Assembly: GCA_948099385.1 (NCBI GenBank)
Contig: CANUEZ040000067.1
Span: 21,470,501 to 21,534,500, forward strand
Source of the DNA: Fasciola hepatica
Lineage: Eukaryota; Platyhelminthes; Trematoda; Plagiorchiida; Fasciolidae
Length of the DNA: 64,000 nucleotides
Reading direction: 5' to 3'
Part shown: positions 1 to 64,000 of the stretch, piece by piece
Layout: every line of letters begins with the position of its first letter
Numbering within the stretch: position 1 is the stretch's first letter
Program-made: the position numbers and the translations under genes
Notes under the pieces: generated by a model
What the model was told of the DNA's origin: nothing
What the model saw: only the letters and a program-made list of their open reading frames with translations
The model's database searches: none

Positions 1-19
1 ATCATCAGCAGTGCACATC
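1..19 (-). ncRNA. Truncated hammerhead at the left window edge
   Basis: The window opens inside the first ribozyme. Only the core CUGAUGA (2-8) and the 5' strand of stem I (9-19) are present. Stem II, stem III and the cleavage site lie outside the window. This shows that the array continues to the left. Confidence 0.85.
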
Positions 20-24
20 CACCG

Positions 25-96
25 AGCCCCCACGGGGACTCGAACACGGGGTGAACGATTGTGAATCGAACACCTTAACCACAAGGCTATCCGGGT
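25..96 (-). other. First tRNA-like segment in the window
   Basis: This has the same layout as the reference copy, but box B is mutated at its first base (TGTTCGAGTCC on the minus strand). Box A is intact at the consensus of the array. Confidence 0.8.
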
Positions 97-363
97 TGGC
101 TCTCAACGGTTTGCTGAACATCTACACTACATGATATAGCACCCTTCCGTCACTGGCTTTTGAACGGTAACAACCCGCTTCCCACACAGCGATCGACTCC
201 TATGATGGATGACTTCTCTGTAGGGGCCTAAGTACAACGAACGCATTCCGTTATGAACAACCTACAGAGCTTGGTTATTATTTGCAATTGAGTAGTAGGA
301 GATTAGATTTGTATATAATATGATTCATCATGCAGCTTGAACGCTCAACTCACCATTGAAAAC

Positions 364-420
364 GATGGAAGCACTGTACAGCTGTTTCATCCTTGTTGGA
401 AATCATAAGCACTGCACATT
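364..420 (-). pseudogene. Heavily decayed hammerhead copy
   Basis: This copy has several hits at once. The core reads CUUAUGA (G5 to U) at 403-409. The stem I 5' strand is changed from GCACUG to GCAGUG, and the flank from CATCC to CATTT. A stem II base is also changed. It is the most damaged ribozyme I noticed and is predicted to be inactive. Confidence 0.75.
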
Positions 421-3400
421 TACCGAGCCCCCACGGTGACTCGAACCCGGGGTGAACGATTGTGAATCGAACACCTTAACCACAAGGCTATCCGGGTTGG
501 CTCTCAACGGTTTGCTGAACATCTACACTACATGATATAGCACCCTTCCGTCACTGGCTTTTGAACGGTAACAACCCGCTTCCCACACAGCGATCGACTC
601 CTATGATGGATGACTTCTCTGTAGGGGCCTAAGTACAACGAACGCATTCCGTTATGAACAACCTACAGAGCTTGGTTATTATTTGCAATTGAGTAGTAGG
701 AGATTAGATTTGTATATAATATGATTCATCATGCAGCTTGAACGCTCAACTCACCATTGAAAACGATGGATGCACTGTACAGCTGTTTCATCCTTGTTGT
801 CAATCATCAGCAGAGCACATCCACCGAGCCCCCACGGGGACTCGAACCCGGGGTGAACGATTGTGAATCGAACACCTTAACCACAAGGCTATCCGGGTTG
901 GCTCTCAACGGTTTGCTGAACATCTACACTACATGATATAACACCCTTCCGTCACTGGCTTTTGAACGGTAACAACCCGCTTCCCACACAGCGATCGACT
1001 CCTATGATGGATGACTTCTCTGTAGGGGCCTAAGTACAACGAAGGCATTCCGTTATGAACAACCTACAGAGCTTGGTTATTATTTGCAATTGAGTAGTAG
1101 GAGATTAGATTTGTATATTATATGATTCATCATGCAGCTTGAACGCTTAACTCACCATTGAAACGATGGAAGCACTGTACAGCTGTTTCATCCTTGTTGG
1201 GAATCATGAGCAGTGCACATCCACCGAGCCCCCACGGGGACTCGAACCCGGGGTGAACGATTGTGAATCGAACACCTTAACCACAAGGCTATCCGGGTTG
1301 GCTCTCAACGGTTTGCTGAACATCTACACTACATGATATAGCACCCTTCCGTCACTGGCTTTTGAACGGTAACAACCCGCTTCCCACACAGCGATCGACT
1401 CCTATGATGGATGACTTCTCTGTAGGGGCCTAAGTACAACGAAGGCATTCCGTTATGAACAACCTACAGAGCTTGGTTATTATTTGCAATTGAGTAGTAG
1501 GAGATTAGATTTGTATATAATATGATTCATCATGCAGCTTGAACGCTCAACTCACCATTGAAAACGATGGAAGCACTGTACAGCTGTTTCATCCTTGTTG
1601 GGAATCATCAGCAGTGCACATCCACCGAGCCCCCACGGGGACTCGAACCCGGGGTGAACGATTGTGAATCGAACACCTTAACCACAAGGCTATCCGGGTT
1701 GGCTCTCAACGGTTTGCTGAACATCTACACTACATGATATAGCACCCTTCCGTCACTGGCTTTTGAACGGTAACAACCCGCTTCCCACACAGCGATCGAC
1801 TCCTATGATGGATGACTTCTCTGTAGGGGCCTAAGTACAACGAAGGCATTCCGTTATGAACAACCTACAGAGCTTGGTTATTATTTGCAATTGAGTAGTA
1901 GGAGATTAGATTTGTATATAATATGATTCATCATGCAGCTTGAACGCTCAACTCACCATTGAAACGATGGAAGCACTGTACAGCTGTTTCATCCTTGTTG
2001 GGAATCATCAGCAGTGCACATCCACCGAGCCCCCACGGGGACTCGAACCCGGGGTGAACGATTGTGAATCGAACACCTTAACCACAAGGCTATCCGGGTT
2101 GGCTCTCAACGGTTTGCTGAACATCTACACTACATGATATAGCACCCTTCCGTCACTGGCTTTTGAACGGTAACAACCCGCTTCCCACACAGCGATCGAC
2201 TCCTATGATGGATGACTTCTCTGTAGGGGCCTAAGTACAACGAAGGCATTCCGTTATGAACAACCTACAGAGCTTGGTTATTATTTGCAATTGAGTAGTA
2301 GGAGATTAGATTTGTATATAATATGATTCATCATGCAGCTTGAACGCTCAACTCACCATTGAAAACGATGGAAGCACTGTACAGCTGTTTCATCCTTGTT
2401 GGGAATCATCAGCAGTGCACATCCACCGAGCCCCCACGGGGACTCGAACCCGGGGTGAACGATTGTGAATCGAACACCTTAACCACAAGGCTATCCGGGT
2501 TGGCTCTCAACGGTTTGCTGAACATCTACACTACATGATATAGCACCCTTCCGTCACTGGCTTTTGAACGGTAACAACCCGCTTCCCACACAGCGATCGA
2601 CTCCTATGATGGATGACTTCTCTGTAGGGGCCTAAGTACAACGAAGGCATTCCGTTATGAACAACCTACAGAGCTTGGTTATTATTTGCAATTGAGTAGT
2701 AGGAGATTAGATTTGTATATAATATGATTCATCATGCAGCTTGAACGCTCAACTCACCATTGAAACGATGGAAGCACTGTACAGCTGTTTCATCCTTGTT
2801 GGGAATCATCAGCAGTGCACATCCACCGAGCCCCCACGGGGACTCGAACCCGGGGTGAACGATTGTGAATCGAACACCTTAACCACAAGGCTATCCGGGT
2901 TGGCTCTCAACGGTTTGCTGAACATCTACACTACATGATATAGCACCCTTCCGTCACTGGCTTTTGAACGGTAACAACCCGCTTCCCACACAGCGATCGA
3001 CTCCTATGATGGATGACTTCTCTGTAGGGGCCTAAGTACAACGAAGGCATTCCGTTATGAACAACCTACAGAGCTTGGTTATTATTTGCAATTGAGTAGT
3101 AGGAGATTAGATTTGTATATAATATGATTCATCATGCAGCTTGAACGCTCAACTCACCATTGAAACGATGGAAGCACTGTACAGCTGTTTCATCCTTGTT
3201 GGGAATCATCAGCAGTGCACATCCACCGAGCCCTCACGGGGACTCGAACCCGGGGTGAACGATTGTGAATCGAACACCTTAACCACAAGGCTATCCGGGT
3301 TGGCTCTCAACGGTTTGCTGAACATCTACACTACATGATATAACACCCTTCCGTCACTGGCTTTTGAACGGTAACAACCCGCTTCCCACACAGCGATCGA

Positions 3401-5023
3401 CTCCTATGATGGATGACTTCTCTGTAGGGGCCTAAGTACAACGAAGGCATTCCGTTATGAAAAACCTACAGAGCTTGGTTATTATTTGCAATTGAGTAGT
3501 AGGAGATTAGATTTGTATATAATATGATTCATCATGCAGCTTGAACGCTCAACTCACCATTGAAAACGATGGAAGCACTGTACAGCTGTTACATCCTTGT
3601 TGGGAATCATCAGCAGTGCACATCCACCGAGCCCCCACGGGGACTCGAACCCGGGGTGAACGATTGTGAATCGAACACCTTAACCACAAGGCTATCCGGG
3701 TTGGCTCTCAACGGTTTGCTGAACATCTACACTACATGATATAGCACCCTGCCGTCACTGGCTTTTGAACGGTAACAACCCGCTTCCCACACAGCGATCC
3801 ACTCCTATGATGGATGACTTCTCTGTAGGGGCTTAAGTAAAACGAAGGCATTCCGTTATGAACAACCTACAGAGCTTGGTTATTATTTGCAATTGAGTAG
3901 TAGGAGATTAGATTTGTATATAATATGATTCATCATGCAGCTTGAACGCTCAACTCACCATTGAAAACGATGGAAGCACTGTACAGCTGTTTCATCCTTG
4001 TTGGGAATCATCAGCAGTGCACATCCACCGAGCCCCCACGGGGACTCGAACCCGGGGTGAACGATTGTGAATCGAACACCTTAACCACAAGGCTATCCGG
4101 GTTGGCTCTCAACGGTTTGCTGAACATATACATTACATGATATAGCACCCTTCCGTCACTGGCTTTTGAACGGTAACAACCCGCTTCCCACACAGCGATC
4201 GACTCCTATGATGGATGACTTCTCTGTAGGGGCCTAAGTACAACGAAGGCATTCCGTTATCAATAACCTACAGAGCTTGATTTTTATTTGCAATTGAGTA
4301 GTAGGAGATTAGATTTGTATATAATATGATTCATCATGCAGCTTGAACGCTCAACTCACCATTGAAAACGATGGAAGCACTGTACAGCTGTTTCATCCTT
4401 GTTGGGAATCATGAGCAGTGCACATCCACCGAGCCCCCACGGTGACTCGAACCCGGGGTGAACGATTGTGAATCGAACACCTTAACCACAAGGCTATCCG
4501 GGTTGGCTCTCAACGGTTTGCTGAACATCTACACTACATGATATAGCACCCTTCCGTCACTGGCTTTTGAACGGTAACAACCCACTACCCACACAGCGAT
4601 CGACTCCTATGATGGATGACTTCTCTGTAGGGGCCTAAGTACAACGAAGGCATTCCGTTATGAACAACCTACAGAGCTTGGTTATTATTTGCAATTGAGT
4701 AGTAGGAGATTAGATTTGTATATAATATGATTCATCATGCAGCTTGAACGCTCAACTCACCATTGAAAACGATGGAAGCACTGTACAGCTGTTTCATCCT
4801 TGTTGGGAATCATCAGCAGTGCACATCCACCGAGCCCTCACGGGGACTCGAACACGGGGTGAACGATTGTGAATCGAACACCTTAACCACAAGGCTATCC
4901 GGGTTGGCTCTCAACGGTTTGCTGAACATCTTCACTACATGATATAGCACCATTCCGTCACTGGCTTTTGAACGGTAACAACCCGCTTCCCACACAGCGA
5001 TCGACTCCTATGATGGATGACTT

Positions 5024-5077
5024 CTCTGTAGGGGCCTAAGTACAACGAAGGCATTCCGTTATGAACAACCTACAGAG
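5024..5077. repeat. 9-bp perfect inverted repeat with 36-nt spacer
   Basis: CTCTGTAGG at 5024-5032 and CCTACAGAG at 5069-5077 are exact reverse complements and would close a hairpin in a transcript of either strand. The arms are intact in most monomers. In a subset the right arm reads AAACAGAG (near 17502, 17902, 19908, 20308, 24720, 26725, 29531, 34745, 36349, 36750, 37552 and 57600), which breaks three outer pairs. I know of no named element with this shape. Confidence 0.6.
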
Positions 5078-5119
5078 CTTGGTTATTATTTGCAATTGAG
5101 TAGTAGGAGATTAGATTTG

Positions 5120-5139
5120 TATATAATATGATTCATCAT
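5120..5139. other. TATA-like AT-rich patch with a small palindrome
   Basis: TATATAATAT at 5120-5129 overlaps ATGAT-TC-ATCAT at 5128-5139, a 5-bp inverted repeat with a 2-nt centre. The patch is almost invariant; exceptions lie near 1117, 32795 and 62867. It sits downstream of the Pol III unit on the minus strand and could only act as a TATA element for plus-strand transcription, for which there is no other support. Confidence 0.35.
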
Positions 5140-5166
5140 GCAGCTTGAACGCTCAACTCACCATTG

Positions 5167-5170
5167 AAAA
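5167..5170 (-). terminator. Putative Pol III T4 terminator next to the hammerhead
   Basis: AAAA on the plus strand is TTTT on the minus strand. It begins 1 nt after the last paired base of hammerhead stem I and is the only minus-strand T4 run in the consensus unit. A Pol III transcript starting at the tRNA-like head would end here at about 140 nt, just long enough to contain the whole ribozyme. T4 is a minimal and leaky terminator in many animals, so read-through is plausible. About 29 copies have lost the run. Confidence 0.55.
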
Positions 5171-5171
5171 C

Positions 5172-5228
5172 GATGGAAGCACTGTACAGCTGTTTCATCC
5201 TTGTTGGGAATCATCAGCAGTGCACATC
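5172..5228 (-). ncRNA. Type I hammerhead ribozyme (representative copy)
   Basis: On the minus strand the parts fall in hammerhead order. Stem I 5' strand is GAUG, a 1-nt bulge, then GCACUG. The core CUGAUGA is at 5211-5217. Stem II is UUCC and GGAU around loop CAACAA (5197-5210). The core GAA is at 5194-5196. Stem III is ACA-GC-UGU (5186-5193), 3 bp with a 2-nt loop. Position 17 is A at 5185, and the stem I 3' strand is CAGUGC, bulge UUC, then CAUC. Stem I pairs perfectly in its 6-bp and 4-bp parts, and the bulges lie where stem I to loop II tertiary contacts form in natural hammerheads. Predicted self-cleavage is between 5185 and 5184. One oddity is U-U at positions 10.1/11.1, where G-C is usual, which may lower activity. 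Chance occurrence of this whole arrangement is very unlikely; activity is inferred, not shown. Confidence 0.9.
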
Positions 5229-5244
5229 CACCGAGCCCCCACGG

Positions 5245-5255
5245 GGACTCGAACC
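5245..5255 (-). promoter_or_regulatory. Pol III box B (B-block)
   Basis: The minus strand reads GGTTCGAGTCC, an exact match to the B-block consensus GGTTCGANTCC and the strongest promoter signal in the unit. It lies about 33 nt downstream of box A, a normal tRNA-gene spacing. A minority of copies change its first G: to T near 38, 4847, 14080, 33727 and 39740, and to A near 43350, 59789, 60189 and 62597. Confidence 0.85.
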
Positions 5256-5287
5256 CGGGGTGAACGATTGTGAATCGAACACCTTAA

Positions 5288-5298
5288 CCACAAGGCTA
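5288..5298 (-). promoter_or_regulatory. Pol III box A (A-block)
   Basis: The minus strand reads TAGCCTTGTGG against the eukaryotic A-block TRGYNNARNNG. Every fixed position matches except the central A, which is T here. The same T appears in essentially all copies I read, so it belongs to the founder unit rather than being scattered decay. With the exact B-block downstream it forms a type 2 internal promoter; strength is unknown. Confidence 0.7.
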
Positions 5299-8200
5299 TC
5301 CGGGTTGGCTCTCAACGGTTTGCTGAACATCTACACTACATGATATAGCACCCTTCCGTCACTGGCTTTTGAACGGTAACAACCCGCTTCCCACACAGCG
5401 ATCGACTCCTATGATGGATGACTTCTCTGTAGGGGCCTAAGTACAACGAAGGCATTCCGTTATGAACAACCTACAGAGCTTGGTTATTATTTGCAATTGA
5501 GTAGTAGGAGATTAGATTTGTATATAATATGATTCATCATGCAGCTTGAACGCTCAACTCACCATTGAAAACGATGGAAGCACTGTACAGCTGTTTCATC
5601 CTTGTTGGGAATCATCAGCAGTGCACATCCACCGAGCCCCGACGGGGACTCGAACCCGGGGTGAACGATTGTGAATCGAACACCTTAACCACAAGGCTAT
5701 CCGGGTTGGCTCTCAACGGTTTGCTGAACATCTACACTACATGATATAACACCCTTCCGTCACTGGCTTTTGAACGGTAACAACCCGCTTCCCACACAGC
5801 GATCGACTCCTATGATGGATGACTTCTCTGTAGGGGCCTAAGTACAACGAAGGCATTCCGTTATGAACAACCTACAGAGCTTGGTTATTATTTGCAATTG
5901 AGTAGTAGGAGATTAGATTTGTATATAATATGATTCATCATGCAGCTTGAACGCTCAACTCACCATTGAAAACGATGGAAGCACTGTACAGCTGTTTCAT
6001 CCTTGTTGGGAATCATCAGCAGTGCACATCCACCGAGCCCCCACGGGGACTCGAACCCGGGGTGAACGATTGTGAATCGAACACCTTAACCACGAGGCTA
6101 TCCGGGTTGGCTCTCAACGGTTTGCTGAACATCTACACTACATGATATAGCACCCTTCCGTCACTGGCTTTTGAACGGTAACAACCCGCTTCCCACACAG
6201 CGATCGACTCCTATGATGGATGACTTCTCTGTAGGGGCCTAAGTACAACGAAGGCATTCCGTTATGAACAACCTACAGAGCTTGGTTATTATTTGCAATT
6301 GAGTAGTAGGAGATTAGATTTGTATATAATATGATTCATCATGCAGCTTGAACGCTCAACTCACCATTGAAAACGATGGAAGCACTGTACAGCTGTTTCA
6401 TCCTTGTTGGGAATCATCAGCAGTGCACATCCACCGAGCCCCCACGGGGACTCGAACCCGGGGTGAACGATTGTGAATCGAACACCTTAACCACAAGGCT
6501 ATCCGGGTTGGCTCTCAACGGTTTGCTGAACATCTATACTACATGATATAACACCCTTCCGTCACTGGCTTTTGAACGGTAACAACCCGCTTCCCACACA
6601 GCGATCGACTCCTATGATGGATGACTTCTCTGTAGGGGCCTAAGTACAACGAAGGCATTCCGTTATGAACAACCTACAGAGCTTGGTTATTATTTGCAAT
6701 TGAGTAGTAGGAGATTAGATTTGTATATAATATGATTCATCATGCAGCTTGAACGCTCAACTCACCATTGAAAACGATGGAAGCACTGTACAGCTGTTTC
6801 ATCCTTGTTGAGAATCATCAGCAGAGCACATCCACCGAGCCCCCACGGGGACTCGAACCCGGGGTGAACGATTGTGAATCGAACACCTTAACCACAAGGC
6901 TATCCGGGTTGGCTCTCAACGGTTTGCTGAACATCTACACTACATGATATAACACCCTTCCGTCACTGGCTTTTGAACGGTAACAACCCGCTTCCCACAC
7001 AGCGATCGACTCCTATGATGGATGACTTCTCTGTAGGGGCCTAAGTACAACGAAGGCATTCCGTTATGAACAACCTACAGAGCTTGGTTATTATTTGCAA
7101 TTGAGTAGTAGGAGATTAGATTTGTATATAATATGATTCATCATGCAGCTTGAACGCTCAACTCACCATTGAAAACGATGGAAGCACTGTACAGCTGTTT
7201 CATCCTTGTTGGGAATCATCAGCAGTGCACATCCACCGAGCCCCCACGGGGACTCGAACCCGGGGTGAACGATTGTGAATCGAACACCTTAACCACAAGG
7301 CTATCCGGGTTGGCTCTCAACGGTTTGCTGAACATCTACACTACATGATATAGCACCCTTCCGTCACTGGCTTTTGAACGGTAACAACCCGCTTCCCACA
7401 CAGCGATCGACTCCTATGATGGATGACTTCTCTGTAGGGGCCTAAGTACAACGAAGGCATTCCGTTATGAACAACCTACAGAGCTTGGTTATTATTTGCA
7501 ATTGAGTAGTAGGAGATTAGATTTGTATATAATATGATTCATCATGCAGCTTGAACGCTCAACTCACCATTGAAAACGATGGAAGCACTGTACAGCTGTT
7601 TCATCCTTGTTGGGAATCATCAGCAGTGCACATCCACCGAGCCCCAACGGGGACTCGAACCCGGGGTGAACGATTGTGAATCGAACACCTTAACCACAAG
7701 GCTATCCGGGTTGGCTCTCAACGGTTTGCTGAACATCTACACTACATGATATAGCACCCTTCCGTCACTGGCTTTTGAACGGTAACAACCCGCTTCCCAC
7801 ACAGCGATCGACTCCTATGATGGATGACTTCTCTGTAGGAGCCAAAGTACAACGAAGGCATTCCGTTATGAACAACCTACAGAGCTTGGTTATTATTTGC
7901 AATTGAGTAGTAGGAGATTAGATTTGTATATAATATGATTCATCATGCAGCTTGAACGCTCAACTCACCATTGAAAACGATGGAAGCACTGTACAGCTGT
8001 TTCATCCTTGTTGGGAATCATCAGCAGTGCACATCCACCGAGCCCCCACGGGGACTCGAACCCGGGGTGAACGATTGTGAATCGAACACCTTAACCACAA
8101 GGCTATTCGGGTTGGCTCTCAACGGTTTGCTGAACATCTACACTACATGATATAGCACCCTTCCGTCACTGGCTTTTGAACGGTAACAACCCGCTTCCCA

Positions 8201-8780
8201 CACAGCGATCGACTCCTATGATGGATGACTTCTCTGTAGGGGCCTAAGTACAACGAAGGCATTCCGTTATGAACAACCTACAGAGCTTGGTTATTATTTG
8301 CAATTGAGTAGTAGGAGATTAGATTTGTATATAATATGATTCATCATGCAGCTTGAACGCTCAACTCACCATTGAAAACGATGGAAGCACTGTACAGCTG
8401 TTTCATCCTTGTTGGGAATCATCAGCAGTGCACATCCACCGAGCCCCCACGGGGACTCGAACCCGGGGTGAACGATTGTGAATCGAACACCTTAACCACA
8501 AGGCTATCCGGGTTGGCTCTCAACGGTTTGCTGAACATCTACACTACATGATATAGCACCCTTCCGTCACTGGCTTTTGAACGGTAACAACCCGCTTCCC
8601 ACACAGCGATCGACTCCTATGATGGATGACTTCTCTGTAGGGGCCTAAGTACAACGAAGGCATTTCGTTATGAACAACCTACAGAGCTTGGTTATTATTT
8701 GCAATTGAGTAGTAGGAGATTAGATTTGTATATAATATGATTCATCATGCAGCTTGAACGCTCAACTCACCATTGAAAAC

Positions 8781-8837
8781 GATGGAAGCACTGTCTAGCT
8801 GTTTCATCCTTGTTGGGAATCATCGGCAGTGCACATC
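8781..8837 (-). pseudogene. Hammerhead copy with stem III and core lesions
   Basis: The stem III and cleavage region reads GTCTAGCTG on the plus strand instead of GTACAGCTG, which destroys the ACA/UGU stem and the UA at the cleavage site. The core at 8820-8826 is CCGAUGA (U4 to C). The same pair of lesions recurs exactly 8 units on, near 12000, so the two copies share descent. Confidence 0.7.
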
Positions 8838-11800
8838 CACCGAGCCCCCACGGGGACTCGAACCCGGGGTGAACGATTGTGAATCGAACACCTTAACCAC
8901 AAGGCTATCCGGGTTGGCTCTCAACGGTTTGCTGAACATCTACACTACATGATATAGCACCCTTCCGTCACTGGCTTTTGAACGGTAACAACCCGCTTCC
9001 CACACAGCGATCGACTCCTATGATGGATGAGTTCCCTGTAGGGGCCTAAGTACAACGAAGGCATTCCGTTATGAACAACCTACAGAGCTTGGTTATTATT
9101 TGCAATTGAGTAGTAGGAGATTAGATTTGTATATAATATGATTCATCATGCAGCTTGAACGCTCAACTCACCATTGAAAACGATGGATGCACTGTACAGC
9201 TGTTTCATCCTTGTTGGGAATCATCAGCAGTGCACATCCACCGAGCCCCCACGGGGACTCGAACCCGGGGTGAACGATTGTGAATCGAACACCTTAACCA
9301 CAAGGCTATCCGGGTTGGCTCTCAACGGTTTGCTGAACATCTACACTACATGATATAGCACCCTTCCGTCACTGGCTTTTGAACGGTAACAACCCACTAC
9401 CCACACAGCGATCGACTCCTATGATGGATGACTTCTCTGTAGGGGCCTAAGTACAACGAAGGCATTCCGTTATGAACAACCTACAGAGCTTGGTTATTAT
9501 TTGCAATTGAGTAGTAGGAGATTAGATCTGTATATAATATGATTCATCATGCAGCTTGAACGCCCAACTCACCATTGAAAGCGATGGAAGCACTGTACAG
9601 CTGTTTCATCCTTGTTGGGAATCATCGGCAGTGCACATCCACCGAGCCCCCACGGGGACTCGAACCCCGGGGTGAACGATTGTGAATCGAACACCTTAAC
9701 CACAAGGCTATCCGGGTTGGCTCTCAACGGTTTGCTGAACATCTACACTACATGATATAGCACCCTTCCGTCACTGGCTTTTGAACGGTAACAACCCGCT
9801 TCCACACAGCGATCCACTCCTATGATGGATGACTTCTCTGTAGGGGCCTAAGTACAACAGAGACATTCCGTTATGAACAACCTACAGAGCTTGGTTATTA
9901 TTTGCAATTGAGTAGTAGGAGATTAGATTTGTATATAATATGATTCATCATGCAGCTTGAACGCTCAACTCACCATTGAAAACGATGGAAGCACTGTACA
10001 GCTGTTTCATCCTTGTTGGGAATCATCAGCAGAGCACATCCACCGAGCCCCCACGGGGACTCGAACCCGGGGTGAACGATTGTGAATCGAACACCTTAAC
10101 CACAAGGCTATCCGGGTTGGCTCTCAACGGTTTGCTGAACATCTACACTACATGATATAACACCCTTCCGTCACTGGCTTTTGAACGGTAACAACCCGCT
10201 TCCCACACAGCGATCGACTCCTATGATGGATGACTTCTCTGTAGGGGCCTAAGTACAACGAAGGCATTCCGTTATGAACAACCTACAGAGCTTGGTTATT
10301 ATTTACAATTGAGTAGTAGGAGATTAGATTTGTATATAATATGATTCATCATGCAGCTTGAACGCTCAACTCACCATTGAAAACGATGGAAGCACTGTAC
10401 AGCTGTTTCATCCTTGTTGGGAATCATCAGCAGTGCACATCCACCGAGCCCCCACGGGGACTCGAACCCGGGGTGAACGATTGTGAATCGAACACCTTAA
10501 CCACAAGGCTATCCGGGTTGGCTCTCAACGGTTTGCTGAACATCTACACTACATGATATAGCACCATTCCGTCACTGGCTTTTGAACGGTAACAACCCAC
10601 TACCCACACAGCGATCGACTCCTATGATGGATGACTTCTCTGTAGGGGCCTAAGTACAACGAAGGCATTCCGTTATGAACAACCTACAGAGCTTGGTTAT
10701 TATTTGCAATTGAGTAGTAGGAGATTAGATTTGTATATAATATGATTCATCATGCAGCTTGAACGCTCAACTCACCATTGAAAACGATGGAAGCATTGTA
10801 CAGCTGTTTCATCCTTGTTGGGAATCATCAGCAGTGCACATCCACCGAGCCCCCACGGGGACTCGAACCCGGGGTGAACGATTGTGAATCGAACACCTTA
10901 ACCACAAGGCTATCCGGGTTGGCTCTCAACGGTTTGCTGAACATCTATACTACATGATATAACACCCTTCCGTCACTGGCTTTTGAACGGTAACAACCCG
11001 CTTCCCACACAGCGATCGACTCCTGTGATGGATGACTTCTCTGTAGGGGCCTAAGTACAACGAAGGCATTCCGTTATGAACAACCTACAGAGCTTGGTTA
11101 TTATTTGCAATTGAGTAGTAGGAGATTAGATTTGTATATAATATGATTCATCATGCAGCTTGAACGCTCAACTCACCATTGAAAACGATGGAAGCACTGT
11201 ACAGCTGTTTCATCCTTGTTGGGAATCATCAGCAGTGCACATCCACCGAGCCCCCACGGGGACTCGAACCCGGGGTGAACGATTGTGAATCGAACACCTT
11301 AACCACAAGGCTATCCGGGTTGGCTCTCAACGGTTTGCTGAACATCTACACTACATGATATAACACCCTTCCGTCACTGGCTTTTGAACGGTAACAACCC
11401 GCTTCCCACACAGCGATCGACTCCTATGATGGATGACTTCTCTGTAGGGGCCTAAGTACAACGAAGGCATTCCGTTATGAACAACCTACAGAGCTTGGTT
11501 ATTATTTGCAATTGAGTAGTAGGAGATTAGATTTGTATATAATATGATTCATCATGCAGCTTGAACGCTCAACTCACCATTGAAAACGATGGAAGCACTG
11601 TACAGCTGTTTCATCCTTGTTGGGAATCATCAGCAGTGCATATCCACCGAGCCCCCACGGGGACTCGAACCCGGGGTGAACGATTGTGAATCGAACACCT
11701 TAACCACAAGGCTATCCGGGTTGGCTCTCAACGGTTTGCTGAACATCTACACTACATGATATAACACCCTTCCGTCACTGGCTTTTGAACGGTAACAACC

Positions 11801-14800
11801 CGCTTCCCACACAGCGATCGACTCCTATGATGGATGACTTCTCTGTAGGGGCCTAAGTACAACGAAGGCATTTCGTTATGAACAACCTACAGAGCTTGGT
11901 TATTATTTGCAATTGAGTAGTAGGAGATTAGATTTGTATATAATATGATTCATCATGCATCTTGAACGCCCAACTCACCATTGAAAGCGATGGAAGCACT
12001 GTCTAGCTGTTTCATCCTTGTTGGGAATCATCGGCAGTGCACATCCACCGAGCCCCCACGGGGACTCGAACCCGGGGTGAACGATTGTGAATCGAACACC
12101 TTAACCACAAGGCTATCCGGGTTGGCTCTCAACGGTTTGCTGAATATCTACACTACATGATATAGCACCCTTCCGTCACTGGCTTTTGAACGGTAACAAC
12201 CCGCTTCCCACACAGCGATCGACTCCTATGATGGATGACTTCTCTGTAGGGGCCTAAGTACAACGAACGCATTCCGTTATGAACAACCTACAGAGCTTGG
12301 TTATTATTTGCAATTGAGTAGTAGGAGATTAGATTTGTATATAATATGATTCATCATGCAGCTTGAACGCTCAACTCACCATTGAAAACGATGGAAGCAC
12401 TGTACAGCCGTTTCATCCTTGTTGGGAATCATCAGCAGTGCACATCCACCGAGCCCCCACGGGGACTCGAACCCGGGGTGAACGATTGTGAATCGAACAC
12501 CTTAACCACAAGGCTATCCGGGTTGGCTCTCAACGGTTTGCTGAACATCTACACTACATGATATAGCACCCTTCCGTCACTGGCTTTTGAACGGTAACAA
12601 CCCACTACCCACACAGCGATCGACTCCTATGATGGATGACTTCTCTGTAGGGGCCTAAGTACAACGAAGGCATTCCGTTATGAACAACCTACAGAGCTTG
12701 GTTATTATTTGCAATTGAGTAGTAGGAGATTAGATTTGTATATAATATGATTCATCATGCAGCTTGAACGCCCAACTCACCATTGAAAGCGATGGAAGCA
12801 CTGTACAGCTGTTTCATCCTTGTTGGGAATCATCAGCAGTGCACATCCACCGAGCCCCCACGGGGACTCGAACCCCGGGGTGAACGATTGTGAATCGAAC
12901 ACCTTAACCACAAGGCTATCCGGGTTGGCTCTCAACGGTTTGCTGAACATCTACACTACATGATATAGCACCCTTCCGTCACTGGCTTTTGAACGGTAAC
13001 AACCCGCTTCCCACACAGCGATCGACTCCTATGATGGATGACTTCTCTGTAGGGGCCTAAGTACAACAAAGACATTCCGTTATGAACAACCTACAGAGCT
13101 TGGTTATTATTTGCAATTGAGTAGTACGAGATTAGATTTGTATATAATATGATTCATCATGCAGCTTGACCGCTCAACTCACCATTGAAAACGATGGATG
13201 CACTGTACAGCTGTTTCATCCTTGTTGGGAATCATCAGCAGTGCACATCCACCGAGCCCCCACGGGGACTCGGACCCGGGGTGAACGATTGTGAATCGAA
13301 CACCTTAACCACAAGGCTATCCGGGTTGGCTCTCAACGGTTTGCTGAACATCTACACTACATGATATAGCACCCTTCCGTCACTGGCTTTTGAACGGTAA
13401 CAACCCGCTTCCCACACAGCGATCGACTCCTATGATGGATGACTTCTCTGTAGGGGCCTAAGTACAACGAAGGCATTCCGTTATGAACAACCTACAGAGC
13501 TTGGTTATTATTTGCAATTGAGTAGTAGGAGATTAGATTTGTATATAATATGATTCATCATGCAGCTTGAACGCTCAACTCACCATTGAAAACGATGGAA
13601 GCACTGTACAGCTGTTTCATCCTTGTTGGGAATCATCAGCAGTGCACATCCACCGAGCCCCCACGGGGACTCGAACCCGGGGTGAACGATTGTGAATCGA
13701 ACACCTTAACCACAAGGCTATCCGGGTTGGCTCTCAACGGTTTGCTGAACATCTACACTACATGATATAGCACCCTTCCGTCACTGGCTTTTGAACGGTA
13801 AAAACCCACTTCCCACACAGCGATCGACTCCTATGATGGATGACTTCTCTGTAGGGGCCTAAGTACAACGAAGGCATTCCGTTATGAACAACCTACAGAG
13901 CTTGGTTATTATTTGCAATTGAGTAGTAGGAGATTAGATTTGTATATAATATGATTCATCATGCAGCTTGAACGCGCAGCTCGCCAATGAAAACGATGGA
14001 AGCACTGTACAGCTGTTTCATCCTTGTTGGGAATCATCAGCAGTGCACATCCACCGAGCCCCCACGGGGACTCGAACACGGGGTGAACGATTGTGAATCG
14101 AACACCTTAACCACAAGGCTATCCGGGTTGGCTCTCAACGGTTTGCTGAACATCTACACTACATGATATAACACCCTTCCGTCACTGGCTTTTGAACGGT
14201 AACAACCCGCTTCCCACACAGCGATCGACTCCTATGATGGATGACTTCTCTGTAGGGGCCTAAGTACAACGAAGGCTTTTCGTTATGAACAACCTACAGA
14301 GCTTGGTTATTATTTGCAATTGAGTAGTAGGAGATTAGATTTGTATATAATATGATTCATCATGCAGCTTGAACGCTCAACTCACCATTGAAAACGATGG
14401 AAGCACTGTACAGCTGTTTCATCCTTGTTGGGAATCATCAGCAGTGCACATCCACCGAGCCCCCACGGGGACTCGAACCCGGGGTGAACGATTGTGAATC
14501 GAACACCTTAACCACAAGGCTATCCGGGTTGGCTCTCAACGGTTTGCTGAACATCTACACTACATGATATAGCACCCTTCCGTCACTGGCTTTTGAACGG
14601 TAACAACCCGCTTCCCACACAGCGATCGACTCCTATGATGGATGACTTCTCTGTAGGGGCCTTAGTACAACGAAGGCATTCCGTTATGAACAACCTACAG
14701 AGCTTGGTTATTATTTGCAATTGAGTAGTAGGAGATTAGATTTGTATATAATATGATTCATCATGCAGCTTGAACGCTCAACTCACCATTGAAAACGATG

Positions 14801-16964
14801 GAAGCACTGTACAGCTGTTTCATCCTTGTTGAGAATCATCAGCAGAGCACATCCACTGAGCCCCCACGGGGACTCGAACCCGGGGTGAACGATTGTGAAT
14901 CGAACACCTTAACCACAAGGCTATCCGGGTTGGCTCTCAACGGTTTGCTGAACATCTACACTACATGATATAACACCCTTCCGTCACTGGCTTTTGAACG
15001 GTAACAACCCGCTTCCCACACAGCAATCGACTCCTATGATGGATGACTTCTCTGTAGGGGCCTAAGTACAACGAAGGCATTCCGTTATGAACAACCTACA
15101 GAGCTTGGTTATTATTTGCAATTGAGTAGTAGGAGATTAGATTTGTATATAATATGATTCATCATGCAGCTTGAACGCTCAACTCACCATTGAAAACGAT
15201 GGAAGCACTGTACAGCTGTTTCATCCTTGTTGGGAATCATCAGCAGTGCACATCCACCGAGCCCCCACGAGGACTCGAACCCGGGGTGAACGATTGTGAA
15301 TCGAACACCTTAACCACAAGGCTATCCGGGTTGGCTCTCAACGGTTTGCTGAACATCTACACTCCATGATATAACACCCTTCCGTCACTGGCTTTTGAAC
15401 GGTAACAACCCGCTTCCCACACAGCGATCGACTCCTATGATGGATGACTTCTCTGTAGGGGCCTAAGTACAACAAAGACATTCCGTTATGAACAACCTAC
15501 AGAGCTTGGTTATTATTTGCAATTGAGTAGTAGGAGATTAGATTTGTATATAATATGATTCATCATGCAGCCTGAACGCTCAGCTCGCCAATGAAAACGA
15601 TGGAAGCACTGTACAGCTGTTTCATCCTTGTTGGGAATCATCAGCAGTGCACATCCACCGAGCCCCCACGGGGACTCGAACCCGGGGTGAACGATTGTGA
15701 ATCGAACACCTTAACCACAAGGCTATCCGGGTTGGCTCTCAACGGTTTGCTGAACATCTACACTACATGATATAGCACCCTTCCGTCACTGGCTTTTGAA
15801 CGGTAACAACCCGCTTCCCACACAGCGATCGACTCCTATGATGGATGACTTCTCTGTAGGGGCCTAAGTACAACGAACGCATTCCGTTATGAACAACCTA
15901 CAGAGCTTGGTTATTATTTGCAATTGAGTAGTAGGAGATTAGATTTGTATATAATATGATTCATCATGCAGCTTGAACGCTCAACTCACCATTGAAAACG
16001 ATGGAAGCACTGTACAGCTGTTTCATTCTTGTTGGGAATCATCAGCAGTGCACATCCACCGAGCCCCCACGGGGACTCGAACCCGGGGTGAACGATTGTG
16101 AATCGAACACCTTAACCACAAGGCTATCCGGGTTGGCTCTCAACGGTTTGCTGAACATCTACACTACATGATATAACACCCTTCCGTCACTGGCTTTTGA
16201 ACGGTAAAAACCCACTTCCCACACAGCGATCGACTCCTATGATGGATGACTTCTCTGTAGGGGCCTAAGTACAACGAAGGCATTCCGTTATGAACAACCT
16301 ACAGAGCTTGGTTATTATTTGCAATTGAGTAGTAGGAGATTAGATTTGTATATAATATGATTCATCATGCAGCTTGAACGCTCAACTCACCATTGAAAAC
16401 GATGGAAGCACTGTACAGCTGTTACATCCTTGTTGGGAATCATCAGCAGTGCACATCCACCGAGCCCCCACGGGGACTCGAACCCCGGGGTGAACGATTG
16501 TGAATCGAACACCTTAACCACAAGGCTATCCGGGTTGGCTCTCAACGGTTTGCTGAACATCTACACTACATGATATAGCACCCTTCCGTCACTGGCTTTT
16601 GAACGGTAACAACCCGCTTCCCACACAGCGATCGACTCCTATGATGGATGACTTCTCTGTAGGGGCCTAAGTACAACGAAGGCATTCCGTTATGAACAAC
16701 CTACAGAGCTTGGTTATTATTTGCAATTGAGTAGTAGGAGATTAGATTTGTATATAATATGATTCATCATGCAGCTTGAACGCTCAACTCACCATTGAAA
16801 ACGATGGGAGCACTGTACAGCTGTTTCATCCTTGTTGGGAATCATCAGCAGTGCACATCCACCGAGCCCCCACGGGGACTCGAACCCGGGGTGAACGATT
16901 GTGAATCGAACACCTTAACCACAAGGCTATCCGGGTTGGCTCTCAACGGTTTGCTGAACATCTA

Positions 16965-19370
16965 TACTACATGATATAACACCCTTCCGTCACTGGCTTT
17001 TGAACGGTAACAACCCGCTTCCCACACAGCGATCGACTCCTATGATGGATGACTTCTCTGTAGGGGCCTAAGTACAACGAAGGCATTCCGTTATGAACAA
17101 CCTACAGAGCTTGGTTATTATTTGCAATTGAGTAGTAGGAGATTAGATTTGTATATAATATGATTCATCATGCAGCTTGAACGCTTAACTCACCATTGAA
17201 AACGATGGAAGCACTGTACAGCTGTTTCATCCTTGTTGAGAATCATCAGCAGAGCACATCCACCGAGCCCCCACGGGGACTCGAACCCGGGGTGAACGAT
17301 TGTGAATCGAACACCTTAACCACAAGGCTATCCGGGTTGGCTCTCAACGGTTTGCTGAACATCTACACTACATGATATAACACCCTTCCGTCACTGGCTT
17401 TTGAACGGTAACAACCCGCTTCCCACACAGCGATCCACTCCTATGATGGATGACTTCTCTGTAGGGGCCTAAGTACAACGAACGCATTCCGTTATGAACA
17501 ACAAACAGAGCTTGGTTATTATTTGCAATTGAGTAGTAGGAGATTAGATTTGTATATAATATGATTCATCATGCAGCTTGAACGCTCAACTCACCATTGA
17601 AAACGATGGAAGCACTGTACAGCTGTTTCATCCTTGTTGGGAATCATCAGCAGTGCACATCCACCGAGCCCCCACGGGGACTCGAACCCGGGGTGAACGA
17701 TTGTGAATCGAACACCTTAACCACAAGGCTATCCGGGTTGGCTCTCAACGGTTTGCTGAACATCTACACTACATGATATAACACCCTTCCGTCACTGGCT
17801 TTTGAACGGTAACAACCCGCTTCCCACACAGCGATCGACTCCTATGATGGATGACTTCTCTGTAGGGGCCTAAGTACAACGAAGGCATTCCGCCATGAAC
17901 AACAAACAGAGCTTGGTTATTATTTGCAATTGAGTAGTAGGAGATTAGATTTGTATATAATATGATTCATCATGCAGCTTGAACGCTCAACTCACCATTG
18001 AAAACGATGGAAGCACTGTACAGCTGTTTCATCCTTGTTGGGAATCATCAGCAGTGCACATCCACCGAGCCCCCACGGGGACTCGAACCCGGGGTGAACG
18101 ATTGTGAATCGAACACCTTAACCACAAGGCTATCCGGGTTGGCTCTCAACGGTTTGCTGAACATCTACACTACATGATATAACACCCTTCCGTCACTGGC
18201 TTTTGAACGGTAACAACCCGCTTCCCACACAGCGATCGACTCCTATGATGGATGACTTCTCTGTAGGGGCCTAAGTACAACGAAGGCATTCCGTTATGAA
18301 CAACCTACAGAGCTTGGTTATTATTTGCAATTGAGTAGTAGGAGATTAGATTTGTATATAATATGATTCATCATGCAGCTTGAACGCTCAACTCACCATT
18401 GAAAACGATGGGAGCACTGTACAGCTGTTTCATCCTTGTTGGGAATCATCAGCAGTGCACATCCACCGAGCCCCCACGGGGACTCGAACCCGGGGTGAAC
18501 GATTGTGAATCGAACACCTTAACCACAAGGCTATCCGGGTTGGCTCTCAACGGTTTGCTGAACATCTATACTACATGATATAACACCCTTCCGTCACTGG
18601 CTTTTGAACGGTAACAACCCGCTTCCCACACAGCGATCGACTCCTATGATGGATGACTTCTCTGTAGGGGCCTAAGTACAACGAAGGCATTCCGTTATGA
18701 ACAACCTACAGAGCTTGGTTATTATTTGCAATTGAGTAGTAGGAGATTAGATTTGTATATAATATGATTCATCATGCAGCTTGAACGCTCAACTCACCAT
18801 TGAAAACGATGGAAGCACTGTACAGCTGTTTCATCCTTGTTGAGAATCATCAGCAGAGCACATCCACCGAGCCCCCACGGGGACTCGAACCCGGGGTGAA
18901 CGATTGTGAATCGAACACCTTAACCACAAGGCTATCCGGGTTGGCTCTCAACGGTTTGCTGAACATCTACACTACATGATATAACACCCTTCCGTCACTG
19001 GCTTTTGAACGGTAACAACCCGCTTCCCACACAGCGATCGACTCCTATGATGGATGACTTCTCTGTAGGGGCCTAAGTACAACGAAGGCATTCCGTTATG
19101 AACAACCTACAGAGCTTGGTTATTATTTGCAATTGAGTAGTAGGAGATTAGATTTGTATATAATATGATTCATCATGCAGCTTCAACGCTCAACTCACCA
19201 TTGAAAACGATGGAAGCACTGTACAGCTGTTTCATCCTTGTTGGGAATCATCAGCAGTGCACATCCACCGAGCCCCCACGGGGACTCGAACCCGGGGTGA
19301 ACGATTGTGAATCGAACACCTTAACCACAAGGCTATCCGGGTTGGCTCTCAACGGTTTGCTGAACATCTA
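16965..19370 (-). repeat. Higher-order 6-mer, copy 1 (2406 bp)
   Basis: Six consecutive monomers carry a distinctive order of private variants: CGCTTAACTC near 17183; TTGAGAATC with AGAGCAC near 17236; GCGATCCAC near 17431; AACAAACAG near 17502; CCGCCATG near 17891; GATGGGAGC near 18408; TCTATACTAC near 18566; and CTTCAACGC near 19182. All recur 2406 bp later. The left border lies after 16963, where the copies stop agreeing. Confidence 0.9.
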
Positions 19371-21776
19371 CACTACATGATATAACACCCTTCCGTCACT
19401 GGCTTTTGAACGGTAACAACCCGCTTCCCACACAGCGATCGACTCCTATGATGGATGACTTCTCTGTAGGGGCCTAAGTACAACGAAGGCATTCCGTTAT
19501 GAACAACCTACAGAGCTTGGTTATTATTTGCAATTGAGTAGTAGGAGATTAGATTTGTATATAATATGATTCATCATGCAGCTTGAACGCTTAACTCACC
19601 ATTGAAAACGATGGAAGCACTGTACAGCTGTTTCATCCTTGTTGAGAATCATCAGCAGAGCACATCCACCGAGCCCCCACGGGGACTCGAACCCGGGGTG
19701 AACGATTGTGAATCGAACACCTTAACCACAAGGCTATCCGGGTTGGCTCTCAACGGTTTGCTGAACATCTACACTACATGATATAACACCCTTCCGTCAC
19801 TGGCTTTTGAACGGTAACAACCCGCTTCCCACACAGCGATCCACTCCTATGATGGATGACTTCTCTGTAGGGGCCTAAGTACAACGAACGCATTCCGTTA
19901 TGAACAACAAACAGAGCTTGGTTATTATTTGCAATTGAGTAGTAGGAGATTAGATTTGTATATAATATGATTCATCATGCAGCTTGAACGCTCAACTCAC
20001 CATTGAAAACGATGGAAGCACTGTACAGCTGTTTCATCCTTGTTGGGAATCATCAGCAGTGCACATCCACCGAGCCCCCACGGGGACTCGAACCCGGGGT
20101 GAACGATTGTGAATCGAACACCTTAACCACAAGGCTATCCGGGTTGGCTCTCAACGGTTTGCTGAACATCTACACTACATGATATAACACCCTTCTGTCA
20201 CTGGCTTTTGAACGGTAACAACCCGCTTCCCACACAGCGATCGACTCCTATGATGGATGACTTCTCTGTAGGGGCCTAAGTACAACGAAGGCATTCCGCC
20301 ATGAACAACAAACAGAGCTTGGTTATTATTTGCAATTGAGTAGTAGGAGATTAGATTTGTATATAATATGATTCATCATGCAGCTTGAACGCTCAACTCA
20401 CCATTGAAAACGATGGAAGCACTGTACAGCTGTTTCATCCTTGTTGGGAATCATCAGCAGTGCACATCCACCGAGCCCCCACGGGGACTCGAACCCGGGG
20501 TGAACGATTGTGAATCGAACACCTTAACCACAAGGCTATCCGGGTTGGCTCTCAACGGTTTGCTGAACATCTACACTACATGATATAACACCCTTCCGTC
20601 ACTGGCTTTTGAACGGTAACAACCCGCTTCCCACACAGCGATCGACTCCTATGATGGATGACTTCTCTGTAGGGGCCTAAGTACAACGAAGGCATTCCGT
20701 TATGAACAACCTACAGAGCTTGGTTATTATTTGCAATTGAGTAGTAGGAGATTAGATTTGTATATAATATGATTCATCATGCAGCTTGAACGCTCAACTC
20801 ACCATTGAAAACGATGGGAGCACTGTACAGCTGTTTCATCCTTGTTGGGAATCATCAGCAGTGCACATCCACCGAGCCCCCACGGGGACTCGAACCCGGG
20901 GTGAACGATTGTGAATCGAACACCTTAACCACAAGGCTATCCGGGTTGGCTCTCAACGGTTTGCTGAACATCTATACTACATGATATAACACCCTTCCGT
21001 CACTGGCTTTTGAACGGTAACAACCCGCTTCCCACACAGCGATCGACTCCTATGATGGATGACTTCTCTGTAGGGGCCTAAGTACAACGAAGGCATTCCG
21101 TTATGAACAACCTACAGAGCTTGGTTATTATTTGCAATTGAGTAGTAGGAGATTAGATTTGTATATAATATGATTCATCATGCAGCTTGAACGCTCAACT
21201 CACCATTGAAAACGATGGAAGCACTGTACAGCTGTTTCATCCTTGTTGAGAATCATCAGCAGAGCACATCCACCGAGCCCCCACGGGGACTCGAACCCGG
21301 GGTGAACGATTGTGAATCGAACACCTTAACCACAAGGCTATCCGGGTTGGCTCTCAACGGTTTGCTGAACATCTACACTACATGATATAACACCCTTCCG
21401 TCACTGGCTTTTGAACGGTAACAACCCGCTTCCCACACAGCGATCGACTCCTATGATGGATGACTTCTCTGTAGGGGCCTAAGTACAACGAAGGCATTCC
21501 GTTATGAACAACCTACAGAGCTTGGTTATTATTTGCAATTGAGTAGTAGGAGATTAGATTTGTATATAATATGATTCATCATGCAGCTTCAACGCTCAAC
21601 TCACCATTGAAAACGATGGAAGCACTGTACAGCTGTTTCATCCTTGTTGGGAATCATCAGCAGTGCACATCCACCGAGCCCCCACGGGGACTCGAACCCG
21701 GGGTGAACGATTGTGAATCGAACACCTTAACCACAAGGCTATCCGGGTTGGCTCTCAACGGTTTGCTGAACATCTA
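19371..21776 (-). repeat. Higher-order 6-mer, copy 2 (2406 bp)
   Basis: This repeats copy 1 with a single substitution that I could find (TTCTGTCAC near 20195 instead of TTCCGTCAC). Agreement ends by about 21882, where GGCCTTAGT replaces GGCCTAAGT. Such identity in a family whose neighbouring units differ at several sites indicates a very recent 6-unit tandem duplication, or an assembly duplication. Confidence 0.9.
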
Positions 21777-24700
21777 CACTACATGATATAACACCCTTCC
21801 GTCACTGGCTTTTGAACGGTAACAACCCGCTTCCCACACAGCGATCGACTCCTATGATGGATGACTTCTCTGTAGGGGCCTTAGTACAACGAAGGCATTC
21901 CGTTATGAACAACCTACAGAGCTTGGTTATTATTTGCAATTGAGTAGTAGGAGATTAGATTTGTATATAATATGATTCATCATGCAGCTTGAACGCTCAA
22001 CTCACCATTGAAAGCGATGGAAGCACTGTACAGCTGTTTCATCCTTGTTGGGAATCATCAGCAGTGCACATCCACCGAGCCCCCACGGGGACTCGAACCC
22101 GGGGTGAACGATTGTGAATCGAACACCTTAACCACAAGGCTATCCGGGTTGGCTCTCAACGGTTTGCTGAACATCTACACTACATGATATAACACCCTTC
22201 CGTCACTGGCTTTTGAACGGTAACAACCCGCTTCCCACACAGCGATCGACTCCAATGATGGATGACTTCTCTGTAGGGGCTTAAGTACAACGAACGCATT
22301 CCGTTATGAACAACCTACAGAGCTTGGTTATTATTTGCAATTGAGTAGTAGGAGATTAGATTTGTATATAATATGATTCATCATGCAGCTTGAACGCTCA
22401 ACTCACCATTGAAAACGATGGAAGCACTGTACAGCTGTTTCATCCTTGTTGGGAATCATCAGCAGTGCACATCCACCGAGCCCCCACGGGGACTCGAACC
22501 CGGGGTGAACGATTGTGAATCGAACACCCTAACCACAAGGCTATCCGGGTTGGCTCTCAACGGTTTGCTGAACATCTACACTCCATGATATAACACCCTT
22601 CCGTCACTGGCTTTTGAACGGTAACAACCCGTTTCCCACACAGCGATCGACTCCTATGATGGATGAATTCTCTGTAGGGGCCTAAGTACAACGAAGGCAT
22701 TCCGTTATGAACAACCTACAGAGCTTGGTTATTATTTGCAATTGAGTAGTAGGAGATTAGATTTGTATATAATATGATTCATCATGCAGCCTGAACGCTC
22801 AGCTCGCCAATGAAAACGATGGAAGCACTGTACAGCTGTTTCATCCTTGTTGGGAATCATCAGCAGTGCACATCCACCGAGCCCCCACGGGGACTCGAAC
22901 CCGGGGTGAACGATTGTGAATCGAACACCTTAACCACAAGGCTATCCGGGTTGGCTCTCAACGGTTTGCTGAACATTTACACTACATGATATAACACCCT
23001 TCCGTCACTGGCTTTTGAACGGTAACAACCCGCTTCCCACACAGCGATCGACTCCTATGATGGATGACTTCTCTGTAGGGGCCTAAGTACAACGAAGGCA
23101 TTTCGTTATGAACAACCTACAGAGCTTGGTTATTATTTGCAATTGAGTAGTAGGAGATTAGATTTGTATATAATATGATTCATCATGCAGCTTGAACGCT
23201 CAACTCACCATTGAAAACGATGGAAGCACTGTACAGCTGTTTCATCCTTGTTGGGAATCATCAGCAGTGCACATCCACCGAGCCCCCACGGGGACTCGAA
23301 CCCGGGGTGAACGATTGGGAATCGAACACCTTAACCACAAGGCTATCCGGGTTGGCTCTCAACGGTTTGCTGAACATCTACACTACATGATATAGCACCC
23401 TTCCGTCACTGGCTTTTGAACGGTAACAACCCGCTTCCCACACAGCGATCGACTCCTATGATGGATGACTTCTCTGTAGGGGCCTAAGTACAACGAAGGC
23501 ATTCCGTTATGAACAACCTACAGAGCTTGGTTATTATTTGCAATTGAGTAGTAGGAGATTAGATTTGTATATAATATGATTCATCATGCAGCTTGAACGC
23601 TCAACTCACCATTGAAAACGATGGAAGCACTGTACAGCTGTTTCATCCTTGTTGGGAATCATCAGCAGTGCACATCCACCGAGCCCCCACGGGGACTCGA
23701 ACCCGGGGTGAACGATTGTGAATCGAACACCTTAACCACAAGGCTATCCGGGTTGGCTCTCAACGGTTTGCTGAACATCTATACTACATGATATAACACC
23801 CTTCCGTCACTGGCTTTTGAACGGTAACAACCCGCTTCCCACACAGCGATCGACTCCTATGATGGATGACTTCTCTGTAGGGGCCTAAGTACAACGAAGG
23901 CATTCCGTTATGAACAACCTACAGAGCTTGGTTATTATTTGCAATTGAGTAGTAGGAGATTAGATTTGTATATAATATGATTCATCATGCAGCTTGAACG
24001 CTCAACTCACCATTGAAAACGATGGAAGCACTGTACGGCTGTTTCATCCTTGTTGGGAATCATCAGCAGTGCACATCCACCGAGCCCCCACGGGGACTCG
24101 AACCCGGGGTGAACGATTGTGAATCGAACACCTTAACCACAAGGCTATCCGGGTTGGCTCTCAACGGTTTGCTGAACATCTACACTACATGATATAGCAC
24201 CCTTCCGTCACTGGCTTTTGAACGGTAACAACCCGCTTCCCACACAGCGATCGACTCCTATGATGGATGACTTCTCTGTAGGGGCCTTAGTACAACGAAG
24301 GCATTCCGTTATGAACAACCTACAGAGCTTGGTTATTATTTGCAATTGAGTGGTAGGAGATTAGATTTGTATATAATATGATTCATCATGCAGCTTGAAC
24401 GCTCAACTCACCATTGAAAACGATGGAAGCACTGTACAGCTGTTTCATCCTTGTTGGGAATCATCAGCAGTGCACATCCACCGAGCCCCCACGGGGACTC
24501 GAACCCGGGGTGAACGATTGTGAATCGAACACCTTAACCACAAGGCTATCCGGGTTGGCTCTCAACGGTTTGCTGAACATCTACACTACATGATATAACA
24601 CCCTTCCGTCACTGGCTTTTGAACGGTAAAAACCCACTTCCCACACAGCGATCGACTCCTATGATGGATGACTTCTCTGTAGGGGCCTAAGTACAACGAA

Positions 24701-27700
24701 GGCATTCCGTTATGAACAACAAACAGAGCTTGGTTATTATTTGCAATTGAGTAGTAGGAGATTAGATTTGTATATAATATGATTCATCATGCAGCTTGAA
24801 CGCTCAACTCACCATTGAAAACGATGGAAGCACTGTACAGCTGTTTCATCCTTGTTGGGAATCATCAGCAGTGCACATCCACCGAGCCCCCACGGGGACT
24901 CGAACCCGGGGTGAACGATTGTGAATCGAACACCTTAACCACAAGGCTATCCGGGTTGGCTCTCAACGGTTTGCTGAACATCTATACTACATGATATAAC
25001 ACCCTTCCGTCACTGGCTTTTGAACGGTAACAACCCGCTTCCCACACAGCGATCGACTCCTATGATGGATGACTTCTCTGTAGGGGCCTAAGTACAACGA
25101 AGGCATTCCGTTATGAACAACCTACAGAGCTTGGTTATTATTTGCAATTGAGTAGTAGGAGATTAGATTTGTATATAATATGATTCATCATGCAGCTTGA
25201 ACGCTCAACTCACCATTGAAAACGATGGAAGCACTGTACAGCTGTTTCATCCTTGTTGAGAATCATCAGCAGAGCACATCCACCGAGCCCCCACGGGGAC
25301 TCGAACCCGGGGTGAACGATTGTGAATCGAACACCTTAACCACAAGGCTATCCGGGTTGGCTCTCAACGGTTTGCTGAACATCTACACTACATGATATAA
25401 CACCCTTCCGTCACTGGCTTTTGAACGGTAACAACCCGCTTCCCACACAGCGATCGACTCCTATGATGGATGACTTCTCTGTAGGGGCCTAAGTACAACG
25501 AAGGCATTCCGTTATGAACAACCTACAGAGCTTGGTTATTATTTGCAATTGAGTAGTAGGAGATCAGATTTGTATATAATATGATTCATCATGCAGCTTG
25601 AACGCTCAACTCACCATTGAAAACGATGGAAGCACTGTACAGCTGTTTCATCCTTGTTGGGAATCATCAGCAGTGCACATCCACCGAGCCCCCACGGGGA
25701 CTCGAACCCGGGGTGAACGATTGTGAATCGAACACGTTAACCACAAGGCTATCCGGGTTGGCTCTCAACGGTTTGCTGAACATCTACACTACATGATATA
25801 ACACCCTGCCGTCACTGGCTTTTGAACGGTAACAACCCGCTTCCCACACAGCGTACGACTCCTATGATGGATGACTTCTCTGTAGGGGCCTAAGTACAAC
25901 GAACGCATTCCGTTATGAACAACCTACAGAGCTTGGTTATTATTTGCAATTGAGTAGTAGGAGATTAGATTTGTATATAATATGATTCATCATGCAGCTT
26001 GAACGCTCAACTCACCATTGAAAACGATGGAAGCACTGTACAGCTGTTTCATTCTTGTTGGGAATCATCAGCAGTGCATATCCACCGAGCCCCCACAGGG
26101 ACTCGAACCCGGGGTGAACGATTGTGAATCGAACACCTTAACCACAAGGCTATCCGGGTTGGCTCTCAACGGTTTGCTGAACATCTACACTACATGATAT
26201 AGCACCCTTCCGTCACTGGCTTTTGAACGGTAACAACCCGCTTCCCACACAGCGATCGACTCCTATGATGGATGACTTCTCTGTAGGGGCCTAAGTACAA
26301 CGAAGGCATTCCGTTATGAACAACCTACAGAGCTTGGTTATTATTTGCAATTGAGTAGTAGGAGATTAGATTTGTATATAATATGATTCATCATGCAGCT
26401 TGAACGCTCAACTCACCATTGAAAACGATGGAAGCACTGTACAGCTGTTTCATCCTTGTTGGGAATCATCAGCAGTGCACATCCACCGAGCCCCCACGGG
26501 GACTCGAACCCGGGGTGAACGATTGTGAATCGAACACCTTAACCACAAGGCTATCCGGGTTGGCTCTCAACGGTTTGCTGAACATCTACACTACATGATA
26601 TAGCACCCTTCCGTCACTGGCTTTTGAACGGTAACAACCCGCTTCCCACACAGCGTACGACTCCTATGATGGATGACTTCTCTGTAGGGGCCTAAGTACA
26701 ACGAAGGCATTCCGTTATGAACAACAAACAGAGCTTGGTTATTATTTGCAATTGAGTAGTAGCAGATTAGATTTGTATATAATATGATTCATCATGCAGC
26801 TTGAACGCTGAACTCACCATTGAAAACGATGGATGCACTGTACAGCTGTTTCATCCTTGTTGGGAATCATCAGCAGTGCACATCCACCGAGCCCCCACGG
26901 GGACTCGAACCCGGGGTGAACGATTGTGAATCGAACACGTTAACCACAAGGCTATCCGGGTTGGCTCTCAACGGTTTGCTGAACATCTACACTACATGAT
27001 ATAGCACCCTTCCGTCACTGGCTTTTGAACGGTAACAACCCGCTTCCCACACAGCGATCGACTCCTATGATGGATGACTTCTCTGTAGGGGCCTAAGTAC
27101 AACGAAGGCATTCCGTTATGAACAACCTACAGAGCTTGGTTATTATTTGCGATTGAGTAGTAGGAGATTAGATTTGTATATAATATGATTCATCATGCAG
27201 CTTGAACGCTCAACTCACCATTGAAAACGATGGAAGCACTGTACAGCTGTTTCATCCTTGTTGGGAATCATGAGCAGTGCACATCCACCGAGCCCCCACG
27301 GGGACTCGAACCCGGGGTGAACGATTGTGAATCGAACACCTTAACCACAAGGCTATCCGGGTTGGCTCTCAACGGTTTGCTGAACATCTACACTACATGA
27401 TATAACACCCTTCCGTCACTGGCTTTTGAACGGTAACAACCCGCTTCCCACACAGCGATCGACTCCTATGATGGATGACTTCTCTGTAGGGGCCTAAGTA
27501 CAACGAACGCATTCCGTTATGAACAACCTACAGAGCTTGGTTATTATTTGCAAGTGAGTAGTAGGAGATTAGATTTGTATATAATATGATTCATCATGCA
27601 GCTTGAACGCTCAACTCACCATTGAAAACGATGGAAGCACTGTACAGCTGTTACATCCTTGTTGGGAATCATCAGCAGTGCACATCCACCGAGCCCCCAC

Positions 27701-29990
27701 GGGGACTCGAACCCGGGGTGAACGATTGTGAATCGAACACCTTAACAACAAGGCTATCCGGGTTGGCTCTCAACGGTTTGCTGAACATCTACACTCCATG
27801 ATATAACACCCTTCCGTCACTGGCTTTTGAACGGTAAAAACCCACTTCCCACACAGCGATCGACTCCTATGATGGATGACTTCTCTGTAGGGGCCTAAGT
27901 ACAACGAAGGCATTCCGTTATGAACAACCTACAGAGCTTGGTTATTATTTGCAATTGAGTAGTAGGAGATTAGATTTGTATATAATATGATTCATCATGC
28001 AGCCTGAACGCTCAGCTCGCCAATGAAAACGATGGAAGCACTGTACAGCTGTTTCATCCTTGTTGGGAATCATCAGCAGTGCACATCCACCGAGCCCCCA
28101 CGGGGACTCGAACCCGGGGTGAACGATTGTGAATCGAACACCTTAACCACAAGGCTATCCGGGTTGGCTCTCAACGGTTTGCTGAACATCTACACTACAT
28201 GATATAGCACCCTTCCGTCACTGGCTTTTGAACGGTAACAACCCGCTTCCCACACAGCGATCCACTCCTATGATGGATGACTTCTCTGTAGGGGCCTAAG
28301 TACAACGAAGGCATTCCGTTATGAACAACCTACAGAGCTTGGTTATTATTTGCAATTGAGTAGTAGGAGATTAGATTTGTATATAATATGATTCATCATG
28401 CAGCTTGAACGCTCAACTCACCATTGAAAACGATGGAAGCACTGTACAGCTGTTTCATCCTTGTTGGGAATCATCAGCAGTGCACATCCACCGAGCCCCC
28501 ACGGGGACTCGAACCCGGGGTGAACGATTGTGAATCGAACACCTTAACCACAAGGCTATCCGGGTTGGCTCTCATAGGTTTGCTGAACATCTACACTACA
28601 TGATATAACACCCTTCCGTCACTGGCTTTTGAACGGTAACAACCCGCTTCCCACACAGCGATCGACTCCTATGATGGATGACTTCTCTGTAGGGGCCTAA
28701 GTACAACGAAGGCATTCCGTTATGAACAACCTACAGAGCTTGGTTATTATTTGCAATTGAGTAGTAGGAGATTAGATTTGTATATAATATGATTCATCAT
28801 GCAGCTTGAACGCTCAACTCACCATTGAAAACGATGGAAGCACTGTACAGCTGTTTCATCCTTGTTGGGAATCATCAGCAGTGCACATCCACCGAGCCCC
28901 CACGGGGGCTCGAACCCGGGGTGAACGATTGTGAATCGAACACCTTAACCACAAGGCTATCCGGGTTGGCTCTCAACGGTTTGCTGAACATCTACACTAC
29001 ATGATATAACACCCTTCCGTCACTGGCTTTTGAACGGTAACAACCCGCTTCCCACACAGCGATCGACTCCTATGATGGATGACTTCTCTGTAGGGGCCTA
29101 AGTACAACGAAGGCATTCCGTTATGAACAACCTACAGAGCTTGGTTATTATTTGCAATTGAGTAGTAGGAGATTAGATTTGTATATAATATGATTCATCA
29201 TGCAGCTTGAACGCTCAACTCACCATTGAAAACGATGGAAGCACTGTACAGCTGTTTCATCCTTGTTGAGAATCATCAGCAGAGCACATCCACTGAGCCC
29301 CCACGGGGACTCGAACCCGGGGTGAACGATTGTGAATCGAACACCTTAACCACAAGGCTATCCGGGTTGGCTCTCAACGGTTTGCTGAACATCTACACTA
29401 CATGATATAACACCCTTCCGTCACTGGCTTTTGAACGGTAACAACCCGCTTCCCACACAGCGATCGACTACTATGATGGATGACTTCTCTGTAGGGGCCT
29501 AAGTACAACGAAGGCATTCCGTTATGAACAACAAACAGAGCTTGGTTATTATTTGCAATTCAGTAGTAGGAGATTAGATTTGTATATAATATGATTCATC
29601 ATGCAGCTTGAACGCTCAACTCACCATTGAAAACGATGGATGCACTGTACAGCTGTTTCATCCTTGTTTGGAATCATCAGCAGTGCACATCCACCGAGCC
29701 CCCACGGGGACTCGAACCCGGGGTGAACGATTGTGAATCGAACACCTTAACCACAAGGCTATCCGGGTTGGCTCTCAACGGTTTGCTGAACATCTACACT
29801 ACATGATATAGCACCCTTCCGTCACTGGCTTTTGAACGGTAACAACCCGCTTCCCACACAGCGATCGACTCCTATGATGGATGACTTCTCTGTAGGGGCC
29901 TAAGTACAACGAAGGCATTCCGTTATGAACAACCTACAGAGCTTGGTTATTATTTGCAATTGAGTAGTAGGAGATTAGATTTGTATATAA
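21777..29990 (-). repeat. Array segment 2: mosaic monomers
   Basis: About 20 monomers with mixed haplotypes. A CAGCCTGAACGCTCAGCTCG variant appears at 22787 and 28000, and also at 15568 and 33214 outside this segment. Two adjacent-type copies (25853 and 26656) have GCGTACGAC and so lose the Sau3A site. The dimer haplotype TCTATACTAC followed by TTGAGAATC occurs again at 24984-25260. Ribozyme-core mutants lie at 27268 (G5C) and 27652 (A13U). No non-satellite sequence is present. Confidence 0.88.
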
Positions 29991-30000
29991 TATGATTCAT

Positions 30001-33000
30001 CATGCATCTTGAACGCCCAACTCACCATTGAAAACGATGGAAGCACTGTACAGCTATTTCATCCTTGTTGGGAATCATCGGCAGTGCACATCCACCGAGC
30101 CCCCACGGGGACTCGAACCCGGGGTGAACGATTGTGAATCGAACACCTTAACCACAAGGCTATCCGGGTTGGCTCTCAACGGTTTGCTGAACATCTACAC
30201 TACATGATATAGCACCCTTCCGTCACTGGCTTTTGAACGGTAACAACCCGCTTCCCACACAGCGATCGACTCCTATGATGGATGACTTCTCTGTAGGGGC
30301 CTAAGTACAACGAAGGCATTCCGTTATGAACAACCTACAGAGCTTGGTTATTATTTGCAATTGAGTAGTAGGAGATTAGATTTGTATATAATATGATCCA
30401 TCATGCAGCTTGAACGCTCAACTCACCATTGAAAACGATGGATGCACTGTACAGCTGTTTCATCCTTGTTGGGAATCATCAGCAGTGCACATCCACCGAG
30501 CCCCCACGGGGACTCGAACCCGGGGTGAACGATTGTGAATCGAACACCTTAACCACAAGGCTATCCGGGTTGGCTCTCAACGGTTTGCTGAACATCTACA
30601 CTACATGATATAGCACCCTTCCGTCACTGGCTTTTGAACGGTAACAACCCGCTTCCCACACAGCGATCGACTCCTATGATGGATGACTTCTCTGTAGGGG
30701 CCTAAGTACAACGAAGGCATTCCGTTATGAACAACCTACAGAGCTTGGTTATTATTTGCAATTGAGTAGTAGGAGATTAGATTTGTATATAATATGATTC
30801 ATCATGCAGCTTGAACGCTCAACTCACCATTGAAAACGATGGAAGCACTGTACAGCTGTTTCATCCTTGTTGGGAATCATCAGCAGTGCACATCCACCGA
30901 GCCCCCACGGGGACTCGAACCCGGGGTGAACGATTGTGAATCGAACACCTTAACCACAAGGCTATCCGGGTTGGCTCTCAACGGTTTGCTGAACATCTAC
31001 ACTACATGATATAGCACCCTTCCGTCACTGGCTTTTGAACGGTAACAACCCGCTTCCCACACAGCGATCGACTCCTATGATGGATGACTTCTCTGTAGGG
31101 GCCTAAGTACAACGAAGGCATTCCGTTATGAACAACCTACAGAGCTTGGTTATTATTTGCAATTGAGTAGTAGGAGATTAGATTTGTATATAATATGATT
31201 CATCATGCATCTTGAACGCCCAACTCACCATTGAAAACGATGGAAGCACTGTACAGCTATTTCATCCTTGTTGGGAATCATCGGCAGTGCATATCCACCG
31301 AGCCCCCACGGGGACTCGAACCCCGGGGTGAACGATTGTGAATCGAACACCTTAACCACAAGGCTATCCGGGTTGGCTCTCAACGGTTTGCTGAACATCT
31401 ACACTACATGATATAGCACCCTTCCGTCACTGGCTTTTGAACGGTAACAACCCGCTTCCCACACAGCGATCGACTCCTATGATGGATGACTTCTCTGTAG
31501 GGGCCTAAGTACAACGAAGGCATTCCGTTATGAACAACCTACAGAGCTTGGTTATTATTTGCAATTGAGTAGTAGGAGATTAGATTTGTATATAATATGA
31601 TTCATCATGCAGCTTGAACGCTCAACTCACCATTGAAATCGATGGAAGCAATGTACAGCTGTTTCATCCTTGTTGGGAATCATCGGCAGTGCACATCCAC
31701 CGAGCCCCCACGGGGACTCGAACCCGGGGTGAACGATTGTGAATCGAACACCTTAACCACAAGGCTATCCGGGTTGGCTCTCAACGGTTTGCTGAACATC
31801 TACACTACATGATATAGCACCCTTCCGTCACTGGCTTTTGAACGGTAACAACCCGCTTCCCACACAGCGATCGACTCCTATGATGGATGACTTCTCTGTA
31901 GGGGCCTAAGTACAACGAAGGCATTCCGTTATGAACAACCTACAGAGCTTGGTTATTATTTGCAATTGAGTAGTAGGAGATTAGATTTGTATATAATATG
32001 ATTCATCATGCAGCTTGAACGCTCAACTCACCATTGAAAACGATGGAAGCACTGTACAGCTGTTTCATCCTTGTTGGGAATCATCAGCAGTGCACATCCA
32101 CCGAGCCCCCACGGGGACTCGAACCCGGGGTGAACGATTGTGAATCGAACACCTTAACCACAAGGCTATCCGGGTTGGCTCTCAACGGTTTGCTGAACAT
32201 CTACACTACATGATATAACACCCTTCCGTCACTGGCTTTTGAACGGTAACAACCCGCTTCCCACACAGCGATCGACTCCTATGATGGATGACTTCTCTGT
32301 AGGGGCCTAAGTACAACGAAGGCATTCCGTTATGAACAACCTACAGAGCTTGGTTATTATTTGCAATTCAGTAGTAGGAGATTAGATTTGTATATAATAT
32401 GATTCATCATGCATCTTGAACGCCCAACTCACCATTGAAAACGATGGAAGCACTGTACAGCTATTTCATCCTTGTTGGGAATCATCGGCAGTGCACATCC
32501 ACCGAGCCCCCACGGGGACTCGAACCCGGGGTGAACGATTGTGAATCGAACACCTTAACCACAAGGCTATCCGGGTTGGCTCTCAACGGTTTGCTGAACA
32601 TCTACACTACATGATATAGCACCCTTCCGTCACTGGCTTTTGAACGGTAACAACCCGCTTCCCACACAGCGATCGACTCCTATGATGGATGACTTCTCTG
32701 TAGGGGCCTAAGTACAACGAAGGCATTCCGTTATGAACAACCTACAGAGCTTGGTTATTATTTGCAATTGAGTAGTAGGAGATTAGATTTGTATAAAATA
32801 TGATTCATCATGCAGCTTGAACGCTCAACTCACCATTGAAATCGATGGAAGCAATGTACAGCTGTTTCATCCTTGTTGTGAATCATCGGCAGTGCACATC
32901 CACTGAGCCCCCACGGGGACTCGAACCCGGGGTGAACGATTGTGAATCGAACACCTTAACCACAAGGCTATCCGGGTTGGCTCTCAACGGTTTGCTGAAC

Positions 33001-33610
33001 ATCTACACTACATGATATAGCACCCTTCCGTCACTGGCTTTTGAACGGTAACAACCCGCTTCCCACACAGCGATCGACTCCTATGATGGATGACTTCTCT
33101 GTAGGGGCCTAAGTACAACGAAGGCATTCCGTTATGAACAACCTACAGAGCTTGGTTATTATTTGCAATTGAGTAGTAGGAGATTAGATTTGTATATAAT
33201 ATGATTCATCATGCAGCCTGAACGCTCAGCTCGCCAATGAAAACGATGGAAGCACTGTACAGCTGTTTCATCCTTGTTGGGAATCATCAGCAGTGCACAT
33301 CCACCGAGCCCCCACGGGGACTCGAACCCGGGGTGAACGATTGTGAATCGAACACCTTAACCACAAGGCTATCCGGGTTGGCTCTCAACGGTTTGCTGAA
33401 CATCTACACTACATGATATAGCACCCTTCCGTCACTGGCTTTTGAACGGTAACAACCCGCTTCCCACACAGCGATCGACTCCTATGATGGATGACTTCTC
33501 TGTAGGGGCCTAAGTACAACGAAGGCATTCCGTTATGAACAACCTACAGAGCTTGGTTATTATTTGCAATTGAGTAGTAGGAGATTAGATTTGTATATAA
33601 TATGATTCAT
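30001..33610 (-). repeat. Trimeric periodicity, three copies
   Basis: A marked monomer type (CATGCATCTTG, GAACGCCCAAC, AGCTATTTC and a U4C ribozyme core) begins at 30001, 31204 and 32408, that is every third unit. The second interval is 1204 bp because of the extra C near 31319. Copies 2 and 3 also share their second unit (GAAATCGATGG with GCAATGTAC near 31637 and 32840). Copy 1 has a different second unit, and third units differ, so only part of the trimer is homogenised. Confidence 0.75.
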
Positions 33611-36361
33611 CATGCAGCTTGAACGCCCAACTCACCATTGAAAACGATGGAAGCACTGTACAGCTGTTTCATCCTTGTTGGGAATCATCAGCAGAGCACA
33701 TCCACCGAGCCCCCACGGGGACTCGAACACGGGGTGAACGATTGTGAATCGAACACCTTAACCACAAGGCTATCCGGGTTGGCTCTCAACGGTTTGCTGA
33801 ACATCTACACTACATGATATAGCACCCTTCCGTCACTGGCTTTTGAACGGTAAAAACCCACTTCCCACACAGCGATCGACTCCTATGATGGATGACTTCT
33901 CTGTAGGGGCCTAAGTACAACGAAGGCATTCCGTTATGAACAACCTACAGAGCTTGGTTATTATTTGCAATTGAGTATTAGGAGATTAGATTTGTATATA
34001 ATATGATTCATCATGCAGGTTGAACGCTCAACTCACCATTGAAACCGATGGAAGCACTGTACAGCTGTTTCATCCTTGTTGGGAATCATCAGCAGTGCAC
34101 ATCCACCGAGCCCCCACGGGGACTCGAACCCGGGGTGAACGATTGTGAATCGAACACCTTAACCACAAGGCTATCCGGGTTGGCTCTCAACGGTTTGCTG
34201 AACATCTACACTACATGATATAGCACCCTTCCGTCACTGGCTTTTGAACGGTAACAACCCGCTTCCCACACAGCGATCGACTCCTATGATGGATGACTTC
34301 TCTGTAGGGGCCTAAGTACAACGAAGGCATTCCGTTATGAACAACCTACAGAGCTTGGTTATTATTTGCAATTGAGTAGTAGGAGATTAGATTTGTATAT
34401 AATATGATTCATCATGCAGCTTGAACGCTCAACTCACCATTGAAAACGATGGAAGCACTGTACAGCTGTTTCATCCTTGTTGGGAATCATCAGCAGTGCA
34501 CATCCACCGAGCCCCCACGGGGACTCGAACCCGGGGTGAACGATTGTGAATCGAACACCTTAACCACAAGGCTATCCGGGTTGGCTCTCAACGGTTTGCT
34601 GAATATCTACACTACATGATATAGCACCCTTCCGTCACTGGCTTTTGAACGGTAACAACCCGCTTCCCACACAGCGATCGACTCCTATGATGGATGACTT
34701 CTCTGTAGGGGCCTAAGTACAACGAAGGCATTCCGTCATGAACAACAAACAGAGCTTGCTTATTATTTGCAATTGAGTAGTAGGAGATTAGATTTGTATA
34801 TAATATGATTCATCATGCAGCTTGAACGCTCAACTCATCATTGAAATCGATGGAAGCACTGTACAGCTGTTTCATCCTTGTTGGGAATCATCGGCAGTGC
34901 ACATCCACCGAGCCCCCACGGGGACTCGAACCCGGGGTGAACGATTGTGAATCGAACACCTTAACCACAAGGCTATCCGGGTTGGCTCTCAACGGTTTGC
35001 TGAACATCTACACTACATGATATAGCACCCTTCCGTCACTGGCTTTTGAACGGTAAAAACCCACTTCCCACACAGCGATCGACTCCTATGATGGATGACT
35101 TCTCTGTATGGGCCTTAGTACAACGAAGGCATTCCGTTATGAACAACCTACAGAGCTTGGTTATTATTTGCAATTGAGTATTAGGAGATTAGATTTGTAT
35201 ATAATATGATTCATCATGCAGCTTGAACGCTCAACTCACCATTGAAAACGATGGAAGCACTGTACAGCTGTTTCATCCTTGTTGGGAATCATCAGCAGTG
35301 CACATCCACCGAGCCCCCACGGGGACTCGAACCCGGGGTGAACGATTGTGAATCGAACACCTTAACCACAAGGCTATCCGGGTTGGCTCTCAACGGTTTG
35401 CTGAACATCTACACTACATGATATAGCACCCTTCCGTCACTGGCTTTTGAACGGTAACAACCCGCTTCCCACACAGCGATCGACTCCTATGATGGATGAC
35501 TTCTCTGTAGGGGCCTAAGTACAACGAAGGCATTCCGTTATGAACAACCTACAGAGCTTGGTTATTATTTGCAATTGAGTAGTAGGAGATTAGATTTGTA
35601 TATAATATGATTCATCATGCAGCTTGAACGCTCAACTCACCATTGAAAAGGATGGAAGCACTGTACAGCTGTTTCATCCTTGTTGGGAATCATCAGCAGT
35701 GCACATCCACCGAGCCCCCACGGGGACTCGAACCCGGGGTGAACGATTGTGAATCGAACACCTTAACCACAAGGCTATCCGGGTTGGCTCTCAACGGTTT
35801 GCTGAACATCTACACTACATGATATAGCACCCTTCCGTCACTGGCTTTTGAACGGTAACAACCCGCTTCCCACACAGCGATCGACTCCTATGATGGATGA
35901 CTTCTCTGTAGGGGCCTAAGTACAACGAAGGCATTCCGTCATGAACAACCTACAGAGCTTGCTTATTATTTGCAATTGAGTAGTAGGAGATTAGATTTGT
36001 ATATAATATGATTCATCATGCAGCTTGAACGCTCAACTCATCATTGAAATCGATGGAAGCACTGTACAGCTGTTTCATCCTTGTTGGGAATCATCGGCAG
36101 TGCACATCCACCGAGCCCCCACGGGGACTCGAACCCGGGGTGAACGATTGTGAATCGAACACCTTAACCACAAGGCTATCCGGGTTGGCTCTCAACGGTT
36201 TGCTGAACATCTACACTACATGATATAGCACCCTTCCGTCACTGGCTTTTGAACGGTAACAACCCGCTTCCCACACAGCGATCGACTCCTATGATGGATG
36301 ACTTCTCTGTAGGGGCCTAAGTACAACGAAGGCATTCCGTCATGAACAACAAACAGAGCTT

Positions 36362-37163
36362 GCTTATTATTTGCAATTGAGTAGTAGGAGATTAGATTTG
36401 TATATAATATGATTCATCATGCAGCTTGAGCGCTCAACTCATCATTGAAATCGATGGAAGCACTGTATAGCTGTTTCATCCTTGTTGGGAATCATCGGCA
36501 GTGCACATCCACCGAGCCCCCACGGGGACTCGAACCCGGGGTGAACGATTGTGAATCGAACACCTTAACCACAAGGCTATTCGGGTTGGCTCTCAACGGT
36601 TTGCTGAACATCTACACTACATGATATAGCACCCTTCCGTCACTGGCTTTTGAACGGTAACAACCCGCTTCCCACACAGCGATCGACTCCTATGATGGAT
36701 GACTTCTCTGTAGGGGCCTAAGTACAACGAAGGCATTCCGTCAGGAACAACAAACAGAGCTTGGTTATTATTTGCAATTGAGTATTAGGAGATTAGATTT
36801 GTATATAATATGATTCATCATGCAGCTTGAACGCTCAACTCACCATTGAAAACGATGGAAGCACTGTACAGCTGTTTCATCCTTGTTGGGAATCATCAGC
36901 AGTGCACATCCACCGAGCCCCCACGGGGACTCGAACCCGGGGTGAACGATTGTGAATCGAACACCTTAACCACAAGGCTATCCGGGTTGGCTCTCAACGG
37001 TTTGCTGAACATCTACACTACATGATATAACACCCTTCCGTCACTGGCTTTTGAACGGTAACAACCCGCTTCCCACACAGCGATCGACTCCTATGATGGA
37101 TGACTTCTCTGTAGGGGCCTAAGTACAACGAACACATTCCGTTATGAACAACCTACAGAGCTT
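36362..37163 (-). repeat. Higher-order dimer, copy 1 (802 bp)
   Basis: A two-monomer block is marked by CTTGAGCGC near 36426, TCATCATTGAAATCG, GTATAGCTG, GGCTATTCGGG near 36586, CCGTCAGGAAC near 36738 and GAGTATTAG near 36780. Its first ribozyme carries the U4C core (36492) and lacks T4 (GATTTC), so it is predicted to be both uncleaved and read through. Confidence 0.85.
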
Positions 37164-37965
37164 GGTTATTATTTGCAATTGAGTAGTAGGAGATTAGATT
37201 TGTATATAATATGATTCATCATGCAGCTTGAGCGCTCAACTCATCATTGAAATCGATGGAAGCACTGTATAGCTGTTTCATCCTTGTTGGGAATCATCGG
37301 CAGTGCACATCCACCGAGCCCCCACGGGGACTCGAACCCGGGGTGAACGATTGTGAATCGAACACCTTAACCACAAGGCTATTCGGGTTGGCTCTCAACG
37401 GTTTGCTGAACATCTACACTACATGATATAACACCCTTCCGTCACTGGCTTTTGAACGGTAACAACCCGCTTCCCACACAGCGATCGACTCCTATGATGG
37501 ATGACTTCTCTGTAGGGGCCTAAGTACAACGAAGGCATTCCGTCAGGAACAACAAACAGAGCTTGGTTATTATTTGCAATTGAGTATTAGGAGATTAGAT
37601 TTGTATATAATATGATTCATCATGCAGCTTGAACGCTCAACTCACCATTGAAAACGATGGAAGCACTGTACAGCTGTTTCATCCTTGTTGGGAATCATCA
37701 GCAGTGCACATCCACCGAGCCCCCACGGGGACTCGAACCCGGGGTGAACGATTGTGAATCGAACACCTTAACCACAAGGCTATCCGGGTTGGCTCTCAAC
37801 GGTTTGCTGAACATCTACACTACATGATATAACACCCTTCCGTCACTGGCTTTTGAACGGTAACAACCCGCTTCCCACACAGCGATCGACTCCTATGATG
37901 GATGACTTCTCTGTAGGGGCCTAAGTACAACGAACGCATTCCGTTATGAACAACCTACAGAGCTT
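37164..37965 (-). repeat. Higher-order dimer, copy 2 (802 bp)
   Basis: This repeats the preceding dimer marker for marker at +802 bp. Differences noticed are TATAAC instead of TATAGC near 37428 and GAACGCATT instead of GAACACATT near 37932. Confidence 0.85.
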
Positions 37966-40900
37966 GGTTATTATTTGCAATTGAGTAGTAGGAGATTAGA
38001 TTTGTATATAATATGATTCATCATGCAGCTTGAACGCTCAACTCACCATTGAAAACGATGGAAGCACTGTACAGCTGTTTCATCCTTGTTGGGAATCATC
38101 AGCAGTGCACATCCACCGAGCCCCCACGGGGACTCGAACCCGGGGTGAACGATTGTGAATCGAACACCTTAACCACAAGGCTATCCGGGTTGGCTCTCAA
38201 CGGTTTGCTGAACATCTACACTACATGATATAGCACCCTTCCGTCACTGGCTTTTGAACGGTAACAACCCGCTTCCCACACAGCGATCGACTCCTATGAT
38301 GGATGACTTCTCTGTAGGGGCCTAAGTTCAACGAAGGCATTCCGTTATGAACAACCTACAGAGCTTGGTTATTATTTGCAATTGAGTAGTAGGAGATTAG
38401 ATTTGTATATAATATGATTCATCATGCAGCTTGAACGCTCAACTCACCATTGAAAACGATGGAAGCACTGTACAGCTGTTTCATCCTTGTTGGGAATCAT
38501 CAGCAGTGCACATCCACCGAGCCCCCACGGGGACTCGAACCCGGGGTGAACGATTGTGAATCGAACACCTTAACCACAAGGCTATCCGGGTTGGCTCTCA
38601 ACGGTTTGCTGAACATCTACACTACATGATATAACACCCTTCCGTCACTGGCTTTTGAACGGTAACAACCCGCTTCCCACACAGCGATCGACTCCTATGA
38701 TGGATGACTTCTCTGGAGGGGCCTAAGTACAACGAAGGCATTCCGTTATGAACAACCTACAGAGCTTGGTTATTATTTGCAATTGAGTAGTAGGAGATTA
38801 GATTTGTATATAATATGATTCATCATGCAGCTTGAACGCTCAACTCACCATTGAAAACGATGGAAGCACTGTACAGCTGTTTCATCCTTGTTGGGAATCA
38901 TCAGCAGTGCACATCCACCGAGCCCCCACGGGGACTCGAACCCGGGGTGAACGATTGTGAATCGAACACCTTAACCACAAGGCTATCCGGGTTGGCTCTC
39001 AACGGTTTGCTGAATATCTACACTACATGATATAGCACCCTTCCGTCACTGGCTTTTGAACGGTAACAACCCGCTTCCCACACAGCGATCGACTCCTATG
39101 ATGGATGACTTCTCTGTAGGGGCCGAAGTACAACGAAGGCATTCCGTTATGAACAACCTACAGAGCTTGGTTATTATTTGCAATTGAGTGGTAGGAGATT
39201 AGATTTGTATATAATATGATTCATCATGCAGCTTGAACGCTCAACTCACCATTGAAAGCGATGGAAGCACTGTACAGCTATTTCATCCTTGTTGGAAATC
39301 ATCAGCAGTGCACATCCACCGAGCCCCCACGGGGACTCGAACCCGGGGTGAACGATTGTGAATCGAACACCTTAACCACAAGGCTATCCGGGTTGGCTCT
39401 CAACGGTTTGCAGAATATCTACACTACATGATATAGCACCCTTCCGTCACTGGCTTTTGAACGGTAACAACCCGCTTCCCACACAGCGATCGACTCCTAT
39501 GATGGATGACTTCTCTGTAGGGGCTTAAGTACAACGAAGGCATTCCGTTATGATTAACCTACAGAGCTTGGTTATTATTTGCAATTGAGTAGTAGGAGAT
39601 TAGATTTGTATATAATATGATTCATCATGCAGCTTGAACGCTCAACTCACCATTGAAAAGATTGGAAGCACTGTACAGCTGTTTCATCCTTGTTGGGAAT
39701 CATCAGCAGTGCACATCCACCGAGCCCCCACGGGGACTCGAACACGGGGTGAACGATTGTGAATCGAACACCTTAACCACAAGGCTATCCGGGTTGGCTC
39801 TCAACGGTTTGCTGAACATCTACACTACATGATATAGCACCCTTCCGTCACTGGCTTTTGAACGGTAACAACCCGCTTCCCACACAGCGATCGACTCCTA
39901 TGATGGATGACTTCTCTGTAGGGGCCTAAGTACAACGAAGGCATTCCGTTATGAACAACCTACAGAGCTTGGTTATTATTTGCAACTGAGTAGTAGGAGA
40001 TTAGATTTGTATATAATATGATTCATCATGCAGCTTGAACGCTCAACTCACCATTGAAAACGATGGAAGCACTGTACAGCTGTTTCATCCTTGTTGGGAA
40101 TCATCAGCAGTGCACATCCACCGAGCCCCCACGGGGACTCGAACCCGGGGTGAACGATTGTGAATCGAACACCTTAACCACAAGGCTATCCGGGTTGGCT
40201 CTCAACGGTTTGCTGAATATCTACACTACATGATATAGCACCCTTCCGTCACTGGCTTTTGAACGGTAACAACCCGCTTCCCACACAGCGATCGACTCCT
40301 ATGATGGATGACTTCTCTGTAGGGGCCTAAGTACAACGAAGGCATTCCGTTATGAACAACCTACAGAGCTTGGTTATTATTTGCAATTGAGTAGTAGGAG
40401 ATTAGATTTGTATATAATATGATTCATCATGCAGCTTGAACGCTCAACTCACCATTGAAAACGATGGAAGCACTGTACAGCTGTTTCATCCTTGTTGGGA
40501 ATCATCAGCAGTGCACATCCACCGAGCCCCCACGGAGACTCGAACCCGGGGTGAACGATTGTGAATCGAACACCTTAACCACAAGGCTATCGGGTTGGCT
40601 CTCAACGGTTTGCTGAACATCTACACTACATGATATAGCACCCTTCCGTCACTGGCTTTTGAACGGTAACAACCCGCTTCCCACACAGCGATCGACTCCT
40701 ATGATGGATGACTTCTCTGTAGGGGCCTAAGTACAACGAAGGCATTCCGTTATGAACAACCTACAGAGCTTGGTTATTATTTGCAATTGAGTAGTAGGAG
40801 ATTAGATTTGTATATAATATGATTCATCATGCAGCTTGAACGCTCAACTCACCATTGAAAACGATGGAAGCACTGTACAGCTGTTTCATCCTTGTTGGGA

Positions 40901-43900
40901 ATCATCAGCAGTGCACATCCACCGAGCCCCCACGAGGACTCGAACCCGGGGTGAACGATTGTGAATCGAACACCTTAACCACAAGGCTATCCGGGTTGGC
41001 TCTCAACGGTTTGCTGAACATCTACACTACATGATATAGCACCCTTCCGTCACTGGCTTTTGAACGGTAACAACCCGCTTCCCACACAGCGATCGACTCC
41101 TATGATGGATGACTTCTCTGTAGGGGCCTAAGTACAACGAAGGCATTCCGTTATGAACAACCTACAGAGCTTGGTTATTATTTGCAATTGAGTAGTACGA
41201 GATTAGATTTGTATATAATATGATTCATCATGCAGGTTGAACGCTCAACTCACCATTGAAAACGATGGAAGCACTGTACAGCTGTTTCATCCTTGTTGGG
41301 AATCATCAGCAGTGCACATCCACCGAGCCCCCACGGGGACTCGAACCCGGGGTGAACGATTGTGAATCGAACACCTTAACCACAAGGCTATCCGGGTTGG
41401 CTCTCAACGGTTTGCTGAACATCTACACTACATGATATAGCACCCTTCCGTCACTGGCTTTTGAACGGTAACAACCCGCTTCCCACACAGCGATCGACTC
41501 CTATGATGGATGACTTCTCTGTAGGGGCCTAAGTACAACGAACGCATTCCGTTATGAACAACCTACAGAGCTTGGTTATTATTTGCAATTGAGTAGTAGG
41601 AGATTAGATTTGTATATAATATGATTCATCATGCAGCTTGAACGCTCAACTCACCATTGAAAACGATGGAAGCACTGTACAGCTGTTTCATCCTTGTTGG
41701 GAATCATCAGCAGTGCACATCCACCGAGCCCCCACGGGGACTCGAACCCGGGGTGAACGATTGTGAATCGAACACCTTAACCACAAGGCTATCCGGGTTG
41801 GCTCTCAACGGTTTGCTGAACATCTACACTACATGATATAGCACCCTTCCGTCACTGGCTTTTGAACGGTAACAACCCGCTTCCCACACAGCGATCGACT
41901 CCTATGATGGATGACTTCTCTGTAGGGGCCTAAGTACAACGAACGCATTCCGTTATGAACAACCTACAGAGCTTGGTTATTATTTGCAATTGAGTAGTAG
42001 GAGATTAGATTTGTATATAATATGATTCATCATGCAGCTTGAACGCTCAACTCACCATTGAAAACGATGGAAGCACTGTACAGCTGTTTCATCCTTGTTG
42101 GGAATCATCAGCAGTGCACATCCACCGAGCCCCCACGGGGACTCGAACCCGGGGTGAACGATTGTGAATCGAACACCTTAACCACAAGGCTATCCGGGTT
42201 GGCTCTCAACGGTTTGCTGAACATCTACACTACATGATATAACACCCTTCCGTCACTGGCTTTTGAACGGTAACAACCCGCTTCCCACACAGCGATCGAC
42301 TCCTATGATGGATGACTTCTCTGTAGGGGCCTAAGTACAACGAAGGCATTCCGTTATGAACAACCTACAGAGCTTGGTTATTATTTGCAATTGAGTAGTA
42401 GGAGATTAGATTTGTATATAATATGATTCATCATGCAGCTTGAACGCTCAACTCACCATTGAAAACGATGGAAGCACTGTACAGCTGTTTCATCCTTGTT
42501 GGGAATCATCAGTAGTGCACGTCCACCGAGCCCCCACGGGGACTCGAACCCGGGGTGAACGATTGTGAATCGAACACCTTAACCACAAGGCTATCCGGGT
42601 TGGCTCTCAACGGTTTGCTGAACATCTACACTACATGATATAGCACCCTTCCGTCACTGGCTTTTGAACGGTAACAACCCGCCTCCCACACAGCGATCGA
42701 CTCCTATGATGGATGACTTCTCTGTAGGGGCCGAAGTACAACGAAGGCATTCCGTTATGAACAACCTACAGAGCTTGGTTATTATTTGCAATTGAGTAGT
42801 AGGAGATTAGATTTGTATATAATATGATTCATCATGCAGCTTGAACGCTCAACTCACCATTGAAAACGATGGAAGCACTGTACAGCTGTTTCATCCTTGT
42901 TGGGAATCATCAGCAGTGCACATCCACCGAGCCCCCACGGGGACTCGAACCCGGGGTGAACGATTGTGAATCGAACACCTTAACCACAAGGCTATCCGGG
43001 TTGGCTCTCAACGGTTTGCTGAACATCTACACTACATGATATAGCACCCTTCCGTCACTGGCTTTTGAACGGTAACAACCCGCTTCCCACACAGCGATCG
43101 ACTCCTATGATGGATGACTTCTCTGTAGGGGCCTAAGTACAACGAAGGCATTCCGTTATGAACAACCTACAGAGCTTGGTTATTATTTGCAATTGAGTAG
43201 TAGGAGATTAGATTTGTATATAATATGATTCATCATGCAGCTTGAACGCTCAACTCACCATTGAAAACGATGGAAGCACTGTACAGCTGTTTCATCCTTG
43301 TTGGGAATCATCAGCAGTGCACATCCACCGAGCCCCCACGGGGACTCGAACTCGGGGTGAACGATTGTGAATCGAACACCTTAACCACAAGGCTATCCGG
43401 GTTGGCTCTCAACGGTTTGCTGAACATCTACACTACATGATATCGCACCCTTCCGTCACTGGCTTTTGAACGGTAACAACCCGCTTCCCACACAGCGATC
43501 GACTCCTATGATGGATGACTTCTCTGTAGGGGCCTAAGTACAACGAAGGCATTTCGTTATGAACAACCTACAGAGCTTGGTCATTATTTGCAATTGAGTA
43601 GTAGGAGATTAGATTTGTATATAATATGATTCATCATGCAGCTTGAACGCTCAACTCACCATTGAAAACGATGGAAGCACTGTACAGCTGTTTCATCCTT
43701 GTTGGGAATCATCAGCAGTGCACATCCACCGAGCCCCCACGGGGACTCGAACCCGGGGTGAACGATTGTGAATCGAACACCTTAACCACAAGGCTATCCG
43801 GGTTGGCTCTCAACGGTTTGCTGAACATCTACACTACATGATATAGCACCCTTCCGTCACTGGCTTTTGAACGGTAACAACCCGCTTCCCACACAGCGAT

Positions 43901-44501
43901 CGACTCCTATGATGGATGACTTCTCTGTAGGGGCCTAAGTACAACGAAGGCATTCCGTTATGAACAACCTACAGAGCTTGCTTATTATTTGCAATTGAGT
44001 AGTAGGAGATTAGATTTGTATATAATATGATTCATCATGCAGCTTGAACGCTCAACTCACCATTGAAAACGATGGAAGCACTGTACAGCTGTTTCATCCT
44101 TGTTGGGAATCATCAGCAGTGCACGTCCACCGAGCCCCCACGGGGACTCGAACCCGGGGTGAACGATTGTGAATCGAACACCTTAACCACAAGGCTATCC
44201 GGGTTGGCTCTCAACGGTTTGCTGAACATCCACACTACATGATATAACACCCTTCCGTCACTGGCTTTTGAACGGTAACAACCCGCTTCCCACACAGCGA
44301 TCGACTCCTATGATGGATGACTTCTCTGTAGGGGCCTAAGTACAACGAAGGCATTCCGTTATGAACAACCTACAGAGCTTGGTTATTATTTGCAATTGAG
44401 TAGTAGGAGATTAGGTTTGTATATAATATGATTCATCATGCAGCTTGAACGCTCAACTCACCATTGAAAGCGATGGAAGCACTGTACAGCTGTTTCATCC
44501 T
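37966..44501 (-). repeat. Array segment 3: mosaic monomers
   Basis: About 16 monomers, mostly close to consensus, with intact ribozyme cores and T4 runs. Exceptions include GAAAGCG near 39256 and 44467 (T4 lost), a one-base deletion in the tRNA-like acceptor arm near 40590, and GGCCGAAGT near 39122 and 42731. No other element is present. Confidence 0.88.
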
Positions 44502-46506
44502 TGTTGGGAATCATCAGCAGTGCACATCCACCGAGCCCCCACGGGGACTCGAACCCGGGGTGAACGATTGTGAATCGAACACCTTAACCACAAGGCTATC
44601 CGGGTTGGCTCTCAACGGTTTGCTGAACATCTACACTACATGATATAGCACCCTTCCGTCACTGGCTTTTGAACGGTAACAACCCGCCTCCCACACAGCG
44701 ATCGACTCCTATGATGGATGACTTCTCTGTAGGGGCCTTAGTACAACGAAGGCATTCCGTTATGAACAACCTACAGAGCTTGGTTATTATTTGCAATTGA
44801 GTAGTAGGAGATTAGATTTGTATATAATATGATTCATCATGCAGCTTGAACGCTCAACTCACCATTGAAAACGATGGAAGCACTGTACAGCTGTTTCATC
44901 CTTGTTGGGAATCATCAGCAGTGCACATCCACCGAGCCCCCACGGGGACTCGAACCCGGGGTGAACGATTGTGAATCGAACACCTTAACCACAAGGCTAT
45001 CCGGGTTGGCTCTCAACGGTTTGCTGAACATCTACACTACATGATATAGCACCCTTCCGTCACTGGCTTTTGAACGGTAACAACCCGCTTCCCACACAGC
45101 GATCGACTCCTATGATGGATGACTTCTCTGTAGGGGCCTAAGTACAACGAAGGCATTCCGTTATGAACAACCTACAGAGCTTGGTTATTATTTGCAATTG
45201 AGTAGTAGGAGATTAGATTTGTATATAATATGATTCATCATGCAGCTTGAACGCTCAACTCACCATTGAAAACGATGGGAGCACTGTACAGCTGTTTCAT
45301 CCTTGTTGGGAATCATCAGCAGTGCACGTCCACCGAGACACCACGGGGACTCGAACCCGGGGTGAACGATTGTGAATCGAACACCTTAACCACAAGGCTA
45401 TCCGGGTTGGCTCTCAACGGTTTGCTGAACATCTACACTACATGATATAGCACCCTTCCGTCACTGGCTTTTGAACGGTAACAACCCGCTTCCCACACAG
45501 CGATCGACTCCTATGATGGATGACTTCTCTGTAGGGGCCTAAGTACAACGAAGGCATTCCGTTATGAACAACCTACAGAGCTTGGTTATTATTTGCAATT
45601 GAGTAGTAGGAGATTAGATTTGTATATAATATGATTCATCATGCAGCTTGAACGCTCAACTCACCATTGAAAACGATGGATGCACTGTACAGCTGTTTCA
45701 TCCTTGTTGGGAATCATCAGCAGTGCACATCCACCGAGCCCCCACGGGGACTCGAACCCGGGGTGAACGATTGTGAATCGAACACCTTAACCACAAGGCT
45801 ATCCGGGTTGGCTCTCAACGGTTTGCTGAACATCTATACTACATGATATAACACCCTTCCGTCACTGGCTTTTGAACGGTAACAACCCGCTTCCCACACA
45901 GCGATCGACTCCTATGATGGATGACTTCTCTGTAGGGGCCTAAGTACAACGAAGGCATTCCGTTATGAACAACCTACAGAGCTTGGTTATTATTTGCAAT
46001 TGAGTAGTAGGAGATTAGATTTGTATATAATATGATTCATCATGCAGCTTGAACGCTCAACTCACCATTGAAAGCGATGGAAGCACTGTACAGCTGTTTC
46101 ATCCTTGTTGGGAATCATCAGCAGTGCACATCCACCGAGCCCCCACGGGGACTCGAACCCGGGGTGAACGATTGTGAATCGAACACCTTAACCACAAGGC
46201 TATCCGGGTTGGCTCTCAACGGTTTGCTGAACATCTACACTACATGATATAGCACCCTTCCGTCACTGGCTTTTGAACGGTAACAACCCGCTTCCCACAC
46301 AGCGATCGACTCCTATGATGGATGACTTCTCTGTAGGGGCCGAAGTACAACGAAGGCATTCCGTTATGAACAACCTACAGAGCTTGGTTATTATTTGCAA
46401 TTGAGTAGTAGGAGATTAGATTTGTATATAATATGATTCATCATGCAGCTTGAACGCTCAACTCACCATTGAAAACGATGGAAGCACTGTACAGCTGTTT
46501 CATCGT
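44502..46506 (-). repeat. Higher-order 5-mer, copy 1 (2005 bp)
   Basis: Five monomers carry ordered markers: CGCCTCCC near 44685, GGCCTTAGT near 44734, GATGGGAGC near 45275, the rare GAGACACCACGG near 45335, GATGGATGC near 45675, TCTATACTAC near 45834, GGCCGAAGT near 46339 and TTCATCGTTG near 46499. All are repeated 2005 bp later except where noted for copy 2. Confidence 0.9.
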
Positions 46507-48511
46507 TGTTGGGAATCATCAGCAGTGCACATCCACCGAGCCCCCACGGGGACTCGAACCCGGGGTGAACGATTGTGAATCGAACACCTTAACCACAAGG
46601 CTATCCGGGTTGGCTCTCAACGGTTTGCTGAACATCTACACTACATGATATAGCACCCTTCCGTCACTGGCTTTTGAACGGTAACAACCCGCCTCCCACA
46701 CAGCGATCGACTCCTATGATGGATGACTTCTCTGTAGGGGCCTTAGTACAACGAAGGCATTCCGTTATGAACAACCTACAGAGCTTGGTTATTATTTGCA
46801 ATTGAGTAGTAGGAGATTAGATTTGTATATAATATGATTCATCATGCAGCTTGAACGCTCAACTCACCATTGAAAACGATGGAAGCACTGTACAGCTGTT
46901 TCATCCTTGTTGGGAATCATCAGCAGTGCACATCCACCGAGCCCCCACGGGGACTCGAACCCGGGGTGAACGATTGTGAATCGAACACCTTAACCACAAG
47001 GCTATCCGGGTTGGCTCTCAACGGTTTGCTGAACATCTACACTACATGATATAGCACCCTTCCGTCACTGGCTTTTGAACGGTAACAACCCGCTTCCCAC
47101 ACAGCGATCGACTCCTATGATGGATGACTTCTCTGTAGGGGCCTAAGTACAACGAAGGCATTCCGTTATGAACAACCTACAGAGCTTGGTTATTATTTGC
47201 AATTGAGTAGTAGGAGATTAGATTTGTATATAATATGATTCATCATGCAGCTTGAACGCTCAACTCACCATTGAAAACGATGGGAGCACTGTACAGCTGT
47301 TTCATCCTTGTTGGGAATCATCAGCAGTGCACGTCCACCGAGACACCACGGGGACTCGAACCCGGGGTGAACGATTGTGAATCGAACACCTTAACCACAA
47401 GGCTATCCGGGTTGGCTCTCAACGGTTTGCTGAACATCTACACTACATGATATAGCACCCTTCCGTCACTGGCTTTTGAACGGTAACAACCCGCTTCCCA
47501 CACAGCGATCGACTCCTATGATGGATGACTTCTCTGTAGGGGCCTAAGTACAACGAAGGCATTCCGTTATGAACAACCTACAGAGCTTGGTTATTATTTG
47601 CAATTGAGTAGTAGGAGATTAGATTTGTATATAATATGATTCATCATGCAGCTTGAACGCTCAACTCACCATTGAAAACGATGGATGCACTGTACAGCTG
47701 TTTCATCCTTGTTGGGAATCATCAGCAGTGCACATCCACCGAGCCCCCACGGGGACTCGAACCCGGGGTGAACGATTGTGAATCGAACACCTTAACCACA
47801 AGGCTATCCGGGTTGGCTCTCAACGGTTTGCTGAACATCTATACTACATGATATAACACCCTTCCGTCACTGGCTTTTGAACGGTAACAACCCGCTTCCC
47901 ACACAGCGATCGACTCCTATGATGGATGACTTCTCTGTAGGGGCCTAAGTACAACGAAGGCATTCCGTTATGAACAACCTACAGAGCTTGGTTATTATTT
48001 GCAATTGAGTAGTAGGAGATTAGATTTGTATATAATATGATTCATCATGCAGGTTGAACGCTCAACTCACCATTGAAAACGATGGAAGCACTGTACAGCT
48101 GTTTCATCCTTGTTGGGAATCATCAGCAGTGCACATCCACCGAGCCCCCACGGGGACTCGAACCCGGGGTGAACGATTGTGAATCGAACACCTTAACCAC
48201 AAGGCTATCCGGGTTGGCTCTCAACGGTTTGCTGAACATCTACACTACATGATATAGCACCCTTCCGTCACTGGCTTTTGAACGGTAACAACCCGCTTCC
48301 CACACAGCGATCGACTCCTATGATGGATGACTTCTCTGTAGGGGCCGAAGTACAACGAAGGCATTCCGTTATGAACAACCTACAGAGCTTGGTTATTATT
48401 TGCAATTGAGTAGTAGGAGATTAGATTTGTATATAATATGATTCATCATGCAGCTTGAACGCTCAACTCACCATTGAAAACGATGGAAGCACTGTACAGC
48501 TGTTTCATCGT
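46507..48511 (-). repeat. Higher-order 5-mer, copy 2 (2005 bp)
   Basis: This repeats copy 1 at +2005 bp. Differences noticed are CAGGTTGAA near 48051 (CAGCTTGAA in copy 1) and GAAAACG near 48076 (GAAAGCG in copy 1). The second means that the T4 run is present in one copy and absent in the other. Agreement continues to about 48690. Confidence 0.9.
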
Positions 48512-50049
48512 TGTTGGGAATCATCAGCAGTGCACATCCACCGAGCCCCCACGGGGACTCGAACCCGGGGTGAACGATTGTGAATCGAACACCTTAACCA
48601 CAAGGCTATCCGGGTTGGCTCTCAACGGTTTGCTGAACATCTACACTACATGATATAGCACCCTTCCGTCACTGGCTTTTGAACGGTAACAACCCGCTTC
48701 CCACACAGCGATCGACTCCTATGATGGATGACTTCTCTGTAGGGGCCTAAGTACAACGAAGGCATTCCGTTATGAACAACCTACAGAGCTTGGTTATTAT
48801 TTGCAATTGAGTAGTAGGAGATTAGATTTGTATATAATATGATTCATCATGCAGCTTGAACGCTCAACTCACCATTGAAAACGATGGAAGCACTGTACAG
48901 CTGTTCAATCCTTGTTGGGAATCATCAGCAGTGCACATCCACCGAGCCCCCACGGGGACTCGAACCCGGGGTGAACGATTGTGAATCGAACACCTTAACC
49001 ACGAGGCTATCCGGGTTGGCTCTCAACGGTTTGCTGAACATCCACACTACATGATATAACACCCTTCCGTCACTGGCTTTTGAACGGTAACAACCCGCTT
49101 CCCACACAGCGATCGACTCCTATGATGGATGACTTCTCTGTAGGGGCCTAAGTACAACGAAGGCATTCCGTTATGAACAACCTACAGAGCTTGGTTATTA
49201 TTTGCAATTGAGTAGTAGGAGATTAGATTTGTATATAATATGATTCATCATGCAGCTTGAACGCTCAACTCACCATTGAAAGCGATGGAAGCACTGTACA
49301 GCTGTTTCATCCTTGTTGGGAATCATCAGCAGTGCACATCCACCGAGCCCCCACGGAGACTCGAACCCGGGGTGAACGATTGTGAATCGAACACCTTAAC
49401 CACAAGGCTATCCGGGTTGGCTCTCAACGGTTTGCTGAACATCTACACTACATGATATAGCACCCTTCCGTCACTGGCTTTTGAACGGTAACAACACGCT
49501 TCCCACACAGCGATCGACTCCTATGATGGATGACTTCTCTGTAGGGGCCGAAGTACAACGAAGGCATTCCGTTATGAACAACCTACAGAGCTTGGTTATT
49601 ATTTGCAATTGAGTAGTAGGAGATTAGATTTGTATATAATATGATTCATCATGCAGCTTGAACGCTCAACTCACCATTGAAAACGATGGAAGCACTGTAC
49701 AGCTGTTTCATCCTTGTTGGGAATCATCAGCAGTGCACATCCACCGAGCCCCCACGGGGACTCGAACCCGGGGTGAACGATTGTGAATCGAACACCGTAA
49801 CCACAAGGCTATCCGGGTTGGCTCTCAACGGTTTGCTGAACATCTACACTACATGATATAGCACCCTTCCGTCACTGGCTTTTGAACGGTAACAACCCGC
49901 TTCCCACACAGCGATCGACTCCTATGATGGATGACTTCTCTGTAGGGGCCTAAGTACAACGAAGGCATTCCGTTATGAACAACCTACAGAGCTTGGTTGT
50001 TATTTGCAATTGAGTAGTAGGAGTTTAGATTTGTATATAATATGATTCA

Positions 50050-50142
50050 TCATGCAGCTTGAACGCTCAACTCACCATTGAAAACGATGGAAGCACTGTA
50101 CAGCTGTTTCATAATTGTTGGGAATCATGAGCAGTGCACATC
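50050..50142 (-). pseudogene. Hammerhead copy with broken core and stem II
   Basis: The core reads CUCAUGA (G5 to C) at 50125-50131. The stem II 3' strand is also altered, with plus-strand ATCC changed to ATAA, so the stem cannot form. It carries a T4 run and a normal tRNA-like head, so it would be transcribed but not cleaved. Confidence 0.7.
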
Positions 50143-51000
50143 CACCGAGCCCCCACGGGGACTCGAACCCGGGGTGAACGATTGTGAATCGAACACCGTA
50201 ACCACAAGGCTATCCGGGTTGGCTCTCAACGGTTTGCTGAACATCTACACTACATGATATAGCACCCTTCCGTCACTGGCTTTTGAACGGTAACAACCCG
50301 CTTCCCACACAGCGATCGACTCCTATGATGGATGACTTCTCTGTAGGGGCCTAAGTACAACGAAGGCATTCCGTTATGAACAACCTACAGAGCTTGGTTA
50401 TTATTTGCAATTGAGTAGTAGGAGATTAGATTTGTATATAATATGATTCATCATGCAGCTTGAACGCTCAACTCACCATTGAAAGCGATGGAAGCACTGT
50501 ACAGCTGTTTCATCCTTGTTGGGAATCATCAGCAGTGCACATCCACCGAGCCCCCACGGAGACTCGAACCCGGGGTGAACGATTGTGAATCGAACACCTT
50601 AACCACAAGGCTATCCGGGTTGGCTCTCAACGGTTTGCTGAACATCTACACTACATGATATAGCACCCTTCCGTCACTGGCTTTTGAACGGTAACAACCC
50701 GCTTCCCACACAGCGATCGACTCCTATGATGGATGACTTCTCTGTAGGGGCCTAAGTACAACGAAGGCATTCCGTTATGAACAACCTACAGAGCTTGGTT
50801 ATTATTTGCAATTGAGTAGTAGGAGATTAGATTTGTATATAATATGATTCATCATGCAGCTTGAACGCTCAACTCACCATTGAAAACGATGGAAGCACTG
50901 TACAGCTGTTTCATCCTTGTTGGGAATCATCAGCAGTGCACATCCACCGAGCCCCCACGGGGACTCGAACCCGGGGTGAACGATTGTGAATCGAACACCG

Positions 51001-53405
51001 TAACCACAAGGCTATCCGGGTTGGCTCTCAACGGTTTGCTGAACATCTACACTACATGATATAACACCCTTCCGTCACTGGCTTTTGAACGGTAACAACC
51101 CGCTTCCCACACAGCGATCGACTCCTATGATGGATGACTTCTCTGTAGGGGCCTAAGTACAACGAAGGCATTCCGTTATGAACAACCTACAGAGCTTGGT
51201 TATTATTTGCAATTGAGTAGTAGGAGATTAGATTTGTATATAATATGATTCATCATGCAGCTTGAACGCTCAACTCACCATTGAAAACGATGGAAGCACT
51301 GTACAGCTGTTTCATCCTTGTTGGGAATCATGAGCAGTGCACATCCACCGAGCCCCCACGGGGACTCGAACCCGGGGTGAACGATTGTGAATCGAACACC
51401 TTAACCACAAGGCTATCCGGGTTGGCTCTCAACGGTTTGCTGAACATCTACACTACATGATATAGCACCCTTCCGTCACTGGCTTTTGAACGGTAACAAC
51501 CCGCTTCCCACACAGCGATCGACTCCTATGATGGATGACTTCTCTGTAGGGGCCTAAGTACAACGAAGGCATTCCGTTATGAACAACCTACAGAGCTTGG
51601 TTATTATTTGCAATTGAGTAGTAGGAGATTAGATTTGTATATAATATGATTCATCATGCAGCTTGAACGCTCAACTCACCATTGAAAGCGATGGAAGCAC
51701 TGTACAGCTATTTCATCCTTGTTGGGAATCATCAGCAGTGCACATCCACCGAGCCCCCACGGGGACTCGAACCCGGGGTGAACGATTGTGAATCGAACAC
51801 CTTAACCACAAGGCTATCCGGGTTGGCTCTCAACGGTTTGCTGAACATCTACACTACATGATATAGCACCCTTCCGTCACTGGCTTTTGAACGGTAACAA
51901 CACGCTTCCCACACAGCGATCGACTCCTATGATGGATGACTTCTCTGTAGGGGCCGAAGTACAACGAAGGCATTCCGTTATGAACAACCTACAGAGCTTG
52001 GTTATTATTTGCAATTGAGTAGTAGGAGATTAGATTTGTATATAATATGATTCATCATGCAGCTTGAACGCTCAACTCACCATTGAAAGCGATGGAAGCC
52101 CTGTACAGCTGTTTCATCCTTGTTGGGAATCATCAGCAGTGCACATCCACCGAGCCCCCACGGAGACTCGAACCCGGGGTGAACGATTGTGAATCGAACA
52201 CCTTAACCACAAGGCTATCGGGTTGGCTCTCAACGGTTTGCTGAACATCTACACTACATGATATAACACCCTTCCGTCACTGGCTTTTGAACGGTAACAA
52301 CCCGCTTCCCACACAGCGATCGACTTCTATGATGGATGACTTCTCTGTAGGGGCCTAAGTACAACGAAGGCATTCCGTTATGAACAACCTACAGAGCTTG
52401 GTTATTATTTGCAATTGAGTAGTAGGAGATTAGATTTGTATATAATATGATTCATCATGCAGCTTGAACGCTCAACTCACCATTGAAAGCGATGGAAGCA
52501 CTGTACAGCTGTTTCATCCTTGTTGGGAATCATCAGCAGTGCACATCCACCGAGCCCCCACGGGGACTCGAACCCGGGGTGAACGATTGTGAATCGAACA
52601 CCTTAACCACAAGGCTATCCGGGTTGGCTCTCAACGGTTTGCTGAACATCTACACTACATGATATAACACCCTTCCGTCACTGGCTTTTGAACGGTAACA
52701 ACCCGCTTCCCACACAGCGATCGACTCCTATGATGGATGACTTCTCTGTAGGGGCCTAAGTACAACGAAGGCATTCCGTTATGAACAACTTACAGAGCTT
52801 GGTTTTTATTTGCAATTGAGTAGTAGGAGATTAGATTTGTATATAATATGATTCATCATGCAGCTTGAACGCTCAACTCACCATTGAAAGCGATGGAAGC
52901 ACTGTACAGCTGTTTCATCCTTGTTGGGAATCATGAGCAGTGCACATCCACCGAGCCCCCACGGAGACTCGAACCCGGGGTGAACGATTGTGAATCGAAC
53001 ACCTTAACCACAAGGCTATCCGGGTTGGCTCTCAACGGTTTGCTGAACATCTACACTACATGATATAACACCCTTCCGTCACTGGCTTTTGAACGGTAAC
53101 AACCCGCTTCCCACACAGCGATCGACTCCTATGATGGATGACTTCTCTGTAGGGGCCTAAGTACAACGAAGGCATTCCGTTATGAACAACCTACAGAGCT
53201 TGGTTATTATTTGCAATTGAGTAGTAGGAGATTAGATTTGTATATAATATGATTCATCATGCAGCTTGAACGCTCAACTCACCATTGAAAACGATGGAAG
53301 CACTGTACAGCTGTTTCATCCTTGTTGGGAATCATCAGCAGTGCACATCCACCGAGCCCCCACGGGGGCTCGAACCCGGGGTGAACGATTGTGAATCGAA
53401 CACCT
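51001..53405 (-). repeat. Older higher-order 6-mer, copy 1 (2405 bp)
   Basis: Ordered markers shared at +2405 bp are the G5C ribozyme near 51328, AGCTATTTC near 51706, AACACGCTT near 51899, GGCCGAAGT near 51953, GAAGCCCTG near 52096, the one-base deletion CTATCGGGTT near 52219, GGTTTTTATT near 52801 and GGGGGCTCG near 53364. Some of the same markers appear one step earlier (49279, 49493, 49548), which suggests a third, more diverged relative. Confidence 0.75.
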
Positions 53406-55810
53406 TAACCACAAGGCTATCCGGGTTGGCTCTCAACGGTTTGCTGAACATCTACACTACATGATATAACACCCTTCCGTCACTGGCTTTTGAACGGTAA
53501 CAACCCGCTTCCCACACAGCGATCGACTCCTATGATGGATGACTTCTCTGTAGGGGCCTAAGTACAACGAAGGCATTCCGTTATGAACAACCTACAGAGC
53601 TTGGTTATTATTTGCAATTGAGTAGTAGGAGATTAGATTTGTATATAATATGATTCATCATGCAGCTTGAACGCTCAACTCACCATTGAAAACGATGGAA
53701 GCACTGTACAGCTGTTTCATCCTTGTTGGGAATCATGAGCAGTGCACATCCACCGAGCCCCCACGGGGACTCGAACCCGGGGTGAACGATTGTGAATCGA
53801 ACACCTTAACCACAAGGCTATCCGGGTTGGCTCTCAACGGTTTGCTGAACATCTACACTACATGATATAGCACCCTTCCGTCACTGGCTTTTGAACGGTA
53901 ACAACCCGCTTCCCACACAGCGATCGACTCCTATGATGGATGACTTCTCTGTAGGGGCCTAAGTACAACGAAGGCATTCCGTTATGAACAACCTACAGAG
54001 CTTGGTTATTATTTGCAATTGAGTAGTAGGAGATTAGATTTGTATATAATATGATTCATCATGCAGCTTGAACGCTCAACTCACCATTGAAAACGATGGA
54101 AGCACTGTACAGCTATTTCATCCTTGTTGGGAATCATCAGCAGTGCACATCCACCGAGCCCCCACGGGGACTCGAACCCGGGGTGAACGATTGTGAATCG
54201 AACACCTTAACCACAAGGCTATCCGGGTTGGCTCTCAACGGTTTGCTGAACATCTACACTACATGATATAGCACCCTTCCGTCACTGGCTTTTGAACGGT
54301 AACAACACGCTTCCCACACAGCGATCGACTCCTATGATGGATGACTTCTCTGTAGGGGCCGAAGTACAACGAAGGCATTCCGTTATGAACAACCTACAGA
54401 GCTTGGTTATTATTTGCAATTGAGTAGTAGGAGATTAGATTTGTATATAATATGATTCATCATGCAGCTTGAACGCTCAACTCACCATTGAAAGCGATGG
54501 AAGCCCTGTACAGCTGTTTCATCCTTGTTGGGAATCATCAGCAGTGCACATCCACCGAGCCCCCACGGAGACTCGAACCCGGGGTGAACGATTGTGAATC
54601 GAACACCTTAACCACAAGGCTATCGGGTTGGCTCTCAACGGTTTGCTGAACATCTACACTACATGATATAACACCCTTCCGTCACTGGCTTTTGAACGGT
54701 AACAACCCGCTTCCCACACAGCGATCGACTCCTATGATGGATGACTTCTCTGTAGGGGCCTAAGTACAACGAAGGCATTCCGTTATGAACAACCTACAGA
54801 GCTTGGTTATTATTTGCAATTGAGTAGTAGGAGATTAGATTTGTATATAATATGATTCATCATGCAGCTTGAACGCTCAACTCACCATTGAAAACGATGG
54901 AAGCACTGTACAGCTGTTTCATCCTTGTTGGGAATCATGAGCAGTGCACATCCACCGAGCCCCCACGGGGACTCGAACCCGGGGTGAACGATTGTGAATC
55001 GAACACCTTAACCACAAGGCTATCCGGGTTGGCTCTCAACGGTTTGCTGAACATCTACACTACATGATATAACACCCTTCCGTCACTGGCTTTTGAACGG
55101 TAACAACCCGCTTCCCACACAGCGATCGACTCCTATGATGGATGACTTCTCTGTAGGGGCCTAAGTACAACGAAGGCATTCCGTTATGAACAACCTACAG
55201 AGCTTGGTTTTTATTTGCAATTGAGTAGTAGGAGATTAGATTTGTATATAATATGATTCATCATGCAGCTTGAACGCTCAACTCACCATTGAAAGCGATG
55301 GAAGCACTGTACAGCTGTTTCATCCTTGTTGGGAATCATGAGCAGTGCACATCCACCGAGCCCCCACGGGGACTCGAACCCGGGGTGAACGATTGTGAAT
55401 CGAACACCTTAACCACAAGGCTATCCGGGTTGGCTCTCAACGGTTTGCTGAACATCTACACTACATGATATAACACCCTTCCGTCACTGGCTTTTGAACG
55501 GTAACAACCCGCTTCCCACACAGCGATCGACTACTATGATGGATGACTTCTCTGTAGGGGCCTAAGTACAACGAAGGCATTCCGTTATGAACAACCTACA
55601 GAGCTTGGTTATTATTTGCAATTGAGTAGTAGGAGATTAGATTTGTATATAATATGATTCATCATGCAGCTTGAACGCTCAACTCACCATTGAAAACGAT
55701 GGAAGCACTGTACAGCTGTTTCATCCTTGTTGGGAATCATCAGCAGTGCACATCCACCGAGCCCCCACGGGGGCTCGAACCCGGGGTGAACGATTGTGAA
55801 TCGAACACCT
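53406..55810 (-). repeat. Older higher-order 6-mer, copy 2 (2405 bp)
   Basis: This repeats the preceding block but with about nine differences that I noticed (for example near 54091, 54729, 54896, 54937, 55189, 55372, 55536 and 55931). It is thus clearly older than the 16965-21776 duplication or has been partly overwritten by conversion. Both copies carry the same deletion in the tRNA-like acceptor arm. Confidence 0.72.
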
Positions 55811-58800
55811 TAACCACAAGGCTATCCGGGTTGGCTCTCAACGGTTTGCTGAACATCTACACTACATGATATAACACCCTTCCGTCACTGGCTTTTGAAC
55901 GGTAACAACCCGCTTCCCACACAGCGATCCACTCCTATGATGGATGACTTCTCTGTAGGGGCCTAAGTACAACGAAGGCATTCCGTTATGAACAACTTAC
56001 AGAGCTTGGTTTTTATTTGCAATTGAGTAGTAGGAGATTAGATTTGTATATAATATGATTCATCATGCAGCTTGAACGCTCAACTCACCATTGAAAACGA
56101 TGGAAGCACTGTACAGCTGTTTCATCCTTGTTGGGAATCATCAGCAGTGCACATCCACCGAGCCCCCACGGGGACTCGAACCCGGGGTGAACGATTGTGA
56201 ATCGAACACCTTAACCACAAGGCTATCCGGGTTGGCTCTCAACGGTTTGCTGAACATCTACACTACATGATATAACACCCTTCCGTCACTGGCTTTTGAA
56301 CGGTAACAACCCGCTTCCCACACAGCGATCGACTCCTATGATGGATGACGTCTCTGTAGGGGCCGAAGTACAACGAAGGCATTCCGTTATGAACAACCTA
56401 CAGAGCTTGGTTATTATTTGCAATTGAGTAGTAGGAGATTAGATTTGTATATAATATGATTCATCATGCAGCTTGAACGCTCAACTCACCATTGAAAACG
56501 ATGGAAGCACTGTACAGCTGTTTCATCCTTGTTGGGAATCATCAGCAGTGCACATCCACCGAGCCCCCACGGGGGCTCGAACCCGGGGTGAACGATTGTG
56601 AATCGAACACCTTAACCACAAGGCTATCCGGGTTGGCTCTCAACGGTTTGCTGAACATCTACACTACATGATATAACACCCTTCCGTCACTGGCTTTTGA
56701 ACGGTAACAACCCGCTTCCCACACAGCGATCGACTCCTATGATGGATGACTTCTCTGTAGGGGCCTAAGTACAACGAAGGCATTCCGTTATGAACAACTT
56801 ACAGAGCTTGGTTATTATTTGCAATTGAGTAGTAGGAGATTAGATTTGTATATAATATGATTCATCATGCAGCTTGAACGCTCAACTCACCATTGAAAAC
56901 GATGGAAGCACTGTACAGCTGTTTCATCCTTGTTGGGAATCATCAGCAGTGCACATCCACCGAGCCCCCACGGGGACTCGAACCCGGGGTGAACGATTGT
57001 GAATCGAACACCTTAACCACAAGGCTATCCGGGTTGGCTCTCAACGGTTTGCTGAACATCTACACTACATGATATAGCACCCTTCCGTCACTGGCTTTTG
57101 AACGGTAACAACCCGCTTCCCACACAGCGATCGACTCCTATGATGGATGACGTCTCTGTAGGGGCCTAAGTACAACGAAGGCATTCCGTTATGAACAAAC
57201 TACAGAGCTTGGTTATTATTTGCAATTGAGTAGTAGGAAATTAGATTTGTATATAATATGATTCATCATGCAGCTTGAACGCTCAACTCACCATTGAAAA
57301 CGATGGAAGCACTGTACAGCTGTTTCATCCTTGTTGGGAATCATCAGCAGTGCACATCCACCGAGCCCCCACGGGGACTCGAACCCGGGGTGAACGATTG
57401 TGAATCGAACACCTTAACCACAAGGCTATCCGGGTTGGCTCTCAACGGTTTGCTGAACATCTACACTACATGATATAGCACCCTTCCGTCACTGGCTTTT
57501 GAACGGTAACAACCCGCTTCCCACACAGCGATCGACTACTATGATGGATGACTTCTCTGTAGGGGCCTAAGTACAACGAAGGCATTCCGCCATGAACAAC
57601 AAACAGAGCTTGGTTATTATTTGCAATTGAGTAGTAGGAGATTAGATTTGTATATAATATGATTCATCATGCAGCTTGAACGCTCAACTCACCATTGAAA
57701 ACGATGGAAGCACTGTACAGCTGTTTCATCCTTGTTGGGAATCATCAGCAGTGCACATCCACCGAGCCCCCACGGGGACTCGAACCCGGGGTGAACGATT
57801 GTGAATCGAACACCTTAACCACAAGGCTATCCGGGTTGGCTCTCAACGGTTTGCTGAACATCTACACTACATGATATAGCACCCTTCCGTCACTGGCTTT
57901 TGAACGGTAACAACCCGCTTCCCACACAGCGATCGACTCCTATGATGGATGACTTCTCTGTAGGGGCCTAAGTACAACGAAGGCATTCCGTTATGAACAA
58001 CCTACGGAGCTTGGTTATTATTTGCAATTGAGTAGTAGGAGATTAGATTTGTATATAATATGATTCATCATGCAGCTTGAACGCTCAACTCACCATTGAA
58101 AACGATGGAAGCACTGTACAGCTATTTCATCCTTGTTGGGAATCATCAGCAGTGCACATCCGCCGAGCCCCCACGGGGACTCGAACCCGGGGTGAACGAT
58201 TGTGAATCGAACACCTTAACCACAAGGCTATCCGGGTTGGCTCTCAACGGTTTGCTGAACATCTACACTACATGATATAGCACCCTTCCGTCACTGGCTT
58301 TTGAACGGTAACAACCCGCTTCCCACACAGCGATCGACTCCTATGATGGATGACTTCTCTGTAGGGGCCTAAGTACAACGAAGGCATTCCGTTATGAACA
58401 ACCTACAGAGCTTGGTTATTATTTGCAATTGAGTAGTAGAAGATTAGATTTGTATATAATATGATTCATCATGCAGCTTGAACGCTCAACTCACCATTGA
58501 AAACGATTGAAGCACTGTACAGCTGTTTCATCCTTGTTGGGAATCATCAGCAGTGCACATCCACCGAGCCCCCACGGGGACTCGAACCCGGGGTGAACGA
58601 TTGTGAATCGAACACCTTAACCACAAGGCTATCCGGGTTGGCTCTCAACGGTTTGCTGAACATCTACACTACATGATATAGCACCCTTCCGTCACTGGCT
58701 TTTGAACGGTAACAACCCGCTTCCCACACAGCGATCGACTCCTATGATGGATGACTTCTCTGTAGGGGCCTAAGTACAACGAAGGCAATCCGTTATAAAC

Positions 58801-61800
58801 ATCATACAGAGCTAGGTTATTATTTGCAATTGAGTAGTAGGAGATTAGATTTGTATATAATATGATTCGTCATGCAGCTTGAACGCTCAACTCACCATTG
58901 AAAACGATGGAAGCACTGTACAGCTGTTTCATCCTTGTTGGGAATCATCAGCAGTGCACATCCACCGAGCCCCCACGGGGACTCGAACCCGGGGTGAACG
59001 ATTGTGAATCGAACAACTTAACCACAAGGCTATCCGGGTTGGCTCTCAACGGTTTGCTGAACATCTACACTACATGATATAGCACCCTTCGGTCACTGGC
59101 TTTTGAACGGTAACAACCCGCTTCCCACACAGCGATCGACTCCTATGATGGATGACTTCTCTGTAGGGGCCTAAGTACAACGAAGGCATTCCGTTATGAA
59201 CAACTTACAGAGCTTGGTTATTATTTGCAATTGAGTAGTAGGAGATTAGATTTGTATATAATATGATTCATCATGCAGCTTGAACGCCCAACTCACCATT
59301 GAAAACGATGGAAGCACTGTACAGCTGTTTCATCCTTGTTGGGAATCATGAGCATTGCACATCCACCGAGCCCCCACGGGGACTCGAACCCGGGGTGAAC
59401 GATTGTGAATCGAACACCTTAACCACAAGGCTATCCGGGTTGGCTCTCAACGGTTCGCTGAACATCTACACTACATGATATAGCACCCTTCCGTCACTGG
59501 CTTTTGAACGGTAACAACCCGCTTCCCACACAGCGATCGACTCCTATGATGGATGACTTCTCTGTAGGGGCCTAAGTACAACGAAGGCATTCCGTTATGA
59601 ACAACCTACAGAGCTTGGTTATTATGTGCAATTGAGTAGTAGGAGATTAGATTTGTATATAATATGATTCATCATGCAGCTTGAACGCTCAACTCACCAT
59701 TGAAAACGATGGAAGCACTGTACAGCTGTTTCATCCTTGTTGGGAATCATGAGCAGTGCACATCCACCGAGCCACCACGGGGACTCGAACTCGGGGTGAA
59801 CGATTGTGAATCGAACACCTTAACCACAAAGCTATCCGGGTTGGCTCTCAACGGTTTGCTGAACATCTACACTACATGATATAGCACCCTTCGGTCACTG
59901 GCTTTTGAACGGTAACAACCCGCTTCCCACACAGCGATCGACTCCTATGATGGATGACTTCTCTATAGGGGCCTAAGTACAACGAAGGCATTCCGTTATG
60001 AACAACCTACAGAGCTTGGTTATTATTTGCAATTGAGTAGTAGGAGATTAGATTTGTATATAATATGATTCGTCATGCAGCTTGAACGCTCAACTCACCA
60101 TTGAAAACGATGGAAGCACTGTACAGCTGTTTCATCCTTGTTGGGAATCATCAGCAGTGCACATCCACCGAGCCCCCACGGGGACTCGAACTCGGGGTGA
60201 ACGATTGTGAATCGAACACCTTAACCACGAGGCTATCCGGGTTGGCTCTCAACGGTTTGCTGAACATCTACACTACATGATATAGCACCCTTCCGTCACT
60301 GGCTTTTGAACGGTAACAACCCGCTTCCCACACAGCGATCGACTCCTATGATGGATGACTTCTCTGTAGGGGCCTAAGTACAACGAAGGCATTCCGTTAT
60401 GAACAACCTACAGAGCTTGGTTATTATTTGCAATTGAGTAGTAGGAGATTAGAATTGTATATAATATGATTCATCATGCAGCTTGAACGCCCAACTCACC
60501 ATTGAAAACGATGGAAGCACTGTACAGCTGTTTCATCCTTGTTGGGAATCATCAGCAGTGCACATCCACCGAGCCCCCACGGGGACTCGAACCCGGGGTG
60601 AACGATTGTGAATCGAACACCTTAACCACAAGGCTATCCGGGTTGGCTCTCAACGGTTTGCTGAACATCTACACTACATGATATAGCACCCTTCCGTCAC
60701 TGGCTTTTGAACGGTAACAACCCGCTTCCCACACAGCGATCGACTCCTATGATGGATGACTTCTCTGTAGGGGCCTAAGTACAACGAAGGCATTCCGTTA
60801 TGAACAACCTACAGAGCTTGGTTATTATTTGCAATTGAGTAGTAGGAGATTAGATTTGTATATAATATGATTCATCATGCAGCTTGAACGCTCAACTCAC
60901 CATTGAAAGCGATGGAAGCACTGTACAGCTGTTTCATCCTTGTTGGGAATCATCAGCAGTGCACATCCACCGAGCCCCCACGGGGACTCGAACCCGGGGT
61001 GAACGATTGTGAATCGAACACCTTAACCACAAGGCTATCCGGGTTGGCTCTCAACGGGTTGCTGAACATCCACACTACATGATATAACACCCTTCCGTCA
61101 CTGGCTTTTGAACGGTAACAACCCGCTTCCCACACAGCGATCGACTCCTATGATGGATGACTTCTCTGTAGGGGCCTAAGTACAACGAAGGCATTCCGTT
61201 ATGAACAACCTTCAGAGCTTGGTTATTATTTGCAATTGAGTAGTAGGAGATTAGATTTGTATATAATATGATTCATCATGCAGCTTGAACGCTCAACTCA
61301 CCATTGAAAACGATGGAAGCACTGTACAGCTGTTTCAACCTTGTTGGGAATCATGAGCAGTGCACATCCACCGAGCCCCCACGGGGACTCGAACCCGGGG
61401 TGAACGATTGTGAATCGAACACCTTAACCACAAGGCTATCCGGGTTGGCTCTCAACGGTTTGCTGAACATCTACACTACGTGATATAGCACCCTTCCGTC
61501 ACTGGCTTTTTAACGGTAACAACCCGCTTCCCACGCAGCGATCGACTCCTATGATGGATGACTTCTCTGGAGGGGCCTAAGTACAACGAAGGCATTCCGT
61601 TATGAACAACCTACAGAGCTTGGTTATTATTTGCAATTGAGTAGTAGGAGATTAGATTTGTATATAATATGATTCATCATGCAGCTTGAACGCTCAACTC
61701 ACCATTGAAAGCGATGGAAGCACTGTACAGCTGTTTCATCCTTGTTGGGAATCATCAGCAGTGCACATCCACCGAGCCCCCACGGGGACTCGAACCCGGG

Positions 61801-63717
61801 GTGAACGATTGTGAATCGAACATCTTAACCACAAGGCTATCCGGGTTGGCTCTCAACGGTTTGCTGAACATCTACACTACATGATATAGCACCCTTCCGT
61901 CACTGGCTTTTGAACGGTAACAACCCGCTTCCCACACAGCGATCGACTCCTATGATGGATGACTTCTCTGTAGGGGCCTAAGTACAACGAAGGCATTCCG
62001 TTATGAACAACTTACAGAGCTTGGTTATTATTTGCAATTGAGTAGTAGGAGATTAGATTTGTATATAATATGATTCATCATGCAGCTTGAACGCTCAACT
62101 CACCATTGAAAACGATGGAAGCACTGTACAGCTGTTTCATCCTTGTTGGGAATCATGAGCAGTGCACATCCACCGAGCCCCCACGGGGACTCGAACCCGG
62201 GGTGAACGATTGTGAATCGAACACCTTAACCACAAGGCTATCCGGGTTGGCTCTCAACGGTTTGCTGAACATCTACACTACATGATATAGCACCCTTCCG
62301 TCACTGGCTTTTGAACGGTAACAACCCGCTTCCCACACAGCGATCGACTCCTATGATGGATGACTTCTCTGTAGGGGCCTAAGTACAACGAAGGCATTCC
62401 GTTATGAACAACCTACAGAGCTTGGTTATTATTTGCAATTGAGTAGTAGGAGATTAGATTTGTATATAATCTGATTCATCATGCAGCTTGAACGCCCAAC
62501 TCACCATTGAAAACGATGGAAGCACTGTACAGCTGTTTCATCCTTGTTGGGAATCATCGGCAGTGCACATCCACCGAGCCCCCACGGGTACTCGAACTCG
62601 GGGTGAACGATTGTGAATCGAACACCTTAACCACAAGGCTATCCGGGTTGGCTCTCAACGGTTTGCTGAACATCTACACTACATGATATAGCACCCTTCC
62701 GTCACTGGCTTTTGAACGGTAACAACCCGCTTCCCACACAGCGATCGACTCGTATGATGTATGACTTCTCTGTAGGGGCCTAAGTACAACGAAGGCATTC
62801 CGTTATGAACAACCTACAGAGCTTGGTTATTATGTGCAATTGAGTAGTAGGAGATTAGATTTGTATAACATATGATTCATCATGCAGCTTGAACGCTCAA
62901 CTCACCATTGAAAACGATGGAAGCACTGTACAGCTGTTTCATCCTTGTTGGGAATCATCAGCAGTGCACATCCACCGAGCCTCAACGGGGACTCGAACCC
63001 GGGGTGAACGATTGTGAATCGAACACCTTAACCACAAGGCTATCCGGGTTGGCTCTCAACGGTTTGCTGAACATCTACACTACATGATATAGCACCCTTC
63101 CGTCACTGGCTTTTGAACGGTAACAACCCGCTTCCCACACAGCGATCGACTACTATGATGGATGACTTCTCTGTAGGGGCCTAAGTACAACGAAGGCATT
63201 CCGTTATGAACAACCTACAGAGCTTGGTTATTATTTGCAATTGAGTAGTAGGAGATTAGATTTGTATATAATATGATTCATCATGCAGCTTGAACGCTCA
63301 ACTCACCATTGAAAGCGATGGAAGCACTGTACAGCTGTTTCATCCTTGTTGGGAATCATCAGCAGTGCACATCCACCGAGCCCCCACGGGGACTCGAACC
63401 CGGGGTGAACGATTGTGAATCGAACACCTTAACCACAAGGCTATCCGGGTTGGCTCTCAACGGTTTGCTGAACATCTACACTACATGATATAACACCCTT
63501 CCGTCACTGGCTTTTGAACGGTAACAACCCGCTTCCCACACAGCGATCGACTCCTATGATGGATGACTTCTCTGTAGGGGCCTAAGTACAACGAAGGCAT
63601 TCCGTTATGAACAACCTACAGAGCTTGGTTATTATTTGCAATTGAGTAGTAGGAGATTAGATTTGTATATAATATGATTCATCATGCAGCTTGAACGCTC
63701 AACTCACCATTGAAAAC

Positions 63718-63774
63718 GATGGAAGCACTGTACAGCTGTTTCATCCTTGTTGGGAATCATCAGCAGTGCACATC
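63718..63774 (-). ncRNA. Last complete hammerhead in the window
   Basis: All core residues, stem I, the ACAGCUGU stem III and the cleavage-site A are as in the reference copy. A T4 run is present at 63713-63716. Confidence 0.88.
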
Positions 63775-63779
63775 CACCG

Positions 63780-63851
63780 AGCCCCCACGGGGACTCGAAC
63801 CCGGGGTGAACGATTGTGAATCGAACATCTTAACCACAAGGCTATCCGGGT
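63780..63851 (-). other. Last tRNA-like segment in the window
   Basis: Box A and box B are both as in the array consensus. One substitution (CATCTTAACC, near 63827) falls in the D-arm to anticodon-arm junction, outside both boxes. Confidence 0.8.
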
Positions 63852-64000
63852 TGGCTCTCAACGGTTTGCTGAACATCTACACTACATGATATAGCACCCT
63901 TCCGTCACTGGCTTTTGAACGGTAACAACCCGCTTCCCACACAGCGATCGACTACTATGATGGATGACTTCTCTGTAGGGGCCTAAGTACAACGAAGGCA

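What the first reader, a model, noticed from the sequence alone, without database searches (positions are those of the whole stretch)
1..64000. A hammerhead ribozyme is encoded in every monomer of a 64-kb satellite
The minus strand of the 401-bp unit holds CUGAUGA, a stem II hairpin, GAA, a minimal stem III, UA and a fully paired, bulged stem I, in the correct type I order. I count 159 complete copies, of which about 128 keep the whole catalytic core. This gives a simple-looking satellite a possible RNA-processing function: multimeric minus-strand RNA would cut itself into 401-nt units.
Basis: partly seen in the sequence, partly recalled or inferred. Interest (0 to 1): 0.9.

Follow-up and report, generated by a model that had tools for sequence, protein, structure and literature searches.

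The report
Ribozyme satellite copied from RNA circles
Every unit of this long repeat in a Fasciola-type fluke carries a hammerhead-ribozyme motif, and many scattered copies elsewhere in the genome are paired, outward-ending insertions like those of Penelope retrotransposons, so the repeat is likely a mobile element that a Penelope enzyme copied from circular RNA.

Summary
The window is one array of 159 full 401-bp units; all 159 carry a type I hammerhead layout on the minus strand and 128 keep the whole core. The best Rfam hammerhead score in the stretch searched is 28.9 bits against a cut-off of 52. Helix II opens with U·U in every unit, helix III has 2 bp, and folding predicts that a lone copy misfolds. 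The array shows no extra conservation of the ribozyme.

The genome says more. It is a 1.5-Gb Fasciola-type fluke with 36,703 matches to this core. Of 40 dispersed insertions, 28 are two-armed, all minus-then-plus. At one fixed spacing that order occurs 32 times genome-wide, the reverse 0. The arms end at two sites about 30 nt apart, one of each in 17 of 19 cases, and in 10 of 11 of a second sample with classes fixed beforehand. Penelope-like elements here show the same in 7 of 9 loci. 56 of 66 arms run through the ribozyme cut site; some hold about 11 units.

Best reading: a tRNA-headed retrozyme inserted by Penelope-type two-ended priming, probably from circular RNA. The Mb-scale array looks like later DNA-level amplification. 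No RNA data were available.

The parts
1..64000 (-). Tandem array of 159 full 401-bp units plus two partial ones, one orientation; part of an interrupted array of about 1.3 Mb on contig C67
   Evidence: extent: listed unit hits at 21.095-22.250 Mb, and 20 probes outside the window of which 7 hold the unit, the last at 22.40 Mb; no unit at 21.085 and below, at 22.05, or from 22.50 Mb on
4907..5307 (-). Example unit (unit positions 1-401 = window 5307 down to 4907); the rows below lie inside it
   Evidence: unit position p = window 5308 - p
5234..5305 (-). tRNA-like head with A box (5288-5298) and B box (5245-5255) of an RNA polymerase III promoter; that these strings are A and B boxes is recalled, not from a call
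   Evidence: Rfam tRNA 26.8 bits here, cut-off 29; 6 hits over the cut-off in the whole window, best 33.7; ARAGORN tRNA-Val (CAC) at 2 places in window 4000-10000; B box string exact in 138 of 159, A box string in 154 of 159
5171..5232 (-). Type I hammerhead motif; CUGAUGA 5211-5217, GAAA 5193-5196, predicted cut 5185|5184
   Evidence: core intact in 128 of 159 units
5167..5170 (-). The only T4 run of the unit, directly behind the hammerhead: possible polymerase III stop
   Evidence: TTTT kept in 130 of 159 units; function inferred
5109..5124 (-). Inner reverse-transcription start site (unit 184-199), inferred from where one arm of dispersed insertions ends
5083..5095 (-). Outer reverse-transcription start site (unit 213-225), inferred from where the other arm ends; the stretch between the two sites corresponds to the Penelope 'tail'

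Best explanation
The unit is a tRNA-headed repeat with a hammerhead motif whose dispersed copies carry the insertion marks of Penelope-like elements, and it is likely a non-autonomous retrozyme that a Penelope-type reverse transcriptase inserts from circular RNA. Inferred steps: (1) polymerase III or read-through transcription gives multimeric RNA of this strand; (2) hammerheads cut multimers and a host ligase closes monomers into 401-nt circles; (3) a Penelope enzyme, probably a dimer, nicks both DNA strands about 12 nt apart, and each target 3' end primes DNA synthesis at one of two sites about 30 nt apart on the same RNA; (4) each strand is copied round the circle a variable number of times; (5) the two new ends join in the middle, mostly at a few matching bases, leaving a minus-then-plus insertion flanked by a short duplication. 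Shown here: the layout, the two end sites, the duplications, the overlaps at the joint, uninterrupted passage through the ribozyme cut site, near-identical units in both arms of one locus, and Penelope elements of the same layout. Inferred: transcription, cleavage, circularisation, and which enzyme acts. The array in the window would then be a later DNA-level amplification of one such repeat.
For: Dispersal: 36,703 core matches (up to 2 mismatches), control 0. Layout: 28 of 28 two-armed insertions, among 40 examined, are minus-then-plus; genome-wide at 260-290 nt spacing 32 loci in that order (three on C163 look like copies of one), 0 in the reverse order. Ends: 56 of 66 arm ends lie at unit 180-228; of 26 fully read two-armed insertions 19 have both ends there and 17 of these have one of each class. 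Second sample of 20 of the 32 loci, classes unchanged: 7 run off the stretch fetched, 2 have one end outside, and of the other 11, 10 have one of each. Joints overlap by 1 bp or more in 22 of 28 and 18 of 20. Flanking duplications of 8-14 nt in 18 of 33 insertions without microsatellite flanks. Template: 56 of 66 arms contain the ribozyme cut step intact; 1 of 66 5' ends lies within 5 nt of it and 16 of 66 arms exceed 401 nt. L066: 13 of 17 full units identical, 9 in the plus and 4 in the minus arm; mean 0.41 edits within and 0.50 between arms, against 6.3 between neighbours in the window. Penelope elements: 821-aa ORF with RVT_1 and GIY-YIG; copies 2752 bp apart and 100% complementary inverted arms in L068; one inner and one outer end in 7 of 9 two-armed loci examined, the other 2 having one end elsewhere; duplications of 12-15 nt in those 7. 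In vitro, Anolis Penelope cuts and extends both strands and starts at two adjacent internal RNA sites that match the genomic tail (PMC11167929, parts 1-2 of 4 read).
Against: No RNA data. Circularity is not forced: uncut multimeric RNA also passes the cut site, and in the Anolis system uncut RNA was judged the main substrate, ribozyme mutants inserted equally, and start sites did not differ between strands. In L066 one single-base variant occurs in one unit of each arm. L069 units differ by about 3 edits; 8 of 11 variable sites are singletons but 3 are shared, one split 6:5 over both arms. The recent loci differ from each other by only 2-7 edits, so a uniform linear multimer could also give uniform arms. 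The Penelope family examined has a tail of 62-68 nt, the 401-bp element about 30 nt, and no sequence similarity beyond chance was found, so the partner is not identified. 10 of 66 ends lie outside the two sites and 15 of 36 insertions tested show no duplication. The end classes were set after seeing the first sample. Eight of the first 40 loci were picked because they looked paired or tandem.
Confidence: 0.7

Rival explanations
1. Same element and same Penelope-type two-ended insertion, but the template is long uncut multimeric RNA read from tandem arrays, not a circle.
For: Anolis Penelope inserts ribozyme-dead RNA equally well. The ribozyme here looks weak. L069 shows variation shared between units.
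Against: A transcript of the window array should carry its unit differences (about 6 edits between neighbours), while L036 has 4 identical full units and L066 17 units 0.4-0.5 edits apart, with one unit version in both arms. Short uniform arrays as sources would weaken this argument.
Confidence: 0.25
2. An ordinary tRNA-derived SINE moved by a LINE; the inverted pairs are LINE 'twin priming' and the arrays arise by unequal crossing-over.
For: tRNA-like head with A-box and B-box strings. Arms are cut off at very varied points on their 5' side. Microhomology at inversion joints also occurs in LINE twin priming (recalled).
Against: In twin priming the inverted arm starts inside the element (recalled). 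Here both outer ends sit at two adjacent sites, one of each in 17 of 19 and 10 of 11. No A-tail is seen by eye at the ends printed. Penelope elements in the same genome show the same pattern in 7 of 9 loci.
Confidence: 0.08
3. The hammerhead is a fossil: the array is an inert structural (perhaps centromere-near) satellite and the ribozyme has no present function.
For: No extra conservation of the ribozyme in the array. Neighbouring units are about as different as random ones (6.4 against 6.7 differences). U.U in 159 of 159. Old copies about 28% diverged have broken cores.
Against: It fits the array but not the family: recent dispersed insertions with near-identical units (L036, L066) carry the same core, so the U.U version has spread recently.
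Confidence: 0.3

Closest known systems
Metazoan non-LTR retrozymes (coral, mussel, axolotl; PMC7229834: abstract, results parts 1-2 of 3 and discussion read)
   Same: Type I hammerhead in tandem repeats of 150-450 bp; the same helix weaknesses as HHR_Amex2 (U.U at the base of helix II, two-pair helix III); the same genomes hold Penelope elements; circular-RNA template and Penelope helper are proposed there
   Different: A tRNA-like head is present here; the insertion footprint (two-armed, two start sites, duplications) is shown here; expression and cleavage are shown there, not here
Schistosome SMalpha / W36.2 SINE-like hammerhead repeat (PMC8490949 passages read; Ferbeyre 1998 not seen)
   Same: Trematode; SINE-like repeat of a few hundred bp (335) with a type I hammerhead
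Penelope-like elements (PMC11167929 parts 1-2 of 4 read; PMC3846280 passages read)
   Same: Inverted arms, tandem copies, a roughly 30-nt tail on one inverted arm, short target duplications, starts at two adjacent internal RNA sites, both strands cut and extended
   Different: The 401-bp unit is too short for a reverse transcriptase and would use one in trans; tail about 30 nt against 62-68 nt in the Penelope family examined here

Membership tests
Type I hammerhead ribozyme | CUGANGA and GAAA core, stems in type I order, A15.1-U16.1, H17 | tested here: met
   128 of 159 units; consensus intact
Type I hammerhead ribozyme | Covariance-model score over the Rfam cut-off | tested here: not met
   no hammerhead over its cut-off in the window; best in window 4400-6400 is HH9, 28.9 against 52 bits
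Type I hammerhead ribozyme | Self-cleavage | not testable with these tools
   folding only: lone copy misfolds, two separate copies fold as a double hammerhead, the full dimer does not
Metazoan non-LTR retrozyme | Tandem units of 150-450 bp each with one type I hammerhead, dispersed in the genome | tested here: met
Metazoan non-LTR retrozyme | Linear and circular unit-length RNA in tissue | not testable with these tools
   no RNA data
Penelope-type insertion | Inverted, outward-ending arms with a tail on one arm only | tested here: met
   28 of 28 two-armed minus-then-plus, 17 of 19 one of each end; 10 of 11 in a second sample; 32 against 0 orientation
Penelope-type insertion | Short target duplications as in the Penelope elements of the same genome | tested here: met
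   8-14 nt in 18 of 33 (three more of the 36 tested are AT microsatellites); Penelope 12-15 nt in 7 of 7
Penelope-type insertion | RNA start site shared with an identified Penelope family | tested here: inconclusive
   no similarity beyond chance to L067 and L068, tail lengths differ; other families not examined
tRNA-derived SINE | tRNA-like head with A and B boxes | tested here: met
tRNA-derived SINE | LINE-type insertion (A-rich or LINE-derived 3' tail, one-ended) | tested here: inconclusive
   no A-tail by eye at the ends, two-ended in 28 of 40; LINE 3' ends of this genome were not compared

The most novel reading that the evidence does not exclude
A dimeric Penelope reverse transcriptase reads one ribozyme-made RNA circle from two adjacent start sites at once, primed by both ends of the cut target, rolling round it many times, and so writes palindromic satellite seeds; tRNA-headed retrozymes are thus the SINEs of Penelope elements, and satellites such as the one in this window grow from them. 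The ribozyme works in multimers and stays misfolded in the single circle, keeping the template closed.
Probability: 0.45. Interest if true: 0.82.

Novelty: new variant of a known kind. Interest (0 to 1): 0.66.

Why it matters
Who moves animal retrozymes, and whether their circular RNAs are really the templates, is open in the papers I read: Penelope elements were proposed from shared hammerheads, tandem copies and co-occurrence, and a circular template from tandem copies and abundant circles (PMC7229834 discussion; PMC7761336 passages). The dispersed copies here give a footprint test that other genomes can be put to: outward inverted arms, one inner and one outer start site, short duplications, arms longer than one unit. 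It also suggests how a satellite can be seeded through RNA and then grown as DNA. Seven paper searches (listings seen, seven papers opened, none in full) showed no such test on retrozymes; most subscription journals and all bioRxiv preprints are outside that library.

Tried and rejected
RF00008 over the whole genome found nothing, but its control rang nowhere either, so it says nothing. Unit against Penelope loci L067 and L068 by BLAST: chance-level matches only. Higher-order repeats in the window: none, lags 1-11 all give 6.0-6.5 differences. Canonical stem II (G-C at the base, exact pattern with a 6-nt loop) elsewhere: 5 matches genome-wide, so no large canonical sister family by that pattern. 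Old diverged copies as a test of ribozyme conservation: their cores are decayed. Cross-copy double hammerhead inside a full 802-nt dimer: predicted probability 0. A ribozyme-cut linear monomer as the usual template: rejected, since it begins at unit 124 and starts near 190 or 220 could copy only some 67-100 nt, while 56 of 66 arms read through the cut. A DNA-level inverted duplication: does not explain one inner and one outer end, target duplications and 32 against 0 orientation.
Full report
WHAT IS THERE. The window is one pure array: period 401, 159.6 copies, 98% matches, 159 full units, all on the minus strand, on average 0.9% from their consensus. Neighbouring units differ about as much as random pairs (6.4 and 6.7 differences), with no higher-order period. 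The window is C67:21470501-21534500 of a 1.5-Gb assembly in 656 contigs. Listed unit hits run from 21.095 to 22.250 Mb. Of 20 probes, all outside the window, 7 hold the unit (21.25 to 22.40 Mb); 13 do not, among them 21.085, 22.05 and 22.50 Mb. All listed hits and all 7 probes are minus. The contig ends in TTAGGG repeats at 22.864 Mb.

WHOSE GENOME. The mitochondrial COX1 is 94% identical to Fasciola gigantica and 84% to Fasciolopsis (translated with table 5; not repeated with the flatworm table). This is a Fasciola-type fluke; the species is not settled.

THE UNIT. On the minus strand it has a tRNA-like head (6 hits over the Rfam tRNA cut-off in the window; tRNA-Val CAC by ARAGORN at 2 places in window 4000-10000) with the B-box string exact in 138 and the A-box string in 154 of 159; then the hammerhead; then the only T4 run of the unit (kept in 130 of 159); then about 260 nt that fold into long stems in the predicted circle. 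A polymerase III transcript could thus hold head plus ribozyme and stop; this is inference.

THE RIBOZYME. All 159 units have the layout, 128 the whole core, 109 core plus stems; 0 of 20,000 shuffles match the descriptor. Against a strong ribozyme: no hammerhead over an Rfam cut-off, HH9 at 28.9 of 52 bits, U.U at the base of helix II in 159 of 159, a two-pair helix III, and a predicted misfold in which the core CUG pairs with CAGC, in the lone copy and in the circle. Two separate 62-nt copies have the double hammerhead as their minimum-energy joint fold, but the 802-nt dimer does not show it. The same two weak points occur in axolotl HHR_Amex2, which cuts (PMC7229834). In Anolis the Penelope hammerhead cut only when the protein was added (PMC11167929). 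In the array the ribozyme is not more conserved than the rest.

THE FAMILY. The core pattern, two mismatches allowed, matches 36,703 times, control 0. Of the 100 places listed, 96 have U.U (my count). I examined 40 distinct dispersed insertions: 20 from the 30 loci that cut out, 8 picked because they looked paired or tandem (L066, L069-L075), and 12 that showed a single core (L076-L087). 28 are two-armed (12 of 20, 8 of 8 and 8 of 12), and all 28 are minus-then-plus. A gapped pattern at 260-290 nt spacing gives 32 loci in this order (three on C163 look like copies of one) and 0 in the reverse.

TWO END SITES. Of 66 arm ends, 56 lie at unit 180-228, mostly near 184-199 and 213-225. Of 26 fully read two-armed insertions, 19 have both ends in that range; 17 of these have one of each class, one has two outer, one two inner. 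With equal chances p would be about 4e-4 (my arithmetic), but the classes were set after seeing these ends. I therefore took 20 of the 32 loci (one already held and two of the C163 set were left out, the rest not asked for) and kept the classes: 7 run off the stretch fetched, 2 have one end outside, one has two outer ends, and 10 have one of each, so 10 of 11, p = 0.006. The joint between the arms overlaps by at least 1 bp in 22 of 28 and 18 of 20. Direct repeats of 8-14 nt flank 18 of 33 insertions; three more of the 36 tested sit in AT microsatellites, 15 show none, and random places in the same loci gave such repeats in 0.5-6%.

PENELOPE ELEMENTS DO THE SAME HERE. GIY-YIG matches (90 at E up to 0.001, from 150 of 302 candidates scored) form minus-then-plus neighbours within 5 kb 10 times and the reverse never (my reading of the list). 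L068 has a stretch repeated 2752 bp apart and inverted arms 100% complementary over 1458 and 1240 nt; its ORF has RVT_1 and GIY-YIG. Nine two-armed loci were examined: 7 have one inner and one outer end, 62-68 nt apart; in the other 2 one end is inner and the other lies elsewhere. The 7 have 12-15 nt duplications. The outer end lies inside the start of the next ORF, so there too the template ran past one unit. Published: Anolis Penelope cuts and extends both strands and starts at two adjacent internal sites that match the genomic tail (PMC11167929); in Adineta a 31-bp tail is optionally present on one of the inverted arms (PMC3846280 passages).

THE TEMPLATE. A ribozyme-cut linear monomer begins at unit 124, so starts near 190 or 220 could give only about 67-100 nt. 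Yet 56 of 66 arms contain the 123-124 step uninterrupted, one of 66 5' ends lies within 5 nt of it, and 16 of 66 arms exceed 401 nt, up to 4.4 kb. In L066 (8 minus and 11 plus cores) 13 of 17 full units are identical (9 plus, 4 minus) and the other 4 differ from them by one base each; one such variant occurs once in each arm. The common version differs from the window consensus by 8 substitutions and one 1-nt deletion. Mean edits are 0.41 within and 0.50 between arms, against 6.3 between neighbours in the window; L036 has 4 identical units. L069 is looser: about 3 edits, 8 of 11 variable sites singletons, 3 shared, one of them split 6:5. A circle fits best; a uniform linear multimer is not excluded, and exchange between arms could also even them out.

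VERDICT. The motif is real; its activity is untested and probably weak or dependent on pairing or protein. The stronger result is the insertion footprint, which ties a tRNA-headed hammerhead repeat to Penelope-type two-ended priming. The Penelope link for animal retrozymes was proposed before from shared traits and co-occurrence (PMC7229834 discussion; PMC7761336 passages); the footprint is evidence of another kind. The array itself shows no sign of selection on the ribozyme and is best seen as DNA-level growth of such a repeat.

Noticed in passing
L108 (C67:22864000-22864404): The contig ends in TTAGGG repeats, so the array lies about 0.4-1.8 Mb from a chromosome end; it may be near the centromere of an acrocentric chromosome (not tested).
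   Followed up: partly
L068 (C107:1526500-1534000): A Penelope-like element with a stretch repeated 2752 bp apart and inverted arms, 100% identical: itself a candidate product of two-ended copying of one circular or multimeric RNA.
   Followed up: partly
L068, 3' untranslated region: The stretch ending GACCGAAACGTCGAC looks like the second half of a minimal Penelope hammerhead (resemblance recalled), but the part before it reads CTTGAAAAAG, not CTGANGA.
   Followed up: no
C159:1830635-1830660: One place with the family's stem II loop and a canonical G-C at the base of helix II, among only 5 canonical-pattern matches in the genome.
   Followed up: no
C429, C468, C471, C552 and others: The assembly holds many mitochondrial contigs, several with COX1 repeated every 14.2-14.9 kb: concatenated copies with a length-variable region.
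   Followed up: no
L044 2621-3026, L049 1302-1437, L057 1111-1198: Relatives about 28% diverged with decayed ribozyme cores: the family looks old.
   Followed up: partly
C163:4576269, 4595995 and 4659153: Three two-armed copies with the same matched start within 83 kb: probably one insertion duplicated with its surroundings.
   Followed up: no
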